A stretch of 64,000 nt of DNA, taken from assembly GCF_000022085.1 (NCBI RefSeq), contig NC_011887.1:248001-312000 (forward strand), read 5' to 3'. A program made the translations under genes and the position numbers. This document shows, in pieces, positions 1 to 64,000 of this stretch. Under the pieces are notes generated by a model. The model had not been told where the DNA came from. It was given only the letters and a program-made list of their open reading frames with translations, and ran no database searches. Within the stretch, counting starts at the first letter, position 1, and each line of letters opens with the position of its first letter. This DNA is from Methylobacterium nodulans ORS 2060. GTDB lineage: Bacteria > Pseudomonadota > Alphaproteobacteria > Rhizobiales > Beijerinckiaceae.

Positions 1-67
1 GCCGGAAGTTCGGGAGCGACCGGGGCAACTTTGCCGTCATCCAGGGTCAAGGTCATGCAGCAAGCGT

Positions 68-639
68 CTCGTGCTTTCGCACCGGGCGATGCAGAACGAG
101 GCCTGGAAGGAGAGCCGCGGCACGGCCGACTGGACAGTGGTCGCGGCGATCGACGAGCACGCCTGTTCAAGCCCGAGGCGTTGCGCAAGGCCGGGTTCGG
201 CCCGGGGCGCCATGCCGCCGAGCCGCAGGGCGACCTCCTGCTGCCCGCCCGCGATGCGGTGGTGCTCTGGCACTACAAGCATCTCGGCTTCGAGCGGAAC
301 GCCACCCGCGAGGCAGCCCAGGCCGCGCGGCTCGGGCGCGCCGACGTCGCCCAGGGCCTCGGCCAGCACTACCTCTGGGGCCGGGAGCGGCTGTGCGCCT
401 TCTGGGACGAGATGGAGCGCGAGTCCGTCGACCTCGGGCGCGTGGTGCCGGACACCGCCTGCATCTGGCCGCTCTGGCGGGAGGAGCGCGGGCTCCCGCG
501 GGTCGATCCCGCGCCGCTCCCCCCGCTCGCAGCGGCCTTGCCCGCCGTGGCCCCGGCCGTCTCGGTGCTGGTGAAGGCCTGTAACCACGCCCCCTACGTC
601 CGGCAGATACATGCCGGCCCGGAGAGTCTTGGGGGCTGA
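68..639 (+). pseudogene. Broken glycosyltransferase (family 2-like) remnant
   Basis: Two reading frames each carry part of one protein. From about 71 to 160, frame 2 reads QNEAWKESRGTADWTVVAAIDEH, which resembles the segment before the DxDE motif of Methylobacterium glycosyltransferase-like proteins. From about 160 to 640, frame 1 reads FKPEALRKAGF, then VVLWHYKHLGFERN, and ends VSVLVKACNHAPYVRQ, which looks like the opening strand of a following GT2 domain. The frame change and the missing catalytic middle and C-terminus mean no intact enzyme is made here. Family assignment is by recognition of these motifs only. Confidence 0.5.
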
Positions 640-912
640 GCCCCTACCCAGTGCGATACGGCATCCTCCTGACGGGCACGTGGGAACACCTGGCAATACC
701 CACTTCCAAATAATCCTGCGGTCGTTACGCAGTGTTCCCGAAGGTCTGTGTTGATTTTGTTACACAAACCTGCGTTCTGCGAAGAAGTCAATGTCAAGCG
801 TGGCCGCAAACTAACCGGCGGATTGCGGCCGAACCGCGGCTTTCGTATCCCCTCAGCAGCAAGCTAGGTCTTGCCAGGTCCAGGAATTTTCTATGCGTTG
901 GGGGAGCGAACA

Positions 913-3390
913 ATGGTGGCGCTGCGTCGCGGACTTCTGGTCACGACGATCCTGGTGCCGTGCGGGGCCGTGGGGCTGGCCGGTCGCGCCGCCGCGCAGG
1001 GCGATACCATCGCCCTCGAGCAGATCGATGTCGTTCCGGTGACCCCGGTCGGCGGAGCCGGCGGTGCGGCCCGCGCCGAGACCGGCGCCGCCGGCGGCGC
1101 GCTGCCGCTCTCCAAGGTGCCGTTCACGGCCGAGACCGTCACCGCGCGCCAGTTCGAGCAGGACCGCGCCACCCTCGACCCCACCTTCACGCTGGCCCGC
1201 ACCACCCCCGGCGTCAGCCTCTCGGACGGCCAGGGCAACAGCTTCCGCCAGACCCTCACCTATCGCGGCTTCGACGCCTCCCCGCTCCAGGGCGCGCCCC
1301 AGGGGCTGGCCGTCTACCAGAACGGCACCCGCATCAACGAGGCCTTCGGCGACGTCGTGAACTGGGACCTGATCCCCCAGGTCGCCATCAACCGCATCGA
1401 CCTCGTCACCGGCAACCCGATCTTCGGCCTCAACGCGCTCGGCGGCGCGGTCAACATCGCGATGAAGAACGGCTTCACCTGGCAGGGCCAGGAAGTCTCG
1501 GTGATGGGCGGCTCGGACGGCCGCATCCTCGGCACCCTGCAATACGGCGAGGTGGTCGGGCCCTGGAGCTTCTACTTCGCCGGCGAGGGCCTCAAGGACG
1601 ACGGCTGGCGCTTCAGGTCGCCCTCCGAGATCGGCCGCGTCTATGCCGATATCGGCCATCGCACGCCCGATTCCGAGTTCCACCTCATCGCCTCGGGCGC
1701 CAAGACCTTCTTCGGGGCCACCTCCGCCGCGCCGGTCGATCTCCAGCGCCTCACCGAGCGGGCGATTTTCACCAACCCGCAGACCATCGACACCGAGGCC
1801 GGCCAGATCCAGGTCACCGGCAAGGTGAACCTCTCCCCGACCTGGGACCTCGCGGGCAACGCCTATGTGCGCCGCTTCAGCCAGTTCGTGGTCGACGGCA
1901 ACGACGGCAACTTCGAGAATTGCAGCACGCGCTCCTCTTTCCGCGGCTTTCTCTGTTTCGAGGACGACGGGTTCTCGCCCGCCCCCGGCCAGACCCAGGC
2001 GCAGTTCCGCAACCAGTTCCTGATCCTGGGGCCGAACGGCCAGCCGATCCCCTTCCGGGCAGGCATCCCGTACGGCACCCACGATACGGTCCGCACCGAG
2101 GCGACCGGCTACGGCGGCACGCTGCAGGCGACGAACCGCGACCGGGTGTTCGATCACGCCAACACCTTCATCCTCGGCGGCAGCATCGATGCGGCCTCCT
2201 ACACCTTCAAGTCGGCGAGCACGCTCGGGGTGATCAACCCGGACCTGAGCGTCACCACCGACCCGAACAACCCGACCTACGGCCTGATCCCCGGGCTCGG
2301 CACCGGGCCGATCCGCACCGCCGCGGCGCTCGGCGTCGCGCCGAGCCAGGTGATCGGCTCGAACCTCTACATGGGCCTCTACGCCCTCGACACCTTCGAC
2401 GTCACCGATCAGCTCTCGCTCACCGCCGGGGCGCGGCTGAACTTCGCGCGCATCTCCACCCAGGACCTGACCGGGTTCTCGCCGGATGTCACCGGCACGC
2501 ACTTCTTCACCCGCCTCAACCCGGTGGCGGGCCTGACCTACCGGTTCTTCCCCTGGCTGACGCTGTATGGCGGCTACTCGGAATCGAACCGGGCGCCGAC
2601 GCCGCTCGAACTGGCCTGCGCCAACCCGAACCGGCCCTGCCTGCTGCCGAACTCGCTGGTGGCCGACCCGCCGCTCCAGCAGGTGGAGGCACACACCTAC
2701 GAGGCGGGGATCCGCGGCACGGTGCCGGACGTCGCCGAGGGGGGCCTGCTCACCTACAAGCTCGGCTTCTTCCGCACGGACCTGACCAACGACATCCTGC
2801 AGATCGCGGTGCCCGGCAATGCGGCGCGGGGCTATTTCGTGAACGTGCCGGCGACGCAGCGGCAGGGCATCGAGGTGGCGGCGGAGTATGTGGGCGAGCG
2901 TCTGCGGCTTTACGCCAACTACGCGCTGATCGACGCCACCTTCCAGTTCCGCGGCGACCTGTCCTCGCCCAACAACCCGCTGGCCGATGACGGGCTGATC
3001 ACGGTGCGGCCGGGCAACAAGCTGCCGCTGGTGCCGGAGCACCAGATCAAGGCCGGCTTCGAGTACGCGATCACGCCGCAGTGGAAGTTCGGCCTGAACG
3101 TGGCGGCGTTCTCATCGTCGTACTTCCGGGGTGACGAGTCGAACCTGAACCGCAAGCTGCCGGCCTATGCGATCGCCAACCTGAACACGAGCGTGCAGCT
3201 GACGAGGAACATGGAGGTGTTCGCGCTGGTGACCAACCTGTTCAACACGCGCGTGCCGAACTTCGGCACCTTCCTGGAGCGGACGGAGCCGGGCGAGCTG
3301 TTCGCCAACCGCTACGCACTGAACGACCCGCGCACCACCGCTTTGATCCAGCCGCTCTCGGTCTATGGCGGCATGCGCGTGACCTGGTGA
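913..3390 (+). CDS. lutH: TonB-dependent outer-membrane receptor, probable lanthanide-chelate receptor (LutH-like)
   Basis: This is an outer-membrane beta-barrel receptor powered by TonB. The ATG at 913 follows a purine-rich GGGGAGCG and opens an ordinary signal peptide (MVALRRGLLVTTILVP, cleaved near AAAQG). A plug domain follows: it has SKVPFTAETVTARQF, then the conserved run through TYRGFD, LAVYQNGTRINEAFGD and NPIFGLNALGGAVNI. A long barrel comes next and ends with aromatic W after GGMRVT, as in true barrels. The protein is 825 residues, normal for the family. Substrate is inferred from context: in Methylorubrum extorquens the lanmodulin gene sits next to the TonB receptor LutH, and lanM lies two genes downstream here. 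The rest of the lut transporter is not in the window. A siderophore-type substrate cannot be excluded. Confidence 0.75.
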   Translation: MVALRRGLLVTTILVPCGAVGLAGRAAAQGDTIALEQIDVVPVTPVGGAGGAARAETGAAGGALPLSKVPFTAETVTARQFEQDRATLDPTFTLARTTPGVSLSDGQGNSFRQTLTYRGFDASPLQGAPQGLAVYQNGTRINEAFGDVVNWDLIPQVAINRIDLVTGNPIFGLNALGGAVNIAMKNGFTWQGQEVSVMGGSDGRILGTLQYGEVVGPWSFYFAGEGLKDDGWRFRSPSEIGRVYADIGHRTPDSEFHLIASGAKTFFGATSAAPVDLQRLTERAIFTNPQTIDTEAGQIQVTGKVNLSPTWDLAGNAYVRRFSQFVVDGNDGNFENCSTRSSFRGFLCFEDDGFSPAPGQTQAQFRNQFLILGPNGQPIPFRAGIPYGTHDTVRTEATGYGGTLQATNRDRVFDHANTFILGGSIDAASYTFKSASTLGVINPDLSVTTDPNNPTYGLIPGLGTGPIRTAAALGVAPSQVIGSNLYMGLYALDTFDVTDQLSLTAGARLNFARISTQDLTGFSPDVTGTHFFTRLNPVAGLTYRFFPWLTLYGGYSESNRAPTPLELACANPNRPCLLPNSLVADPPLQQVEAHTYEAGIRGTVPDVAEGGLLTYKLGFFRTDLTNDILQIAVPGNAARGYFVNVPATQRQGIEVAAEYVGERLRLYANYALIDATFQFRGDLSSPNNPLADDGLITVRPGNKLPLVPEHQIKAGFEYAITPQWKFGLNVAAFSSSYFRGDESNLNRKLPAYAIANLNTSVQLTRNMEVFALVTNLFNTRVPNFGTFLERTEPGELFANRYALNDPRTTALIQPLSVYGGMRVTW

Positions 3391-3418
3391 GCCCCGGCTG
3401 AGGCGGATTGCGCCGGTC

Positions 3419-4072
3419 ATGACCGGCGTGCTGATCATCGACGATCGCCCGATCGTTCTCGACACGCTCCGTAGGCTGCTCGCGCCCACGGGCATCACCG
3501 TGCACACGACGACCAGTCCGGCCGAGGGTGAACGCCTCGCCCGCGAGTTTGCGCTGACCCTCGTGGTGACGGACCTGGCCTTTCCCGGGACGCCCTTGGG
3601 CGGACTAGCGCTGATCCGCCGCCTGCGCAGCCGCCCTCCTGCCCCACGCGTGCTGGTGTTCAGTATGTACGACGAGGCTCCCGTTGCCCGTCAGGCCCTG
3701 CAGGCGGGCGCCCTCGGCTACGTCTGCAAGACCGCCGGCCTGGAGGAGTTCGCACAAGCCTATCGCTACGTTCTGAGCGGCAAGGGCTACCTCAATCCCG
3801 ACCTGGCCTTCGCCCTGGCGGTGCCCCCTCCACCGCCGGCCGATCCGCTCGACCGATTGACCGGGCGCCAGCTGCGCATCCTTCAGCTGTTGGCCGGTGG
3901 CCAGACCTACCGCAGGATTGCTGACCTCCTGCTGCTGAGCGTGAAAACCATCGCCAACGAGGTGGCCACCATCGGCCGGCAGGTTCAGGTCCCCGACAAG
4001 GCCGGTATGGTCCGTTTCGCGATCCGGTATCGGGATGCCATCGTCGCTAGGCAGGCTGCCGACCTCCCCTGA
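3419..4072 (+). CDS. MxaB-like response regulator (receiver + LuxR-type HTH)
   Basis: A 217-residue two-component regulator. The receiver starts at VLIIDDRPIVL, has the phosphorylatable Asp at about residue 52 in VVTDLAF, and the switch region RVLVFSMYDE and conserved Lys in GYVCKTAG. A helix-turn-helix follows a proline linker: LTGRQLRILQLLAGGQTYRRIADLLLLSVKTIANEVATI. It is a clear paralogue of MxaB in this window (compare RILVFSMHDD and SYKTVANTCSSM there). It lies 28 bases after the TonB receptor and about 200 before lanM on the same strand, so it may be co-transcribed with the receptor. A role in metal-dependent switching of methanol dehydrogenases is inferred. No partner kinase is nearby. 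The ribosome binding site before ATG 3419 is weak. Confidence 0.85.
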   Translation: MTGVLIIDDRPIVLDTLRRLLAPTGITVHTTTSPAEGERLAREFALTLVVTDLAFPGTPLGGLALIRRLRSRPPAPRVLVFSMYDEAPVARQALQAGALGYVCKTAGLEEFAQAYRYVLSGKGYLNPDLAFALAVPPPPPADPLDRLTGRQLRILQLLAGGQTYRRIADLLLLSVKTIANEVATIGRQVQVPDKAGMVRFAIRYRDAIVARQAADLP

Positions 4073-4267
4073 GCCGCTGCATCAGCGCCCGCGTGCGCCC
4101 GGCCCCGTGCGGCTTTGCCGCACTGCAACAGCCCAGCTCAGAGGCGATTGTGCACTGCCGCGGCGTCTGCACCGCTTGCCGCTGCATGATCCGGCGCCCA
4201 TGTGGACTCCACGTTGCTGGTTGCATGCAGCCGGGACGCGATGCGTCCCCAACGACAGGAGCTATCG

Positions 4268-4672
4268 ATGACCTCCGCCCTGCGGACAGCTGCCGTCCTC
4301 ACCGCCATGCTGGGCCTGATGCCCGCCGCGCCGGTCCTCGCCGCCAGCCCGGCGGCAGCGATCAAGGCAATGGATCCCGACAACGACGGCACCCTCGATC
4401 TCGCCGAGGTAAAAGCAGCCGCCACGGCGCTGTTCGCTGCGCTTGATCCGGACAAGGACGGGACCCTGGATGCCAAGGAGCTGAAGGGCCGTGTCTCGGC
4501 CAAGCAGCTCAAGGCGCTTGATCCGGACAAGGACGGCACGCTGGACCAGGCCGAGTACCTCGCCCTGGTCGAGGCGGCCTTCCAGGCTGCCAATCCTGAC
4601 GGCGACGGCACCGTCGATGCCAAGGAGCTGTCGACCAGCAAGGGTAAGGCGTTGCTGAAGCTCATCCAGTAA
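4268..4672 (+). CDS. lanM: Lanmodulin, periplasmic lanthanide-binding EF-hand protein
   Basis: A 134-residue secreted protein with a signal peptide cleaved near VLA-ASPAA (residue 25). It has four EF-hand loops at about residues 36-47, 60-71, 85-96 and 109-120. Every loop carries Pro at position 2 and Asp at 3, 5 and 9 (DPDNDGTLDLAE, DPDKDGTLDAKE, DPDKDGTLDQAE), and the fourth starts with Asn (NPDGDGTVDAKE), exactly as in the known lanmodulin. Adjacent loops are only 12-13 residues apart, the lanmodulin hallmark that separates it from calmodulin. ATG 4268 is preceded by AGGAG; the longer in-frame extension has no signal peptide logic. An inverted repeat GCTGCATG/CATGCAGC (4181-4188, 4224-4231) lies in the upstream region and could be regulatory. 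The family binds trivalent lanthanides with picomolar affinity. Confidence 0.96.
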   Translation: MTSALRTAAVLTAMLGLMPAAPVLAASPAAAIKAMDPDNDGTLDLAEVKAAATALFAALDPDKDGTLDAKELKGRVSAKQLKALDPDKDGTLDQAEYLALVEAAFQAANPDGDGTVDAKELSTSKGKALLKLIQ

Positions 4673-5706
4673 GTCCAGTAAGCATCGTCTCGCGCGATGG
4701 TGCCGGGTTGCTCGACTGACGGTCCGGCATCGCGTCCTCGGCTCCATCGCTGAGCCTGCCGACTGACGCGTGCAAGCGCGCCAGAGCTATGCCGCATGCA
4801 GCGCTACGGCTTGGCCGTAGCGCTTGCTACTTTCGAAGACCCTCCGCCACGCATGGGCGTCGGTTTTTCGCCGCTTCTTCATCCATGCCACCCCCCGCCA
4901 CTCGATTGGCCAACGACGAGCTAAGAGATCTAAGCGCATCACGGCGACATTTCCGCCGTTCCATATGATAAATTATTTATTATTTTAGTAACGCGCTGAT
5001 GGTTGAAATATAAAAATACAGTTTTCAGAAATATAGAACATCAAGAAGCTATATAATGAAAACAAGTATGCAGCTCTGGCACTCTCATCCTTGCTTATGC
5101 TAATATGCAATCCTTCACTATCGTATAATATTCGCCTGTCCGCGCTGTATCCTCACTATGGAAGGCGGCCTATGTCCGGTGAGGAGTTTGACCGTTATGC
5201 AGGAGCCGGGATCCTGTCCTGCCAGGGCAAGACTCAGGCAGTCTGCATCTTGGCATTCAACCTGGAGCAGATGCCCTTCACATCACAGACGATTGGGCGA
5301 TCTTGGGATTGCGCCGGAGCGTCGAAACCGCAGCACCGCAACCTCTTCCAGATGCAAGGACCCTTCCAACCGGTACCGAGCGAATTCCTGTGACCATGGT
5401 TTCACCAGCTGGACACGAGAACTACAATGGACCAAACAACCGTGAAGACTGTGCCATCCGGCAGATCGACCCGCCTGGCGTAGATGGTATTGGACAGCCG
5501 CGGCACGGCTGCAACGACGGCTATGGAGGTTCCGGGTCGGACCTCTTCAATGCATCTGTCGTTTAGTTGCATTACAGAGCGCATCTCTTTCTATGAACTC
5601 GCGTCGTGAATTCGATGTCGATTTCCACTGCGGATCTTCCCTTTTGTTCGAGGGTAAGATTTTGCAAGCTCTCCAAGAGACGGCAGCAGGCGATAGAGAT
5701 TAACCC
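4673..5706. other. Intergenic region between lanM and a small secreted-protein gene
   Basis: About 1 kb with no gene I can support. Bases 4960-5070 are strikingly AT-rich for this genome, and the short open frames nearby have no recognisable motif or convincing ribosome site. Apart from the hairpin at 4800-4824 I see no RNA gene or repeat. The AT-rich tract may be horizontally acquired or a decayed promoter region. Confidence 0.5.
4800..4824 (+). terminator. Hairpin terminator after lanM
   Basis: A perfect 11-bp stem (AGCGCTACGGC with its complement) closes on a 3-base loop and is followed by a T-containing stretch. It lies about 130 bases after the lanM stop. Confidence 0.55.
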
Positions 5707-6063
5707 TTATTTAGGAATTAGCAGACCGGGAATTACATTACCTTCTTTTCCAAATTTTTCGTGAGCCAGTTTGCAGTTTATCTGGCGATTTTCTTTGTAC
5801 TTCTCGGTGTATCTCATAGACTTGATCACATATGCCCCACTCGAAAGGGCCTCAAGATCGATGCCAAGGCTCATCATCACTTGCCGGAACCGATCATAAT
5901 CGGGCTTGTCATCCGGGCAATCCTCGGCAACGAACCGCACGAGGCCCGAGAGCTTGATGGCGGCGTCACTCATCGCGGAACTCGGCCCGAGTGATTCCCC
6001 TGCGACTGTAGTGACAGTTGTCAAAAAGCCAAATATCAAGACTGTTATGGCGAGCCGCACCAC
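5707..6063 (-). CDS. Small secreted hypothetical protein
   Basis: 118 residues from a GTG start at 6063, preceded by GGGAGATGATTTC, which gives good spacing. The N-terminus MVRLAITVLIFGFLTTVTTVAG is a signal peptide. The mature part carries two cysteines (AEDCPDD and INCKLAH) that could form one disulfide. It also has a motif PDYDRFRQVMMSLGIDL that resembles unnamed periplasmic proteins of Rhizobiales. It lies just beyond the 3' end of the mxa operon on the same strand but separated from it. Function unknown. Confidence 0.6.
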   Translation of the reverse strand: MVRLAITVLIFGFLTTVTTVAGESLGPSSAMSDAAIKLSGLVRFVAEDCPDDKPDYDRFRQVMMSLGIDLEALSSGAYVIKSMRYTEKYKENRQINCKLAHEKFGKEGNVIPGLLIPK

Positions 6064-6130
6064 GAAATCATCTCCCTGTTTAGATATGTCGCAGATTGAA
6101 GTGCCTTGAATCGGACCTTTTCACTCGGGA

Positions 6131-6766
6131 TCAGCTCTGGCTGTGGTGCCTGATTGCAAGGCGGATTAGTTCAGAAAGACTCTCGGCTCCGAGCTTGCGC
6201 CGCATGCTGGAGCACGTATTAGCCACCGTCTTATAACTCAGACTGAGGTATTTGGCGATCATTTCGTAAGATTTACCTCGCGAAAGAAGCAAGAAGATTT
6301 GCAACTCTCGTCCGGTGAGGGCCAAGAGCGGACTCACTCGCTGGCTGCTCTGGAGGATTGCCACCTTCATTGCGAGGCGATGATCGATGTAAGGCTCGCC
6401 GGCCTGGACCCGTGCGACGGCAGTGGCAAAGTCGACCGAGGGAGTATCTTTGAGAAGATAGCCGATCGCGCCGCCCTCCAGCGCGCGGGCGACGATCACC
6501 GGGTCGTCATGCATGCTGAACACGAGGATGCGAGTCGCCGGTTCGAGCGCGCGGATCCGCCGGATCAGCGAGAGACCGGTGAGGCCACTGTCCTGGAAAG
6601 TCAGGTCGGCCACCACCAGGCCGGGCCGGTTGCGGTAGAAGCTCTGGTAGCCCTCCTCCACGCCGGTGGCGACGTGGATCGTCGCGAGCCCGGCATCCTC
6701 CAGGACAACCCGGCACCCCTGCAGGACCACGGGATGATCGTCGATGATCAGAACGCTCCCGGACAT
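6131..6766 (-). CDS. mxaB: MxaB, response regulator required for methanol dehydrogenase expression
   Basis: 211 residues. The receiver is MSGSVLIIDDHPVVL with phospho-acceptor Asp54 in VVADLTF and switch Lys in GYLLKDTPS. The LuxR-type HTH is LTGRELQIFLLLSRGKSYEMIAKYLSLSYKTVANTCSSM. ATG 6766 follows GGGAGGTGAAC. It is the last gene of the operon, matching the position of mxaB in the known mxaFJGIRSACKLDEHB order, where MxaB activates mxa transcription. No partner kinase is adjacent. A 62-base gap separates it from mxaH, so it may also have its own promoter. Confidence 0.88.
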   Translation of the reverse strand: MSGSVLIIDDHPVVLQGCRVVLEDAGLATIHVATGVEEGYQSFYRNRPGLVVADLTFQDSGLTGLSLIRRIRALEPATRILVFSMHDDPVIVARALEGGAIGYLLKDTPSVDFATAVARVQAGEPYIDHRLAMKVAILQSSQRVSPLLALTGRELQIFLLLSRGKSYEMIAKYLSLSYKTVANTCSSMRRKLGAESLSELIRLAIRHHSQS

Positions 6767-6828
6767 GTTCACCTCCCGCTGCCGCGCTGTTCGGTTGGAG
6801 CGCATTCGGGTTGGCGTGGCGGCCATCA

Positions 6829-7335
6829 TCACGGCTGCTTCAGGCTCTGGGGTGCGTACTTGGTGCTGAGACGATCCACTGCGTCTCGATGTGCCGCTCC
6901 CGCAATCCTCGTGTTGACGTAGTGCTGGCCCAGCGAGCCGTAGAGCTGACGGGCGCCGGCCGCGGCGGCGATCCCCATGAGGCCGTCGAGGATCGGCTCG
7001 GCCTCTCCGGGCAAGCCGGCGGCGTGCAGCATGTCGAGCACCTGTGCGGTGCGGTTGGCGATCATTCGGGGATCCTTGATGAAGCGCGGCGCGGCCCGCG
7101 CCAGCGCCGCGCGCAGCCGGGCCACGGCCGGATCCTTCGCCGGTACCAACCGGCCCGCCGCGCGGGCGGCGAGCCAGAGCGCCGGATCCGTGCGGTCGTC
7201 GGGCGCGAGCCACGCCGGCATCGCCCCCGCATCGTGGCGGGCGACCACCGTGGCCGGCTGCGAGCCCCCCTCCCCTGCCTCGCCGCAGGCGGACAAGAGC
7301 AGGCAGGCCGCGGCGAGCTGCGCCCCGCGTCTCAC
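6829..7335 (-). CDS. mxaH: MxaH, putative lipoprotein of the methanol dehydrogenase operon
   Basis: 168 residues from a GTG at 7335 that overlaps the mxaE stop (GTGA). The N-terminus MRRGAQLAAACLLLSACGEAG is a lipoprotein signal with lipobox LSAC, so the mature protein should be membrane-anchored in the periplasm. The rest is helical and has no enzyme motif that I recognise. Assignment rests on position between mxaE and mxaB. Its molecular role in methanol oxidation is not known. Confidence 0.7.
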   Translation of the reverse strand: MRRGAQLAAACLLLSACGEAGEGGSQPATVVARHDAGAMPAWLAPDDRTDPALWLAARAAGRLVPAKDPAVARLRAALARAAPRFIKDPRMIANRTAQVLDMLHAAGLPGEAEPILDGLMGIAAAAGARQLYGSLGQHYVNTRIAGAAHRDAVDRLSTKYAPQSLKQP

Positions 7336-8276
7336 GGCGCGCCCGCGAGGCTGCGTGGCCCCTCCGCCAGGCCGAGGCGCGCGACCTCACGGCGCGCGGC
7401 CGGATCGACGAGCGAGAGATCCCCCGAGAACCAGTTGGCCACGGCGACCCGATCCGCCGCCACGGCGAGCACGCCCTCGGGATAGCGGCCCACTGCCACC
7501 TCGCCGGCGACCGCGAGCGTCGCCGCGTCCACGATCGAGACCGTCCCGGCCTGCTGGTTGCTGACTACGACGAAGCGTCCGTCCGGCGTCGGCGCGACAC
7601 CGTAGGGCATCGGCCCGACCGCGACGGTGGCGAGCGGGCGGAGCGTGCCCGTGTCGATGACGGTCAGGTCGCGGCTGCGCACGTTGGCGACGTAGAGGCG
7701 CGTTTCGTCCGGGCTGAGCGCGAGGGCAAAGGGGCCCTCCCCCGTCGGAACGGCACCGAGGACCCGCAGCGCGCGGGCGTCGATGACCACGACGCGGCGC
7801 TGCTCGCGCTCGGCCACGTAGAGGCGCCCGCCAGCCCGGTCGAGGACGAGGCCCGCTGGATCCTGCACCGGGACCGGGGCTCCGACCGGGGCGCCGGTGC
7901 GCGCGTCGAGCCGCGCCACCTCGTGCCGGACCCAGTCCCCCACGAACAGGACATCCCCGGCCGGCGCCACCGCGATCCCGAAGGGAGTCCCCGCATGGGG
8001 CAGCCGCGCCACCACACGCCCGGCTGCCGCGTCAATCACGCTGATCAGGCGATGGTCCGGATGGGTGACGTAGAGCCGCCCGTCCGGCCCCGGCGCAATC
8101 CCGGCCGGTCCGGGTCCGACCGGGATCATCGCGGCGACACGCCCGGCCGCCACGTCGATGCGCGTCACCACCCCGCCTTCCTGGCTCACCACATAGGCAT
8201 CCCCGGCCTGGGCCGGCGCGGCGGCGGGCGTGCCCGCGAGGAGCGCGACAACGGGGGCGGCGAAGCGCCGGCCCAT
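7332..8276 (-). CDS. mxaE: MxaE, secreted YVTN-type beta-propeller protein
   Basis: 314 residues with a signal peptide (cleaved near APAQAGDA), then repeated propeller blades such as GPAGIAPGPDGRLYVTHP, GTPFGIAVAPAGDVLFVGD, GPFALALSPDETRLYVANV and MPYGVAPTPDGRFVVVSN. YVTN repeats of this kind are related to quinoprotein folds but show no PQQ site. ATG 8276 shares one base with the mxaD stop. The name follows the conserved gene order D-E-H-B. A scaffold or chaperone role in the periplasm is an inference. Confidence 0.75.
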   Translation of the reverse strand: MGRRFAAPVVALLAGTPAAAPAQAGDAYVVSQEGGVVTRIDVAAGRVAAMIPVGPGPAGIAPGPDGRLYVTHPDHRLISVIDAAAGRVVARLPHAGTPFGIAVAPAGDVLFVGDWVRHEVARLDARTGAPVGAPVPVQDPAGLVLDRAGGRLYVAEREQRRVVVIDARALRVLGAVPTGEGPFALALSPDETRLYVANVRSRDLTVIDTGTLRPLATVAVGPMPYGVAPTPDGRFVVVSNQQAGTVSIVDAATLAVAGEVAVGRYPEGVLAVAADRVAVANWFSGDLSLVDPAARREVARLGLAEGPRSLAGAP

Positions 8277-8809
8277 CACGAGCCGCCCTCGACCTTGGCC
8301 TTCAGGCCCGCGAGGCCGGTCTCGAAATAAGCCTTCATGGCGGCGCGCCCGGCCGCGTCGTTCAGCTCCTCGGGCGGCTCGTTGCCGGTGTCGCCCCGGT
8401 AGAAGCGGCCGAACCACGCCACCCGCGACCCCGCCCCGTCCGGCGTCACCGCGATGGTGGCGGAGTAGGAGGAGACCGGCAGCGCCGCGAGGTCCGGCTC
8501 GGACAGGCGGTAGGAGTAGGTCATCCGCCCCGCATCGTACTCGTCGAGGCTCTCCCGCAGCACGCCGCCCCGCTTGAGCGTGACCGCGCGGGTGGCGCCG
8601 TTCGCGGTCCCGCCCGATCCCTCGCTCGTCACCACCGCCGGGTGCCAGCCGCCGATCCCCCCGAAATCGCCGAGGACGGCCCAGACCTTCTGCGGCGGCG
8701 CCGCGATGGCCGTGGAGGCCTCGATCTTCTGCGGCGTCGGCCCGTGGGCCGGAGCCAGGGTCGCGAGAAGACCAAGGATCAGGGCTGCTCCGAACAGACG
8801 CATGCTCAT
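8276..8809 (-). CDS. mxaD: MxaD, periplasmic SRPBCC-fold protein
   Basis: 177 residues counting from ATG 8809. A second ATG at 8803 has better spacing to GGAAAGG and may be the true start. A signal peptide (ALILGLLATLAPAHG) precedes a START/SRPBCC-like domain: IEASTAIAAPPQKVWAVLGDFGGIGGWHPAV near the start, and a C-terminal helix MKAYFETGLAGLKAKVE. In M. extorquens MxaD helps electron transfer between methanol dehydrogenase and cytochrome cL. The gene overlaps mxaL by four bases. Confidence 0.85.
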   Translation of the reverse strand: MSMRLFGAALILGLLATLAPAHGPTPQKIEASTAIAAPPQKVWAVLGDFGGIGGWHPAVVTSEGSGGTANGATRAVTLKRGGVLRESLDEYDAGRMTYSYRLSEPDLAALPVSSYSATIAVTPDGAGSRVAWFGRFYRGDTGNEPPEELNDAAGRAAMKAYFETGLAGLKAKVEGGS

Positions 8810-9810
8810 ACCTTTCCGTACTGAAGGCGCCGCCGATCGCGCCACGGCAGCAGGCCGTACAGGGCGACGAGGCAGGCAAGCGCGAGGGCGCCCGGGATCG
8901 GGCGCAGGTCGACGACGGCCCGGACCGGCCGGGGCGTCGCAGCGGCAGTGACCGGCTCCGCGAGCCCGTCCGGCCCGGCGAGATGCGCGTAGGCGAGGCC
9001 GGTCTCCCCGGCGAGGCGCCGCAGATAGGCTTCGCGCACCGAGGAGAGGTGCTCGCTGCCCTCCGCCGGCAGGGCGCCGTAGGGCGCGTTGCGGGGATTG
9101 TAGCCCTCCCGCGTCTCGGCATCCGGCGGCGGCGGGCCGAAGCGGTTCTCGTGCGGGACGTCGCCGGGGCCGTAGAAGCCCGTCTCGCGCCCCCGGTCGT
9201 CGTAGCGGGGGATCGGCGACAGGCCGTAGCCCCCCGTCCCCAGGATCACGCCGCGCACCGCGCCTGCCCGGCCCTCGAAGGGCGGCGGGCCGCCCGCCGG
9301 CAGGGGCGGCGCCTCGTGCCCGTCGGTGACGAAGGCGAGATCGCTGCCGAGTTCGCCCGCGAGCGCGATCGCCCGGTGGAGCCCGGCGGCGATCCGGCTG
9401 TCCCCGTCCCAGGCCATGCGCCAGTCGAGACCCGCGATGGCGCCGTCGAGCGGCGCGAAATCGGCGCAGACCTCGACCGGCTCGAACAGCAGGAAGACCC
9501 GCCGCTCGCTGAACAGGGCAAGGCCAAGGCGCGAGCCGCAGGGCAGGTCCGCCGCCATCCACCGCAGGGCGGCCTTAGTGATCTCCAGGCGGCTCGCCGG
9601 CCGGCCGTCCCGTGCATAGTCGCGGGTGTTCATGCTCCCGGTGATATCCACCACCACCAGCGCCTCGACCCGGCTGCGGGTCAGCGCGACGGGCGGCATC
9701 GCGAGAGCGAGGCCGGTGAGCAGGGCCGCCCCGGCGAGCAGCCGGCCGTGCGGGTCGCTGCGCAGGCGGCGAAGGCCGGCGCGCAGGATAGCTGCGAGGC
9801 GCCCGGTCAC
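8806..9810 (-). CDS. mxaL: MxaL, membrane-anchored von Willebrand A protein for MDH maturation
   Basis: 334 residues from GTG 9810, which overlaps the mxaK stop. An N-terminal membrane segment (LLAGAALLTGLALAMPPVAL) is followed by a vWA domain with metal-ion-dependent adhesion motif VVVDITGSMNTRD and later FVTDGHEAPP. A C-terminal hydrophobic helix (IPGALALACLVALYGLLPW) ends the chain. In the known operon mxaACKL are needed to put calcium into methanol dehydrogenase. Confidence 0.87.
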   Translation of the reverse strand: MTGRLAAILRAGLRRLRSDPHGRLLAGAALLTGLALAMPPVALTRSRVEALVVVDITGSMNTRDYARDGRPASRLEITKAALRWMAADLPCGSRLGLALFSERRVFLLFEPVEVCADFAPLDGAIAGLDWRMAWDGDSRIAAGLHRAIALAGELGSDLAFVTDGHEAPPLPAGGPPPFEGRAGAVRGVILGTGGYGLSPIPRYDDRGRETGFYGPGDVPHENRFGPPPPDAETREGYNPRNAPYGALPAEGSEHLSSVREAYLRRLAGETGLAYAHLAGPDGLAEPVTAAATPRPVRAVVDLRPIPGALALACLVALYGLLPWRDRRRLQYGKV

Positions 9811-10412
9811 GGCAGCCCCCGTGGCTGGCCCGGAATGTCGGTCCAGATCTTCCTGGGATCGGCCGGCATCTCCTCGCCCTCGGTGCGGCCGCGTTCGGGA
9901 AAGTCCCGGACGAGGCGCGACGCGACGTCGAGGTTGTACTTGGCGTCCCAGTCGTCGGGTCGCAGCGTGAGCGCCCGGCGATAGGCCTCGCGGGCGAGGA
10001 CGACGAGCGGGCCGGCCTTCTCGAGGTCCCCGGCCTCCAGCCGGCCGAAGGCCTGCCGCAGGCGGGCATCGCCCAGCACGCGCCGGGCCTCGCCCCGGAG
10101 CCGGGCCGGGCCGCGCCGGTCGAGGGCGTCGGTGAGCGGCTCGGCTTCCTCGAACCGCTCGCGCCGGGCCAGGAAGCGGATGCGGGCGAGCAGCACCTCG
10201 GGCAGCGCACCGGACGCAACGGCCGCGTCCTTGCCGGCCTCCAGGGCCGCGATGGTGCGGTTGGCGGCAATGTCTCGCCACGCGAGGGCGACCGCGCCGA
10301 GCGCCGCCGCCGCCAGCAGGCCGGGGAGCACCAGCAGGAGGGGGGAGCGCAGGCGCAGCCAGATCGGCCGGAGCCCCGGCCGCCGGGCAGCTGGGAAGCC
10401 GGAAGCGATCAT
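9807..10412 (-). CDS. mxaK: MxaK, membrane protein for MDH assembly
   Basis: 201 residues starting at ATG 10412 within the mxaC stop (ATGA). One membrane helix at about residues 22-45 (RSPLLLVLPGLLAAAALGAVALAW) is followed by a periplasmic helical region that looks TPR-like (LREEA-type helices, AYRRALTLRPDDWDAKYNLDVASRL). Recognised by this layout and by place between mxaC and mxaL, which together serve calcium insertion into MxaF. Translationally coupled to both neighbours. Confidence 0.83.
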   Translation of the reverse strand: MIASGFPAARRPGLRPIWLRLRSPLLLVLPGLLAAAALGAVALAWRDIAANRTIAALEAGKDAAVASGALPEVLLARIRFLARRERFEEAEPLTDALDRRGPARLRGEARRVLGDARLRQAFGRLEAGDLEKAGPLVVLAREAYRRALTLRPDDWDAKYNLDVASRLVRDFPERGRTEGEEMPADPRKIWTDIPGQPRGLP

Positions 10413-11470
10413 GCGACACGCCTCGCGTCGGCTGGAGCCGATCCGGCGCGCACGACATCGGCTGCGTCCGACGCCCGGCAGGGAGCGGCGAGATCCGCCT
10501 CGATCAGCTTGGCGAGCAGCAGGATCCCGATGCAGAGGCCGGCGAGCCCGTAGGCGAGCCCGGTCAGGTCGCGCCGCGGCCGCTCCTCGACGAGGGCGAT
10601 CGGGTGGCGTTCGAGGCGGTCGATCTCGCGGATCGCCTCCTCCACCGCCTGAGGGCTCTCCGCCTCGAAGGCGCGGTAGGGCACGCCGAGGCCGCGGAAG
10701 AACAGGTCGAGGTGGCGCTCGGGCGCGGCTTGAGGCGTGTCCTCGCCGGAGGGCCGGTCGGCGAGCCCGGGCGAGCCCGCCGTGCGCAGGAACAGCCAGT
10801 AGAGGGTCGGGCGCAGCTGCGCGAAGGCGGCGCGCAGCGTGTCCTGCGTCCGGCGGTCGATCACGGCGGCCCCGTCGGAGACGAGGAGCAGCACACGCCC
10901 GGTGCTCGCGCCGGCACCGAACTGGGACAGGGCGAGGCCGAGGCCCCGCGCGACGTTGGTGGCGTCGAGCCCCGGCCGGTCGATGGCGCGGATCGCGGCC
11001 CGCACCGCCTCGGAGCGGTCGGTCATCGGCAGCACGGCGATCGGCGCCGTCGAGAAGACCGAGACCGCGACCTGGTCGTGCGGGCGCCGGCCGACGAACT
11101 CGGCCAGCAGCCGGCGCGAGGCCGCCGCCTTCGACTCCTCCGCACCGGAGGGCTGCCGGCCGGCGAAGCTCTCGTTCATGCTGCCGCTGCGGTCGATGAG
11201 GAGCGAGACCTGGGCGCCCGTGCCGGTGCGGTGGATCCGCTCGCCGCGCAGGAACGGCCCCGCTACGGCGACGAGCGTGAAGCCGATCGCCCCGATGCCG
11301 GCGAGCGTGAGGCCAAGCCCGATCGCGCGCGACAGGCCGTCGGCTGGCACCATCGCGGCGGCGGGCAGCGGGTGCCGGCGCAGCGCCGGGCCGAGGAGCG
11401 GCAGCAGGGCGAGCGGCAGCAGCCAGAGCAGGTCGGGCGTCGTCGCAGCGAGGCGGGCGAGGAGGCTCAT
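10409..11470 (-). CDS. mxaC: MxaC, von Willebrand A membrane protein for MDH maturation
   Basis: 353 residues. N-terminal hydrophobic helices (LLWLLPLALLPLLG and LGLTLAGIGAIGFTLVAVAGPF) precede a vWA domain with intact MIDAS motif LLIDRSGSMNES and a second loop LLVSDGAAVID. A C-terminal helix lies at GLAYGLAGLCIGILLLAKLI. The layout matches BatA-like proteins that pair with MoxR ATPases, here MxaR. Start and stop overlap mxaA and mxaK by four bases each, so the whole RSACKL block is translationally coupled. Confidence 0.87.
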   Translation of the reverse strand: MSLLARLAATTPDLLWLLPLALLPLLGPALRRHPLPAAAMVPADGLSRAIGLGLTLAGIGAIGFTLVAVAGPFLRGERIHRTGTGAQVSLLIDRSGSMNESFAGRQPSGAEESKAAASRRLLAEFVGRRPHDQVAVSVFSTAPIAVLPMTDRSEAVRAAIRAIDRPGLDATNVARGLGLALSQFGAGASTGRVLLLVSDGAAVIDRRTQDTLRAAFAQLRPTLYWLFLRTAGSPGLADRPSGEDTPQAAPERHLDLFFRGLGVPYRAFEAESPQAVEEAIREIDRLERHPIALVEERPRRDLTGLAYGLAGLCIGILLLAKLIEADLAAPCRASDAADVVRAGSAPADARRVA

Positions 11471-12414
11471 GCGGGCCGCTCCGCAATGCGCTCCACGGCG
11501 GCGAGCCGGCGCGCCACGGTCTCGGCCTCGGCGAGGGGCCAGGCCGCCCGCGCGCCGGCCGGGTCCCGCCCGAAGAAGGTCTCGCGCGAAGCCTGGAAGA
11601 ACCGCGCCAGCGGCTGCGCCAGCGGCCGGTAGACGGGGTGGCGGTCCAGGAAGGCGCCGAGATCATCGGCGAGCACCCGGCGCCCGGCGGTCCGGTCGAG
11701 GCCCCGGTGCAGGGCGAGGAGCGCGCCGCGATAGGCGGCGTCCGGGTCCGGCGAGCGGGCGAGGCGGCGCAGCTGCCGCAGGGCGGCCGCGAAGGCGCGG
11801 GCCGGGCGGCGGCGAAAGAGCCACCACGCCCGGTCATGGGCCAGGAGGCCGAGGGCGGCGAGCGCGAGGGCGGAGAGGCCGAGGGCCGCAACGGTAGCGG
11901 GCCCCGGATCACGGCGCGGCGCGGGCGCCTGCGGGCGCATGTGATCGGCGGGATCATCCACCGGCGCCGGCTGCACCTCGCGCAGGGGCGAGACGCCGAC
12001 CGGCCAGCCCGGCACCTCGGCGCTCGCCGTGGTGAGCGCGGCGGCTGTCTGTGCCGCAAAGGTGACCGGGAAGCCCGGCACTTCGAGCTTGCGCGCGTCG
12101 AGGGCGACGTAGAAGGTCTGGTAGGTCAGCGTCAGGCGCCAGCGGCGCTCGCCGTCCTTCACGGGGCCGGCCGTGACCGCGACCGCGCGCAGGTCGAGCC
12201 AGCGGGTCAGGGGCCCGGGCTTCGGCAGCGACGCCGGTTCGAGAGAGAGGCCGTCCGCGACGGCGATCTCGACCTCTGCGGTGAACAGGTCGCCAGCGAA
12301 AAGCCCGAAGGGCCGCGGGCTGCGCACCACGACGTCGCCGACCTGCGCGGCGGCCGGCGCCGCCGTGAGGATGGCGAGCAGAACGAGGAGCGCGGGGATG
12401 GCACGGCCCCTCAT
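11467..12414 (-). CDS. mxaA: MxaA, periplasmic/membrane protein for MDH maturation
   Basis: 315 residues with a signal peptide (IPALLVLLAILTAAPAAAQ), a periplasmic beta-rich region, one membrane helix at about residues 175-190 (TVAALGLSALALAALGLLA) and a cytoplasmic helical tail. The layout is that of the BatD-like partner of MoxR/vWA systems. ATG 12414 overlaps the mxaS stop. In the known operon mxaA mutants make calcium-free, inactive methanol dehydrogenase. Confidence 0.85.
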   Translation of the reverse strand: MRGRAIPALLVLLAILTAAPAAAQVGDVVVRSPRPFGLFAGDLFTAEVEIAVADGLSLEPASLPKPGPLTRWLDLRAVAVTAGPVKDGERRWRLTLTYQTFYVALDARKLEVPGFPVTFAAQTAAALTTASAEVPGWPVGVSPLREVQPAPVDDPADHMRPQAPAPRRDPGPATVAALGLSALALAALGLLAHDRAWWLFRRRPARAFAAALRQLRRLARSPDPDAAYRGALLALHRGLDRTAGRRVLADDLGAFLDRHPVYRPLAQPLARFFQASRETFFGRDPAGARAAWPLAEAETVARRLAAVERIAERPA

Positions 12415-13262
12415 GCGGCCGTCCCCAGGAGGTGCCGGGACAACTCATCCGCATCGAGCCGGCCGGCGAGCCGGTAGGGCGGGCGCCCGCGGGCGAGGGC
12501 CAGCCGATGCAGCGCCGTGCGGAATGCCGCCTCGCGGGCGAGCCAGCGGGCCTTCAGCGCCGGGCGCATCAGCACCAGCCGCCTTCCGCCGCCTTCGAGG
12601 TCGTCGAGGGCGAGGAGACCGAAATCCGGGAGATCCGCCCCCAGCGCATCGTCATCCACCAGGACCGGGACGAGGTCGTGCGGCGCGAGCCGGTCGAACA
12701 GCGCCGCCACCTGCGCCTCCGGCATCCGGAAGTCCGAGACCACCAGCACCAGCCGGCGCCGTCCCGCCAGGCGCCCGGCGGCCGCGACCAGCCCGGCGGC
12801 TCCGCGGCCGTGCGGGACCACGGCGTCGAGCATCGCGGTGACGCGGGCGGCGGCGCAGCGCCGCCGGGTCGCCGGCAGGGTCACGTCCTCGCGCGGGCCG
12901 GCATCGCAGCCGATCAGCCCGAAGGCGTCGCCGATCCGCGTCGCCGAATGCGCCAGCGCGACGCAGAGATCGCACGCGAGGCGCCAGGGCTCGGACCGGC
13001 CGCAAAAGCGCATCGAGGCCGAGAGGTCGAGCAGCACCCAGACCTCCACCGCGCGGGGCTGCTCGAACCGCCGCACCATCGTGGTGCCGAACGGGTCGCG
13101 CAAGGTGGCGCGCAGGTCGATCCGCCGGGCATCGGGATGGCGCCAGAACGGCACCTGATCGCGAAAAATCCCGGGTCCGCCGGTGTCGCGGGCGCGGTGC
13201 GCTCCGGGTCCGGGACCGGCTGCCGGGTCCCGTAGGCGGTAGAGAATGTCGGGTGCGCTCAC
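12411..13262 (-). CDS. mxaS: MxaS, DUF58 family protein
   Basis: 283 residues from GTG 13262 overlapping the mxaR stop. The DUF58 signature region is present: FRDQVPFWRHPDARRIDLRATLRDPFG near residues 32-60, then EVWVLLDLSASMRFCG, which is a vWA-like metal site. DUF58 proteins work with MoxR AAA ATPases, and the partner MxaR is directly upstream. The start codon is weak but the coupling to mxaR supports it. Confidence 0.85.
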   Translation of the reverse strand: MSAPDILYRLRDPAAGPGPGAHRARDTGGPGIFRDQVPFWRHPDARRIDLRATLRDPFGTTMVRRFEQPRAVEVWVLLDLSASMRFCGRSEPWRLACDLCVALAHSATRIGDAFGLIGCDAGPREDVTLPATRRRCAAARVTAMLDAVVPHGRGAAGLVAAAGRLAGRRRLVLVVSDFRMPEAQVAALFDRLAPHDLVPVLVDDDALGADLPDFGLLALDDLEGGGRRLVLMRPALKARWLAREAAFRTALHRLALARGRPPYRLAGRLDADELSRHLLGTAA

Positions 13263-14290
13263 GGCACCGGCACCGCGGCGAGGACGGCCCGGCAGAGCTC
13301 GGGCACGAGGCGCTCGCGGCGCATCTCGTAGACCGGCTCCAGGAAGACCCGGTGCGCCATGGTCTCGAGAAAAACCTCGCGCACGTCCTCCGGCACCAGC
13401 ATGTCGCGGCCTTCGAGCCAGGCCCGCACCCGCGCCGCCCGGATCAGGAAGGCGATGCCGCGCGGGCTCGCCCCGCCCTGCACCAGCGCCTCCATGGCGA
13501 TGTCGGGCAGGCGGATCCCCGCCGCGGCCGGATCGAGCAGCGCCGCCCAGAGCGCGACCACGTAGGCTTCGAGGTCGGGGCTGGCGTGGATGCCGTGCTG
13601 GATCGCCGCGGCAATCCCCCCGATCGCGGCGTGGTCGAGGATGCCCGGGGCGACCTCGCCGATAAGCCGGTCGGTGTCGTGGAAGCGCGGATCGAAGGCG
13701 AGGCGGCGGCGCAGCTCCGGATCGCGGGGCGCCTCGAGGCCGATCTCCATGAGGAAGCGGTCGCGGGCCGCCGCGGGCAGCTCGAAGGTCTCCTCGCGCT
13801 CGACGCGATTGCGGTCGGCAAAGACCAGGAGATGCGGGAAGCGGTACTCGCGCTCGAAGGCCTGGACGCTGCGCTCCGCCATCAGCCGCAGCAGCAGGGC
13901 ATGGACCTGTGGCCGCGCCCGGTTGATCTCGTTGAAGAAGAAGACCGAGAGATCCTCCGCCCGGCGCAGCACGGGGCCGGGCTCCACCCGCGGACGGCCA
14001 TCATCAGCCAGGAAGGTGTGATAGATCAGGTCGGCCGGCATCAGGTCGACCGTGCCTTCGATGCGCTCGTAGGAGCCGCCGAGCGCCCGCGCCACGGCGC
14101 GCAGCAGGGTGGTCTTGCCGACGCCCACATCGCCTTCGAGCAGGACGTGCCCGCGGACGAAGATCGCGATGGTGACAAGGCGGATCGCCCGCTCCTGACC
14201 GATCACGGCCTTTCCCACCTCGCGCTCGAAACGCAGGGCGGCCTCGCGCCAGTCGGTCAGCATCGCATCGGCGGGACGGATCTGGTTCAT
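13259..14290 (-). CDS. mxaR: MxaR, MoxR-type AAA+ ATPase
   Basis: 343 residues, the founding MoxR type. Walker A is GDVGVGKTTLLRA near residue 54 and Walker B is SVFFFNEINRARP near 112. The sensor region follows at LLVFADRNRVEREETFELP, and the MoxR lid sequence ISPRGIAF appears as ASPRGIAFLIRAARVRAW. It is thought to act as a chaperone with DUF58 and vWA partners to mature methanol dehydrogenase. It begins the coupled accessory block, 133 bases after mxaI and beyond two strong hairpins. Confidence 0.92.
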   Translation of the reverse strand: MNQIRPADAMLTDWREAALRFEREVGKAVIGQERAIRLVTIAIFVRGHVLLEGDVGVGKTTLLRAVARALGGSYERIEGTVDLMPADLIYHTFLADDGRPRVEPGPVLRRAEDLSVFFFNEINRARPQVHALLLRLMAERSVQAFEREYRFPHLLVFADRNRVEREETFELPAAARDRFLMEIGLEAPRDPELRRRLAFDPRFHDTDRLIGEVAPGILDHAAIGGIAAAIQHGIHASPDLEAYVVALWAALLDPAAAGIRLPDIAMEALVQGGASPRGIAFLIRAARVRAWLEGRDMLVPEDVREVFLETMAHRVFLEPVYEMRRERLVPELCRAVLAAVPVP

Positions 14291-14365
14291 GTCTCAGGAC
14301 TCCGCGCCCGTCCCGCGGGCGTTGGTCGCGCGCCGGGCGCGTCGCCGTGGGGCGGACGACCGTTG

Positions 14366-14414
14366 CCCGCCGCCGGCACCCGGCGGCGGGAGGGCGGCAG
14401 AGCCTTCTGCCGCC
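14366..14414 (-). promoter_or_regulatory. Tandem hairpins between mxaI and mxaR
   Basis: Two perfect stems lie next to each other. An 11-bp stem pairs 14366-14376 with 14380-14390, and a 9-bp stem pairs 14393-14401 with 14406-14414. On the minus strand they directly follow mxaI. There is no long U run, so they suit an attenuator or an RNA-stabilising 3' structure more than a full terminator. They separate the structural genes from the accessory genes. Confidence 0.6.
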
Positions 14415-14423
14415 ACGCGCGGA

Positions 14424-14723
14424 TTACTGGCTGGCGAGCTTGGTGACGTCGTATTCGAAGCGGCCGGTCCTCTTGAAGGCCTCGACGCGCTTGCGGTTGC
14501 GCTCCTCCATCGCCTTGATCGAGTCTGCCTGCTTGTTGAGTTCCTTGGGATCGTGTTTGGGATCGTACTTCGTCCCGGCGATCTTGTCGGGGAAGCCGGG
14601 CTTGGGCTCCCAGCAATCGCCTGCGGCTTTGCACTTGGTGCCGTCATAGGCGAGCGCCGGGAGCGCGGTTCCGGCGACGAGCGTTCCGGCAGCGATGGCC
14701 GCTGCCGCAAGTGTCATGCGCAT
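14424..14723 (-). CDS. mxaI: MxaI, methanol dehydrogenase small (beta) subunit
   Basis: 99 residues with signal peptide (MRMTLAAAAIAAGTLVAGTALPALA) and mature start YDGTKCKAAGDCWEPKPGF, which matches the known beta subunit including its disulfide pair of cysteines. The lysine-rich C-terminal helix (KQADSIKAMEERNRKRVEAF) wraps around MxaF in the alpha2beta2 enzyme. ATG 14723 is preceded by an excellent AAGGAGG site; a second ATG lies two codons later. The strong site fits high expression. Confidence 0.96.
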   Translation of the reverse strand: MRMTLAAAAIAAGTLVAGTALPALAYDGTKCKAAGDCWEPKPGFPDKIAGTKYDPKHDPKELNKQADSIKAMEERNRKRVEAFKRTGRFEYDVTKLASQ

Positions 14724-14816
14724 CAGGTGTTCCTCCTTGGGTTCGATCGGCGGTTGCTGCCGCCCGTGTCGCGCTGGCGCGCGATCTTCTCGACGCTCCC
14801 GGATCAAGTCCGGCGG

Positions 14817-15425
14817 TCACGACTTGCCGCTCCCGCGGCACATCCCGGGCGGATCGTCCGGGAAAGTCTCGCCGAGCTTGTAGGGCGTGTATGACTTCTT
14901 CTGATCCTCGCTCAGCCACTCTGCATCCTGCGCCGGCCCGGTATAGAGATGCCGGACCCAGGCCATGGCCTGGAGGATGTCGTCGAGCGTGAGCGAGAGC
15001 GATTGCGGGCCCATCTGAGCCTGGGCGCCGCCGAACACGATCGAGAACAGGCCCGCATCGGTCGTACCCTGCGGATAGGTCCAGTAATTGTCGTTGAGGC
15101 CGGGCCCGATCTTGCCCTCGCCGACATGGCCGTGGCAGCCGGAGCAGGCGGCGAGGAAGGTCTGCTCGCCCTTCTTCAGGCAGGAGGCGTCGAACAGGTA
15201 GGGATTGCGGCCGCTGGCGAGGAAGCGCTTGACGCCCTCGGTGTCGCGGCCCTCGGGCAGGGCCTCGTTGAGGTCGAGCTTTTCCCCGGTGACGACGCTG
15301 CGCAGGTCGACGCTGCTGCTCTGCGCCGTGGCCCGCGGCGACAGGGCACCCGCGAGGGGGCCGAGGGCCGTGATGGTGACGACGAGCCCGAGGCTTGCGC
15401 TCAAGGCGGTCCAACGCTTCATCAT
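14817..15425 (-). CDS. mxaG: MxaG, cytochrome cL, electron acceptor of methanol dehydrogenase
   Basis: 202 residues with signal peptide ending near PRATAQ. One c-type haem site CSGCH lies at residues 94-98. The context EQTFLAACSGCHGHVGEGKIGPGLNDNYWTYP is characteristic of cytochrome cL. The C-terminus ends with a cysteine (GMCRGSGKS). It takes electrons from PQQ of MxaF in the periplasm and passes them to cytochrome cH. ATG 15425 is followed immediately by a second ATG. Confidence 0.95.
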   Translation of the reverse strand: MMKRWTALSASLGLVVTITALGPLAGALSPRATAQSSSVDLRSVVTGEKLDLNEALPEGRDTEGVKRFLASGRNPYLFDASCLKKGEQTFLAACSGCHGHVGEGKIGPGLNDNYWTYPQGTTDAGLFSIVFGGAQAQMGPQSLSLTLDDILQAMAWVRHLYTGPAQDAEWLSEDQKKSYTPYKLGETFPDDPPGMCRGSGKS

Positions 15426-15487
15426 GCACGCGACTTTCTGGATGACGAGGAGGTGGGTTCGAGGGGCAGGCGCGCTCGCGCGCTCGA

Positions 15488-16333
15488 TCACGAGCCGGTC
15501 GGCAGCGTCGGCACGCCTTCCTCCTTCAGGATCGCCTCGATGGCGGGCTTGGCCTTGGCGAGGCCAGCCTCCAGCTCCTTCAGCAGGGTCTCGTCCCCAC
15601 GGCGCACCCCCATCGACTGGTCGAACTGCATCGTGATCTTCTGGCCGTCGCGGCTTGCGTCATCCGCGATCAGGGTCATGCGCAGGGGCACGGGCGAAGC
15701 CTTGACGAAGCGCGCCACCTCCGGCGCGAAGGGCGCTGCAATGGCTGCCTTGCCGGTCGCCACCTCCTCCACGAGGCGGGCCGGTTCGATCTGGGTGTAC
15801 TGGTTGCGCGGCGAGCGGAAATTCACCAGCGAGTAGAGGTAGGCCATGTCCTCCTCGTAGCGGCCGATGCGCTTGAGCATCGCCTCGCTCGGGGAGCCGA
15901 ACGGCACCGCCACGTGGCCCACCTGCTTGAGCCGCGGATCGGTCCAGGACGCGACGTCCAGCCCGTCCTGCTGGCGGCTGATGAAGACATAGCCGCTGCG
16001 GTAATAGGGCCGCGTGGTCAGCACCCGCGCATCCCCGGTGTCGAGGCCCGCGATCACGTCGCAGAGCTTCTTGTCGAGGAAGTCGCGCACCAGGTAGATC
16101 GCCGGCTTGTCCGACCAGACGAACTCCACCTTGCGGTCCATGGCGGCGGCCACGGCGGCCGCGACCTTGTTCTCGAGGCCGCTGCCGTCGCGTAGGGACA
16201 GGGGCGGCTGGCTGGCGGCGGCGCAGACGCGCAAGGCCGGCTGGCCGGTGGCGGGCGCTGTAGCCGGGGCGGCGCCCGCGGCTGCGGCCAGCGCCGTCAG
16301 GCCGGCGAGCCCGCCGACGAGGGATCTCAGCAT
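15488..16333 (-). CDS. mxaJ: MxaJ, periplasmic solute-binding-like protein of the MDH system
   Basis: 281 residues from ATG 16333 with a signal peptide (SLVGGLAGLTALAAAAGAAPA). The body is a family 3 periplasmic binding fold: LRVCAAASQPPLSLRDGSGLENKVAAAVAAAM, then LCDVIAGLDTGDARVLTTRPYYRSGYVFISR and KITMQFDQSMGVRRGDETLLKEL. In the operon it lies between mxaF and mxaG as expected. MxaJ is needed for MDH assembly and has been found associated with the enzyme in some species. It is not part of an ABC importer here. Confidence 0.93.
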   Translation of the reverse strand: MLRSLVGGLAGLTALAAAAGAAPATAPATGQPALRVCAAASQPPLSLRDGSGLENKVAAAVAAAMDRKVEFVWSDKPAIYLVRDFLDKKLCDVIAGLDTGDARVLTTRPYYRSGYVFISRQQDGLDVASWTDPRLKQVGHVAVPFGSPSEAMLKRIGRYEEDMAYLYSLVNFRSPRNQYTQIEPARLVEEVATGKAAIAAPFAPEVARFVKASPVPLRMTLIADDASRDGQKITMQFDQSMGVRRGDETLLKELEAGLAKAKPAIEAILKEEGVPTLPTGS

Positions 16334-16367
16334 GCTCTCAATCCGTGACAATCAGGCCCAAGGGGAC

Positions 16368-16393
16368 GGGCCGGGCCGATGACGGCCCGGCCC
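16368..16393 (-). promoter_or_regulatory. Perfect hairpin directly after mxaF
   Basis: An 11-bp GC-only stem pairs 16368-16378 with 16383-16393 around a 4-base loop. It begins 8 bases after the mxaF stop in the transcript and ends before mxaJ. No U tract follows. It probably protects the mxaF message from 3' decay or reduces read-through. Confidence 0.6.
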
Positions 16394-16400
16394 TGGCTGA

Positions 16401-18290
16401 TCAGTTGGCCGCCACGTACTCGCCGGTATTCGGGTCGTCGTAGGGACCCTTGCCGTCGAGGGAGAACACGGTCACGCCACCGCCCATCTGGGTGTAGTTG
16501 GCGAGCTTCTTGAAGGCGCCGACCGCGCCGAGGCCGGCGGTCGGATCCTGCAGGTCGAAGACGAGGCCGACGCCCGGCCAACCGCCGACGCCGTAGTAGA
16601 TCGCCACGTACTGGGTGCCCTTGTGGGTGTAGGTAACGGGATAGCCGATCGCGCCCGAGGGCAGCTTCGCCTTCCAGAGCAGTTCACCCGTGTCGGAGTG
16701 GCGCGCCTTGATGAAGCCGTCCAGGGTTCCGTAGAAGACCACGTTGCCGGCGGTGGCGAGCGTTCCGCCCCAGACCGCGAAACGCTCCATCTTCTCCCAT
16801 TTGAACTTGCCGGTGATGGCGTCGTAGGCCTTGATCTGGCCGAGGCCCTCGGCGTTCTGGCGGTCGCCCTTCGGGCCCGGATACATGTTGAGCGTCGCGC
16901 CGACGAAGAACTGCCCGGCGCGGTAGGGCAGCATGAAGGGCTCCCAATCCATGCAGATGTGGTTGATGCCCATGTAGAAGAGCTTGCGCTCCGGATCATA
17001 GGAATCGTGGCCCTGGTTGTGATAGCCCATCGCGGAGGGACAGATGTCCTTGGCGAGATGGTCCATCCGGGTGCCGTATTCCGGATCGCGCACCGGCAGG
17101 CCCGACTTGAGGTCGACGGTCTTGAAGACGTTGACGGTGTCGTCGATCTTGTGGGCGGAGATCAGGTCGCCGTTGGTGCGGTCGAGGGTGTAGACGATGC
17201 CGTTGCGGTCCGGATGCGTCAGCAGCTTGCGCTCCTTGCCGCTCCGGTCCTTCTGGGTCGAGAGCATCATCACGTTGACGCCCGCGTAATCCCACTCGTC
17301 GTGCGGCGTCTTCTGGTAGCCGAACTTGGCCTCGCCGGTATCGACGTCGCGGGCGAAGATGGTCATCGTCCACTTGTTGTCGCCCGGACGCATGGTCTCG
17401 TTCCAGGGCGCCGGGTTGCCGGTGCCGAAATAGATCAGGTTGGTGCCGGGGTCATAGGCGTACCAGCCCCAGTTGGTGCCGCCGCCGATCTTCCAGGCGT
17501 CGCCCTCCCAGGTCGAGGTGCCGAGCCCCTTCTGGCCGTAATGGGCGTTGTGGATGTTGAAGTCCTTGGCCAGCAGCAGGTCGGAATCCGGACCCGTGGC
17601 GTAGGCGCGCCACTTCTGCTCGCCCGTGCGGACGTCGTAGGCGGTGAGATAGCCGCGCACGCCGAGTTCGGCGCCCGAGGAGCCGATGATCACCTTGTCC
17701 TTGACCACATAGGGGGCGATGGTGAGCGTCGAGCCGACCCGGATATCGGAATTCTCGATCTTCCAGACGGTCTCGCCCGTCTGGGCGTTGAGGGCCACGA
17801 CGTGGCCGTCGAGCAGCGTCTTGAGGATCAGGGACGGGGTCTTGCCGTCGCCCGGCCAATAGGCGAGGCCGCGGTTGACGAGGTCGCAGCAGGCCACCGA
17901 GCGCGCCGCCGGGTTCTGCTTGGGCTTGTCCTGCCACAGGATCTTGCCCGGATCGTCCAGGCCGAGCGCGAAGGTGTTGTTCGGGAACGAGGTGTGCACG
18001 TACATCGTGCCGTCGACGACGAGCGGCGCGCCTTCGTGGCCGTTCAGCAGTCCGGTCGAGAACTGCCACGACACCTTCAGGTTCTTGACGTTCTCGGCGT
18101 TGATCTGCTTCAGCTTGCTGTAGTTGTCGGAGTCGTAGTTCTTCCCGGGCATCACCCAGTTTCCGTCGCTCTTCGACAGCTCGACGAGCTTGTCGTTCGC
18201 GAGCGCCGAAGGGCCGGCGAGCGGCAGCAGCGCCGCCAGGGCAGCCACTGACACCCCCGTCCGACAACGAACCACAATCTTACCCAGCAT
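16401..18290 (-). CDS. mxaF: MxaF, calcium-dependent PQQ methanol dehydrogenase large subunit
   Basis: 629 residues. A 31-residue signal peptide ends ALA-NDKL. In mature numbering the vicinal disulfide is Cys103-Cys104 (VACCDL). The metal ligands are Glu177 (GAELGV) and Asn261 (GTGNPAPWN), and the catalytic base is Asp303 (HDEWDYAG). The residue two after that Asp is Ala, not the extra Asp that marks lanthanide-dependent XoxF, so this is the calcium enzyme. The propeller tryptophan-docking repeats run to the end. It oxidises methanol to formaldehyde in the periplasm. ATG 18290 follows GGGAGA. First gene of the operon, with an AT-rich leader upstream. Confidence 0.98.
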
Positions 18291-18450
18291 GTGCGTCTCC
18301 CATCTGCATATCCCCGCCCACACAGCCGCGGAGCAGTTTCTGTTCACGCATCGAGAAGCATTGGAACCGTGATGTTTGTGTATTTTCCTAATGATTTTTA
18401 TTATATGTGCTTCATAAGATTTAAAAATCACTTATTAATGCTCAAGATGC
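18291..18450 (-). promoter_or_regulatory. Leader and candidate promoter of the mxa operon
   Basis: The stretch 18365-18440 is far more AT-rich than its surroundings. On the minus strand it holds TATAAT (18400-18405), about 110 bases before the mxaF start, but no good -35 hexamer at 17 bases. I could not place the reported mxaF -35/-10 elements with confidence. Confidence 0.4.
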
Positions 18451-18847
18451 TCTCGTTCATACGTCACCTGGCAGTGGGTGTCTGTAGGACAATTTCAATT
18501 TCATGCTGGGATAATTTGGCAATTTATCGCACGCGCACCTTCATAGGATCCGGATCAGCGTCTCGACGCTGGCGAACAGACCGCAATGCGTGCCCTTGCG
18601 TCGAAAGTACTGCCGGATTAGAGAACAAACACACCAAGCATTTGCAGCGGTTCGCGGACAGAGTCGGCGCCGAGTTCGTTGCGGTGCTCTATGAGGGCAA
18701 CGTGCCGATAGGACAGTTTCCGGCTGTCGCTGCGCACATTCTCGAAGGGCAGCGCTTGGACTTTTGCAAGGTTGGCCAGCTGGTATGCAGCGGAGCTTCC
18801 GAGGTCTGTCGAGCAACAGCCTTCTGGCGGGTCAAGGCCGACCGCCC

Positions 18848-19010
18848 GTCTGGACGCCTCGCGAGATCCTGAGCGCGGTCTTTTACGTCCTGCGAGGCGG
18901 GATCGCTTGGCGGCTGACCCCCAAGGATCTGCCGCCGCGCTAAACGGCTTATGGCGCCTTCAGCCGCCGGCACGACGACGGCTTGTTTGGCCGGCTTTCC
19001 CAGTGACGGT
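18848..19010 (+). pseudogene. IS5-family transposase remnant (N-terminal part)
   Basis: The plus strand reads WTPREILSAVFYVLRGGIAWRLTPKDLPPR, then a stop, then TAYGAFSRRHDDGLFGRL. This is the conserved N-terminal block of IS5-type transposases, normally ending PPW-Q-T-VY. A premature stop and the lack of the DDE domain make it a relic. The rest of the gap between the mxa promoter and 19121 (18450-18848) shows no gene that I can support. Confidence 0.6.
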
Positions 19011-19120
19011 GTTCCCAAAGTTGCTTCTCAGAAGCAACATCCTCAACCTCTTGTCCTCTGTCGGTCTCGTTCCATGCTTGCGTGAATAGACCTTGTTGCG
19101 ATTGAGACCGGTGTTCAGCC

Positions 19121-20188
19121 TCACCCACGGTTCTCAAGGTAACCGCGTCCGGGTAGGAGCCCATTGCGGGTCAGGGACTCCATAACCGTTTTCAGGGTCG
19201 AGTGCGGAAGATGACCGCCGGCATAGAGCCTCGGCGGCGGTGCTTCGAGCGCGTCACGGCCATAGGCCATGATATGAGCAAGAGCCTTGTTCGCGTTCGT
19301 GAATGCATTGCCCTGCCGCACCTCGACGACGGCCGCAAAAGCGTCGGCAACCGCTGCCGAAATGGCCGCCGAGCACCGTTCAGCTTCTGCAATGCGCCCG
19401 TGCTGGAGATGTTCGAGCACTGTCGCGAGCTGGGCCGGGAAGGCGTTGGCACTGCTGAGCAGGAAGCCGTCATACACGCCACCATGTGCTTTGCTCCATT
19501 GAGCATAGTCGCCCTCGGCGCCGCGCAGGAGCGTCACTCCTGCGGGCATTCGGCCTGACAGCGCCACTTCATCCCTGCCGCTGCTGTCCTTGAACAGGAG
19601 CAGATTCGGAAAGCGCTCCGCCAGCCCAGCAACCAGTTCCGGTGTCATCGTGTTCCCAGTCACCTGCGGCAGCTGGTAAAGAGCGATTGGCAGCCCAAGC
19701 TCAAACACAGGCGCAAGCGCCGCGCCGATGGCGTCTTGCGAGAGAGGCGTGTCGGTGGTCGGTGCTGCGATCGTGAGCCCGCGGACGTGACTCGCCGCGA
19801 AGGCATCGGCGACCGAATGTGTTCCAGCGCGTCGGCAAAGGTAATGCAGGACTTTGTCGATCAGCGCATGCATGGCATCGGTCGTCGGGCGAAGGACACC
19901 GACGAGAAGATCCAGGCCATGTTGCACAGCAAAGGGGATTGCCACCTCCAGCGCCGTGAGAGCTTCGGCATCATCCATTTCCCATGCATCACCGGTCGAG
20001 CCAGGGACGAGATAGCCCTTCACGTGAGGTGCCATGAAGGCCAGATGCGCGAGCTGGCGGTCGCGGTCGATGCGGCCTGCCTCATCATAGAACACCAGAG
20101 TCGGCGACCAGAGCATCGGAACGCCAGCCGGGAATAGCAGGCGCGCAAGCTTCGTGCGGTCGGTTGGAAAATTGTGGTCTGCAGGCAT
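19121..20188 (-). CDS. Dihydrodipicolinate synthase / N-acetylneuraminate lyase family protein
   Basis: 355 residues of the class I aldolase TIM barrel. The family glycine motif is present as VPGSTGDAWEM, the active-site tyrosine region as LPIALYQLPQ near residue 180, and the Schiff-base lysine as LLLFKDSSGRD near 210. About 60 residues longer than DapA, with an extended N-terminus and a C-terminal tail, so it is more likely a catabolic dehydratase or lyase for a sugar acid or keto acid than lysine biosynthesis. The neighbour is a fragment of an enolase-superfamily dehydratase, a common partner. Exact substrate unknown. Confidence 0.8.
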   Translation of the reverse strand: MPADHNFPTDRTKLARLLFPAGVPMLWSPTLVFYDEAGRIDRDRQLAHLAFMAPHVKGYLVPGSTGDAWEMDDAEALTALEVAIPFAVQHGLDLLVGVLRPTTDAMHALIDKVLHYLCRRAGTHSVADAFAASHVRGLTIAAPTTDTPLSQDAIGAALAPVFELGLPIALYQLPQVTGNTMTPELVAGLAERFPNLLLFKDSSGRDEVALSGRMPAGVTLLRGAEGDYAQWSKAHGGVYDGFLLSSANAFPAQLATVLEHLQHGRIAEAERCSAAISAAVADAFAAVVEVRQGNAFTNANKALAHIMAYGRDALEAPPPRLYAGGHLPHSTLKTVMESLTRNGLLPGRGYLENRG

Positions 20189-20258
20189 GGTTGCCGTATC
20201 CTTGCTGATCCCGCCAGTGTTACTCGATGTGTAGAGGACGAGGGGTCTGTCGCCAATC

Positions 20259-20690
20259 TCAGGCTTCCGTCGTGCGCAGGATCGCGTCCGGCCGGGTCAG
20301 GATGTCAGCAGCCAGAGAGAGGCCGAGACCGTGCCCCTCGGGCGGGCGGATGAAGCCATTCTCGAGCGGGGGCAACTGATCCACGCATCCGTGATACCAA
20401 CCGTAGTAGAAGCCCCGAGTGATCTCCTGCTCGACGACGTTCGGACAGGCCATCGCGAGATGGGTCGAGACCGCTAGCGTCACCGGGCCCGAGCAGTCGT
20501 GGAACGCCACCGGCTTGGCAAAGGCTTCGGCGACGGTGGCGACCTTCTTGGCGAAGGTCGGTCCACCGTCCCAGGTCACATCGATAATCGGTGTGCCGAT
20601 CCGCCCGACCTGGATGAGTTCCCGCAACTGGCCGAGGTCAAGCAGGTGGCGAATCAGGCCGATCGGTCCCGGTGCCGGGACTACCTCCGG
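20259..20690 (-). pseudogene. Mandelate racemase/muconate lactonizing enzyme family, C-terminal fragment
   Basis: Only the last third of an enolase-superfamily barrel remains. It includes VGRIGTPIIDVTWDGGPTFAKKVATVAEAF, FHDCSGPVTLAVSTHLAMACPN and a C-terminal PPEGHGLGL element typical of the family's end. The N-terminal capping domain and the lysine and metal-ligand strands are gone. Translation could start only within unrelated sequence near 20765. It is probably a deletion product at the edge of the catabolic island, so the reaction that went with the aldolase gene may be lost. Confidence 0.65.
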
Positions 20691-20746
20691 TGCCGGGCAT
20701 TTCGGGGGTAGTTGACACGAGGCTGCTGCGGCTCTAGCGATATCAC

Positions 20747-20760
20747 ACCGATATATCGGT
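20747..20760. promoter_or_regulatory. Perfect 14-bp palindrome, probable GntR operator
   Basis: ACCGATATATCGGT is fully palindromic. It lies about 190 bases upstream of the ABC substrate-binding gene and just beside the truncated dehydratase. A near-identical site occurs at 24163 beside the GntR gene. Confidence 0.6.
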
Positions 20761-20947
20761 CGCATAGCGGATGGTGCCCAGGCGAATCCATCCGGGAGCA
20801 GCAGAACGGGCCCTCAAGGCTCGACACGAGCTGGAGCGGCCGAGGTTCGACAACGGATGTCCTGACCGGGGCTGGAATGAAGCGGAAGGCAATCCGCACC
20901 AGCCGACAACCCGGGATCCACGACAAGACAGTCTGCAGGAGGAAACC

Positions 20948-22168
20948 ATGACCAGACGCCATCTCTGCGCCACGCTCGCGTTGCTGGGGCTGAGCCTGCC
21001 GCTCGCCGGCACGGCCGAGGCCCAGATCTCCGACGACACCGTCAAGATCGGTCTGATCACCGACATGTCCGGCATGTACGCGGATGCCGACGGCCCCGGC
21101 GGAGCCGAGGCGATCCGTATGGCGATCGCGGATTTCGGCGGCACCGTCGCCGGCAAGAAGATCGAGTTCGTCGTCGCCGACCACCAGAACAAGGCGGATA
21201 TCGGCTCGGCCAAGGTCCGGGAATGGATCGACCGCGACGGTGTCGACATGGTGCTCGCAGGGCCGAATTCCTCGGTTGGGCTCGCGGTCGCCAAAATCGC
21301 CGCTGACCGCAAGAAGCCTTTCATCGCCATCGGCTCGACCTCCTCGCGGCTGACCAACGAGGAGTGCTCACCCTTCACCATTCACTACGCCTACGACACG
21401 GTTTCCCTGTCCAAAGGGACCGGTTCGGCGATCGTCGCCGCGGGAGGCAAGAACTGGTACTTCCTGACGGCAGATTACGTCTTCGGCCTGTCGATCGAGA
21501 AGGACACCCGCGACGTCATCACGGCCAAGGGTGCCACGGTCGCCGGCTCGATCAAGCACCCGCTCGGCAGTTCCGACTTCTCATCCTTCCTCCTGCAGGC
21601 GCAGGGCTCGGGCGCGGACACGCTGGCGCTCGCCAATGCCGGCGCCGACACAATCAACTCGATCAAGGCCGCGCACGAGTTCGGCATCTCGGATACGATG
21701 AAGATCGTCGCGATGAACATGTACCTGACCGACGTGCATTCGCTCGGTCTGCCGGTCGCCAAGAACCTGTTCATGACAGATGGCTGGTACTGGGACCTCA
21801 ACGACGAAAGCCGTGCCTGGGCCAAGAAGTACTTCGCCAAGCTGGGCCGCATGCCGACGCTGCTGCACGCGGCCGACTATTCGGCGGTGACCACCTACCT
21901 CGATGCGGTCAAGGCCACCGGCACCGATGCGGGCGAGGCCGTGATGAAGCAGATCAAGGCGACGCCGATCAACGACTTCTTCGCCAAGGGCGGCCATGTG
22001 CGGCCCGACGGCCGGATGATCCACGACATGTACCTCGTCCAGGTCAAGACTCCCGAAGAGTCAAAGTATCCGTGGGACTATTACAAGCTCGTCAAGGTCA
22101 TTCCCGGTGAGGAGGCCGCCACCTCCAAGGCCGAGTCGCGCTGCGCCCTCTGGACCGCCGAGAACTGA
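20948..22168 (+). CDS. ABC transporter periplasmic substrate-binding protein (branched-chain amino acid/acid type)
   Basis: 406 residues, LivK-type Peripla_BP_6 fold. ATG 20948 follows CAGGAGGAAACC. Signal peptide HLCATLALLGLSLPLAGTAEA. Then DDTVKIGLITDMSGMYADADGPGGAEAIRMAIADFGG, a motif typical of binding proteins for aromatic or short organic acids, and VDMVLAGPNSSVGLAVAKIAADRKKPFIAIGS. A matching importer (two ATPases, two permeases) lies 6 kb downstream on the same strand, which suggests one transport system whose genes flank the catabolic enzymes. Confidence 0.9.
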   Translation: MTRRHLCATLALLGLSLPLAGTAEAQISDDTVKIGLITDMSGMYADADGPGGAEAIRMAIADFGGTVAGKKIEFVVADHQNKADIGSAKVREWIDRDGVDMVLAGPNSSVGLAVAKIAADRKKPFIAIGSTSSRLTNEECSPFTIHYAYDTVSLSKGTGSAIVAAGGKNWYFLTADYVFGLSIEKDTRDVITAKGATVAGSIKHPLGSSDFSSFLLQAQGSGADTLALANAGADTINSIKAAHEFGISDTMKIVAMNMYLTDVHSLGLPVAKNLFMTDGWYWDLNDESRAWAKKYFAKLGRMPTLLHAADYSAVTTYLDAVKATGTDAGEAVMKQIKATPINDFFAKGGHVRPDGRMIHDMYLVQVKTPEESKYPWDYYKLVKVIPGEEAATSKAESRCALWTAEN

Positions 22169-22204
22169 CGCCGCGCCGGCGCAGTCCCTCTCAGGAGATA
22201 CGGC

Positions 22205-23356
22205 ATGTTCAACGACCTCACGGACGACGAGAGCGCCCTCAAGCGCGCGGTCGAGGCCTTTGCCCAGGGGCAACTCAAGGCCCGGATCGCGCCTTTCGTG
22301 GAGCAGCACGAGTTCCCGTCCGATCTCGTGCGCGCCTTCGCGGGGCTGGGCTTCATGGGAACGGCCTATGACCCGGACTACGAGGGGGGTGGCCTTGGCA
22401 CCCGGGGCGCCGCGATCGTCGCGGAAACTCTCGCTGAAGTAGAGCCTGGCTTCGCTGCGATCTATCTGTGCAACTCCGCGCCGATGAGCGTCATCGCCCG
22501 TTTCGGCTCGGATGCGCTGAAGCGGGAATGGCTCGCGCCGCTCTGCCGCGGGGATTGCATCGCGTCCTTCGGCGTTAGCGAACCGCATGGCGGCTCCGAC
22601 GTGGCGAGCACCCGCACGCGCGCGGTGCGCGACGGCGACGATTGGATCCTGACCGGTTCGAAGGTCTTCTCGACCAATGCCGGCACCGACCTGCATGGGC
22701 TCTCGGCGGTCGTCGCCGTGACCGACCCGGACAAGGGGGCCAAGGGCCTGTCCACCTTCGTCGTGCCGGTGGGCACGCCGGGCTTCCGGGTCGGCAAGGC
22801 CGGACGAAAGGTCGGCTGGCGCATCGCTCCTTCGGTCGAGCTGTTCTTCGACGAATGCCGCATCCCCGGCCGCCTGATGGTCGGTGCCCAGGGCGAGGGA
22901 CTTCGCCAGATCCTCACGACGCTGAGCCTCGGCCGCATCCTGGTCGCAGCTGCCGCCCTTGGCCTCTCCCGGAAGGCCCTCGGCCTTGCGGCGCGCTACG
23001 GCCGCGATCGCAGGGTCGGCGGCCGGCCGATCTTCGAGAACCAGGGCCTGACCTTTCCCCTGGCCGATGCGATGACGCAGATCCATGCCGCCGAGCTGAT
23101 GGTCCGCAACGCCGCCTGCCTGGCCGATGCGGGCCGCCCCTTCCGCCTCGAAACCTCCATGACCAAGCTCTTCGCGAGCGAGATGGCGGGCGAGATTGTC
23201 GATCTCGCCGTGCAGGTGCATGGCGGCTACGGCATCTTCGAGGATTACGAGGTCTCGGGGCTGATGGGCGAGGCCAAGGTCCTTCAGATCGTCGAGGGCA
23301 CCAGCGAGGTCCAGCGCCTCGTCATCGCCCGCGAGCTTCTCCAGCACGTCGGCTGA
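22205..23356 (+). CDS. Acyl-CoA dehydrogenase family protein
   Basis: 383 residues, normal length. N-terminal helical domain, then the FAD/substrate region CIASFGVSEPHGGSDVASTRTRAVRDGDDWILTGSKVFSTNAGTD. The C-terminal helical domain ends IVEGTSEVQRLVIARELL, with the Glu at the expected catalytic-base position. It would oxidise an acyl-CoA to the enoyl-CoA and pass electrons to ETF. It starts 36 bases after the substrate-binding protein, after CAGGAGATACGGC, so the two are probably co-transcribed. The downstream enoyl-CoA hydratase and CoA-transferase fit one beta-oxidation-like path. Confidence 0.9.
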   Translation: MFNDLTDDESALKRAVEAFAQGQLKARIAPFVEQHEFPSDLVRAFAGLGFMGTAYDPDYEGGGLGTRGAAIVAETLAEVEPGFAAIYLCNSAPMSVIARFGSDALKREWLAPLCRGDCIASFGVSEPHGGSDVASTRTRAVRDGDDWILTGSKVFSTNAGTDLHGLSAVVAVTDPDKGAKGLSTFVVPVGTPGFRVGKAGRKVGWRIAPSVELFFDECRIPGRLMVGAQGEGLRQILTTLSLGRILVAAAALGLSRKALGLAARYGRDRRVGGRPIFENQGLTFPLADAMTQIHAAELMVRNAACLADAGRPFRLETSMTKLFASEMAGEIVDLAVQVHGGYGIFEDYEVSGLMGEAKVLQIVEGTSEVQRLVIARELLQHVG

Positions 23357-23384
23357 GGCTTGTCCCGTGCCGCAGGTGCAGACT

Positions 23385-24059
23385 TCACGACCGCGCATAG
23401 GCCGCGCGTCGCTCGATGGCGTTGCGCGTCAGCGTCTCCAGGAAGTCGAGGAAGGCGGCCGCGTGGCGGGAGGCCTCGTCGGCATTGCCGCCCGCAACCG
23501 CCTCAAGGGTCGCGCCGTGGAAGCGCGCGGCCTGCTCAAAAAGGCCCTGTCCCTCGAATTGCGAGTACCAGAAGCGCCGCGACTGGCCGTGCACCACGGC
23601 GATGGTGCTCGCCAGCATCTCGTTGTGCGAGACGCGGGAGAGCGCGTGATGAACGGCGCGGTTCAGTCGTAGGAAGGCGGTTCGGTCATTGGCCGCAGCG
23701 GCGTCCTGGAGGTCGCGGGCCAGCGCCCGCAGGTGCTCGCGCTCGGGCGCGCTCGCACGCTCGGCGCCGAGCCGTACCATCAGGTCCTCGAGCGAGCGGC
23801 GCACCTCGAGGAGATCGAGCTGCCGCATGACGTCGATGGGCGCCACCAGGATGCCGCGGCTTGCGTGAATCTCGACGTAACCTTCGAGCTTTAGCCGCTG
23901 CAGCGCCTCCCGCAGCGGCGTGCGGCCGCATCCGAGCTGCTCGCTCAGGCGCTTCTCCGAGATCATCTGCCCGGGAGCGAGCTCACGTGTGACGATCATC
24001 TCCTCGATTCGGCAATAGGCCGCATCGGCCTGGGAAATCGAGGGGGTCTTGTTCAGCAT
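23385..24059 (-). CDS. GntR-family (FadR/FCD subfamily) transcriptional regulator
   Basis: 224 residues. The winged helix-turn-helix is RIEEMIVTRELAPGQMISEKRLSEQLGCGRTPLREALQRLKLEGYVEI. The all-helical FCD effector domain follows, with metal-site residues plausible in LNRAVHHALSRVSHN and ARFHGATLEAV. ATG 24059 is preferred over upstream in-frame starts because it begins just before the HTH. Transcribed against the catabolic genes and flanked on both sides by genes with near-identical palindromes, so it probably represses them until an acid or acyl-CoA binds. Confidence 0.88.
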   Translation of the reverse strand: MLNKTPSISQADAAYCRIEEMIVTRELAPGQMISEKRLSEQLGCGRTPLREALQRLKLEGYVEIHASRGILVAPIDVMRQLDLLEVRRSLEDLMVRLGAERASAPEREHLRALARDLQDAAAANDRTAFLRLNRAVHHALSRVSHNEMLASTIAVVHGQSRRFWYSQFEGQGLFEQAARFHGATLEAVAGGNADEASRHAAAFLDFLETLTRNAIERRAAYARS

Positions 24060-24162
24060 CGGGGACCTCGACGCAGCTCGGTCTGGGATCTCGTAGACGA
24101 GCGAAACTTGAATGCCAACACAACGCGGTTGACAGCGGCCGGGGCCATCAGTACCGGTACAC

Positions 24163-24178
24163 CACCGATATACCGGTG
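24163..24178. promoter_or_regulatory. Near-palindromic GntR operator between regulator and FAD oxidoreductase
   Basis: CACCGATATACCGGTG is a palindrome apart from one mismatched pair and shares the ACCGATATA core with 20747. It ends 26 bases before the oxidoreductase start and lies 104 bases before the GntR start, so it could control both divergent genes. A perfect decamer palindrome GTACCGGTAC sits at 24151-24160. Confidence 0.6.
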
Positions 24179-24204
24179 TCATAACGGTTGTCGAGGAGGA
24201 ACGC

Positions 24205-25530
24205 ATGGACCGTCGAGACCGGATGCGGCTGCAGTCGGACGTCCTGATCGTCGGTGGCGGGGCCGCGGGTGTCGCCGCCGCCGTCACGGCAGCGCGCCAG
24301 GGCCTCAAGGTGACGCTCGTCGAGCGCTACGGCTTCTGCGGCGGCGGCGCGGTGGCGGGCCTTTCGGGCACGGTCTGCGGCCTCTACGCGGCGACCGATG
24401 ATCGCCAGGCGCCACCCGAGCAGGTGGTGTTCGGCTTCGCCGACGAGTTCTGCCGCCGTCTGGACGGTCTCGGGGGGCTCAGTGCACCGATGCCCTACGG
24501 CAAGACCTATACCCGCGTGCACGATCCGCTGATCTGGCGCGAGACGGCCGACAGCTTCCTGCGCGAGGCGGGGATCGAGGTGATCTTCCACGCCGTCGCC
24601 GTCGGCGCCCTGTGCGAGGGCGATCGCGTCGAAGGGCTCGAGATCTGGACGAAGGAAGGCCCCATCGATGCCCGCGCGAGCGTCGTGGTTGATGCGAGCG
24701 GCGATGCCGACGTGGTCGCCCTTGCCGGGCTTCCCTCCTTCATCGGCGACAACGGCACCGTCCAGAACCCGACCATGATCTTCCGCCTGATGGGCGTCGA
24801 CGTCGACCGCTTCAAGGCGGAATACGGCGAGGACACCATCATGCCGGAGCGGATCTCCGAGCTGATCCGCCGCAAGGACAATCTCGGCGAGTACCATCTG
24901 CCGCGCGCCAAGATCTGGCTGTTCCCGACGACGCGGCCCGGCGAGCTTCTGTGCAACTGCACGCGCGTGCTTGGGCCGGACGGGCGGGAGCTGAATACGC
25001 TGCGCTGGCTCGACTTCACCGACGCGGAGTTCGAGGGCCGGCGCCAGATGCGCGAATACGCCCGCTTCTTCCGCGACAACCTCGTCGGCTGCGAGAGCGC
25101 CTTCGTCAACGACACCGGCGTGCAGGTCGGCGTCCGCCAGACCCGGCAGATGTCGGGCAGGTCCCGCCTGATGAACGCCGATGTCGTCTCGGGCGCGAAG
25201 AGTCCCGAGGGCATTGCCCGCTCGCCCTGGCCGATCGAGCTGCATGCCGGCCAGAAGCCCCGCGTCGAGTGGCTGCTCAACGACTACTACGAGGTGCCCT
25301 TCGGCTGCTTCGTGCCGGAACGTGGCGAGGGCTTGCTGGCGGCGGGCCGCTGCCTCTCCGCCGAGCACGAGGCCGTCGCCTCGGCGCGGGTCACCGCGCA
25401 GTGCTTCGCCTACGGCCATGCCGTCGGGCATGCCGCAGCGATCGCGGTCAAGGACAAGGTCTCGACCCGGTCGATCTCGGGAGCCGACCTGCGCGCGCTG
25501 CTCAACCGGGACGGGGCCGCGCTCGACTGA
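24205..25530 (+). CDS. FAD-dependent oxidoreductase
   Basis: 441 residues. A canonical dinucleotide motif DVLIVGGGAAGVAAAVTAARQG opens the chain, followed by VTLVERYGFCGGGAVAGLSGTVCGLY. The C-terminal FAD contact is GLLAAGRCLSAEHEAVASARVTAQCFAYGHAVGHAAA. This is the FAD_oxidored (PF12831) type. A redox step on the transported compound before or after CoA activation is inferred; the substrate is unknown. ATG 24205 follows a strong GAGGAGG. It heads the enzyme cluster downstream of the operator. Confidence 0.85.
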   Translation: MDRRDRMRLQSDVLIVGGGAAGVAAAVTAARQGLKVTLVERYGFCGGGAVAGLSGTVCGLYAATDDRQAPPEQVVFGFADEFCRRLDGLGGLSAPMPYGKTYTRVHDPLIWRETADSFLREAGIEVIFHAVAVGALCEGDRVEGLEIWTKEGPIDARASVVVDASGDADVVALAGLPSFIGDNGTVQNPTMIFRLMGVDVDRFKAEYGEDTIMPERISELIRRKDNLGEYHLPRAKIWLFPTTRPGELLCNCTRVLGPDGRELNTLRWLDFTDAEFEGRRQMREYARFFRDNLVGCESAFVNDTGVQVGVRQTRQMSGRSRLMNADVVSGAKSPEGIARSPWPIELHAGQKPRVEWLLNDYYEVPFGCFVPERGEGLLAAGRCLSAEHEAVASARVTAQCFAYGHAVGHAAAIAVKDKVSTRSISGADLRALLNRDGAALD

Positions 25531-25605
25531 GCGCGCGGCATTCGCCTGCGGATTCGAGGGTGGAACGGGGCCCTGCAGGACGCGGCGCTTAAAGAGGATT
25601 GGACC

Positions 25606-26349
25606 ATGGTGAGATCGGAGACCAGGGGATCGGTCGCGATCGTGACGCTTGATCGCGCGGCACGGCGCAACGCGCTGGGGACGGAATCGATGCGGGCCCT
25701 GTCGGCGGCCCTGCGCGCCGCCGATGCGGACGAGAGCGTGCGGGCGATCGTGCTGACGGGGGCGCCACCGGCCTTCTGCGCGGGGAGCGATCTCAAGGAA
25801 CTCGGGGGCCTCTCGATCCCCGCTATGTGCGACCACGAGGCCGAAACCGCTACGGTTGCCCGCAGCATCGGCTTCCTGACGAAGCCCGTCGTTGCGGCGG
25901 TCGAGGGCTACGCGCTCGGCGGCGGCTTCATCCTGGCCGTCTCCTGCGACGTGGTCGTCAGCGCCGAGAATGCCCGCTGGCATCTCGCGGAGGTCACCAA
26001 CGGCTGGCTGCCGGTCTGGGGGCTGCAGGCGCTGCTCGCCCGCGTCGGGCCTGTGCGGGCCCGGCTCCTGACCTGGGGGGTGGAGTCGATCGACGGCCGG
26101 GAGGCTCTGCGGCTCGGCGTTGCCGACTACACTGCCGAAGCGGGCGGCGCCCTCGACCGGGCGCTCGCCGTCGCGCAGGGGCTCGCCAAGCTCCCCCCCG
26201 AGGCGGTGACGTCCACCAAGCGCTTCTTCGAGCCCTTCGTGATGGCCGATGCCGAACGGCTCGACAACGTCGCGTCGCGGATGTTCGCGCGCGACTGCGA
26301 ATCCGCCTCGGCCCAGGCCACCCTCGCGCGCTTCACGGTGAGGTCATGA
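25606..26349 (+). CDS. Enoyl-CoA hydratase/isomerase family protein
   Basis: 247 residues of the crotonase fold. The oxyanion-hole regions are present: APPAFCAGSDLKELGG near residue 50 and VAAVEGYALGGGFILAVSCDVVVSAENARW near 95. The second position usually held by Glu in hydratases reads LAEVTNGWLPVWG, so one catalytic acid is kept and the second differs; isomerase, hydratase or thioesterase chemistry are all possible. The stop overlaps the CoA-transferase start (ATGA), so the two are translationally coupled. Confidence 0.85.
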   Translation: MVRSETRGSVAIVTLDRAARRNALGTESMRALSAALRAADADESVRAIVLTGAPPAFCAGSDLKELGGLSIPAMCDHEAETATVARSIGFLTKPVVAAVEGYALGGGFILAVSCDVVVSAENARWHLAEVTNGWLPVWGLQALLARVGPVRARLLTWGVESIDGREALRLGVADYTAEAGGALDRALAVAQGLAKLPPEAVTSTKRFFEPFVMADAERLDNVASRMFARDCESASAQATLARFTVRS

Positions 26350-27938
26350 CCAAGATTGTCGATGCCGCCCGCTTCGTCGAGACCATCCGCGATGGCTCGA
26401 CGGTGGCCTCTGTCGGCGTGATCGGCTGGATCACCCCGGACCGCATTCTCAAGGCCCTGGGTGACCGCTTCCGCGAGACGGGCTCCCCGCGCGACCTGAC
26501 CTTTTACTTTCCCTGCGGGACCGGGGATGCCCAAGGCATCAAGGGGATGGATCACGTCGCCCAGGAAGGGCTGATGAAGCGGATCGTCAGCGGCTCCTTC
26601 ATCAATCCCGTGGACCCGGTCACCGGCAAGCGTCCCGAGCTGATGCGGCTCGTGCGCGAGAACCGGATCGAAGCCTATTCCTGGCCGATCGGCGCTTCGA
26701 TGCACTGGCTGCGCGAGGTCGCCCGCAAAAGCCCAGGTTACATCACCCGGGTCGGGCTCGGCACCTACATCGACCCGGATCTCGGCGGCGGCAAGTTCAC
26801 CGCGAAGGCGGCCGAGGACCTCGTGCGGGCGATCGAGCTCGACGGCGAGCGGCTGCTCTACTACCCGACCTGGCCGATTGACACAGCCATCGTGCGGGCC
26901 TCGTCGGCGGACGAGGAGGGCAACCTGTCCTTCGAGGACGAGCCGCTGACCTCCTCAAGCCTCGCCCTGGTGCTCGCCTGCAAGGCCTGCGGCGGCCGGG
27001 TCGTCGCCCAGGTCCGGCGGATCGTGCCGCACGGGGAACGGCCGGCGAGCGCCGTCCGCGTGCCCGGCATGTTCGTGGACGCCGTCGTCGTCGATGAGGA
27101 CATGATGATGACGACGGGCGTGCCCTACGATCCGTCCTATTTCAGCGGGACGCGCATCCCCCTCTCGCAGCTGCCGCGGCCCGAGATGGGCCCCGACAAG
27201 GTCATCGCCGCCCGGGCGGCAAAGGAGGTGCGGCGCCACGAATTGTCGATCTTCGGCTTCGGGGCAGCGGCCGACATCCCTCTCGTCATGAACGAGCAGG
27301 GCCTGTTCAAAGACGGAGCGATCAAGGATTGGTGGTTCACCACCGAGCACGGTTCCTATGGCGGCGTCGTCATGTCGGGCTGGCAGTTCTCGGCCAACGT
27401 GAACCCCGATGCGATCCTCGATGGTGTCACCCAGTTCGACGTGATCGACGGCGGCCTGTGCCGCTTCGCGGCGCTCGCCTTCGCCCAGTTCGACGAGAAG
27501 GGCCGCGTGAACGTGAGCCGCTTCGGCGCGGCCAATCCCGGCGCCGGCGGCTTCATCGACATCGCCGAGCGAGCGGAGCGGCTCGTCTTCACCGGCACCA
27601 TGACGACGGGTGGCCTGTCGATCGCCTACGAGGACGGGCGCACGCGCGTCCTTAAAGAAGGCAAGGTCAAGAAGTTCGCGCGCTGCGTCGAGAGCATTAC
27701 CTACGACGTCGGCGCCGGCGTGCGTGAACGCGGACAGACCGCCTTGATTGTGACCGAACGGGCGGTGTTCGAAATGACCCCCGAGGGCCTCGTCCTGACC
27801 GAGATTGCCCCCGGGATCGATGTCGAGCGCGACGTGCTCGGTCAGATGGAGTTCGCGCCCGCGCGCATCTCGGAGTCACTGCGCGAGATGGATGCGGCGC
27901 TGTTCCACCAGCGGATGCAGCTCGCCCTCGCGGGCTGA
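26346..27938 (+). CDS. Family I CoA-transferase (acetate/3-ketoacid type, fused alpha-beta)
   Basis: 530 residues, with both halves of a family I CoA-transferase in one chain. The N-terminal half has DGSTVASVGVIGWITPDRILKALG and the C-terminal half carries the likely catalytic Glu in FTTEHGSYGGVVMSG near residue 335. The end matches the YdiF/propionate-CoA-transferase type (DVERDVLGQMEFAPARISESLREMDAALF). It would move CoA from a donor acyl-CoA onto the imported acid, feeding the acyl-CoA dehydrogenase and the crotonase-fold enzyme. ATG 26346 overlaps the preceding stop. Confidence 0.88.
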   Translation: MTKIVDAARFVETIRDGSTVASVGVIGWITPDRILKALGDRFRETGSPRDLTFYFPCGTGDAQGIKGMDHVAQEGLMKRIVSGSFINPVDPVTGKRPELMRLVRENRIEAYSWPIGASMHWLREVARKSPGYITRVGLGTYIDPDLGGGKFTAKAAEDLVRAIELDGERLLYYPTWPIDTAIVRASSADEEGNLSFEDEPLTSSSLALVLACKACGGRVVAQVRRIVPHGERPASAVRVPGMFVDAVVVDEDMMMTTGVPYDPSYFSGTRIPLSQLPRPEMGPDKVIAARAAKEVRRHELSIFGFGAAADIPLVMNEQGLFKDGAIKDWWFTTEHGSYGGVVMSGWQFSANVNPDAILDGVTQFDVIDGGLCRFAALAFAQFDEKGRVNVSRFGAANPGAGGFIDIAERAERLVFTGTMTTGGLSIAYEDGRTRVLKEGKVKKFARCVESITYDVGAGVRERGQTALIVTERAVFEMTPEGLVLTEIAPGIDVERDVLGQMEFAPARISESLREMDAALFHQRMQLALAG

Positions 27939-28036
27939 GATCCGTTTGCGAGAGCTGAACGGGGCTGGGTCGCCGAAGGGTGATCCAGCCTCACGAGACC
28001 CGCGTGACGGCGGGTCCGGGTAACAGGGAGGTTTCG

Positions 28037-28822
28037 ATGCAGCCTGCGAGGGCCGCAGCGCCGGACGATCGCGACATCGTGCTGGCCACGGAAGGCCTGA
28101 CGATGGAATTCAAGGGCTTCCGCGCCGTGAACGGCGTGGCGCTTCGGGTCGAGCGCGGCACGATCCACGCGCTGATCGGCCCGAACGGGGCCGGCAAGAC
28201 CACCTGCTTCAACCTGCTCACCAAGTTCCTCACCCCCACCGCCGGCGCGATCCGCTACAACGGCCGCGACATCACCCGGATGAAGCCCGCCGACGTGGCC
28301 CGGCTCGGCTTGGTGCGCTCCTTCCAGATCTCGGCGGTCTTCCCGCACCTGACCGTCAAGGAGAACGTCCGCATCGCCCTGCAGCGGCGCCAGCGCGGCG
28401 ATTCCTTCGACTTCTGGCGCTCCGAGCGCGTGCTGCGCGCCCTCAACGACGAGGCGCTCAGCTTGATCGAGGCGGTGGGCCTGGCCGACTTCGCCGAGGT
28501 GCCGGCGGTCGAGCTGTCCTATGGCCGCAAGCGGGCCCTGGAGATCGCCACCACGCTCGCCCTCAATCCCGCCATGCTGCTGCTCGACGAGCCGATGGCC
28601 GGCATGGGGCACGAGGACGTCGACCGCACCGCCGCCCTGATCCGGCGGGTCTCGGCCAACCGCACCATCCTGATGGTCGAGCACAACCTCTCGGTGGTGG
28701 CCTCGCTGTCCGACCGCATCACCGTGCTGGCCCGCGGCCAGGTGCTGGCGGAGGGCGACTATGCCACCGTCTCGAAGGATCCCCGCGTGGTCGAGGCCTA
28801 TATCGGAGCCGGACATGGCTGA
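28037..28822 (+). CDS. livG: Branched-chain-type ABC importer, ATP-binding protein LivG
   Basis: 261 residues. Walker A is IGPNGAGKTTCFNLLTKFL, the signature region is VELSYGRKRALEIATTLAL (LSYG replaces LSGG, as is common in LivG), and Walker B is MLLLDEPMAGMG. The switch His is in ILMVEHNLSVV. ATG 28037 follows CAGGGAGG. It is the first of four overlapping or adjacent importer genes and probably pairs with the binding protein at 20948. Confidence 0.92.
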   Translation: MQPARAAAPDDRDIVLATEGLTMEFKGFRAVNGVALRVERGTIHALIGPNGAGKTTCFNLLTKFLTPTAGAIRYNGRDITRMKPADVARLGLVRSFQISAVFPHLTVKENVRIALQRRQRGDSFDFWRSERVLRALNDEALSLIEAVGLADFAEVPAVELSYGRKRALEIATTLALNPAMLLLDEPMAGMGHEDVDRTAALIRRVSANRTILMVEHNLSVVASLSDRITVLARGQVLAEGDYATVSKDPRVVEAYIGAGHG

Positions 28823-29549
28823 GGCGGCGCTGACGACATCCGCGGCCGCGGCGCCGCTGCTCGCGGTCCAGGGGCTGGAGGGCTGGTACGGCGAGAGCCA
28901 TGTGCTGCACGGCGTCAGCTTCGACGTGCGGCCGGGCGAGGTGGTGACGCTGCTCGGCCGCAACGGCGCGGGCAAAACCACGACGCTGCGGGCGATCATC
29001 GGGATCCTCGGCAAGCGCAAGGGCTCGATCCGCTACGCCGGCACCGAGACGATCGGGATGGCCTCGCGCAGCATCGCCAAGCTGGGTCTCGGTTACGTGC
29101 CGGAGGAGCGGGGCATCTTCTCGAGCCTGTCGGTCTACGAGAACCTGATGCTGCCGCCGCGGGTGAAGCCCGGCGGCATGAGCGTGGAGCAGATCTACAC
29201 GCTGTTTCCGAACCTGCAGGAGCGCGCGGGCAGCCAGGGCACCAAGCTGTCGGGGGGCGAGCAGCAGATGCTGGCGATCGGCCGCATCCTGCGCACGGGG
29301 GCCAAGCTGATCCTGCTCGACGAGCCGACCGAGGGGCTTGCGCCGGTGATCGTGCAGCAGATCGGCCGCACGCTGGCCCGGCTGAAGAGCGAGGGCTACA
29401 CGATCGTGCTGGTGGAGCAGAACTTCCGCTTCGCCCAGACGGTGGCGGACCGGCATTTCGTGGTCGAGCAGGGGCGGGTGATCGACATGATCCCCAATGC
29501 CGAGCTCGACGCCAACATCGACAAGCTGCACGCATACCTGGGCGTCTGA
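28815..29549 (+). CDS. livF: Branched-chain-type ABC importer, ATP-binding protein LivF
   Basis: 244 residues. Walker A is LLGRNGAGKTTTLRAIIGI, the signature is TKLSGGEQQMLAIGRIL, Walker B is KLILLDEPTEGLAP and the switch His position reads IVLVEQNF, Gln as usual for LivF. ATG 28815 overlaps the end of livG by eight bases. It forms the second ATPase of the importer. Confidence 0.92.
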   Translation: MAEAALTTSAAAAPLLAVQGLEGWYGESHVLHGVSFDVRPGEVVTLLGRNGAGKTTTLRAIIGILGKRKGSIRYAGTETIGMASRSIAKLGLGYVPEERGIFSSLSVYENLMLPPRVKPGGMSVEQIYTLFPNLQERAGSQGTKLSGGEQQMLAIGRILRTGAKLILLDEPTEGLAPVIVQQIGRTLARLKSEGYTIVLVEQNFRFAQTVADRHFVVEQGRVIDMIPNAELDANIDKLHAYLGV

Positions 29550-29552
29550 GCC

Positions 29553-30440
29553 ATGACCATGATCTTCGGCGTACCCCTGCAGGCGCTGTTCGGACAGCTG
29601 CTGCTCGGCCTCATCAACGGCTCGTTCTACGCGATCCTGTCGCTCGGCCTCGCGATCATCTTCGGGCTCCTCAACATCATCAACTTCACCCACGGCGCCC
29701 AGTACATGATGGGCGCCTTCGTGGCCTGGATGCTCTTGAACTACGCCGGCATCGGCTACTGGTGGGCGCTGCTGCTGGCCCCGCTCGCGGTCGGCCTGTT
29801 CGGGGTGATCCTGGAGCGGCTCCTGATCGCGCGGCTGTACAAGCTCGACCACCTCTACGGCCTGCTGCTCACCTTCGGGCTCGCCCTCATCATCCAGGGC
29901 CTGTTCCGCAACCAGTACGGCGTCTCGGGCCTGCCCTACGCCATCCCCGCCGAACTGTCGGGCGGCCAGCGCCTGCCCTTCATGTTCCTGCCCAACTACC
30001 GCGGCTGGGTGGTGGTCGCCTCGCTCGTGGTCTGCCTCGCCACCTGGCTGGTGATCGAGAAGACCAAGCTCGGCGCCTACCTGCGCGCCGCCACCGAGAA
30101 CCCGACCCTGGTCCAGGCCTTCGGCGTCAACGTGCCGCTGCTGCTCACCCTCACCTACGGCTTCGGCGTCGCGCTCGCCGCCTTCGCGGGCGTGCTCGCC
30201 GCCCCGGTCTATTCGGTCAACCCCAACATGGGCGCCGACATCATCATCGTGGTCTTCGCCGTGGTGGTGATCGGCGGCATGGGCTCGATCCTCGGCTCGA
30301 TCGTCACCGGCTTCACGCTCGGCCTGGTCGAGGGCCTCACCAAGGTGTTCTACCCCGAAGCCTCCTCGACCGTGATCTTCGTCATCATGGTGCTGGTGCT
30401 GCTGGTCAAGCCCGCCGGCCTGTTCGGACGCACCGCCTGA
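29553..30440 (+). CDS. livH: Branched-chain-type ABC importer, permease LivH
   Basis: 295 residues, very hydrophobic, about eight membrane helices. It has the LivH family opening LLLGLINGSFYAILSLGLAIIFGLLNIINFTHGAQYMMGAF and the cytoplasmic coupling region TENPTLVQAFGVNVPLLLTLTYGFGVALAAFAGVLAAPV. The start lies three bases after the livF stop. Confidence 0.92.
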   Translation: MTMIFGVPLQALFGQLLLGLINGSFYAILSLGLAIIFGLLNIINFTHGAQYMMGAFVAWMLLNYAGIGYWWALLLAPLAVGLFGVILERLLIARLYKLDHLYGLLLTFGLALIIQGLFRNQYGVSGLPYAIPAELSGGQRLPFMFLPNYRGWVVVASLVVCLATWLVIEKTKLGAYLRAATENPTLVQAFGVNVPLLLTLTYGFGVALAAFAGVLAAPVYSVNPNMGADIIIVVFAVVVIGGMGSILGSIVTGFTLGLVEGLTKVFYPEASSTVIFVIMVLVLLVKPAGLFGRTA

Positions 30441-30482
30441 TGTTGCATCCTCCGCTTCCCGCTCCCGCAAGGACCGCCTGAG

Positions 30483-31478
30483 ATGGCCCACTCCGCCGCC
30501 ACGGCGCCCGACGACGCCACCCCCATCGCCAGCGCCCTGCCGGAGGGCCGCGACACCAAGGCGCTCCACCGCCTGGTGTTCATCGGCATCGCGGTCGCGC
30601 TCGCGGTGCTGCCGCTGATCCTCTACCCGGTCTTCCTGATGAAGGTGCTGTGCTTCGCGCTGTTCGCGCTGGCCTTCAACCTTCTGCTCGGCTACGGCGG
30701 GCTGCTCAGCTTCGGCCATGCCGCCTATTTCGGCATGGCGAGCTACATCGCGGCCTATGGCGCCAAGGTCTGGGGCCTGAGCCCGGAACTGGCGATCCTG
30801 GCCGGCACGCTCACCGCGGCGCTGCTCGGCCTGGTGTTCGGGGCGCTGGCGATCCGGCGCCAGGGCATCTACTTCTCGATGATCACCCTGGCGCTGGCCC
30901 AGATGGTGTTCTTCTTCTCGCTGCAGGCGGCGTTCACCGGCGGCGAGGACGGCATCCAGGCGGTGCCGCGCGGCCAGCTGTTCGGGGTGATCAGCCTGGC
31001 GGACGACCGGGTGCTGTATGCGCTGGTGGCGCTGATCTTCTTCCTGGGGCTGCTGCTGATCTACCGCATCATCCACTCGCCGTTCGGCCAGGTGCTGAAG
31101 GCGATCCGGGACAACGAGCCGCGGGCGGTGTCGCTGGGCTACCGGGCGAGCCAGTACAAGCTGGCGGTGTTCGTGCTCTCGACCACGCTGGCGGGGCTGG
31201 CCGGGGCGACCAAGGCGATCGTGTTCCAGCTCGCCTCGCTCACCGACGTGCACTGGTCGATGTCGGGCGAGGTGGTGCTGATGACGCTGGTGGGCGGCAT
31301 GGGCACGGTGTTCGGGCCGATCATCGGCGCCTTCGTGATCGTGGCGATGGAGAACTACCTCGCGCAGTTCGGCGCCTGGGTGACGATCATCCAGGGCGTG
31401 GTGTTCGTGATCTGCGTGATCTTGTTCCGCGAGGGCATCGTCGGCCTCTGCGCGCGGATGCTCAAGAAGCCGCTTTAA
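30483..31478 (+). CDS. livM: Branched-chain-type ABC importer, permease LivM
   Basis: 331 residues. It has an extended hydrophilic N-terminus (about 35 residues) and then the family run FALFALAFNLLLGYGGLLSFGHAAYFGMASYIAAYGAKVWG. The coupling helix is AIRDNEPRAVSLGYRASQYKLAVFVLSTTLAGLAGA, followed by GGMGTVFGPIIGAFVI. It ends the importer operon and abuts an insertion-sequence remnant 18 bases beyond the stop. Confidence 0.92.
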   Translation: MAHSAATAPDDATPIASALPEGRDTKALHRLVFIGIAVALAVLPLILYPVFLMKVLCFALFALAFNLLLGYGGLLSFGHAAYFGMASYIAAYGAKVWGLSPELAILAGTLTAALLGLVFGALAIRRQGIYFSMITLALAQMVFFFSLQAAFTGGEDGIQAVPRGQLFGVISLADDRVLYALVALIFFLGLLLIYRIIHSPFGQVLKAIRDNEPRAVSLGYRASQYKLAVFVLSTTLAGLAGATKAIVFQLASLTDVHWSMSGEVVLMTLVGGMGTVFGPIIGAFVIVAMENYLAQFGAWVTIIQGVVFVICVILFREGIVGLCARMLKKPL

Positions 31479-31496
31479 ACGCATTGCGGCCTGTCG

Positions 31497-31798
31497 TCAC
31501 TTGAGCCAGTCGATTGTAGCGAGGCGGAGCACGCCGAGGAAGCTTGAGGCGGTTTCTCGAAGCGGGCGGCTGAGCAGGCGCTTTCACACGCCGGCCCGGG
31601 CCCCCCGCGAACGAAGATCCGGGCCCCGCGCCACCAGGGACCGAGATCCTCCGGGATGGCGCGCCACTTGGCGCCGTTCTTGTGGCGCCGGAGGATGGCC
31701 GAGATGGTGCGGCACAGATCTTCGGGCGGGGTCTTGCCCGTGGGCCGGCCCTCTTCGATCAGCGGCTCCAGAAGCGCCCATTGCGTGTCGCTCAGCAT
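31497..31798 (-). pseudogene. Internally deleted IS5-type transposase remnant
   Basis: The minus strand starts MLSDTQWALLEPLIEEGRPTGKTPPEDLCRTISAILRRHKNGAKWRAIPEDLGPWW, the N-terminal domain of IS5-like transposases. After a frame change it ends ETASSFLGVLRLATIDWLK, the usual C-terminus. The DDE catalytic middle is missing, so it is a non-autonomous relic of about 0.3 kb. It marks the boundary between the importer operon and the next island. Confidence 0.7.
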
Positions 31799-31973
31799 GG
31801 CTCGCCGTCGCGTGAAGGCGGGACACGCAAGCCCGCGCAGCACGTTAAAGCGACGGCAGACCGTAATACCAGCAATGTAATCGACTGGGGTTTTCGGGCA
31901 TGATCATTCGGAGTGAATTCACTTCATTGCGTGAATTTTGGTCAGTTAAGCAGACAATGCCCTGCGCCATTCG

Positions 31974-32759
31974 TCATGTATCCAGGGTTTTTCGAGCAAA
32001 GCTGTCGATATAATCCATCAGACGGTCGGACGCTTCTCCCGCGGCCTTGACGTCGCGTTTGGCAATGGCTTCGCACACCTCTGCATGAAGATTCGCCGCA
32101 AGCGGCAGATCCGCCGCTTCTTTGTAATGCTGATACCAGAAACGTCTTGACAGAGCAGCCATCGAGTTCAGGGAGCGTACAGCAAATTCATTCCGTGATG
32201 CAGCGGCAGCAAGCTCGTTGAACTGCCGGTCCAGACGCATAAAAGCGATGTCATCGGCGGCATCTGCGGCCGCGCGCATGTTCGCGGCAATCTCCGCGAA
32301 GGCGCGACGCTCCTCAGCGGTGGCACGTTCGGCGGCAAGTCGAGCAATCAGATGCTCCAGCACCCGTCGCGTTTCCAACAGGCGGAGCTGCGTACGCAGG
32401 TTGATCTCCGAGACGAGAATGCCGCGTCGAGGAATCACCACGACCAAGCCGTCACGTGCCAGACGCTGCAGGGCCTCACGGATCGGCGTCCGGCCAATCT
32501 GAAGGCGTTGGGCAAGGCCCTGCTCTGCAAGAACCGTTCCGGGTGGCAGGGCGAGAGTTGTGATCAACTCCTCGAGTTGATGGTAGGCTTGCTCCGCCAG
32601 AGACAGATCCTGGATCTCGCCTTGCTCGACAGGGTCAAGCGGGGCGGCGGAAGCTCCCTTGTGATTGGGCTTCTTGCTACGCCTTGCAGGGCGCACTGCG
32701 GGCGGCTTGCCGGCGATGTAATTCATCAGCGGTCCATCAGCTTCGTCAGGCCTCTTCAT
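31974..32759 (-). CDS. GntR-family (FCD subfamily) transcriptional regulator
   Basis: 261 residues from ATG 32759 (a second ATG at 32726 is equally possible). A basic, disordered N-terminus of about 45 residues precedes the HTH AYHQLEELITTLALPPGTVLAEQGLAQRLQIGRTPIREALQRLARDGLVVVI. The FCD domain has FMRLDRQFNELAAAASRNEFAV and ANLHAEVCEAIAKRD. It resembles the GntR at 23385 over its whole length, though clearly a separate gene. Divergent from the MFS gene, with an ATATAT-centred half-palindrome in the shared promoter. Confidence 0.87.
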   Translation of the reverse strand: MKRPDEADGPLMNYIAGKPPAVRPARRSKKPNHKGASAAPLDPVEQGEIQDLSLAEQAYHQLEELITTLALPPGTVLAEQGLAQRLQIGRTPIREALQRLARDGLVVVIPRRGILVSEINLRTQLRLLETRRVLEHLIARLAAERATAEERRAFAEIAANMRAAADAADDIAFMRLDRQFNELAAAASRNEFAVRSLNSMAALSRRFWYQHYKEAADLPLAANLHAEVCEAIAKRDVKAAGEASDRLMDYIDSFARKTLDT

Positions 32760-32818
32760 ACCACGCAGATATGGGGGGCGCACGGCTGCTGCACACCTGC
32801 GGCCGGCCTGAAACCCGC

Positions 32819-32828
32819 GTGATATATC
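32819..32828. promoter_or_regulatory. Operator-like site in the GntR/MFS divergent promoter
   Basis: GTGATATATC matches ten bases of the perfect palindrome at 34378. It sits 60 bases before the regulator start and 65 before the MFS start. Confidence 0.45.
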
Positions 32829-32892
32829 TTGTGCATCCCAGCCGTATGCATCATGCTGACCACGCAGCACAAGACTGTCAGGGAGGCAAACG

Positions 32893-34305
32893 ATGGCAGG
32901 GCAAGTGGCACTTCCCGCCGACACGCCGGTACTCGGCGCGGCGACCGCGGTGGCAGGTCAAGGCTCGGCTGCGATGGTCGCGGCACGGCTGGAGCGCCTG
33001 CCGATGACCGGGTTCCAGCGCACCATCTTCATCATCATCGCGACCGCGTGGTTCTTCGACTCGATCGACCTCGGCTCACTCACCTTCCTGCTCGGCTCGA
33101 TCCGGACGGAATTCGGGCTCTCGACCGCGCAGGCTGGGCTCCTCTCCAGTATGAGCTTCGTCGGCATGTTCCTGGGGGCCGGGATCTCGGGGATGCTGGC
33201 CGACCGCTTCGGCCGCAAGCTCGTCTTTCAGGTGAGCATGATCTTCTGGGGGCTCGGCAGCGTCTGGTGCGCCTACGCACCCGATTCCACGGCCCTGGGC
33301 TACGCCCGCCTGCTCCTCGGCTTCGGCATGGGCATGGAGTTCCCGGTCGCCCTGGCGATCGTCTCGGAGTTCCTGCCGTCGGCGAAGCGCGGCCGCTATC
33401 TCGCCGTGCTGGAGGGATTCTGGCCGCTTGGCTTCATCGCGGCCGGCCTCCTCAGTCTCGTCCTCCTGAGCACGTTCGGCTGGCGGGCGGTCTTCCTGGC
33501 CCAGGCAGTGCCGGCGCTGTTCCTGTTCGTCGTCCGGATGTTCGTGCCCGAATCGCCCCGTTGGCTCGCCGATCGCGGGCGCTTCGATGAGGCAAACCGT
33601 GTGCTCGCTGACATCGAGGCGAAGGTCCGGGCGCGCCTCGACGGCCGTCCTCTGCCCGAGCCGCAGCCCCTGCCGGCGCAGGCGCAGGGCGAGCGCCGCT
33701 TCTCGTTCCTGGAACTCTGGAGTTCGGGCTACGCCAGCCGGACCGTGATGATCTGGCTCACGTGGTTCTTCGCGCTGCTCGGCTTCTATGGCCTCACCAC
33801 TTGGCTCGGTGCGCTGCTCCAGGAGGCCGGACACAGCGTTACCAAGTCGGTCAGCTACACGATCCTGATTTCGCTGGCTGGTGTCCCCGGCTTCATCAGC
33901 TCGGCTCTTCTGGTCGAGGGCTGGGGCCGCAAGCCGACCGCCGTCCTGATGCTGCTCGGCAGCGCCATCGCCGCCTACCTCTACGGGCACTCCCCGTCCT
34001 TCGGCTGGCTCATCGCCTTCGGCCTGGTGATGCAGTTCTTCCTGTTCGGGATGTGGTCCGTGCTCTACGCTTACACGCCCGAACTCTACCCGACCCGTGC
34101 GCGCGCCACGGGTGCAGGTTGCGCGTCCGCAATCGGCCGCGTCGGTTCACTCCTCGGGCCTTATGCAATCGGTGTGATCCTTCCGGTGCTCGGTCAGGGC
34201 GGCGTTTTCGCGCTCGGTGGCGGCTCGTTCGTGATCGCCGCCGCGGCGGTGGCGATCCTCGGCGTCGAAACGAAGGGCAAATCGCTCGAAGCGATCTCCC
34301 ATTAG
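32893..34305 (+). CDS. MFS transporter, sugar-porter/aromatic acid:H+ symporter type
   Basis: 470 residues with 12 predicted membrane helices. Signature motifs are GMLADRFGRKLVFQ after helix 2, PESPRWLADRGRFDEANRVL after helix 6 and YTPELYPTRARATGAG near helix 10. These match the sugar (and other) transporter family, which includes nicotinate and aromatic acid importers. A cytosolic N-terminal tail of about 40 residues is present. ATG 32893 follows GGGAGG. It is divergent from the GntR gene and is probably its target. Confidence 0.88.
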   Translation: MAGQVALPADTPVLGAATAVAGQGSAAMVAARLERLPMTGFQRTIFIIIATAWFFDSIDLGSLTFLLGSIRTEFGLSTAQAGLLSSMSFVGMFLGAGISGMLADRFGRKLVFQVSMIFWGLGSVWCAYAPDSTALGYARLLLGFGMGMEFPVALAIVSEFLPSAKRGRYLAVLEGFWPLGFIAAGLLSLVLLSTFGWRAVFLAQAVPALFLFVVRMFVPESPRWLADRGRFDEANRVLADIEAKVRARLDGRPLPEPQPLPAQAQGERRFSFLELWSSGYASRTVMIWLTWFFALLGFYGLTTWLGALLQEAGHSVTKSVSYTILISLAGVPGFISSALLVEGWGRKPTAVLMLLGSAIAAYLYGHSPSFGWLIAFGLVMQFFLFGMWSVLYAYTPELYPTRARATGAGCASAIGRVGSLLGPYAIGVILPVLGQGGVFALGGGSFVIAAAAVAILGVETKGKSLEAISH

Positions 34306-34314
34306 CGCGAGACG

Positions 34315-34349
34315 CAGGAACGCGGGCCCGCCCGCGTTCCTGAATTTTT
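34315..34349 (+). terminator. Rho-independent terminator after the MFS gene
   Basis: A 13-bp GC-rich stem pairs 34315-34327 with 34330-34342 and is followed by AATTTTT. It starts 10 bases after the MFS stop, so the downstream hydroxylase operon needs its own promoter. Confidence 0.85.
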
Positions 34350-34377
34350 GGATGCCATGGGCATTCTCGCTTGCGCT

Positions 34378-34389
34378 GTGATATATCAC
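34378..34389. promoter_or_regulatory. Perfect palindrome upstream of the hydroxylase operon
   Basis: GTGATATATCAC is fully palindromic. It shares ten bases with the site at 32819 in front of the GntR/MFS pair. It lies about 205 bases before the hydroxylase start. Confidence 0.55.
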
Positions 34390-34594
34390 GGGTATATTAG
34401 AGGGAAACGGGGGCACGGCATGGCAACGCCGATCCGCCCGCAGGACGTGTCCGGCGCGAAATGGCGCAGCCGTCCGATGCATCTGAACTGATCGCTTACG
34501 AGGACGCGGCACCGCTCGCCTCGTCCAAATCCAGAGGGCCACTTGCTGCCGCAACTCGGCCCTCGCGGACACCACCGAACCAAGGGAGCCTACG

Positions 34595-35386
34595 ATGGAA
34601 CTTGCCGTCACCAACATGTCAGAACGGCAGCGGAACTACCGCGCCAACTACCGTCAGCGTGTCGCCGGCTGGTACAATGGCTTCTTACACATCGCTATCA
34701 TCTACACGATTGGTCTGACAGCTCTCTATATTTATATTTCAAACCTGCACAGCGTGACCTGGTTAGAGTGGCTGACTGTCCCGGTGGTGTTCCTGTTCTG
34801 CAATTTCTTCGAGTGGTGGCTGCACCGGTATGTCATGCATCGCCCTTCAAATAATCCGATCGCCCGCGCGGTCTACAATCGGCACACGCTCCAGCATCAT
34901 CAATTCTTCACCGATCACGAGATGCGGTTCGCCGATCACCGCGATTACCGAGTGACGTTCTTCCCGCCCTACGCCCTGGCGACCTTCACCCTGATGTCGG
35001 TCCCCGGCGCGATCGTGCTCGGCAACCTGTTCACGCCGAATGTCGGATGGCTGTTCATCACGACCACGACCAGCATCTACTTGATCTACGAGTTCATGCA
35101 CTTCTGCTGTCACGTCGATGAGAACTGGTTCGTGCGCAACATGCCGCTCATCAACACGAACCGGCGGCATCACACGGCCCACCATGACCAATCGATCATG
35201 ATGGAGCGCAACATGAACCTGACCTTCCCTATCATGGACTGGCTGTTCGGAACGTCGGACCTTGATCGCGGCCTGCTGGGCACGCTCTTCAACGGGTACG
35301 ACACCCGCTTCGTCAAGAAGGACATGCGCAAAACCTCCCGTACTCCGGGAGCCCCGGCGCAGGGCTGCATGCAGCCCGCCGAATAA
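34595..35386 (+). CDS. Sterol desaturase/fatty-acid hydroxylase superfamily membrane di-iron protein
   Basis: 263 residues with about four membrane helices. All histidine clusters that hold the di-iron centre are present: HRYVMH (77-82), HTLQHH (97-102), HFCCH (169-173) and HHTAHH (192-197). The fold would hydroxylate or desaturate a lipid using oxygen. ATG 34595 follows AAGGGAGCC. It heads a plus-strand operon of small membrane proteins and a PanB-like protein after a palindromic site. No known pathway has this gene set that I can name. Substrate unknown. Confidence 0.85.
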   Translation: MELAVTNMSERQRNYRANYRQRVAGWYNGFLHIAIIYTIGLTALYIYISNLHSVTWLEWLTVPVVFLFCNFFEWWLHRYVMHRPSNNPIARAVYNRHTLQHHQFFTDHEMRFADHRDYRVTFFPPYALATFTLMSVPGAIVLGNLFTPNVGWLFITTTTSIYLIYEFMHFCCHVDENWFVRNMPLINTNRRHHTAHHDQSIMMERNMNLTFPIMDWLFGTSDLDRGLLGTLFNGYDTRFVKKDMRKTSRTPGAPAQGCMQPAE

Positions 35387-35389
35387 TAT

Positions 35390-35535
35390 CAACGGCCCAG
35401 ACTGCTGACGTAAGCTAAGTGCTGGCGCGCATGCTCACGCATCGGGCCGTTGACCCATCTCGAATTGTCGACACCAAACCCAAGGCTTGGCGAAAATTCG
35501 AGAGTGGAACCAACGGTCATTGAAAATGACCGTTG
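35390..35535. repeat. 146-bp structured dispersed repeat, copy 1
   Basis: It begins CAACGGCCCAG and ends GACCGTTG, so its ends are inverted repeats. Inside are three potential hairpins, the strongest with CCAA-CC/GGCTTGG and TCG/CGA arms. A second copy of identical length and the same orientation is at 55360-55505 (roughly 88% identical by eye). It starts four bases after the hydroxylase stop and lies between two genes of one operon. Confidence 0.85.
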
Positions 35536-35611
35536 GTATAAGGCCAGATCATTCTCACAAACCTGCCGGTGGCGCCGCACCGGTCGCCACCACCCCTTGA
35601 GAGGTGCAGCA

Positions 35612-35998
35612 ATGGATATGGTCGAACCCAACGTGGTCGCCCTGCTGTGGTTCACAATCTTCGCAGGCGTGACCTGCCTCGGCTTCTACGTGTTGACCGG
35701 CGCCTTTCCGCTGGAGACGCGTCCTGATCTCAAGCGCCCACTCGGCCTCGCCCTGCTCAGCATCAACCTGCTGCTGCTCGTGGCCCTCGGCGCTGGAAGC
35801 GTTGCGTATGGGGTTGAGCACCTGCGCTGGACGAGCCTCGTCATTGTCGGCGGCTTCGCGTTCCTGTTCGCGCCCGGACTGTTCAACGTCTGGCCGACGA
35901 AGTGGCGCGACGGTCAGGCCGGTCTCGCCATCGTGCTCGCCGGCTTCGGTGCAACGCTCGGCGCGCTCCAGGCCGTAGGTAACGTGTTCAGCCTGTAA
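35612..35998 (+). CDS. Small membrane protein, four helices, unknown function
   Basis: 128 residues. Hydrophobic segments lie near 8-30 (VVALLWFTIFAGVTCLGFYVLTG), 45-65, 75-92 and 103-123. Between them are charged loops such as ETRPDLKRP and WPTKWRDGQ. ATG 35612 follows GAGAGGTGCAGC. I do not recognise a family. It follows the hydroxylase and the repeat and precedes another small membrane protein, so it may form part of a membrane complex with them. Confidence 0.65.
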   Translation: MDMVEPNVVALLWFTIFAGVTCLGFYVLTGAFPLETRPDLKRPLGLALLSINLLLLVALGAGSVAYGVEHLRWTSLVIVGGFAFLFAPGLFNVWPTKWRDGQAGLAIVLAGFGATLGALQAVGNVFSL

Positions 35999-36023
35999 AT
36001 AACGAAAGCGTAGGAGGAGTTAT

Positions 36024-36245
36024 ATGCCATTCAGGATCAAGTTCGGTCTGTCAATCGCTGTGGCATTAGCCGCCGTGGCGGGCTGGTTCTACATGGGTTA
36101 CCTCGGGCAGATCGGTCCGCAGCGCGCAGTCGCATTCTTGGGACCGTTCATGGTCTTCAGCCTCTGGATCTTCCCTGAGGTCATGCGGAACCGCTCCGAC
36201 GGGCGTACGCCGCGGCACCAGCTGTCGGGGGCACGGCGGTCATGA
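36024..36245 (+). CDS. Very small membrane protein, unknown function
   Basis: 73 residues with two hydrophobic helices (about 6-29 and 35-52) and a basic C-terminal tail (RNRSDGRTPRHQLSGARRS). ATG 36024 has an excellent TAGGAGGAG site, and the stop overlaps the next start (ATGA), which supports it as real. No family recognised. Confidence 0.65.
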   Translation: MPFRIKFGLSIAVALAAVAGWFYMGYLGQIGPQRAVAFLGPFMVFSLWIFPEVMRNRSDGRTPRHQLSGARRS

Positions 36246-36532
36246 AGGTCTACACGGGAGATCGCACAATCGATGGCATTGTCGTGACGGTCGATGGCGA
36301 ACCACTCGACGATCAGACCAGCACGAAGTGCTATTCACGCAACGGCTTCGAGTGGAGTTATGAAGGCCCCGAACCGTCTCAATTGGCCTACGCCATCCTG
36401 GTTGATCACCTCGGCGACCCGGCTGAGGCGGCCAGACTCCAGGACGGCTTCATGAGAACCGTTGTGGCCAACTTTCAGAACGAGTGGGAGATGACCTCCG
36501 CCGACATCGATCGCGTGTTGCGCACGCTGTGA
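36242..36532 (+). CDS. DUF6166-type protein
   Basis: 96 residues. It carries the family pattern YTGDRTIDGIVVTVDGEPLD, then NGFEWSYEGPEPSQLAYAILVDHLGD and VVANFQNEWEMTSADIDRVL. This is a small soluble domain of unknown function found scattered in bacteria and mobile regions. Translationally coupled to the membrane protein before it and 58 bases from the PanB-like gene. Confidence 0.75.
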   Translation: MKVYTGDRTIDGIVVTVDGEPLDDQTSTKCYSRNGFEWSYEGPEPSQLAYAILVDHLGDPAEAARLQDGFMRTVVANFQNEWEMTSADIDRVLRTL

Positions 36533-36590
36533 GGTGAAGCGACGTACCGGATACCTCACACAATCGCATGACGGGAACCGAGGGGAAGCC

Positions 36591-37502
36591 ATGGGGGCAA
36601 CGACGACGGCCAGTGTGAAAGCACTTGCGGCCGATGGGGCCGGCAGGAGAGAAAAACGAACCATCACCGACATCCGCAACTCCAAGCGGACAGGTGAGAA
36701 GATGGTCTATATGTCAGTCCCGGATTACACCTCAGCCCGCTGGGCTGAGATGGCCGGCGTCGACGTTGCGGTGGTCGGCGATAGCCTTGCGATGGTCGCT
36801 CATGGCCATCCGAGCACGATCCCGGCGACTATGGATATGATGGTCCTCCACGCGCAGGCCGTGCGGCGGGGAACTCCGAACACCTTCGTGCTCGGGTGCA
36901 TGCCCTACCAGAGCTACAACACCGTGGAGCGCGCACTCACGAACGCCACGCGCTTCATGCAAGACGCCCTGTGCGACGCAGTCAAACCTCAGGGAGGCAG
37001 GAGCCAAGCGCACATTCTCAAGGCTCTCGTTGATGCGGGTATTCCGACGGCCTCACATATCGGCCTGACACCACACACAATCGCGACGTTCGGTGGCTTC
37101 AAGATCCAGGGCCGCACGGCTGAAGCCGCTATGAAGATCCTTGAGGATGCGCTCGCAATCGAGGATGCAGGCTGTTTCATGCTGGAGTTTGAGGCTGTTC
37201 CAGCACCGATTGCCAAGCTGATCTCGGAACAGCTCTCAATCCCTACAATCGGCATCGGCGCTGGGGCCGGCTGTGATGGTCAGATCCTACTTGCGTACGA
37301 CCTGCTCGGGGTGTTCATAGATTTTAAGCCGAAGTTCACCAAACGGTATGCGAACTTAACAGAAGTTGCAGTCACGGGGATACGCTCTTATGTCGAAGAG
37401 GTGAAGACCGGGGCGTTCCCAGATGACGATCACTCGTACAAGGTTGATCCAGCCGAATATGAGCGATTCGCATCTCTCGTCGAGAAACGTCGGCATATCT
37501 GA
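36591..37502 (+). CDS. Divergent PanB-like (ketopantoate hydroxymethyltransferase superfamily) protein
   Basis: 303 residues of the PanB TIM-barrel fold. Family blocks include VVGDSLAMVAHGHPSTIPATMD (Asp64 equals the first metal ligand of E. coli PanB), HIGLTPHTIATFGGFKIQGRT and MLEFEAVP with Glu201 at the catalytic-base position. But the second and third metal ligands are replaced: LGCMPY has Cys103 where PanB has Asp84, and KPQGG has Gln134 where PanB has Glu114. The substrate Lys132 remains. So canonical ketopantoate synthesis is doubtful. ATG 36591 follows GAGGGGAAGCC. It ends the hydroxylase operon. A related lyase or aldolase activity is possible. Confidence 0.75.
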   Translation: MGATTTASVKALAADGAGRREKRTITDIRNSKRTGEKMVYMSVPDYTSARWAEMAGVDVAVVGDSLAMVAHGHPSTIPATMDMMVLHAQAVRRGTPNTFVLGCMPYQSYNTVERALTNATRFMQDALCDAVKPQGGRSQAHILKALVDAGIPTASHIGLTPHTIATFGGFKIQGRTAEAAMKILEDALAIEDAGCFMLEFEAVPAPIAKLISEQLSIPTIGIGAGAGCDGQILLAYDLLGVFIDFKPKFTKRYANLTEVAVTGIRSYVEEVKTGAFPDDDHSYKVDPAEYERFASLVEKRRHI

Positions 37503-37585
37503 ATACCTTGTATGGTGAGCGTACAACCGCGTGGCCCTCATCCAGGGCGTGGTAATGAACGCGGGCGCGGCAGCAGGGGGCCGTC

Positions 37586-37717
37586 GTGCAGACCAATTTC
37601 ACTCCAGCGCAGCTCGCCGATCCGGCCATGGCGGCCTCGGAGAAGATCCTGCGCAGATGCGGTGCACTGAAGGCCTGTGGCACGGTCCTCAACATCCCCG
37701 ACGAAGGTGCCGACTGA
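37586..37717 (+). pseudogene. Fragment of a glycolate oxidase iron-sulfur subunit (GlcF-like) N-terminus
   Basis: From GTG 37586 the frame reads VQTNFTPAQLADPAMAASEKILRRC, which matches the first residues of GlcF up to the first cysteine of the iron-sulfur motif. After that it diverges and stops within 20 codons. The remaining bases to 37937 show nothing else that I can support. Identification is from memory of the family N-terminus. Confidence 0.45.
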
Positions 37718-37937
37718 TCAGTGTACCGGTGGCTGCCCGCATCGCCGCGGATGAGGGAGCAGGTGAGGGCTCCAGGCGTGTCGCCGTGTGGGCCGCGATT
37801 ACAGTGGCACGCCCAATGTGAGATGCAGCAATCTGGCCCGGTGGTCGCGCGCAGGTACTGCTGGCGCGTAAGCGACTTTATAGAACGGCAGCATCGATGC
37901 TGCGTTAGGGGTGATAATCCGGCGGATAGGTGTCGCC

Positions 37938-38165
37938 ATGAGCATCGAGGACGCCCCCCTGATCCAGCGCGCGGACGCGGTCGTGGCCGAAGCAGCACGG
38001 CTCCGCCAAGCCCTTGAGCAGTCCCAAGTAAAGGTCCGGCACCAAGCTCAGCGGCTTGCTCAGATCGGGGCCGAACTGGATCCGCTCCTGCCGCACCCGC
38101 CTGAGGAGTTGGCCAGGGTCAGGCAGCTCATGGCCCAGGATCCGCCTGAGGAGAGTGAGAGATAG
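37938..38165 (+). CDS. Small coiled-coil hypothetical protein
   Basis: 75 residues, almost entirely one long helix with heptad character (ADAVVAEAARLRQALEQSQVKVRHQAQRLAQIGAELDPLL) and an acidic C-terminal tail. ATG 37938 has only a weak ribosome site (GATAGGTG). Its 3' end overlaps the convergent gene by 38 bases. No family recognised. Confidence 0.45.
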   Translation: MSIEDAPLIQRADAVVAEAARLRQALEQSQVKVRHQAQRLAQIGAELDPLLPHPPEELARVRQLMAQDPPEESER

Positions 38166-38442
38166 CCCTCTCATGCCGGGCAATGGCGTCCAGGATGAGC
38201 TGGCGATGGTCCTGCCAAATCACCATGGTCTCTTCCAGCAATCGTAGAAGGTCCTTGCCTGTGGCAGTATCGTAGCCCTTCTCGGTCATCCTTTGGAGCA
38301 AGACGATTTGCTCGATAACCCGCTTCTCACCGGCAGCGAGGTGCCGATCCGCTTGGATCAGGTCTTCTTGCTCTTGTTGGAGGTAGTCGGTCAAGACGGC
38401 ACCCCTCAGCCATGCAGGCGGGAGCGCAGGTCTCTCAGCCAC
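38128..38442 (-). CDS. Small helical hypothetical protein
   Basis: Up to 104 residues; translation may begin later, at the GTG of VLTDYLQQEQEDLIQADRHLAAGE. The chain is helical and charged (EKRVIEQIVLLQRMTEKGYDTATGKDLLRLLEETMVIWQDHRQLILDAIARHE), a pattern I associate with small conserved Methylobacterium proteins of unknown role. Convergent with the coiled-coil gene. Confidence 0.5.
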   Translation of the reverse strand: MAERPALPPAWLRGAVLTDYLQQEQEDLIQADRHLAAGEKRVIEQIVLLQRMTEKGYDTATGKDLLRLLEETMVIWQDHRQLILDAIARHERAISHSPQADPGP

Positions 38443-38621
38443 CAGCGCCTACGGGTTCGGATCTGCTGGTGATGGAGCCAATATGCGCCTCATCGATCAG
38501 CCATCCAAGTGCGCTCGCGAATTCCCGAGAAGGCGACTGTGGTGCCGCGCCCTGGCTTCCCGCCCGACGAGTGGGTCGAGACGCTCTCGAATGCCCGCCG
38601 TTTGTGAAGGCGTCCGGGCGT

Positions 38622-39392
38622 TCAGCCCAGCCTCGTGCAGGCAAAGGCTGCCGTCTCGTACGGGACGACGACCTCGTCCCGCCCGGCAAGCGCGGGCGTC
38701 GCGGCGATGAGGGCGCGGACCTCCGCCGCAACGGCGGCACGCGCGGCATCGGGCAGGGCGGCGATGAAGCTGACCGAGAGCGTGCGATCCAGGATCACCG
38801 CTTCGGGCGGTCCGACATGGCGGTGCGGAACACGCGTCTCGCGCAGCGGGCCGAAGCCCGCGGCGGGGAAGAGGCGCCGCCATGCGCCCGAATGGAAGTG
38901 CGGGACGTCACCCTCATGCCGGCTCATGATCTCCGAGAGCGCCGCCACCCAGCCGACGCGCTCGTCGCGGATGTTCCAGATCAAGCCGAGCGCACCGCCC
39001 GGTCGCAGCACGCGGGCGATCTCGGCGAGCGCCTCCGGGGTGGCGAACCAATGGAAGGCTTGGGCGCAGACGACCGCGTCGACGCAGGCGTCGGGCAGCG
39101 GGATCGCCTCGGCGCGTCCGTCGAGGGCCTGCACGTCGGGATGGTCCCGAACCAGCCTGTCGCGCATCGCCGCGACGGGCTCCACGGCGATCAGCCGGGC
39201 TCCGGTCTCGCGCAGGGAGGGAAGAAGCTTGCCGGTGCCCGATCCGAGATCGAGGGCGACGCGGCCTGGGCCGAGCCGCAGCTCGGCGCAAAGCCACGGC
39301 ACGATCTGCGCAGGATAGTTCGGACGGCCCGCCGCATAGGCGTCCGCCCCCGCCGAAAAGCCCTCGGACGCGGCGCGGTGGATGTCGGCCAT
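38622..39392 (-). CDS. Class I SAM-dependent methyltransferase
   Basis: 256 residues. Motif I is VALDLGSGTGKLLPSL, the acidic residue after strand 2 is in LIAVEPVAAM, and motifs II/III appear as DGRAEAIPLPDACVDAVVCAQAFHWF and EIARVLRPGGALGLIWNIRDE. The AFHWF motif is typical of the Methyltransf_11 group. ATG 39392 follows GAGGGAACC. Small-molecule substrate unknown; no operon partner. Confidence 0.87.
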   Translation of the reverse strand: MADIHRAASEGFSAGADAYAAGRPNYPAQIVPWLCAELRLGPGRVALDLGSGTGKLLPSLRETGARLIAVEPVAAMRDRLVRDHPDVQALDGRAEAIPLPDACVDAVVCAQAFHWFATPEALAEIARVLRPGGALGLIWNIRDERVGWVAALSEIMSRHEGDVPHFHSGAWRRLFPAAGFGPLRETRVPHRHVGPPEAVILDRTLSVSFIAALPDAARAAVAAEVRALIAATPALAGRDEVVVPYETAAFACTRLG

Positions 39393-39899
39393 GGTTCCCT
39401 CCGGTTGCTCCCGCGGGATATGGCGGCCGGGTGGGCTCCCGCGGGCCAGATCGCCGGGCGCGCGTGGTGGCCCCTGACGGCCTTCCGGCTCTTGATGCGT
39501 CGGCCCCTCCCGAGGGAGGATCGGATCGCTAAGCAGGTTTCGGAACAGTGCGTTGCGGTTTTCCGTCAAAAACCTGCGGCACATCAAAAGCCCAAGCGGA
39601 CGCAGCGGTGGCACGCCAACGCAAGTCTGCTTAGGTCCCGAACCAACTCCCGGACACTATCACCCTATTCGGCGCGAACCCCAAGCGGCGCGAACCCCAA
39701 GTCCGGCGTGATCCGCGGCGGCTGGTCGGGCGTCCTGCTGCCCTGCCACTGGCACGGAGCCAACGTGCGGCCTGCGGGAGATCGCGGCGGGATTAGATTT
39801 GATATCGCCGCGACCGCGGAGGCGAGCCCAAGGAGTGGCAACGGTAGCTCGAAAGCACAGTGGCAAAGGTCGCCAGAGCTGGCGATATTGCTGCCAGCG
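39393..39899. other. Intergenic region without a supported gene
   Basis: No motif-bearing frame was found on either strand. A short tandem GGCGCGAACCCCAAG is repeated twice near 39670-39700. The region otherwise looks like decayed sequence. Confidence 0.4.
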
Positions 39900-40238
39900 A
39901 TGGAGCGCTCGATGCCGCTGCACGTCGATCACCGCTGGCATTTCGCCGGCGGTGCCGCCACACGCGAGAAGCGGGTCTATCGCGACGGGCGCCTGATCGG
40001 CCGTGTGCGGCGCTGGCAGATGATCGAACTGAGCGGCCGGCACCGTTCGTGGTTCACGGTTGAGCAGTGGCAAAGCGATGCGTTTCATCGTTGGCGCGAT
40101 GCATACCGTCTTCGACGAAGCCCCGATCTATCTTGTCTCCATCCCTTTGTCGGAGCCGACCGTCCTGTGAAGAAGCGCCGCCCCACCGCGCCTACGACGA
40201 CCACGGCCGGGAGATCCCGCCGCCGACGATCGGCCTGA
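39900..40238 (+). pseudogene. Hypothetical protein, possibly frameshifted
   Basis: From ATG 39900 the frame reads MPLHVDHRWHFAGGAATREKRVYRDGRLIGRVRRWQMIELSGRHRSWFTVEQWQ, which has coding character. After about 40075 it becomes an Arg/Thr-rich run. A +1 frame from 40079 instead reads MRFIVGAMHTVFDEAPIYLVSIPLSEPTVL and stops, which is a more natural ending. I suspect a frameshift, but have no family to test it against. Confidence 0.35.
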
Positions 40239-40301
40239 CCGTGCTGAGGGCGACCGGCCCGTTGCCATGCCCAGGCAAGCGCGTGGCCCTAAATTGCCGG
40301 T

Positions 40302-40469
40302 ATGCCCAACACTCCCATCATCGGCGAGCTGTACAAGCTCAAACACGTCACGGACCAGCAGATTGATGCGGCCATCCGCGACTACCTGAACGACCCGATG
40401 CCCGGTATGCGGCCGATCCGGCTTAGCCGCCTCATCGCCGTGTCGAGCTCGGCCCCGTTCCACTCGTGA
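40302..40469 (+). CDS. Possible 55-residue small protein
   Basis: ATG 40302 opens MPNTPIIGELYKLKHVTDQQIDAAIRDYLNDPMPGMRPIRLSRL and stops at 40469. The composition is protein-like and amphipathic, but there is no clear ribosome site and no known family. Confidence 0.3.
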   Translation: MPNTPIIGELYKLKHVTDQQIDAAIRDYLNDPMPGMRPIRLSRLIAVSSSAPFHS

Positions 40470-40836
40470 GCCTCCCTGCCCAACGTGCCGCGATGTCATG
40501 ACCGATGCCTTCCCGCGGCGGCCATCGAGCCGACGTCCGCCTTGGGTCCCGTCATGTATAGGGCCATCGCTTGAACAAAATTGCTTCGAAACACCCAGCC
40601 CGCCTTAACTGACTGACTGTAATCAGCATCCTTAAACCTACGCTCTTGGACGCCTTCCAGGCTTCCAGAGGCGCGCAGTGGCTCTCCTATGCTTTCCGGA
40701 CGTGTATCAGAAATGCATCAGAAGCAACAATTTTGGTATATTAGGGTTTTTATCCGCCCGACAAGGGGTTCGCCCCGATTGCACGCGAGGAGGTGAGACA
40801 GGGAATGTACCTGTCGACGTACAGTCGGGGGCGGAC
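40470..40836. other. Intergenic region upstream of the sulfatase module
   Basis: No gene is supported. The stretch 40570-40750 is less GC-rich than its surroundings and probably holds the promoter of the outer-membrane protein gene; I could not place clear -35/-10 boxes. Confidence 0.35.
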
Positions 40837-41862
40837 ATGAAACAACTCGCACGTCACCAAGTCGGCGGCATTCTCCTGGCGGCCCTTGGCTCCCTGGCAG
40901 CGCCGGCCCAGGCGGCCGAAGGCGGCTTCAGCTTCTACATCGAGGGCCTAGCCGTGCCGGATGCCGGCGTCCTGCCGCCGCCGGGCGTGTACTTCGACAG
41001 CTCCACCTACTTCTACAATGGCAAGATCGGCGGTAACCGCAGCACCCAGCTCGGCGGCAACGTGGTCGCGGACGTCAAGGCGAACATCGTGGCCGACTTC
41101 GCCACTGGCCTGTGGGTCACTCCGGCCGAGATCCTCGGCGGCAATCTCGCCTTCGCTTTCGTGATGCCCTTCGGCACGCCCGCGGTCCGCGCGGGCGCTC
41201 TCCTCAATGGGCCGCTCGTCAACCAAGTGGTCGGTCGCCCCGTTGGAGTGTCCGTGAGCGACGCGACCTTCAACGCCGGCGACCCCATCGTGGGGACCTC
41301 CCTCGGCTGGCACTCCGGCAACTGGCACTGGAAGGTCGCGGGCTTGCTCAGCATCCCGGCCGGGGCCTACGAACCTGGGCAGCTCTCGAACATCGCCCTC
41401 AACCGCTACATCGGCGATATCTCGGCCGCCGCGACCTATCTCGATCCGGCACTTGGCATCGAGCTCTCGGCCGCGGCCGGCTTCACGCTCAACGGCAAGA
41501 ACCCGGCGACGCAATACGTGACGGGCCACGAGTTCCACGTCGAGGTCTCGGCCTCAAAGAACCTGACCAAGGAGCTGTCGATTGGCGTCATCGCCTCCCA
41601 CTACCAGCAGATCACGGGCGACAGCGGCTCCGGCGCCCGGCTCGGGCCGTTCAAGGGCCGGGTCACGGCGGTCGGCGGGATGGCCGGCCTGACCGTCCCA
41701 GTCGGGCAGATCCCGGTCACCGCCCGCATGAAGGTGTTGCGCGAGGTCGAGGTGGAGAACCGTTTCCAGGGCACGCTCGGCTTCCTGGAGGTCTCCTTCC
41801 CGCTCTGGGTCGCGCCACCGAAGGCAGCGCCGGAGACCAAACCCGTTGTGGCTAAGTTCTGA
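40837..41862 (+). CDS. Outer-membrane transporter-like protein (phenol MetA/SphA type)
   Basis: 341 residues. ATG 40837 opens a signal peptide (HQVGGILLAALGSLAAPAQAAEG). The mature part alternates aromatic and polar residues as in a beta-barrel, for example GVYFDSSTYFYNGKIGGNRSTQLGGNVVADVKANIVADF and HSGNWHWKVAGLLSIPAGAYEPG, and ends with membrane-type strands. The pattern matches the PF13557 outer-membrane family that lets hydrophobic or aromatic compounds cross. It precedes the sulfatase genes, so import of a sulfate ester is a reasonable guess. Confidence 0.7.
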   Translation: MKQLARHQVGGILLAALGSLAAPAQAAEGGFSFYIEGLAVPDAGVLPPPGVYFDSSTYFYNGKIGGNRSTQLGGNVVADVKANIVADFATGLWVTPAEILGGNLAFAFVMPFGTPAVRAGALLNGPLVNQVVGRPVGVSVSDATFNAGDPIVGTSLGWHSGNWHWKVAGLLSIPAGAYEPGQLSNIALNRYIGDISAAATYLDPALGIELSAAAGFTLNGKNPATQYVTGHEFHVEVSASKNLTKELSIGVIASHYQQITGDSGSGARLGPFKGRVTAVGGMAGLTVPVGQIPVTARMKVLREVEVENRFQGTLGFLEVSFPLWVAPPKAAPETKPVVAKF

Positions 41863-42112
41863 GCGCCAGTGTGCCAAGTCAGAAGTCAAGCCAACGGAAG
41901 GATATAGGGCTCGACCGGCTGGCACAATCCGCCCGAATGCAACCAAGAGTTCCCCACGATGGACACCCCGAGCAAACTGTCGTAGCTTAAGGGGCTAGGC
42001 CAGCGGTCCTGCGAAGCTCTTCCTAAGCTCTCGTACCAGCAGGACTGTCGATATTTCTGCAGTGCGTTCGATTAGAACGGCGCTTCTTCTCGCCTGTGTC
42101 GAGGAGCGAGCG

Positions 42113-43087
42113 ATGGCGGAGGCCCCTGTCCTAGACCGTCCAGCCGATTCGCCGGATCTGCTCGCAGGCATGGTCTTCGTGGCTGGGGGCACGTTCCGAA
42201 TGGGCTCGGACCGGCACTACCCGGAGGAAGCGCCGGTGCACCGGGTCAGCGTCGACGGCTTCTGGATCGATCGTACCCCGGTCACCAATGCCCAGTTCCG
42301 GGCCTTCGTGCGGGCGACCGGGCACGTGACGATGGCGGAGCGGAAGCCGAAAGCCGAGGACTATCCGGGCGCGCTGCCGCACATGCTGCAGGCGGGCTCC
42401 CTGGTGTTCAAACCACCCAAGGGCGCCGTCGATCTGCGGGACTGGAGCGCGTGGTGGCGGTTCAGGTTCGGCGCCAGCTGGCGCCGCCCGCTCGGCCCCG
42501 GTTCCTCCATCGCGGGGCTGGACGACCACCCGGTGGTGCACGTCGCCTACGCCGATGCCGAAGCCTACGCCCGCTGGGCCGGCAAGGAGCTGCCCACGGA
42601 GGCCGAGTGGGAGTACGCGGCGCGCGGCGGCCTCGACGGGGCGGAGTTCGCCTGGGGCGACGAATTCACGCCCGGCGGCCGGCACATGGCCAACACCTGG
42701 CAGGGGGCCTTTCCGCACCAGAACCTCGCCGAGGACGGCTTTGAGCGCACCTCGCCGGTCACGACCTTCCCGCCGAACGGCTACGGGCTGCACGATATGA
42801 TCGGCAACGTTTGGGAGTGGACCACGGACTTCTACGCGCCAAAGCACCCTACCGACGCGCCGAAGGCCTGCTGCATTCCACAGAACCCACGGGGCGGCCA
42901 GGAGAAAGGAAGCTACGACCCGGCCCAGCCGGCGATCCGCATCCCCCGCCGCGTGGTCAAGGGCGGCTCGCACCTCTGCGCGCCGAACTACTGCCGCCGC
43001 TATCGCCCAGCCGCGCGCCACCCGCATCCGGTCGACACCTCCACCAGTCATATCGGCTTCCGCTGCGTCGTAAGGAGAGGACCATGA
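42113..43087 (+). CDS. Formylglycine-generating enzyme (sulfatase-activating)
   Basis: 324 residues of the SUMF1/FGE fold. It opens FVAGGTFRMGSDRHYPEEAPVHRVSVDGFWIDRTPVTNAQF, continues KELPTEAEWEYAARGG and GNVWEWTTDFY, and ends GGSHLCAPNYCRRYRPAARH. Cys289 and Cys294 are the copper-binding pair of true aerobic FGE, absent from EgtB-type relatives. It oxidises the active-site Cys of sulfatases to formylglycine; the target is encoded immediately downstream with a four-base overlap. ATG 42113 follows GAGGAGCGAGCG. Confidence 0.92.
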   Translation: MAEAPVLDRPADSPDLLAGMVFVAGGTFRMGSDRHYPEEAPVHRVSVDGFWIDRTPVTNAQFRAFVRATGHVTMAERKPKAEDYPGALPHMLQAGSLVFKPPKGAVDLRDWSAWWRFRFGASWRRPLGPGSSIAGLDDHPVVHVAYADAEAYARWAGKELPTEAEWEYAARGGLDGAEFAWGDEFTPGGRHMANTWQGAFPHQNLAEDGFERTSPVTTFPPNGYGLHDMIGNVWEWTTDFYAPKHPTDAPKACCIPQNPRGGQEKGSYDPAQPAIRIPRRVVKGGSHLCAPNYCRRYRPAARHPHPVDTSTSHIGFRCVVRRGP

Positions 43088-44757
43088 CCGATCCGTTACC
43101 GTCGAACGCCGCCTTGGATGAGGAAGCAGCCGCCAAAACGATCAGCCGCCGGAGGATGCTGCTTGGGGGAACTGCCCTGGCCGCCTCGGTCGCCGGCACC
43201 GCACCCACGATTGCGCAGGCGCAGCAACCGGCCCCGGCCCCGCAGCCGGCCCCCGTCAGGACCGGCGCCACAGGCCGGCCAGTCAACATCCTGGTGATGT
43301 TCGGCGACGACATCGGGCAGTCGAACATCAGCGCCTACACCTTCGGCCTGATGGGTTACCGCACACCCAACATCGACCGCATCGCCCGCGAGGGCATGAT
43401 GTTCACCGACTACTACGCCGAGCAAAGCTGTACGGCCGGCCGCTCCTCCTTTATCACCGGCCAGTCGACCCTGCGGACCGGCCTGTCGAAGGTTGGCCTA
43501 CCCGGCGCGACGGTGGGTCTTCAGAAGGAAGATCCAACGCTGGCGGAACTCCTCAAGCCGCTCGGCTACGCCACGGGGCAGTTCGGCAAGAACCATCTCG
43601 GCGACCGCGACGAGTACCTGCCGACGAACCACGGCTTCGACGAGTTCTTCGGCAACCTCTATCATCTCAACGCCGAGGAGGAGCCGGAGCAGCGGACCTA
43701 CCCGCGCGATCCCGAGTTCCGCAAGCGGTTCGGCCCGCGCGGGGTGATCCGCTCGTCGGCGGACGGCAAGATCGAGGACACGGGTCCGCTCACCAAAAAG
43801 CGGATGGAAACAATTGACGACGAGACCTCGGCCGCCGCTATGGATTTTATCGAGCGCCAGGTCCGGGCGAACAAGCCGTTCTTCTGCTGGTTCAACGCGA
43901 CCCGGATGCACCTCCGGACGCATGTCGCGGAGAACCATCGCAGCCCGCCGGGCCTGACTGCCCGGACCGAGTACGCGGACGGCATGGTCGAGCATGACGG
44001 GCACATCGGGCAGCTCCTGAAGAAACTCGACGACCTCGGCATCGCGAACGACACCATCGTGCTCTACACCACCGACAACGGCCCGCACATGAACTCGTGG
44101 CCGGACAGCGCCATGACGCCGTTCCGCAGCGAGAAGGACACGAACTGGGAGGGCGCCTTCCGGGTGCCTTGCATGATCCGCTGGCCGGGCCACATCCAGG
44201 CGGGCTCCGTCTCGAACGAGATCGTCAGTGGGCTCGACTGGGTGCCGACCCTGGTGGCCGCCGCGGGTGATCCCAACATCGTGGACAAGCTGCTCAAGGG
44301 CCACACGGCCGGAGCGAAGTCCTTCAAGGTCCACCTCGACGGCTACAACCAGCTCCCGTACCTGACCGGCCAGCAGGACCGCGGCGCCCGCAAGGGGTTC
44401 TTCTACTTCAACGACGACGGCGACCTCGTCGGGATGCGCTACGAGAACTGGAAGATCGTCTTCGAGGAGCAGCGCGCCCCCGGAACGATGCGGATCTGGG
44501 CCGAGCCGTTCACGCCGCTGCGGGTGCCGAAACTGTTTGACCTGAGGGCTGACCCCTACGAGCGGGCCGACATCACCTCGAACACCTACTACGACTGGCT
44601 CATTTCAAATGTGTACGTCCTCGTTCCTGCTCAGGCGGAGGTCGCGAAGTTCCTCGACACGTTCCGCGAGTTCCCGCCCCGACAGCGGGCGGCAAGCTTC
44701 AGCGTCGACCAGATCGTTGAGAAGATGAAGCGGGCGACGGAGGTCCCCAGCCGGTGA
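43084..44757 (+). CDS. Cys-type arylsulfatase, Tat-exported
   Basis: 557 residues. A twin-arginine signal (SRRRMLLGGTALAASVAGTAPTIAQA) is followed by a Pro/Ala linker and the sulfatase domain. Metal Asp75-Asp76 are in MFGDDIGQSNIS. The maturation motif is SCTAGRSSFITGQ with Cys116 in C-x-A-x-R form, the substrate of FGE. The second conserved region is TTDNGPHMNSWPDSAMTPFRSEK. Overlap with the FGE gene (ATGA) couples enzyme and activator. FGE is cytosolic, so modification must precede Tat export of the folded protein. Physiological sulfate ester unknown. Confidence 0.93.
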   Translation: MTDPLPSNAALDEEAAAKTISRRRMLLGGTALAASVAGTAPTIAQAQQPAPAPQPAPVRTGATGRPVNILVMFGDDIGQSNISAYTFGLMGYRTPNIDRIAREGMMFTDYYAEQSCTAGRSSFITGQSTLRTGLSKVGLPGATVGLQKEDPTLAELLKPLGYATGQFGKNHLGDRDEYLPTNHGFDEFFGNLYHLNAEEEPEQRTYPRDPEFRKRFGPRGVIRSSADGKIEDTGPLTKKRMETIDDETSAAAMDFIERQVRANKPFFCWFNATRMHLRTHVAENHRSPPGLTARTEYADGMVEHDGHIGQLLKKLDDLGIANDTIVLYTTDNGPHMNSWPDSAMTPFRSEKDTNWEGAFRVPCMIRWPGHIQAGSVSNEIVSGLDWVPTLVAAAGDPNIVDKLLKGHTAGAKSFKVHLDGYNQLPYLTGQQDRGARKGFFYFNDDGDLVGMRYENWKIVFEEQRAPGTMRIWAEPFTPLRVPKLFDLRADPYERADITSNTYYDWLISNVYVLVPAQAEVAKFLDTFREFPPRQRAASFSVDQIVEKMKRATEVPSR

Positions 44758-44766
44758 TGCGCCAGC

Positions 44767-44796
44767 GCGGGCGTTCCTGAGGAGCGGAACACCCGC
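44767..44796 (+). terminator. Hairpin between sulfatase and HAD phosphatase genes
   Basis: An 11-bp stem with one mismatch (GCGGGCGTTCC with GGAACACCCGC) closes on an 8-base loop. There is no T run, so partial attenuation is more likely than full termination. Confidence 0.4.
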
Positions 44797-44819
44797 GGCA
44801 ACTCTCCAGGAGGCACGAC

Positions 44820-45860
44820 ATGCCGGTTCAGGCAGGGAGCGTGAGCCGCCGGGCGATGCTGTCGGGTGTCGCGACGCTGGTCGCCGCACCGGGCATCCTA
44901 CGGGCGGGAGCTGCCGAGGGGCGGGCCGATCCTCTCCCGTCCTGGAACGAGGGTGGCCCCAAGCAGGCCATCCTGGACTTCGTCGGGCGCGTGACCACGT
45001 CCGGCGGCCACGACTTCGTCCCGCCGCCGGAGCGCGTCGCGGTCTTCGACAACGACGGTACGCTCTGGGCGGAGCAGCCGGTCTACTTCCAGGTGGCATT
45101 CGCCCTCGACCGGGTGAAGGCGCTCGCGCCCGCGCATCCGGAGTGGAAGGACACGCAGCCGTTCAAGGGCGTGATCGAGAACGATCCCAAGGCGGTCGCT
45201 GCTGCCGGTGAGAAGGGCCTGCTGCAGATCGTGGCGGCGACCCACGCCGGCATGACGACGGCGGAATTCGATGCCGTGGTCAAGGAGTGGCTCCGCACCG
45301 CGCGCCATCCCCGCTTCGGGCGGCCCTACGACAGCCTCGTTTATCAGCCGATGCTCGAACTGCTCGGGTTCCTGCGAGCAAGCGGCTTCAAGACCTTCAT
45401 CGTCTCCGGGGGCGGCGTCGAGTTCATGCGCACCTTCGCCGAGCGGACCTACGGCATCCCGCCCGAGCAGGTCGTGGGCTCGTCCGGCGTCACCAAGTTC
45501 GAGATCCGGCCCGACGGACAGCCGGTGCTCGTCAAGGAGGCGAAAGTCGAGTTCGTCGATGACGGCGCCGGCAAGCCTTCGGGCATCAACCGCTTCATCG
45601 GGCGCCGGCCGATCCTGGCCTTCGGCAACTCGGATGGCGACCAGCAGATGCTGGAATGGACCGCCGCCGGGGCCGGTCCCCGCTTCCTGGGCCTCGTCCA
45701 TCACACCGACGGCGAGCGCGAGTACGCCTACGACCGCCAGTCCCATGTCGGGCAACTCGACAAGGCTCTCGACGAGGCCGCCGAGCGTGGCTGGGTTGTG
45801 GTCGATGTGGCACGGGACTGGAAGTCCGTCTTCTCGGCTGAACCCCGGACCAACCGCTGA
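44820..45860 (+). CDS. Secreted HAD-superfamily phosphatase
   Basis: 346 residues. A Tat-like signal (SRRAMLSGVATLVAAPGILRAGA) precedes a HAD domain with motif I VAVFDNDGTLWAEQP, motif II FIVSGGGVEF and motif IV AFGNSDGDQQMLEW. The nucleophile and acid Asp pair is intact. It probably hydrolyses a phosphomonoester in the periplasm. ATG 44820 follows CAGGAGGCACGAC. Placed 62 bases after the sulfatase on the same strand, so they may act on related organo-esters, though this is inferred from position only. Confidence 0.85.
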   Translation: MPVQAGSVSRRAMLSGVATLVAAPGILRAGAAEGRADPLPSWNEGGPKQAILDFVGRVTTSGGHDFVPPPERVAVFDNDGTLWAEQPVYFQVAFALDRVKALAPAHPEWKDTQPFKGVIENDPKAVAAAGEKGLLQIVAATHAGMTTAEFDAVVKEWLRTARHPRFGRPYDSLVYQPMLELLGFLRASGFKTFIVSGGGVEFMRTFAERTYGIPPEQVVGSSGVTKFEIRPDGQPVLVKEAKVEFVDDGAGKPSGINRFIGRRPILAFGNSDGDQQMLEWTAAGAGPRFLGLVHHTDGEREYAYDRQSHVGQLDKALDEAAERGWVVVDVARDWKSVFSAEPRTNR

Positions 45861-45873
45861 GCGGAGGTGGGCG

Positions 45874-46482
45874 ATGGCAAGCCAACCCGAGCCCGTGATG
45901 CTGCCAGAGGCCCGCCAGGCGGGCGTCAAGGCGCTGCTCGACTCCCAGATTGGGGGCGAGAACGCCACCGTCGCCCAACTTCGGGCGCAGCTCGGCGACG
46001 CGGAATGGGAGCTTGCGCGGACGAGCATTCGCGCGCCGGCCGACCGCTACGTCACGCTCTCGGCGCTGGCGGTCGGCGACCGCGTCACGCCGATGCGCTC
46101 CATGATGTCGTTCCTCATCGCCGACGACATCGTCCTGCTGGGTGTCTTCCAGCAGAACGGGCTGAAGACGGTGATACCGGGAGCCAAGGTCAGGTTGGTC
46201 CTGGCGAATGATCCGGGCAGGATCCATGACGCGAAGGTCCTGCGCGTCGGTCGTGGGGTCGGACAGGGACAGCTCTCCGCGACGGGCACGCTGGCGCGCA
46301 TCGGCGCGGTCGGCCTCACCGCGGAATTCCCGGTCGAGATCGAGCTGCCGCGCGACCTCGACCGTAACCTGCTTCGCCCCGGCATGTCGGGCGCGGCCAC
46401 GGCATTCTCCCCCGACGCCGGCCCCATCGGGGTCATCGCGTCAATCCTGCTGTGGGTCAGCGCCTACATGGCCTATTTGTAG
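45874..46482 (+). pseudogene. Truncated HlyD/membrane-fusion protein
   Basis: 202 residues that match only the C-terminal half of HlyD-type adaptors. It keeps the return hairpin and barrel (AELRAQLGDAEWELARTSIRAPADRYVTLSALAVGDRV, then GLTAEFPVEIELP and NLLRPGMSGAATAF) and ends in a hydrophobic helix. The N-terminal membrane anchor, lipoyl half and forward coiled coil are missing, so export function is unlikely. It could still be translated from ATG 45874 (GCGGAGGTGGGCG). No pump gene follows; an insertion sequence does. Confidence 0.6.
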
Positions 46483-46717
46483 AGGCGGCGGGGAAGGCCG
46501 AGGCCGCATAAGGCACACGGCGACGTGATGAAAGCCGCCGTAGAAGGCCCTCAACACTCATCAAAACCACCGGTGGAGCGCCTCCGGCAACGTTGGGGAG
46601 TGCCCCTGAACGCAACGCCCGAAGCCGCTCTGCCGCTCCAAGATACTCAGTCTGCGAAGGTCCGCTTACACGGGCATTGCGGCGCTTGGGAGCAGGCCGG
46701 CACTCCGTCGGCTCCTG

Positions 46718-48271
46718 GCGGATTTCGTTGAAAAACTCGCGGGCGATCTGGATCGAGCACCGATCGGCTGAGCGAGCCGATCCAACATGAGGGGGATCCC
46801 GGCCGATCAGGCCGGGCTCAGCTGCTGTAGCGGGATCAGCTGGGCGAGCTTCCTGAGGTTCTGGGCCGCTGCGGCGAGGTGGAACTCGTCCCGGGCCCCG
46901 TTCGGACCCCGCAGCCGCAGCCGATCCAGCTTCAGGATTCGCTTGAGGTGGGCGAACAACATCTCGACCTTCTTGCGCTCGCGCCGCGAGGTGCGGCCCT
47001 CCTCCGAGGCGCAGATGTCGCGCGCCATCTGCCGGGCGCCTTCGTGGATCGAGCGCGGGATCTTGCGGGCGGGTGTGGTGGGGCAGCATCGTGGCTTCAG
47101 CGCGCAGGCGTCGCAGTCGCGCTTGCTGGCCCGGTAGCGCATCATGCCATCGTCGTCGACGAGCGGGAACGGCGTCCGATAGACCTTCTGGCGTGGCCGC
47201 AATGGGTGGCCGGCCGGGCAGGTGTAGGCATCGGCTGCAGGGTCGTAGGTGAAGGCTGACCGGCTGAAGGTGCCATCGCGGCGCTCGGACTTGTCGAAGA
47301 CGGGGATGTGCGGCTCGATCCCGCGCTCGTGCACGAGCCAAGCGAGCTGCTCGGCCGACCCGTAGGCACTGTCGGCCGCAAGCCGGGCCGGCCACAGCCC
47401 GAAGCGGTCCTGCGCGCGCGCGATCATGGTGCGGGCTGCCCCGACCTCCGCCTGCCGGATGGCGCGGCTGGCCTCGACATCGACGATCACGGCGTGGTCG
47501 AGGTCGATCAGGTAGTTGGTGGCGTAGGCGAAGAAGGCATGGCCCTTCAGCGCGCCCGTCCACTGCGCCGCCGGGTCGGAGCGGGAGACGAACTTCGGCT
47601 GGACCTCGCTCGCTGCTCCCCAGGCGGCTTCGTCGAGGGTGTCGAGGTACTCGCGCACCGACCGGCGGATCCGGGCGAGATCGTTCCAGTCGACGGCCTC
47701 GGAGGCGTCTGCGGAGCGCTGCTTGTTGGCATCGGCCCGGATCAGGCTGGCATCGACCGCGAAGCCCTCGCCACCGACCAGCCCCTCCTCGATGCAGCGC
47801 TGCACGGTGGTCTCGAACACCTCGCGCAGCAGGTCGCTGTCACGGAAACGACCGTGTCGGTTCTTGGAGAAGGTCGAGTGGTCGGGCACCGCGCCATCCA
47901 ACCCGAGCCGGCAGAACCAGCGGTAGGCGAGGTTGAGATGCACCTCCTCGCACAGACGGCGCTCGGAGCGGATGCCGAAGCAGTAGCCGACGAGCAGCAT
48001 GCGAACCATCAGCTCGGGATCGACCGAAGGCCGACCCGTGGTGCTGTAGAAGGGACGCAGGTGCGCGCGTAGGCCCGACAGGTCGACGAAGCGGTCGATG
48101 GCGCGCAGGAGATGGTCGGCGGGTACGTGGGTATCGAGCGAGAACTCGTAAAACAGGGCGCCCTGCTCGACTTGCCGAGGTCCCATCATCTGCTTCGATC
48201 TCCGTCTTTCGACAGGAGTGAATCACCCCGCGACTACCGCCGCAACAGCGGAGTTTTTCAACAGAATCGGC
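46718..48271 (-). mobile_element. IS1182-family insertion sequence
   Basis: About 1.55 kb. Imperfect terminal inverted repeats share GATT-N2-GTTGAAAAACTC at the left end (near 46721-46738) and its complement at the right end (near 48251-48268). Exact outer ends and target duplication could not be fixed by eye. One transposase gene fills the element. From 46483 to 46717 I see no gene. Confidence 0.8.
46807..48189 (-). CDS. IS1182-family transposase
   Basis: 460 residues, apparently intact. The N-terminal helix-turn region FYEFSLDTHVPADHLLRAIDRFVDLSGLRAHLRPFYSTTGRPSVDPELMVRMLLVGY is family-typical. The DDE residues are in GFAVDASLIRADAN, RLAADSAYGSAEQL and KKVEMLFAHLKRILKLDRLRLRG. A cysteine motif KRDCDACALKPRCCP lies before the last acidic residue, as is usual for IS1182. 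Full length and without stops, so the element may still be active. Confidence 0.9.
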   Translation of the reverse strand: MMGPRQVEQGALFYEFSLDTHVPADHLLRAIDRFVDLSGLRAHLRPFYSTTGRPSVDPELMVRMLLVGYCFGIRSERRLCEEVHLNLAYRWFCRLGLDGAVPDHSTFSKNRHGRFRDSDLLREVFETTVQRCIEEGLVGGEGFAVDASLIRADANKQRSADASEAVDWNDLARIRRSVREYLDTLDEAAWGAASEVQPKFVSRSDPAAQWTGALKGHAFFAYATNYLIDLDHAVIVDVEASRAIRQAEVGAARTMIARAQDRFGLWPARLAADSAYGSAEQLAWLVHERGIEPHIPVFDKSERRDGTFSRSAFTYDPAADAYTCPAGHPLRPRQKVYRTPFPLVDDDGMMRYRASKRDCDACALKPRCCPTTPARKIPRSIHEGARQMARDICASEEGRTSRRERKKVEMLFAHLKRILKLDRLRLRGPNGARDEFHLAAAAQNLRKLAQLIPLQQLSPA

Positions 48272-48365
48272 GCTTTGCGGGAGTAGCGTCGCGTTGTCAG
48301 GCATCGAAGCGATGCATGGCGCGTTTCTCACCTGATCGAGTTCTGGCGCGGGATTGCTGCCCACG

Positions 48366-49136
48366 ATGGTCAAGATCACCGGCGTTCTTCTCGACCTAAG
48401 TGGTGTCGTGTTCAGCGGCGATGAAGCGATCGGCGACGCAGTCGCGAGCATCAAGGACTTGAGGACGAACGGCATACCGTTCCGCTTCGTGACCAACACG
48501 ACGTCGAAGCCGGTGCGTACGCTCGCGGAGAAACTGCGCCGCCTCGGGATCGACGCGTCCGAGGAGGACATCTTCACGCCGGCGTCGGCAGCGCGAAAGC
48601 TTGTCCATGAGCGCGGCCTGTCACCCTATCTCGTGGTCCACCCAGACCTGCTCGAAGATCTGGACGTTCCGTCCGGGCGTAACCCTGATGCGGTCATCGT
48701 CGGCGACGCGGGCCAGACGTTCTCCTACGATGTGCTCAACACGGCGTTTCGGCTTATCAACGGCGGAGCCGCGTTCATTGCCCTGGCGCGCAACCGGACG
48801 TTCCGGGATGCCGATGGGCAACTGAGCCTCGATGCTGGGCCGTTTGTGGTTGCGCTGGAGTTCGCGACACGGAGCGAGGCTTTCCTCGTTGGGAAACCGT
48901 CGGCTTCGTTCTACGCGGCTGCCATAGCGGACCTTGGTACGCCGGCCTGTGAAACGGCGATGATCGGCGACGACGCGGAATCGGATGTGGCGGGCGCTCT
49001 GGAACTCGGGATGGCAGGTCTTCTGGTCCGAACTGGGAAGTATAAGGACGGCGATGAATTTCGGATCGACCGGAAGCCGACAGCGACGGTGCCGGACCTT
49101 CGACGGGCGGTAAACTGGGTGCTGGACCGGATGTAA
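48366..49136 (+). CDS. HAD-IIA phosphatase, LHPP-like
   Basis: 256 residues. It aligns well by eye with human LHPP over its whole length: VLLDLSGVVFSGDEAIGDAVASIKDL at the nucleophile, FVTNTTSKPVRTLAEKLRRLGIDASEEDIFTPASAARKLV, then VGKPSASFYAAAIADLG and MIGDDAESDVAGALELGMAGLLVRTGKY. The motif I second Asp is Ser, as in LHPP. The family is reported to hydrolyse phosphohistidine, phospholysine or pyrophosphate. ATG 48366; the preceding 100 bases adjoin the IS, so its native promoter may be lost. Confidence 0.85.
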   Translation: MVKITGVLLDLSGVVFSGDEAIGDAVASIKDLRTNGIPFRFVTNTTSKPVRTLAEKLRRLGIDASEEDIFTPASAARKLVHERGLSPYLVVHPDLLEDLDVPSGRNPDAVIVGDAGQTFSYDVLNTAFRLINGGAAFIALARNRTFRDADGQLSLDAGPFVVALEFATRSEAFLVGKPSASFYAAAIADLGTPACETAMIGDDAESDVAGALELGMAGLLVRTGKYKDGDEFRIDRKPTATVPDLRRAVNWVLDRM

Positions 49137-49206
49137 GCATCGGCGGCATCGGATTTGTCCGGAGCATACGGACGTCGCATCGATAGGTTTCCGCGGCTAA
49201 CCTACT

Positions 49207-49588
49207 TCACCTGGGAGCCTGAGGAGCCATCCGCGCAGCAGGCGCTGAATGGACGAGATTGACCCCAAGTGGTCCTTCGCGCGAGGCGAACGTCCGGTTG
49301 CGGCCGTCCGAGGCAGCGCTGCCGAGGTCGGCGAGCGTGACGACCAAGCCCATCGGCCACGGTGTGCCGTCAGCGAACGCGCCAACCAGCCCGGCCCTGA
49401 GAATACCGCTGCCGTGGTGGATCGCGCCGACGAGCGCCGACACGGCACCGGCTCGCTCCGGGAAGAGGTTCAGCGCCCCGGCGATCGAGTTGGCCACAAT
49501 GAAGTGCGATGATCTCGTAGCCGCGCCCCGCGCTGCCCTCCGGGTGCTCCGGGCAGCGGGCGAGCGTCAGGGTGATGGTCGACAGCAT
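49207..49588 (-). pseudogene. Two gene ends joined: hypothetical N-terminus and Bcr/CflA-type MFS C-terminus
   Basis: On the minus strand ATG 49588 begins MLSTITLTLARCPEHPEGSAGRGYEIIA, the start of a short conserved-looking protein. It breaks near 49505. In a different frame the sequence continues SIAGALNLFPERAGAVSALVGAIHHGSGIL and ADGTPWPMGLVVTLA, which is the last two helices of a Bcr/CflA drug transporter. This is a deletion junction. The rest of 49137-49969 holds only an FNR-like site. Confidence 0.6.
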
Positions 49589-49840
49589 GGGATCCTTCTT
49601 CCAGGGACTGCGCTGCATCGCGCCTGCGCGCGCACAAGGCGCACGCGCCGGGCGCTCCTCTCGGGCAGGCCCAGCCTCGCACCGAGGCCCAAGTCATTTC
49701 ATTCTGGCCCTCGGCGGCGTTCTCACCCTGATCCAGCGCACAAAGCCCCTCGGCGGAGTGCACGGGCTCAGGTGGGGGCGCCACGTGCGCCCGGCATCGG
49801 AAGTGACGCTCGCGTCCCGCTTCCTGCCGGGGCATCTCCC

Positions 49841-49854
49841 TTGAGGCGAATCAA
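49841..49854. promoter_or_regulatory. FNR/FixK-type box upstream of the ABC membrane protein gene
   Basis: TTGAGGCGAATCAA fits TTGA-N6-TCAA. It ends 115 bases before the start at 49970. Three more such sites lie upstream of genes in this 14-kb segment. Confidence 0.5.
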
Positions 49855-49969
49855 GGCCGCGGCGCCCGGCCTGCAGTATCGAGCCTGTTTCCGGCCTGCT
49901 CATGCGCGACCGTGTCGCCCGGCGGTGCCGGCGCGATGGCCCGCGGTCATCCGCAAGGAAGGCTGGCTC

Positions 49970-51070
49970 ATGTCAACGATAAGGAACGTGCGCCCGGCCG
50001 ACGGCCCGTCCGAGGCAGGGGGCGCGCAGGAGCCCCCGATGAGCTCCGATTCCGACTACGGCGATGCCGTGTGCACGCCACCCGATCTCCTCAGCTTCAT
50101 TCTGCGCGAGAGCGCCGCGGCGCAGCTCTGGCTGGCCATCCTGGTGATCGCAGTGTTCCTTGCGGGAGTCGCCCCCCTTGAGATTCAGCGGCGCGCCGTC
50201 AGCCAGGCCGTCAAGGGCGCCGACCCGCACGCGCTGCTCTGGCTTGCCGCGCTCTACGCTCTGGCCGCCTGCGGGCTCGGCCTGCTGAAGCTCGTGCTCA
50301 ACATCACCCGCGGCTTCGTCAGCGAGCGGGCGGTGCGGAGGCTTCGCGCTTCCATCATGGAGGATTTCCACCGCTCGGCGGAGGGGCGCCGCCTGGCGCA
50401 GACCCGCGGCGTCGAGATCGCGCTGGTGCTGGACGAGGCCGAGCCTGTGGGCGGCTTCGTCGGCGTCTGCTTCTCGGAGCCTCTGCTGCAAACCGGCGTC
50501 CTGCTCACCACGCTCGGCTATCTCGCCTTTCTCAACCCGCTGATGGCGCTCCTCACCCTGGCAGTGTTCTCGCCCCAGCTCGTGTTCGTGCCCCTGATGC
50601 AGCGGGCCATCAACCGCCGCGTCAGCGCACGGATCAGCCTCCTGCGCCGCATCAGCGGCGGGCTCGTGGGGGAGCGGAGCGGGAGCGGCGCCCTCACGGC
50701 TGCCGAGGCGGATCAGCTCCAGGGCGTCTTCCTCCTCAACATGGGCATCTTCCGCATCAAGTTCTCGATGAACTTCCTGATGAACATGTCCTACCACCTC
50801 GGCGTGGCGGGCATCCTGGGCGTGGGCGGCTACGCCGTTACGACGGGCGACACCGAGGTGAGCACGGTGGTCGCGTTCGTGGCCGGTCTCTCGCACATGA
50901 ATGACCCTTGGGGCGATCTGGTGAACTGGTTTCGCGAGTGCAGCGTCACGCGCACGAAGTACGCGCTGATCGCGCGCGCGACCGAGGCGGCGGCCGGACG
51001 ACAGGAGGCCGGGCGAACCGACTATCGGTCATCGCTGGACACGTCAGGCGGACATCCTTGCGTGGGCTGA
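49970..51070 (+). CDS. ABC exporter-type membrane domain without ATPase domain
   Basis: 366 residues. Six hydrophobic helices with the type I exporter layout: SAAAQLWLAILVIAVFLAGVAPLEIQRRAV, LLWLAALYALAACGLGLLKLVLN, then a long cytoplasmic segment (RRLRASIMEDFHRSAEGRR) and later helices at LLTTLGYLAFLNPLMALLTLAVF and HLGVAGILGVGGYAVTTG. The chain ends without Walker A or signature motifs, and no ATPase gene follows on this strand. It may pair with an ATPase elsewhere or be a membrane-only derivative. ATG 49970 follows AAGGAAGG. An FNR-like box is upstream. Confidence 0.75.
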   Translation: MSTIRNVRPADGPSEAGGAQEPPMSSDSDYGDAVCTPPDLLSFILRESAAAQLWLAILVIAVFLAGVAPLEIQRRAVSQAVKGADPHALLWLAALYALAACGLGLLKLVLNITRGFVSERAVRRLRASIMEDFHRSAEGRRLAQTRGVEIALVLDEAEPVGGFVGVCFSEPLLQTGVLLTTLGYLAFLNPLMALLTLAVFSPQLVFVPLMQRAINRRVSARISLLRRISGGLVGERSGSGALTAAEADQLQGVFLLNMGIFRIKFSMNFLMNMSYHLGVAGILGVGGYAVTTGDTEVSTVVAFVAGLSHMNDPWGDLVNWFRECSVTRTKYALIARATEAAAGRQEAGRTDYRSSLDTSGGHPCVG

Positions 51071-51141
51071 CGCGGTCTCGATCGACAACGCACCATCTCG
51101 GGGTGCACCGATTCCTATGGCTCATCCTGAGGCTTCATCCG

Positions 51142-52722
51142 TCAGGCCGGGAGCACCTCGGTCCCCGCGGTCCCGCCCCGGCTCGCCTCGGCCTTCGCCT
51201 CGCCCGTTCCGCAGCTCGCCAGGATCGTCGCGCGCAACGTCTCCGCCGGCAGCTGCGCGTCGAGGCAATGCCACGTCATCGGGCCGCAGTCGCGGCTGGC
51301 CTGCGCGGCCAGGACCTCGATCGTGGCGTCGGAGGGATCGTCCCGCCGGGCGCGGATGCGGGCCGCGAGCATCGCCGCGGGCGCCTGCAGCCACACCCCC
51401 CGGAAGGGGACGCCGCACCGCCGTGCCAGCGCTTCGACGGCCTCCCGTGCCTCGGGACGATCGAAGACCGCATCGAGGATCACTGCGCCGCCGGTGGCGA
51501 GCACCCGGGCCGCCTCGTCGCGCATCGCCGCATAGACCCGTTCGGAGACGGAGGGCGCATAGGCCGAGTCGGAGAGCCGCGTCACGGCGCTGACGCCGTG
51601 CAGGCGCTTGCGCGTGCGGTCGCTGCTCACGATGCGCGCCCCGGGCGGGGCGCCGAGCCAGGGCGCGAGCGCGGCGGCGAAGGTCGACTTGCCGGATCCG
51701 CTCAGGCCCCCGACCGCCACCAGGGTCGCAGGTTCCTCGGCGAGCAGGGTGCCGGCGAGATCGAGATAGGCCCGCGCCTCGTCCCGCAGCGCACGGGCAG
51801 TCTCGCCGGGCGCCTCCGCCGCCTGGGTCGCCGTGACATGCGCGCGGATGACGGCGCGGATCGCCATCAGGAAAGGCAGCAGGCCGGCGCCGTCCGCCTC
51901 GTCGCTCTCGTCCAAGTAGCGGTTGAACAGCAGGTTCGCGAGGTCGCGCCGGCCGCGATGCCACAGATCCATCAGCACGAAGGCGAGGTCGTAGAGCACG
52001 TCGATCGTGGCGAGGGCCTCGTCGAATTCGAGGCAGTCGAACGGCGTCGGCACCCCCTCGTACAGGCAGATGTTGCGCAGCGTCAGGTCGCCATGGCAGC
52101 GGCGCACCTTGCCGGCGGCGCGCCGCGCCTCCAGCCGGTCGCCGTGCCGGGCGAGCGCGGCCTCGAAGCGGGCCGTGAGGGCGTCGGCCTCTCCGGCGCT
52201 TGCGAGCCCGCAGGCCCGCAGCCCCCGGTCGTTCAGGGCGACGAGGGCCGCCATGGCGGCCGCACCGCCAGGGGCGCGGCTGATCTCCGCGGCGGCGTGG
52301 AAGGCGGCGATGCGGTGAGCGAGGGCGGCGACGAGGGCGGGGGTGAGCCGCCCCTCCCGGGTCATGGCGTCGAACAGGTCACCTTGCGGGAAGCGCCGCA
52401 TCGCCACGACCGCGTCGACCAGGGGGCCGGTGCCGTCGAGGGCGAGCCCCCCGTCGGGCGTCCGCGTGATCCGGTGCACCCCGCGATACAGGGCGGGCGC
52501 CGTGCGGCGGTTGAGGGCGAGCTCGGCCTCGCAGGCCGCCAGCCGCGCCTCCGGCGCCGAGAAATCGACGAAGGGGAAGCGCACCGCGCGCTTGAGCTTG
52601 TACACGCGATCCTCCGCCAGGAGCACGACGGAGATGTGCGTGCGGATCGTCTCGAGCCTGCCGTGACCGGCAAGGCAGCGCCGGAGGAAGTCCACAGTCT
52701 CGCTCTGGCTCTCGTCCGGCAT
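51142..52722 (-). CDS. Bifunctional aminoglycoside-phosphotransferase-like / P-loop (zeta-type) ATPase protein
   Basis: 526 residues with two domains. The N-terminal two thirds look like an APH-type kinase (VYKLKRAVRFPFVDFSAPEARL; catalytic loop KVRRCHGDLTLRNICLYEG; metal Asp in FDCLEFDEALATIDVLYDLAFVLMDL). The C-terminal third is a P-loop kinase: VAVGGLSGSGKSTFAAAL near 343, then SSDRTRKRL and RARRDDPSDATIEVL. This fusion is common in Proteobacteria and often lies with stress and low-oxygen genes. Ligand unknown. It starts 26 bases after the MgtA-type gene, so they are likely co-transcribed. Confidence 0.85.
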   Translation of the reverse strand: MPDESQSETVDFLRRCLAGHGRLETIRTHISVVLLAEDRVYKLKRAVRFPFVDFSAPEARLAACEAELALNRRTAPALYRGVHRITRTPDGGLALDGTGPLVDAVVAMRRFPQGDLFDAMTREGRLTPALVAALAHRIAAFHAAAEISRAPGGAAAMAALVALNDRGLRACGLASAGEADALTARFEAALARHGDRLEARRAAGKVRRCHGDLTLRNICLYEGVPTPFDCLEFDEALATIDVLYDLAFVLMDLWHRGRRDLANLLFNRYLDESDEADGAGLLPFLMAIRAVIRAHVTATQAAEAPGETARALRDEARAYLDLAGTLLAEEPATLVAVGGLSGSGKSTFAAALAPWLGAPPGARIVSSDRTRKRLHGVSAVTRLSDSAYAPSVSERVYAAMRDEAARVLATGGAVILDAVFDRPEAREAVEALARRCGVPFRGVWLQAPAAMLAARIRARRDDPSDATIEVLAAQASRDCGPMTWHCLDAQLPAETLRATILASCGTGEAKAEASRGGTAGTEVLPA

Positions 52723-52748
52723 GGCATCGGTCCCGTCACATGAGGGGG

Positions 52749-55328
52749 TCAAACCAGATTCGCCTGCGCGCCCGCGCGGGCCCGCCGCGGCGGCCGGCTC
52801 CGTGCGCGGATCGCCCACGGCTTCACCGCCTCGGCTGCCGCCAGATAGGCCACCGTGATGATCCCGATCGCGGCGAGAATCATGGGTTGCGGGGCTTCGA
52901 AGCCGAACCAGGGCCCGAGCGGCGAGAACGGCACCCCGAGCGCGACCGTCAGCGCCGCGAGCGAGGAGGCGGCGAGCGCCGCGCTCGGCCGGTCGCGCCA
53001 GGGCCGCCCGCGGCTGCGGATGACGAAGATCACCAGGATCTGGGTCGCCATGGATTCCAGGAACCACGCCGTGCGGAAGACTTCCGGGGACGCGCCGAAG
53101 CTGAGGAGCAGCACGCCGAAGGTGAGGAGGTCGAAGAGTGAGGAGAGCGGCCCCATCACGGCCGCGAAGCGCAGCAGGGCCGCCATGTCCCAGGCTTGCG
53201 GTCGCGCGGTCGCCTCGGCATCTACGCGATCGAAGGGGATGCCGACCTCCGACAGGTCGTAGAGCAGGTTGTTGAGCAGGATCTGGGTCGGCAGCATGGG
53301 CAGGAACGGCAGCGCCGCCGAGGCCGCGGCCATCGACAGCATGTTGCCGAAATTCGAGCTCGCGCCCATGCGGATATACTTGAGAATGTTGGCGAAGGTC
53401 CGCCGTCCCTCGTCAACCCCCGCCGCCACGACCTCCAGGTCGGAAGCGAGCAGGATCATGTCCGCGGCCGCCTGGGCGACGCCGGTGGCGCCCTCAACCG
53501 ACAGGCCGATATCGGCCTGCCGCAGGGCGGGCGCGTCGTTGATGCCGTCGCCCAGGAAGCCGACGACCTGCCCGTCTGCCTGGAGCGCCTTGACGACCCG
53601 CGCCTTCTGATCGGGCGCGAGGCGGCCGAAAGCATCGACGCCGCGCACCTGGACGGCAAGCGCCTCGTCGCTCAGGGCCGCGATCTCCGGGCCGGTGAGG
53701 ATCCGGTGGCTGGTCAGTCCGACGAGCCCGGCGAGGCGGCGCACCACGACGGGATCGTCACCAGACAGAATCTTGACCCGCACGCCCGCCGCCGCGAGGT
53801 CCGCGACCGCCGCCGCCGCGGTGGGCTTCGGCGGATCCGCGAAGGCGCAGAAGCCCTCGAAGACGAGGCCCTCTTCCGCCGCGTCGGCCGCGCCGGGGAC
53901 GGGCCGCGAGGCCACCGCGATGCTGCGCAGCCCCTCCTCGGCGAGGGCGCGCACCTGCCGCGCAAGCGCCCGGTCGCGCTCGGCCGCGTCCATCGGGATG
54001 GCCTGCCGGCCGCTGCGCTGCGCCGTGCACAGGGCGAGCACCGCCTCCGGCGCGCCCTTGACGATGAGCAGCGGGCCGTCGGGCCCCTCCGCCACGACCG
54101 CGCCGGTGCGGCGCGCGTAGTCGAAGGGGCGCCGGCCGGCGAGGCGCCAGCCCTCGGCGGCCTCGGGGACGCTGCGAATCAGGGCGGCATCGAGGGCGCT
54201 GCGGTCGCCGCCGAGCCCGGCCGCGATGGCGCCGAGCCGGGCCGGAAGCGGATCCGCGCCGCCCGCCGGATCGAGGCTGCGCGCGAGCGCGATCTCCGCC
54301 GAGGTCAGGGTGCCGGTCTTGTCGGTGCACAGCACCGTCATGGCTCCGAGATCGTGGATGCCGGTGAGGCGCTTCACGATGACTCGGCGCTTGGCCATGC
54401 GCAGCGCACCCCGCGCCAGCGTCACCGTGGTGATCATCGGGAGCAATTCGGGGGTGAGGCCGACCGCCAGCGCCACCGCGAAGAGGAGCGAGTCGAGAAC
54501 CGGTCGCCCGAGGGCGACGCGCAGGGCGAGGACGGCGACGACGAGGACGAGAGTCAGGCGCGCCACCACGAGGCCGAACTCGCGCAGGTCCCGCTGGAAC
54601 GGCGACGGCGCGGCGCTCTCGGCGAGCGCCGCCGCGGCCGCACCGAACACCGTCGCGCGGCCCGTGGCGGCGACGAGGGCGACGGCCTCCCCGCTCTGGG
54701 CGACGGCGCCCCGGAAGAGCGCGTTTGCGGCCTCCGCCGGGCTCTCCGCCGCCACCGGGCCGGGCCGTTTCTCGACCGGGTAGGGTTCCCCGGTCAGCGC
54801 GGCTTCCACCGCCGCAAAAACCGTGCTCTCGAGCACGAGGGCATCAGCGGCGACGATGTCGCCCGCGCGCACCCGGATCACGTCGCCGGGCACGATCTGA
54901 TCGACCGGCACGGTCCGGAAGATGCCGTCGCGCTTGGCGTCCGCCTTGAGCGCCACCGCGCGTCGCAGGGCCTCGGCGGCCCGCACGGCGTGTCCCTCCT
55001 GGAAGGTGTCGAGGCCGATCGAGAGCACCAGGATGGCGATGATGATCCCCCCACCGGCCCAATCGCCCGTGCCGATGGACACGCAGCCGGCCGCGAGCAG
55101 GATGAGCGAGAGTGGCTCGAGCAGCCGCCGCAGGATCGCCCGCGCAGTGCCACCGCTCCGCGCCGGTCCGTCGCTGTTCGGGCCGTACCGCTGGAGGCGA
55201 CGGGCCGCCTCCGCGGAGGTCAGCCCGTCGAGCCGGCATTCGAGGCGAGCCGCCAGCGCCTCCGGTGTGCAGGCCCAGAAGACCGCCCCGGATCCCGGCG
55301 GCGTCCCATCAATGGCATTCGGCCGCAT
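52749..55328 (-). CDS. P-type ATPase, magnesium-transporter (MgtA/P3B) type
   Basis: 859 residues. Actuator motif TGEPYPVEK, phosphorylation motif CTDKTGTLT near residue 335, nucleotide-binding KGAPEAV and hinge GDGINDAPALRQADIGLS are all intact. The pre-phosphorylation helix has VALAVGLTPELLPMI, which replaces PEGLP and is typical of MgtA. Ten membrane helices are expected. I chose ATG 55328 because GAGGAG precedes it by nine bases. The frame stays open 60 codons further, but those come from the 146-bp repeat. Predicted to import Mg2+ into the cytosol. Confidence 0.9.
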   Translation of the reverse strand: MRPNAIDGTPPGSGAVFWACTPEALAARLECRLDGLTSAEAARRLQRYGPNSDGPARSGGTARAILRRLLEPLSLILLAAGCVSIGTGDWAGGGIIIAILVLSIGLDTFQEGHAVRAAEALRRAVALKADAKRDGIFRTVPVDQIVPGDVIRVRAGDIVAADALVLESTVFAAVEAALTGEPYPVEKRPGPVAAESPAEAANALFRGAVAQSGEAVALVAATGRATVFGAAAAALAESAAPSPFQRDLREFGLVVARLTLVLVVAVLALRVALGRPVLDSLLFAVALAVGLTPELLPMITTVTLARGALRMAKRRVIVKRLTGIHDLGAMTVLCTDKTGTLTSAEIALARSLDPAGGADPLPARLGAIAAGLGGDRSALDAALIRSVPEAAEGWRLAGRRPFDYARRTGAVVAEGPDGPLLIVKGAPEAVLALCTAQRSGRQAIPMDAAERDRALARQVRALAEEGLRSIAVASRPVPGAADAAEEGLVFEGFCAFADPPKPTAAAAVADLAAAGVRVKILSGDDPVVVRRLAGLVGLTSHRILTGPEIAALSDEALAVQVRGVDAFGRLAPDQKARVVKALQADGQVVGFLGDGINDAPALRQADIGLSVEGATGVAQAAADMILLASDLEVVAAGVDEGRRTFANILKYIRMGASSNFGNMLSMAAASAALPFLPMLPTQILLNNLLYDLSEVGIPFDRVDAEATARPQAWDMAALLRFAAVMGPLSSLFDLLTFGVLLLSFGASPEVFRTAWFLESMATQILVIFVIRSRGRPWRDRPSAALAASSLAALTVALGVPFSPLGPWFGFEAPQPMILAAIGIITVAYLAAAEAVKPWAIRARSRPPRRARAGAQANLV

Positions 55329-55359
55329 CCGGAGCCACTCCTCGCACCATACATCATAC

Positions 55360-55505
55360 CAACGGCCCAGGCTGCTGACGTAAGCCAAGTGCTGCCGCGC
55401 ATGCTCACGCAGCGGGCCGTTGAGCCATCTCGAATTTTCGATACCAAGCCAAAGGCTTGGCGAAAATCCGAGAACGGAACCACCGGTCACATGAAATGAC
55501 CGTTG
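55360..55505. repeat. 146-bp structured dispersed repeat, copy 2
   Basis: Same length and orientation as 35390-35535. Ends CAACGGCCC and GACCGTTG. The central hairpin (55429-55472) pairs CTCG-ATTTTCG-CCAAGCC with GGCTTGG-CGAAAAT-CGAG. It starts 32 bases before the mgtA-type start, so it is in that gene's 5' leader. Confidence 0.85.
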
Positions 55506-55647
55506 CATCGGTCCTCGCGCGGCGGCCCGCCCTCTGCGATCCTGCTCGGTCCGTCAGGCGCTTCGCAGCGGCCGGTCTCCGCTCGCTCGTCCCTCAAGAC
55601 CGCTCGTCTCTCGAAACTGATAGATAGGCCGTGGGCATCAGCCCCCG

Positions 55648-55661
55648 TTGATCTGCATCAA
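55648..55661. promoter_or_regulatory. FNR/FixK-type box 1 in the mgtA/ligase divergent region
   Basis: TTGATCTGCATCAA fits TTGA-N6-TCAA with near-complete symmetry. It lies 320 bases from the P-type ATPase start and 143 from the ligase start. Confidence 0.55.
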
Positions 55662-55714
55662 TGCCTCGCCGACGGCACCGCTCACCCTGTCACCTTCGCA
55701 CTCGGCGCGTTATC

Positions 55715-55728
55715 TTGAGGCAGATCAA
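55715..55728. promoter_or_regulatory. FNR/FixK-type box 2 in the mgtA/ligase divergent region
   Basis: TTGAGGCAGATCAA fits TTGA-N6-TCAA. It ends 75 bases before the ligase start, a usual activating distance. Confidence 0.55.
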
Positions 55729-55803
55729 CCTGCTCTGTCGCGGAGGCGCTAGGCTGCAGGTCGATCACCGGACGCTCGGTGAACCGAGACGTGGGAGCTG
55801 CCC

Positions 55804-58653
55804 TTGAGGGACGAAGCTCTGCACCCGAGCAGCGCGACCGAGCCGGGACAGCAGCCGGGCGCTGCGTCGCTCCTCGACGTGATCCGGTCGCTCCTGCGCG
55901 AGCTGCATCCGGAGCGCCGGCGTCCCCTCGCGGTGGACCTCGACAGCGATCTCGAGCGGGATCTCGCCCTCGACAGCCTCGGCCGAGCCGAGCTTCTGCT
56001 GCGCCTGTCGCGCGCCTTCAGGGTCACCCTGCCGGATCGCCTCATCGGCGAGGCCGCCACGCCGGCCGACCTGCTCGCGGCCGTCCAGGCCGCCGGCGCG
56101 GCGCGATGCCCGGGCGCCACATTCCCCCGCGACGAGGCCCTTTCTCCGGCGGCCGAGCCGCACGGAGCCGCGACGCTGCCGGAGGTGCTCGCTTTCCACG
56201 TCCGCCGTAATCCGGACCGGCCCCATCTGCGGCTCTGGCAGGGGCCCGACCACGAGACCATCGTCACCTACGCGGCCCTCGACGACGCGGCCCGGCGCGT
56301 GGCGGGCGGTCTCCTCGAGGCCGGGCTCGCCGCTGGCGGCCGCGTCGCCATCATGCTCCCGACCGGGCCGGACTTCTTCCCCGCCTTCTTCGGCGTCCTT
56401 CTGGCCGGCGGGATCCCGGTCCCCCTCTACCCGCCCTTCCGGCGCGCCCAGATCCAGGACCACCTGCAGCGGCAGGCCCGCATCCTGTCGAACGCCGCCC
56501 CGGAGATCCTGATCACCGACGGCGAGATCAAGCCCTTCGCCCGCCTCCTGCCCGGCCTCGTCGAGAGCTTGCGGACCCTGACGACGGTGGAGGAACTGGC
56601 TACGGCTGCCCCTTTGGCGGCAACCGTCCCGGCGACGGGCACGACCGTCGCCCTGATCCAGTACACCTCCGGGAGCACCGGCGACCCGAAGGGCGTGACG
56701 CTCACGCACGCCAATCTTCTCGCCAACATCCGCGCCATAGGGGAAGCTCTCGGCGCCACGTCGGCGGACGTGGTGGTGAGCTGGCTGCCCCTCTACCACG
56801 ACATGGGGCTGATCGGCTGCTGGCTGGGGAGCCTCTACTTCGGCGCGCCGGCCGTGATCATGCCGCCCCTGTCCTTCCTGGCGGATCCGGGGCGCTGGCT
56901 CCGGGCGATCCATCGGCACCGCGCGACGATCTCGGCCGCGCCCAACTTCGCCTACGAGCTCTGCCTCAAGACCCTGCGCGACGAGGATCTCGCGGGCCTC
57001 GACCTCGGCTCCCTGCGCGTCCTCACCAACGGGGCCGAGCCGGTGAGCTCCGACACGCTGAGCCGCTTCGCGCAGCGCTTCACCGCGTTCGGTTTGCGGC
57101 CATCCGCCCTGACCCCCGTCTACGGCCTCGCCGAATGCGCAGTCGGACTGGCGTTTCCTCCGCCTGGCCGAGGCCCGCTGATCGACTGGATCGACCGCAC
57201 TGCGCTGTCGCGCCAGGGAGAGGCTCGTCCGGCAGCGCCAGGCAACGCCAAGTCCATCGCCTTCGCGGCCTGCGGACGCCCTTTGCGGGGTCATCAGATC
57301 CGCATCGTGGACGAGGCCGGGCGCGAGGTGCCCGAGCGCGTGGAGGGCCGGCTGCAGTTCCGGGGCCCCTCCGCGACCGCGGGCTATTTCCGCAATCCCG
57401 AGAAGACGCAGGCCCTGTTCGACGGCGAGTGGCTGGAGAGCGGCGACCTCGCCTACGAAGCGGGCGGCGACGTCTTCATCACGGGCCGCCTCAAGGACAT
57501 CGTCATCCGGGCGGGGCGGAAGATCCATCCGCACGAACTCGAAGAGGTCGCGGGCTCGGTCCCGGGCGTGCGCAAGGGCTGTGTCGCTGCCTTCGCGAGC
57601 CCCGACCCGAAGACCGGCACGGAGCGGCTGATCCTCGTCGCCGAGACGCGGCTGACGGACGCCTCCGCCCGCGCCGGGCTGCGCCGCACGCTGGCGGAGG
57701 CCGCCGCCGGCGTGCTCGACCAGCCGCCCGACGACATCCTTCTGTGTCCGCCGCACACGGTGCCGAAGACCTCGAGCGGGAAGATCCGGCGTGCGGCCGC
57801 GCGGGCGCTCTACGAGTCGGGCGGCCTCGACCGCCCGGATTCCATTCGGGCGCAAGTCGCGGGCCTCGCCCTCGCCGGGATCGGCGCACGCCTGCGCCGG
57901 ATCGCGCGGCTCGCCCGGGAGGCGGGCTACGCCGCGCAGTGGTGGGCCGTGCTCGTCGGCCTCGGCATCGTCCTGTGGCCGGTCGTCATCATGCTCCCGC
58001 GCCGGGCGTGGCGCCACGCCGCCCTGCGGGCGGGCCTGCGTGCCTTCTTCCGCCTCACGGGAACGCCGGTCCTGGTCGAGGGCGGCACGGCGACGCCCCC
58101 CGCGATCATCGCGGCCAACCACGCCAGCTACCTCGATGCCGCGGTGCTGGCGGCCGTTCTGCCCGGCACGCCGGTCTTCCTCGCCAAGCATGAGCTGGCG
58201 GGCCAGGCCGTGGCGGGTCCGTTCCTGCGGCGGCTCGGAACGGTGTTCGTGCACCGCGGCGAGGCGGCCGGCGTCTCGGATGCGGACGTGGTCCTCGACC
58301 GGATCCGGGCGGGGGAGCAGATCGTGGCGTTTCCGGAGGGAACCTTCACCCGCACGCCCGGCCTCCTCGGCTTCCACCTCGGCGCTTTCATGACGGCGTG
58401 CCGCGCCGGGGTTCCGGTCGCTCCCATCGCGATCACGGGGACCCGCTCGCTCCTGCGCGCCGATCAGTGGTTCCCGCGGCATGGCGCGATCCGCGTCCAT
58501 CTCGGCCAGAAGATTGCCCCCGAGGGGGCCGACTTTCACGCGGCCGTCCGGCTGCGCGACGCGGTTCGCGCGGCGATCCTCGCGCGGTGCGGCGAGCCGG
58601 ATCTCGCGGACGAGCCGGTGAGCCTGCCCGCCGCGCCCTCGGCGCCGGGCTGA
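55804..58653 (+). CDS. Trimodular ACP / fatty acyl-AMP ligase / PlsC-type acyltransferase
   Basis: 949 residues. An N-terminal carrier domain has the phosphopantetheine Ser58 in DLALDSLGRAELL. The adenylating domain follows, with IQYTSGSTGDPKGVTLTHANLL near 286, PVYGLAECAVG and GDLAYEAGGDVFITGRLKDIVIRAGRKIHPHELE, typical of fatty acyl-AMP ligases. After a membrane helix (VLVGLGIVLWPVVIML) comes an acyltransferase with NHASYLD near 773 and FPEGTFTR near 843. It could activate a fatty acid, load it on its own carrier and transfer it to a lipid. The start is TTG 55804 with GGGAG upstream; no in-frame ATG precedes the carrier domain. Confidence 0.87.
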   Translation: MRDEALHPSSATEPGQQPGAASLLDVIRSLLRELHPERRRPLAVDLDSDLERDLALDSLGRAELLLRLSRAFRVTLPDRLIGEAATPADLLAAVQAAGAARCPGATFPRDEALSPAAEPHGAATLPEVLAFHVRRNPDRPHLRLWQGPDHETIVTYAALDDAARRVAGGLLEAGLAAGGRVAIMLPTGPDFFPAFFGVLLAGGIPVPLYPPFRRAQIQDHLQRQARILSNAAPEILITDGEIKPFARLLPGLVESLRTLTTVEELATAAPLAATVPATGTTVALIQYTSGSTGDPKGVTLTHANLLANIRAIGEALGATSADVVVSWLPLYHDMGLIGCWLGSLYFGAPAVIMPPLSFLADPGRWLRAIHRHRATISAAPNFAYELCLKTLRDEDLAGLDLGSLRVLTNGAEPVSSDTLSRFAQRFTAFGLRPSALTPVYGLAECAVGLAFPPPGRGPLIDWIDRTALSRQGEARPAAPGNAKSIAFAACGRPLRGHQIRIVDEAGREVPERVEGRLQFRGPSATAGYFRNPEKTQALFDGEWLESGDLAYEAGGDVFITGRLKDIVIRAGRKIHPHELEEVAGSVPGVRKGCVAAFASPDPKTGTERLILVAETRLTDASARAGLRRTLAEAAAGVLDQPPDDILLCPPHTVPKTSSGKIRRAAARALYESGGLDRPDSIRAQVAGLALAGIGARLRRIARLAREAGYAAQWWAVLVGLGIVLWPVVIMLPRRAWRHAALRAGLRAFFRLTGTPVLVEGGTATPPAIIAANHASYLDAAVLAAVLPGTPVFLAKHELAGQAVAGPFLRRLGTVFVHRGEAAGVSDADVVLDRIRAGEQIVAFPEGTFTRTPGLLGFHLGAFMTACRAGVPVAPIAITGTRSLLRADQWFPRHGAIRVHLGQKIAPEGADFHAAVRLRDAVRAAILARCGEPDLADEPVSLPAAPSAPG

Positions 58654-58656
58654 AAC

Positions 58657-58959
58657 ATGGCGGCGCGCAACGAGACCGGGCTCTGCCCGCCCGAGCCGGC
58701 CGAGGCCGATGCGGGACAATCCCCACCCCCTGCGGGCGCAGACCGCGCAGCGGCCGGACGGCACGGCCCGGACGGCACGGCTTATGTCGCGCATGATCCG
58801 CGCACGGACACCTTCACGGAGCACAGCTGGGCCGAGATGGCCGGGCGCGTCGCGGCCCGGCGCGCGGCGCTGGCCTGCGAAGGGCTGCACATTCCGACCT
58901 TGCACACGCGGCTTCTCGCGGGGGTCGAGGCGCTGAACGGCCTGTTGCAGATCGGCTGA
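58657..58959 (+). pseudogene. AMP-ligase N-terminal remnant
   Basis: 100 residues in which GTAYVAHDPRTDTFTEHSWAEMAGRVAARRAALACEGL resembles the opening of an AMP-dependent synthetase. The following residues (IPTLHTRLLAGVEALNGLLQIG) are unrelated and end at a stop. No ATP-binding motif remains. It begins three bases after the trimodular gene stop. Confidence 0.5.
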
Positions 58960-59075
58960 TCGGCCTCGTTCACCTATCACGCGATGGAGCGCAGCGCGGT
59001 TTTGGGCCGCCAAACGGCCTATACTCGCCCAGCGTGATAAGCCCGCCCGCGTTGGTGGGCTAAGGGTTGAAGCTT

Positions 59076-60080
59076 GTGATTTCCATGCACCACTTGAGAT
59101 CGCCTGAGCTTACACCTGCCGAAAGAGAGGCCCTTGCTGGCCTCGAACCGCGCCTCGGGCGGCTGCATGTGCGCCAGCGGCTTGGACTCGAACGGGATTA
59201 CGAGGCTCACGTCTTCCGGCGTGGAACCCACTTTTTTCACCTCGAGAACTGGTACTCCATCCACGGCCTCATCCGTGGGGCTCTTCGGCTTGCGGGCCTG
59301 TATGGCCGGGGACGGCGCAACGCGCTTGCAATCGAGTTGCGCCGCAACGAGGTCGCTCTCCCCGATCTCCCGCCGGAATTCGAGGGGTTCACGCTGTTGC
59401 AGCTTTCGGATCTGCACCTCGACATCAACACGGCCTTCACGGCTGCACTGATCGAACGTGTGCAGGGATTGAACTACGACCTTTGCGTCATAACGGGTGA
59501 TTACAGGGCTCGGACCTTCGGTCCTATCGCGGCCGCTCTCGAGGGATTGCGGCGCCTCCGCCCGCATCTCAAATCCCCTGTCTATGCCATCTTGGGCAAC
59601 CACGACACGATCCGGCTCGTGCCCCCAATGGAGGAGTTGGGATACGCCCTGCTCCTCAACGAGTGGGTCCGGATCGAGCGAGGCGGCGCTGCGATCTACC
59701 TCGTCGGGATCGACGACGCCCATTTCTATCGTATGGAGAACTTCCACCGCGCCGCCCACGATATTCCCGCGCGGGCGGTCTCCATTCTCCTATCGCACAC
59801 GCCGGAGGCCTACAGACACGCCGCACATGCCGGGTTCGATCTCATGCTTTGCGGTCACACGCACGGTGGGCAGATCTGTCTTCCAGGTGGCATTCCCGTG
59901 CTCACGGATGCGGACAGCCCGCGAGCCCTCGCAAGGGGCCCCTGGCGCTATCATGATCTGCTTGGTTACACCTCCGTCGGAGCCGGCACCTGTATCGTCG
60001 ACGTGCGGGTCAACTGTCCGCCCGAGGTGACACTGCACCGCTTGCGCAAAAAGGTAGATGTGCGCGCCGAGAACGCCTGA
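59076..60080 (+). CDS. Metallophosphoesterase (YaeI/UDP-hydrolase-like)
   Basis: 334 residues. All calcineurin-fold metal motifs are present: LLQLSDLHLD, VITGDY, ILGNHDTI, LLSHTPE and LMLCGHTHGGQICLPGG. The CGHTHGGQ form is typical of membrane-associated bacterial phosphodiesterases acting on lipid-linked substrates. No signal peptide. The start could be GTG 59076 (AAGGG nine bases before), TTG 59067 or ATG 59085; I prefer 59076 for spacing. It converges with the CDP-archaeol-synthase-like gene 12 bases away. Confidence 0.87.
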   Translation: MISMHHLRSPELTPAEREALAGLEPRLGRLHVRQRLGLERDYEAHVFRRGTHFFHLENWYSIHGLIRGALRLAGLYGRGRRNALAIELRRNEVALPDLPPEFEGFTLLQLSDLHLDINTAFTAALIERVQGLNYDLCVITGDYRARTFGPIAAALEGLRRLRPHLKSPVYAILGNHDTIRLVPPMEELGYALLLNEWVRIERGGAAIYLVGIDDAHFYRMENFHRAAHDIPARAVSILLSHTPEAYRHAAHAGFDLMLCGHTHGGQICLPGGIPVLTDADSPRALARGPWRYHDLLGYTSVGAGTCIVDVRVNCPPEVTLHRLRKKVDVRAENA

Positions 60081-60092
60081 ACTACGGTCAGG

Positions 60093-60584
60093 TCAATAAG
60101 GTGTCTCACGGAGTCCCAAGCGGAACAATATCCGCGACAGAATGACCTCCCCGATGATGAAGGCTGCGACGACTGTGACGATGTCGATGCCATCGAGCCC
60201 CAGTCGGTCTCTCAGAAACACGAGCGGCAGGAGTGCCTCCGGGATTTGGTCCAAGCCGAAGGCCTGCGCGTGAGCTTTCAACCCGAGCCGGCGCTTGATG
60301 AAGCTGGCTGTGAGATCCCCGGCCATCGATAGGGACGCGAGAGAGATTCCCGCAGAGGGTGGAAACCCGAGAAGGGGAGCCACAAGCGCTGTGGCTGCAA
60401 GCGAGACGACAAGACCGCGAATGGTTTTTCCGGCTCCAAACACGGGATTTCCATCTCGCAGCTTCTGGTGGAAGTCGAGAGGGGTACTGAAACGGCTGCC
60501 GAGCAGCTTCGTCGCGATGATCGGAGCGAAGTTCGCCACCGCGAGGAGAACGAGAACCCGGAAAAGAGCAACGGGATCACTCAC
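60093..60584 (-). CDS. CDP-archaeol synthase (CarS/DUF46)-like membrane cytidylyltransferase
   Basis: 163 residues, about four membrane helices, from a GTG at 60584. Family motifs are DGNPVFGAGKTIRG near residue 45 and SMAGDLTASFIKRRLGLKAHAQAFGLDQIPEALLPL near 87-122, which matches the GD-SFIKRR-LDQ pattern of CarS and CdsA-like enzymes. In archaea this makes CDP-archaeol. In bacteria the lipid substrate is unknown. Just upstream, a frame ends at 60591 (VSGIIPSELA); I could not identify it. Confidence 0.8.
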   Translation of the reverse strand: MSDPVALFRVLVLLAVANFAPIIATKLLGSRFSTPLDFHQKLRDGNPVFGAGKTIRGLVVSLAATALVAPLLGFPPSAGISLASLSMAGDLTASFIKRRLGLKAHAQAFGLDQIPEALLPLVFLRDRLGLDGIDIVTVVAAFIIGEVILSRILFRLGLRETPY

Positions 60585-60786
60585 GCCTGTTCATGCCAAC
60601 TCCGACGGGATGATACCGCTTACCACGATCGGCGCGGTGGACCATATCCGGTAGCCGAGCAGAAGACCCTTGACGCCGGACTGCTGGGAGCTCGTCAGGC
60701 TTAAAGATCTCAAAAGGCTTGGCACGTTGCTGGCTGCACTCATACCGAAGCCAAGCTCAGCCGGCTTCAGGCAGCAACACCCGCAG

Positions 60787-60891
60787 CTAGAGCATTTTCC
60801 GACGAAGTGGACACCGGTTCGTCGCAGGAAATGCGGCAAAATCAAAGAGCTAGAGCAGGATCCGTTCCACCATGAACGGATCCTGCTCTAG
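60787..60891. repeat. Intergenic palindromic repeat element
   Basis: It begins CTAGAGCATTTTCCGACGAAG and ends in a perfect 18-bp stem (60850-60867 with 60874-60891, six-base loop). I recognise it as a type of short interspersed element common in Methylobacterium and related genera. Only one copy is seen here. Apart from it, 60594-60968 has no supported gene. Confidence 0.65.
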
Positions 60892-60968
60892 GCGCCCCAT
60901 CTTGAACGCCTCGGCTCGGAAGAGCCGGTGCGTGCGAGCCGAGACGAGGTGACGAGGAACATGCCTGA

Positions 60969-61343
60969 TCAATGCAGCGGGCTGGCCGCCGCCTCGATGG
61001 CACTGAGCAGATCCTGCGCAAGCGGCTTCTCGATCAGCGGCAAGCCGGCTTCCCTGGCGCGCCGGCGGATCGACGGATCCGGGTGCCCGGTGAGGAGAAG
61101 GACAGGCACATCCACACCGCGCTCGCGCAGCTGATGGTAGACCTCCAGCCCGCTCATGCCGGGCATCACGTAGTCGAGGAGCACGCAGCCCGGCTTCGCG
61201 CCCGGAAACGCGGACAGGAGTTCGCTCCCGCTCTCGAAGGTCACGACGCGGTAGCCTTCGCCCTGCAGCATGAACGCCAGCGAGTTCAGGAGGGCCGGAT
61301 CATCCTCCGCGATGAAGATGGGCAAGGCCGTGTTCCAAGGCAT
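60969..61343 (-). CDS. Stand-alone receiver domain, FixJ-like
   Basis: 124 residues from ATG 61343. It has the acidic pair IFIAEDDPALL, phospho-acceptor Asp in CVLLDYVMPGMSGLEVY near residue 54, Thr in VLLLTGHPD and Lys in LPLIEKPLAQDLL. These match FixJ-type receivers, but the chain ends without an output domain. It may act as a phosphate sink or bind a partner. A histidine-kinase tail lies just upstream on the same strand, with an FNR-like box at the junction. Confidence 0.85.
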   Translation of the reverse strand: MPWNTALPIFIAEDDPALLNSLAFMLQGEGYRVVTFESGSELLSAFPGAKPGCVLLDYVMPGMSGLEVYHQLRERGVDVPVLLLTGHPDPSIRRRAREAGLPLIEKPLAQDLLSAIEAAASPLH

Positions 61344-61411
61344 GGTGCTCGTCCGCCGGATGAACTCTGGCCGCAAGTAAACATGCTGCCAGGCAAAACG
61401 GTTTCGCCGCC

Positions 61412-61425
61412 TTGATCCAGCTCAA
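61412..61425. promoter_or_regulatory. FNR/FixK-type box upstream of the receiver gene
   Basis: TTGATCCAGCTCAA fits TTGA-N6-TCAA. It lies 69 bases before the receiver start and overlaps the stop of the kinase remnant. Confidence 0.5.
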
Positions 61426-61605
61426 CCTCTCGTGCCATGTGCGAGCCGGTCAGGTGTAACAGGATTCCCATCATCGGCAGCTGGCAGCGTCAGGCAGAAG
61501 GTCGCCCCGCCTGCATCATTGCGTTCGACCCAGAGGCGTCCCCCATGCGCCTCGATGATCGTTCGGCAGATCGACAGGCCCGCCTCACGACGGCTCGCAA
61601 GGTAC
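61422..61605 (-). pseudogene. Histidine kinase C-terminal remnant
   Basis: The minus strand reads YLASRREAGLSICRTIIEAHGG, then RLWVERNDAGGATFCLTLP and a short tail to a stop at 61422. This is the G2 end of a HATPase domain (GLSI-C-II-HGG, GATF-LP). The N-box, G1 and all sensor domains are missing. It was probably the partner of the receiver downstream. Confidence 0.75.
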
Positions 61606-61806
61606 GGCTATCCAACGTGAACTTTTGAGTCCGGCTCTTAGAAAGAGGTTTAACCGAACAAATTGGAGACCCGAGTGAAATTTGAGCTCGCCGGCTATGC
61701 ATCGGGTTCATAAACGATAGGCATTATACAGTGTCCGCATCGTGCTTGATGATGCTCGTGTAGTCACGGAGATGACCTCCGGGCCGAACACGAAGGAGCA
61801 AACCCG

Positions 61807-62058
61807 ATGCGCAGCCTTATTCTTGCCGGTGCCGCCCTCGCCGCCTTCGCGACCTCCGCGAATGCCTGGACGCAGTCCATTCTTCATCCGGAGCAGTCAT
61901 ACAAGAGCGACTTCGCGACCGCGTTCCCGGTCACGCCGCGGTACATGGCCGCCGGGCCGCAGGCCGTTCGCGGCATCCCGGAGTTCCGGCTGCAACCAGC
62001 CTCGTCCAGCCCGACCGTCGCGAGAGACGGATACGCAGGCCAGCGGTCGCACCGCTGA
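61807..62058 (+). CDS. Small secreted hypothetical protein
   Basis: 83 residues. ATG 61807 follows AAGGAGCAAACCCG. The first 20 residues (MRSLILAGAALAAFATSANA) are a signal peptide. The mature part (WTQSILHPEQSYKSDFATAFPVTPRYMAAG) is small, polar and without cysteines. No family recognised. It is followed by a strong hairpin terminator, which supports it as a real transcript. Confidence 0.6.
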   Translation: MRSLILAGAALAAFATSANAWTQSILHPEQSYKSDFATAFPVTPRYMAAGPQAVRGIPEFRLQPASSSPTVARDGYAGQRSHR

Positions 62059-62067
62059 GACACCACA

Positions 62068-62108
62068 ACGGGCCGAGGTGCGATGCCTCTCGCAGCACCT
62101 CGGCCCGT
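62068..62108. terminator. Bidirectional hairpin terminator between convergent genes
   Basis: A perfect 14-bp stem pairs 62068-62081 with 62095-62108. It lies between the small secreted gene and the convergent DUF302 gene. No T run on either side. Confidence 0.6.
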
Positions 62109-62171
62109 CGCGTCTCGTCCTCGTGGACGGATCCGGCCGCGAAGCCGCCCTGGGCGGCTCGCCTCCGGAGT

Positions 62172-62663
62172 TCAGCGCTTCGCGACGCTGGATGTGATCG
62201 AGGCGATGACCTCGGAGGCCTTGGCGAAGGCCGCGTCGCGGTCGCGAATGCCGTGCCGTTGCGCGATGTAGCGGAAATCCGTGTAGGCAGCCCAGACACC
62301 CCCCTTCTCGTCCTGGAAGACGAGCAGGCGCACCGGCCAGTCGAGACCCGCAACCGGGTTCGACGTCATGAACTGGGCGCCCAGGGCGGGGTTGCCGAAG
62401 ACGAGAAGCGTCGAGGGCCGCAGCGCGATGCCCGCCTCCGCGGCCAGTCCGGATTGGTCAACCACCGAGAACAGCTTGATGCCCTTGGCGGCGATGTCCT
62501 TCTGCAGCCGGTCCAGCGTCTCCGCCATCGGGTAGGCGCTCCCCACCTGCACGACCCCGTTCTCCGACGTCGCGGAGGTCTGGGGGGCGCCGTTTCCGGC
62601 GAGCGGAAGGAGCGTGCCTATCGTCAGCATGCCCCCGAGGATGGGAATGGACCTCTTCAGCAT
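62172..62663 (-). CDS. Secreted DUF302 family protein
   Basis: 163 residues. ATG 62663 follows AGGAGGC. A signal peptide (ILGGMLTIGTLLPLAGNG) precedes the DUF302 domain: SAYPMAETLDRLQKDIAAKGIKLFSVVDQSGLAAEAGIALRPSTLLVFGNPALGAQFM, then DWPVRLLVFQDEKGGVWAAYTDF. DUF302 proteins are small alpha-beta domains often found with low-oxygen or stress genes. No catalytic residues known. Confidence 0.85.
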   Translation of the reverse strand: MLKRSIPILGGMLTIGTLLPLAGNGAPQTSATSENGVVQVGSAYPMAETLDRLQKDIAAKGIKLFSVVDQSGLAAEAGIALRPSTLLVFGNPALGAQFMTSNPVAGLDWPVRLLVFQDEKGGVWAAYTDFRYIAQRHGIRDRDAAFAKASEVIASITSSVAKR

Positions 62664-62728
62664 GGAAGCCTCCTGTCGGAAGAAGGCCGGCCCGCCCCAG
62701 AGTGACGGGTCGGCGTGCCGCAACGCCC

Positions 62729-63562
62729 TCAATGGGCCGTCCAGCCGCCATCGACGCTGATGGACGCGCCGGTGATGGAGGCCGCGGCCGGGCTGCACAG
62801 GAACGCGACCGTCCCGGCGATCTCCTCCGCCGTGGCGAAGCGCTTGTTCGGCTGCTCGGCGAGGAGGACCTTTCGGACCACCTCGTCCTCCGAGATGCCG
62901 TGCGCGACCGCCTGGGCGCGCACCTGATGCTCGACGAGCGGCGTCCAGACGTAGCCGGGGCAGACCGCGTTGCAGGTGATGCCGGCCTCGGCCATCTCAA
63001 GCGCGGTGACCTTGGTCAGGCCGATGACCCCGTGCTTGGCCGCCACATAGGCGCTCTTGAAGGGCGAGCCGATCAGCCCGTGCGCCGAGGCCACGTTGAT
63101 GATCCGGCCCCAGCCGCGCCGGCGCATGTCGGGCAGGACGCAGCGCGTGGCGTGGAACACCGCGGACAGGTTGATCGCCAGAATGGCGTCCCACTTCTCG
63201 GGCGGGAACTCCTCGATGGGGCTGACGTACTGGATACCGGCATTGTTCACGAGGATCTCGACGGGGCCGAAGGCACGCGCCGAGCGGTCGACGAGGTCCA
63301 TGACGGCGCCGGCCTGCGAGAGGTCGGCGTCGTCGTAACGGACGGGCGTCTGGTGCCGGTCGCTCAGCTCTCGGCAGAGACGCTCGATCTCGGCCTCGTC
63401 GCCCAGACCATTGATCACGATCAACGCGCCCTGCTCAGCCAAGGTGTTGGCTATCGCGAGCCCGATGCCGCTCGTGGACCCGGTCACGATGGCGACGCGG
63501 CCGTCGAGCGGTCGCGCCGTCCCGGTCCGGTCGAGCCCGGCCGACTGGAGGATGCGTACCAT
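62729..63562 (-). CDS. 3-hydroxybutyrate dehydrogenase, SDR family
   Basis: 277 residues. The cofactor motif is AIVTGSTSGIGLAIA, NNAG is at ILVNNAGIQYVSPIEEF, and the catalytic Ser-Tyr-Lys are in INVASAHGLIGSPFKSAYVAAKHG. Residues that contact 3-hydroxybutyrate in the family (HGL, CPGYVWTPLVEHQ) are present, which favours BdhA over other SDRs. It interconverts 3-hydroxybutyrate and acetoacetate with NAD, usually in use of PHB stores. The preceding N-terminal tail (MVRILQSAGLDRTGTAR) is about 20 residues longer than usual. Confidence 0.88.
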   Translation of the reverse strand: MVRILQSAGLDRTGTARPLDGRVAIVTGSTSGIGLAIANTLAEQGALIVINGLGDEAEIERLCRELSDRHQTPVRYDDADLSQAGAVMDLVDRSARAFGPVEILVNNAGIQYVSPIEEFPPEKWDAILAINLSAVFHATRCVLPDMRRRGWGRIINVASAHGLIGSPFKSAYVAAKHGVIGLTKVTALEMAEAGITCNAVCPGYVWTPLVEHQVRAQAVAHGISEDEVVRKVLLAEQPNKRFATAEEIAGTVAFLCSPAAASITGASISVDGGWTAH

Positions 63563-63720
63563 GGTGCCGCCCTGGTGGATTGTGGTGGAGTCCGGCAGAG
63601 AATGGCCGCTCAGGCCGGGCCCGCGCCAATGCCGATGCCTGATCGGGTCGATGCGCATTCGGCATTGGCAATGGTGGGTTTTGCGGGCGACTTGCAGAGA
63701 GGCGGGGATGGGAGGCGACG

Positions 63721-64000
63721 ATGGAGCTCCACGAGATCCGCTACTTCCTGGCGGTCAGCAGGTTCGGCAGCTTCACCAAGGCGGCCGAGCACTGCAACGT
63801 GACCCAGCCCGCACTGACCCGGGCCATCCAGAAGCTGGAGGATGAACTCGGCGGTCTGCTGTTCTCGCGCGAGCGCAGCCACGTGCACCTGACCGACCTC
63901 GGGCGCCTCTTGGAGCCGGAATTCAGGCAGATGATCGAGCACCGCGAGCGGGCCAAGCGCGCGGCCTCGCGTTTCCTGCGCCTGGAGGGGGCACAACTCA
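63721..64000 (+). CDS. LysR-family transcriptional regulator, cut by window end
   Basis: The first 93 residues are seen. The HTH is MELHEIRYFLAVSRFGSFTKAAEHCNVTQPALTRAIQKLEDELGGLLFSRERSHVHLTDLGRLL, a perfect LysR signature. The chain continues past 64000, so the effector domain is not seen. It diverges from the 3-hydroxybutyrate dehydrogenase gene, 158 bases away, and may control it. Confidence 0.92.
   Translation, partial: MELHEIRYFLAVSRFGSFTKAAEHCNVTQPALTRAIQKLEDELGGLLFSRERSHVHLTDLGRLLEPEFRQMIEHRERAKRAASRFLRLEGAQL

Follow-up and report, generated by a model that had tools for sequence, protein, structure and literature searches.

In Methylobacterium aquaticum 22A, a gene for the TonB-dependent receptor TonB_Ln lies upstream of mxcQE, and the report on that strain describes a knockout in which TonB_Ln was needed for lanthanum-dependent growth of a delta-mxaF strain (PMC9260416). 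According to the same report, MxcQE and TonB_Ln regulate lanM expression and LanM keeps mxcQ expression steady, 22A methylotrophy does not need LanM, and reported strains show no clear LanM growth phenotype (PMC9260416). Here, we analyzed a window of 64,000 nucleotides of plasmid pMNOD02 from the root-nodule species Methylobacterium nodulans ORS 2060, in which genes for a TonB receptor, an MxaB/MxcE-type response regulator and a lanmodulin (all plus strand) are followed by a convergent 14-gene mxa operon (18248 to 6131, minus strand). The receptor family and gene order of the 22A locus recur in related genomes, and the M. nodulans chromosome carries a receptor-kinase-regulator locus of that kind (L015). 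In contrast to the 22A locus, the plasmid receptor copy lacks the kinase and is followed instead by an orphan regulator, lanM and mxa (PMC9260416).

Other described loci share different parts of the arrangement. The lut cluster of Methylorubrum (M. extorquens AM1), as described, likewise has a TonB receptor 5′ of lanM and a four-proline lanmodulin, whereas the plasmid locus has no adjacent lutA-G, which are chromosomal (L153), and has a regulator between receptor and lanM (PMC7391723). In Methylocella silvestris, lutBAH-like lanthanide uptake genes are likewise reported to adjoin a methanol dehydrogenase cluster, but that cluster is xoxF1 and lanM is placed elsewhere (PMC9291206). The plasmid receptor is about 35% identical to LutH of Methylorubrum loci. 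In Hyphomicrobium, lanM adjoins the mxa operon as it does on the plasmid, at several loci in the same orientation, but the lanM-linked regulators belong to a different family. Gene content and order of the plasmid operon are the same as in the M. extorquens AM1 mxa operon, whose order we take to be mxaFJGIRSACKLDEHB. We read the block as an accessory methanol-oxidation and lanthanide-switch cassette, a reading to which we give a probability of roughly 0.6.

Gene content of the plasmid block

Start codons were chosen by us, and for the receptor the start at 913 was preferred over a listed start at 871 (TTG). The features are as follows.

69 to 607, strand not given: glycosyltransferase gene fragment (blastn, 93.8 to 94.6% DNA identity to a chromosomal gene; Pfam of the chromosomal gene)
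913 to 3390, plus: TonB-dependent receptor, predicted TonB_Ln/LutH type, 825 aa (Pfam Plug and TonB barrel; gene order of homologues)
3419 to 4072, plus: orphan NarL/LuxR-type response regulator, MxaB/MxcE branch, 29 bases behind TonB_Ln (Pfam Response_reg and GerE, alignment, distribution, tree)
4268 to 4672, plus: predicted lanmodulin (four EF hands, DPDNDGTLDLAE, DPDKDGTLDAKE, DPDKDGTLDQAE and NPDGDGTVDAKE; structure match; signal-peptide-like N terminus)
5103 to 5694, plus: gene remnant in three frames, middle part missing (tblastn and six-frame comparison)
5707 to 6063, minus: small ORF, 118 aa (six clade-C loci have a conserved counterpart at the mxa locus end, 47 to 51%)
6131 to 6766, minus: mxaB, full-length response regulator (Pfam, tblastn synteny, tree)
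6829 to 7221, minus: mxaH (synteny and tblastn; no Pfam match)
7332 to 8276, minus: mxaE, beta-propeller (Pfam, tblastn synteny)
8276 to 8809, minus: mxaD (Polyketide_cyc2, tblastn synteny)
8806 to 9810, minus: mxaL, VWA (Pfam, tblastn synteny)
9807 to 10412, minus: mxaK (tblastn synteny)
10409 to 11470, minus: mxaC (tblastn synteny)
11467 to 12414, minus: mxaA (tblastn synteny)
12411 to 13262, minus: mxaS (tblastn synteny)
13259 to 14290, minus: mxaR, MoxR-type ATPase (family match, tblastn synteny)
14424 to 14723, minus: mxaI, methanol dehydrogenase beta subunit (PF02315)
14817 to 15425, minus: mxaG, cytochrome c (family match)
15488 to 16351, minus: mxaJ (TIGR03870)
16401 to 18248, minus: mxaF, calcium-type methanol dehydrogenase large subunit, DEWDYAG (family match, motif)

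All 14 mxa genes are open and run F J G I R S A C K L D E H B; mxaA, mxaC, mxaK, mxaS and mxaH were identified by tblastn from their synteny with mxa loci elsewhere. At the calcium-type position, MxaF carries Ala (DEWDYAG), where the chromosomal XoxF carries Asp (DEWDYDG). The plasmid copies of mxaF and mxaI are the only ones in the genome, and the chromosome carries lutA-G, xoxF and mxcQE-like genes. We conclude that the plasmid supplies the cell's only calcium-dependent methanol dehydrogenase operon. As one report has it, mxaFI occurs in only six clade C strains (PMC8561711).

The lanM stop codon lies 1,459 bases from the 3′ end of mxaB, and the preliminary description, which placed a receptor, an MxaB-like regulator and a four-EF-hand lanmodulin about 1.5 kb from the 3′ end of a complete mxa operon, is thereby confirmed. 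The gap also holds a small conserved ORF and a frame-broken gene remnant, both absent from that description. The intact counterpart of the remnant, for which we take mxaW to be the name, is divergent from mxaF elsewhere and, in clade C, stands at the mxa operon's 3′ end. Compared with the AM1 operon, that of M. nodulans is plasmid borne, has the broken mxaW-position gene at its 3′ end and, like clade-C loci, has the conserved small ORF after mxaB. lanM and the operon are on opposite strands and share no transcript, and scans of 500 to 6900 and 3380 to 6200 for promoters, terminators and inverted repeats returned nothing above shuffles. A search for lut genes in the window and the preceding 19 kb gave paralogue-level matches only (LutB to mxaE, 25 to 33%; LutE to other ABC ATPases, 31 to 32%). 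The parent gene of the glycosyltransferase fragment lies upstream of the chromosomal TonB_Ln-regulator pair (C7:7.11 Mb), and the fragment marks a segment homologous to that chromosomal block.

Linkage of lanM and mxa across genomes

Among Methylobacterium genomes with both genes, lanM lay less than 20 kb from mxaI in at least 2 of 84, as compared by eye among the matches listed; many of these genomes are drafts in which linkage over contig ends can escape, and related genomes are not independent. For 11 mxaI genomes with one unlisted lanM match each, the mxa neighborhoods were read instead and no lanM was found in them, the stretches at L102, L107 and L111 stopping short of the operon end. 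In one Methylobacterium genome (G056), a TonB_Ln-type receptor and lanM adjoin mxaF in another arrangement. Of 11 genomes of the genus Hyphomicrobium that carry both genes, 8 had lanM less than 10 kb from mxaI; a regulator stood beside lanM at seven of the eight linked loci (L053, L200, L202 and L211 to L215), and two lanM-mxa loci additionally hold lutBA and a XoxF-like gene. The earlier statement that the two gene sets usually occupy separate loci therefore stands for Methylobacterium, and the arrangement is not universal there but is frequent in the sampled Hyphomicrobium.

The juxtaposition could instead be accidental, recombination having placed the lanthanide genes beside mxa as extra or redundant copies that might lie anywhere, with no regulatory tie. 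The glycosyltransferase fragment, the broken mxaW-position gene alongside and the low count in the genus are all consistent with such an accident; random placement gives 0.08 cases within 2 kb and 0.41 within 10 kb, with a probability of 0.06 for two or more (calculated post hoc from rounded inputs), and the observed linkage is only modestly above it. Against an accident, lanM (dN/dS 0.20 versus the Methylobacterium oryzihabitans copy) and the regulator (0.32 versus its chromosomal paralogue) appear to be under purifying selection, and both the differently arranged G056 locus and the Hyphomicrobium loci repeat the association. We regard chance juxtaposition as possible but rather unlikely.

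Receptor, regulator and lanmodulin

Homologues of the receptor at 82 to 84% identity lie upstream of a MoxY-domain kinase at 11 of 18 loci in related genomes (1.5 kb surveyed on each side, less at L127 and L131), and lut clusters carry homologues at 61 to 77% in the lutH slot. Both observations support the earlier view of a lanthanide-type receptor. By family and gene order, the product of 913 to 3390 is predicted to be of the TonB_Ln type, set beside the 22A receptor by way of gene order in related genomes. The chromosomal lut cluster (L153) contains lutA-G, and neither lutH nor lanM was found in its 20 kb, so both must be supplied from another part of the genome.

The closest solved structure to the product of 4268 to 4672 is lanmodulin (6mi5, E 5.2e-38). 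Its EF loops are separated by 12, 13 and 12 residues, its N terminus is signal-like as read by eye, and Pro occupies loop position 2 in all four loops, versus one of four in the chromosomal copy; the loop pattern fitted 82 of 87 lanM sequences, and the five that misfit (L052, L097, L142, L144 and L145) are off the proline list. On the basis of its sequence, loop prolines and 12- to 13-residue spacing, we classify the EF-hand protein as a lanmodulin and a predicted lanthanide binder. Among PLSDB plasmids, from which M. nodulans records may be missing, a single lanM was found, in CM4, with an in-frame stop.

Many TonB receptors of such a fold serve iron, and a ligand cannot be read from sequence alone. 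That the receptor takes up iron-siderophores and the EF-hand protein binds calcium, with no lanthanide locus at all, is nevertheless most improbable given the lanmodulin features and the lutH-slot homologues, and we reject an iron-receptor identity on family, on the TonB_Ln-mxcQE order of the closest homologues and on the lanthanide phenotype reported for the 22A member (PMC9260416).

The regulator at 3419 to 4072 is 40% identical to MxaB (6131 to 6766) and falls in the MxaB/MxcE branch within its own 100/100 clade (midpoint-rooted tree, some long branches), and we therefore call it MxaB-like rather than a true MxaB. It was found in at least 3 of 111 Methylobacterium genomes, every copy behind a TonB_Ln copy (cutoff 1e-48; best 27 of about 60 to 130 candidates per listed genome scored), and it follows TonB_Ln immediately in five of five copies among the matches listed. 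In the alignment, the plasmid copy retains the acidic pair, Asp52 and Lys104. Two of the five copies (L160 of G049 and L156 of G050) carry Gly as the second member of that acidic pair, and some copies thus need not be working phospho-receivers.

Origin of the block and its possible role

The plasmid receptor gene is 99.7% identical in DNA to a chromosomal copy, and the identity is confined to the gene itself. Within each of the two genomes compared, M. nodulans (n = 3) and G050 (n = 2), TonB_Ln copies are kept alike and the regulators behind them diverge; G049 has three copies, two of them apparently broken. We attribute the near-identity of the plasmid and chromosomal genes to gene conversion. 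Recent simple copying of the chromosomal receptor-regulator block is partly rejected, as identity falls from 99.4 to 99.6% in part of the receptor to 76 to 80% in the regulator and as the plasmid regulator groups (support 96/89) with one of G049 (L157) rather than with the paralogue on the M. nodulans chromosome. A second chromosomal TonB copy was considered as a pseudogene and rejected as such, since its single TAA precedes the likely start.

We conclude that the block is, as far as gene comparisons indicate, a composite and no ancient unit, its apparent sources being a clade-specific TonB_Ln-regulator pair, a lanM that differs from the chromosomal copy and an mxa operon most like those of clade C. 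The preliminary proposal that the parts of a compact metal-switch region evolved side by side is not supported for this plasmid, whose parts have separate histories; the idea of such a region fits Hyphomicrobium better. Horizontal transfer of a Hyphomicrobium-type locus, suggested by the regulator(+)-lanM(+)-convergent mxa(−) order common to L053, L202 and L215, is highly unlikely, as MxaF is 95% identical to that of M. oryzihabitans versus 78 to 80% to Hyphomicrobium-family loci L203, L211 and L219, lanM 71 to 79% (depending on the aligner) versus 54 to 67% to copies of the genus Hyphomicrobium, and the plasmid regulator groups with MxaB/MxcE whereas six Hyphomicrobium lanM-linked ones cluster with two from Bradyrhizobium.

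Under the cassette reading, TonB_Ln would admit lanthanide complexes into the periplasm, an uptake role carried over by analogy from the 22A knockout, and the periplasmic-type lanmodulin would bind them there. Lanthanide would then act through the MxcQE-like system encoded on the chromosome, through MxbDM, which is known in other strains, and through the plasmid MxaB and orphan regulator, lowering mxa expression and raising that of the chromosomal XoxF. With the plasmid copies, the dose of receptor and lanmodulin would be higher and the mxa operon would have regulators close by. The parts look functional, judging by open frames, kept regulator residues and dN/dS, and we infer regulatory coupling of the lanthanide genes to the neighboring operon. 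The proximity of lanM to mxa in G056 and Hyphomicrobium counts for the cassette; rare linkage in Methylobacterium, the null scans, the dispensability of LanM in 22A, the opposite strands and the Gly-bearing regulators count against it.

A lanthanide-type receptor, a lanmodulin, an extra regulator and a whole mxa operon together on a secondary replicon offer a direct genetic handle on the calcium/lanthanide switch, in which methylotrophs sense the rare-earth metal and turn off the calcium enzyme. Hyphomicrobium, whose lanM, mxa and a regulator often stay together, offers a second. The replicon also bears panB (PMC3082293), and the plasmid may thus not be curable as a whole. The block suggests that calcium-dependent methanol oxidation can travel with lanthanide components. 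More speculatively, the lanM-adjacent regulators, both the Hyphomicrobium/Bradyrhizobium family and the TonB_Ln-linked one of the M. nodulans group, may be lanthanide responsive and tie lanmodulin to expression of the calcium enzyme, in which case lanM, regulator and mxa would form a recurrent "switch superlocus" with two or more independent assemblies, one of them on a plasmid.

The lanmodulin block and the adjoining mxa operon

Searches of the window by open reading frame, protein family, and synteny confirmed the following genes.

Genes of the block and the adjacent operon (window coordinates)
913 to 3390, +, TonB-dependent receptor with Plug and barrel
3419 to 4072, +, response regulator with a GerE DNA-binding domain, starting 29 bases after the receptor
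4268 to 4672, +, four-EF-hand protein, lanmodulin by sequence (lanM), starting 196 bases after the regulator
18248 to 6131, −, mxaFJGIRSACKLDEHB operon, 14 of 14 genes

The preliminary description had placed a TonB receptor, an MxaB-like regulator, and a four-EF-hand lanmodulin about 1.5 kb from the 3′ end of a complete mxa operon, and each element was found, with 1,459 bases measured between the end of lanM and mxaB. The EF-hand protein had Lanmodulin 6mi5 as its top solved-structure match (E 5.2e-38), its EF loops were separated by spacers of 12 to 13 residues, and proline occupied position 2 of every loop. We conclude from these sequence features that the protein is a lanmodulin. We note that M. 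nodulans lanmodulins are of two types, with proline in one of four loops in the chromosomal protein (locus L013, C7:4218386) and in four of four in the plasmid protein. The window MxaF carried the motif DEWDYAG and the chromosomal XoxF carried DEWDYDG; an Ala/Asp rule for this motif is given in a passage of PMC8561711.

The window (G000:C1:248001-312000) belongs to a genome of 8.84 Mb in 8 contigs, of which C1 has 458,070 bases and the chromosome, C7, has 7,772,460. For M. nodulans ORS 2060, PMC11837538 gives 8.84 Mb in total, a 7.77-Mb chromosome, and 0.46 Mb for pMNOD02, and PMC3082293 assigns panB to pMNOD02. Because the replicon sizes agree and a panB-type ketopantoate hydroxymethyltransferase gene lies at window positions 36702 to 37499, we take the window to be part of pMNOD02. 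The mxaF and mxaI matches in the window were the only ones of their level within the genome. M. aquaticum 22A and M. bullatum likewise carry mxa genes on large plasmids, and lanM was not found in the mxa stretches retrieved from those plasmids. The window also carries consecutive genes for a sulfatase-modifying enzyme, a sulfatase, and a HAD hydrolase (42113 to 45860), preceded by a MetA-pathway (phenol) protein, and a P-type cation ATPase with Cation_ATPase_N and _C domains (52749 to 55328).

The 1.5-kb stretch between lanM and mxaB is AT-rich. It contains a small open reading frame (5707 to 6063, −), which has counterparts of 47 to 51% identity at that end of the operon in six mxa loci of clade-C type (L011, L109, and L112 to L115), and a frame-broken gene remnant (5103 to 5694, +), which runs through three frames and lacks part of its middle. 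The intact counterpart of the remnant encodes about 270 amino acids or more, with a borderline Trypsin_2 match in the member from genome G056, and stands either divergent from mxaF (L100, L101, L110, L012, and L117) or at the operon 3′ end (the same six clade-C-type loci). The gene from which the remnant derives is presumably the one named mxaW. Unlike mxaB in the clade-C-type loci, mxaB in the window is full length; the gene is shortened to residues 2 to 133, the receiver part, in L109, L112, and L115, and no mxaB match was found in L011, L113, and L114.

Receptor family and origin of the block

Receptor homologues were found in 104 of 111 genomes of the genus (E <= 1e-150), with 37 to 86% identity outside M. 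nodulans. Among 18 loci from the most similar genomes (L121 to L138), an mxcQ-like kinase adjoins the receptor within 1.5 kb in 11 and a window-type regulator adjoins it in 2 (L128 and L136). Behind a chromosomal receptor copy in M. nodulans (L015) come genes for a LapD_MoxY_N-domain kinase and a regulator, and a passage of PMC9260416 places tonB_Ln of M. aquaticum 22A upstream of mxcQE. Family and gene order suggest that the window receptor is the TonB_Ln ortholog, and the names mxcQ and mxcE are given here on the same grounds.

Homologues of 61 to 77% identity fill the lutH slot of lut clusters at L052, L097, L139 to L141, and L143 to L148, and LutH of Methylorubrum loci is 35% identical to the window receptor. 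In M. nodulans, the chromosomal lut cluster (L153) contains lutA to lutG, and neither a receptor nor lanM was found in the 20 kb inspected. Chromosomal lanM (L013) adjoins a CNNM/CorC gene, a cyclase gene, and a MucR gene, neighbors like those that a passage of PMC9260416 gives for lanM of 22A. Some TonB_Ln homologues appear disrupted: an IS66 transposase gene splits one on a M. fujisawaense plasmid (L019, 7857 to 11491), and two of three copies in G049 (L160 and L161) match in separate pieces only and look broken.

At the DNA level, the window receptor and the chromosomal copy linked to mxcQE share 99.7% identity over positions 900 to 3388, where similarity stops. A second chromosomal copy (C7:7113298, L016) has the same type of regulator behind it; identity to the window is 99.4 to 99.6% over 2001 to 3000, 89 to 94% elsewhere in the receptor, and 76 to 80% in the regulator, and window positions 69 to 607 match a glycosyltransferase gene on the upstream side of L016. 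These identities indicate that gene conversion homogenizes the TonB_Ln copies while the regulators have diverged. The receptor pair of G050 gave the same pattern, with a dS of 0.05 between its two receptors versus about 0.4 between species.

With 27 of about 60 to 130 candidates scored per listed genome, the window-type regulator was found at 1e-48 in 3 of the 111 genomes (two copies each in M. nodulans and G049 and one in G050), and all five copies stand directly behind a TonB_Ln copy. In a midpoint-rooted tree of 28 regulators, with some long branches, they formed a clade (support, 100/100) within the MxaB/MxcE branch (99/98); inside this clade, the plasmid regulator was nearer a G049 copy (L157) than the chromosomal paralogue from M. 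nodulans (96/89). In L156 and L160, two of the five copies, one acidic-pair residue has been lost. Plasmid lanM was 55 to 57% identical to chromosomal lanM and, depending on the aligner, 71 to 79% identical to the single lanM of M. oryzihabitans, with a dN/dS of 0.20 for the latter pair. Separately, the conjugative plasmid pCMU01 of M. extorquens CM4 carries lanM with an in-frame TAG (L018, 12097 to 12700) adjoining a 23-residue C-terminal xoxF remnant (91%), a decayed lanM-xoxF pair.

Linkage of lanM and mxa within and outside the genus

Across the 111 genomes, lanM was present in 110, mxaI in 85, and both in 84, and inspection by eye placed lanM no more than 20 kb from mxaI in 2 of the 84 (M. 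nodulans and G056) among the lanM matches listed. For 11 genomes with one unlisted lanM match each, the mxa locus was inspected and no lanM was found there, 3 of the 11 stretches being incomplete; draft contigs may conceal further cases. Among the matches listed, the genus thus agrees with the earlier statement that lanthanide and mxa genes usually lie apart, and the arrangement is not universal. If the genes were placed at random, about 0.08 cases would be expected at distances up to 2 kb and about 0.4 at distances up to 10 kb; the two cases in the genus are therefore suggestive only. In G056, the operon is flanked on its mxaF side by a receptor (62 to 67%) and lanM, next to the gene in the mxaW position (L100); the lut cluster of this genome (L154) includes a separate receptor, and no lanM was found there. 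Also among the matches listed, lanM and mxaI lie 92 to 118 kb apart on the same contig in G017, G042, G094, G096, and G098, perhaps a conserved wider neighborhood.

Outside the genus, 10-kb flanks were inspected for 80 lanM loci kept of 315, and one, L053 from a Proteobacteria MAG, had the window layout of regulator (+), lanM (+), and mxa (−). Searches for lanM (E <= 1e-15) and mxaI (E <= 1e-10) were then extended to a sample of 397 genomes from the order and, after that, to 103 genomes from one family. The two genes lay <10 kb apart in 8 of the 11 Hyphomicrobium genomes (genus g59) that have both and in 9 of 16 across the whole family. The layout of L053 is therefore explained by frequent closeness of lanM and mxa in Hyphomicrobium, and because the genomes are related, the eight cases are not eight independent events.

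A regulator stands immediately 5′ of lanM in seven of the eight linked loci (L053, L200, L202, and L212 to L215); in the eighth genome, G547 (L211), a receptor (38%) adjoins lanM, with an mxaH-kinase-mxaB group beyond. No mxa was found near lanM in the other three Hyphomicrobium genomes (G535, G539, and G543), and the regulator is still beside lanM in two of them (L216 and L217). In G533 (L214), xoxF (72%, DEWDYDG) adjoins the regulator, lanM, and mxa. Outside the MxaB/MxcE branch, six Hyphomicrobium lanM-linked regulators group (98/97) with the near-lanM regulator of two Bradyrhizobium loci; the G285 regulator is more distant. Based on the regulator tree, the resemblance between the M. nodulans block and the Hyphomicrobium loci does not extend to their regulators, which differ.

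Two Hyphomicrobium genomes hold a Ca-MDH operon, lanM, two-component genes, lutBA, and a XoxF-like gene in a single stretch. The order in G285 (L200 and L219) is mxaB, kinase, mxaH, mxa operon, lanM, regulator, kinase, lutB, lutA, XoxJ-like gene, and XoxF-like gene, the product of the last being 43% identical to XoxF with the Ln-type motif DQWDYDG. The order in G547 is mxa, mxaH-kinase-mxaB, lanM, receptor, lutB, lutA, XoxJ-like gene, and a XoxF-like gene that is partial because the retrieved stretch ends within it. Outside the genus, L208 (G319) has consecutive genes for a kinase, an MxaB-like regulator, a TonB receptor (41%), and lanM.

Novelty and working model

The kinds of genes in the block are already known, and excerpts of PMC12482762 list a plasmid lanM from M. 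nodulans and plasmid lutH genes. No report placing lanM next to mxa in either M. nodulans or Hyphomicrobium was found in the open-licence literature, so that, as far as that literature was searched, the gene arrangement, the pairing of receptor and regulator specific to this clade, and the Hyphomicrobium loci have not been described as a unit.

For the block, we observed the parts, their copy numbers and identities, and signs of selection. Passages of PMC9260416 report that a 22A ΔmxaF ΔtonB_Ln mutant does not grow on methanol with La, that MxaF-dependent growth requires MxcQE, and that expression of lanM is dependent on both MxcQE and TonB_Ln. If the mutant phenotypes of that other species apply, TonB_Ln would be needed for lanthanide-dependent growth and MxcQE for MxaF-dependent growth, and lanM expression would depend on both. 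The orphan regulator, which has no adjacent kinase, may be fed by the MxcQ-like or another kinase, the plasmid block may modulate the neighboring mxa operon, and its placement beside mxa may matter. Moreover, the homologues in the lutH slot bear on a remark, in a passage of PMC8561711, that strains without lutH may use a different receptor.
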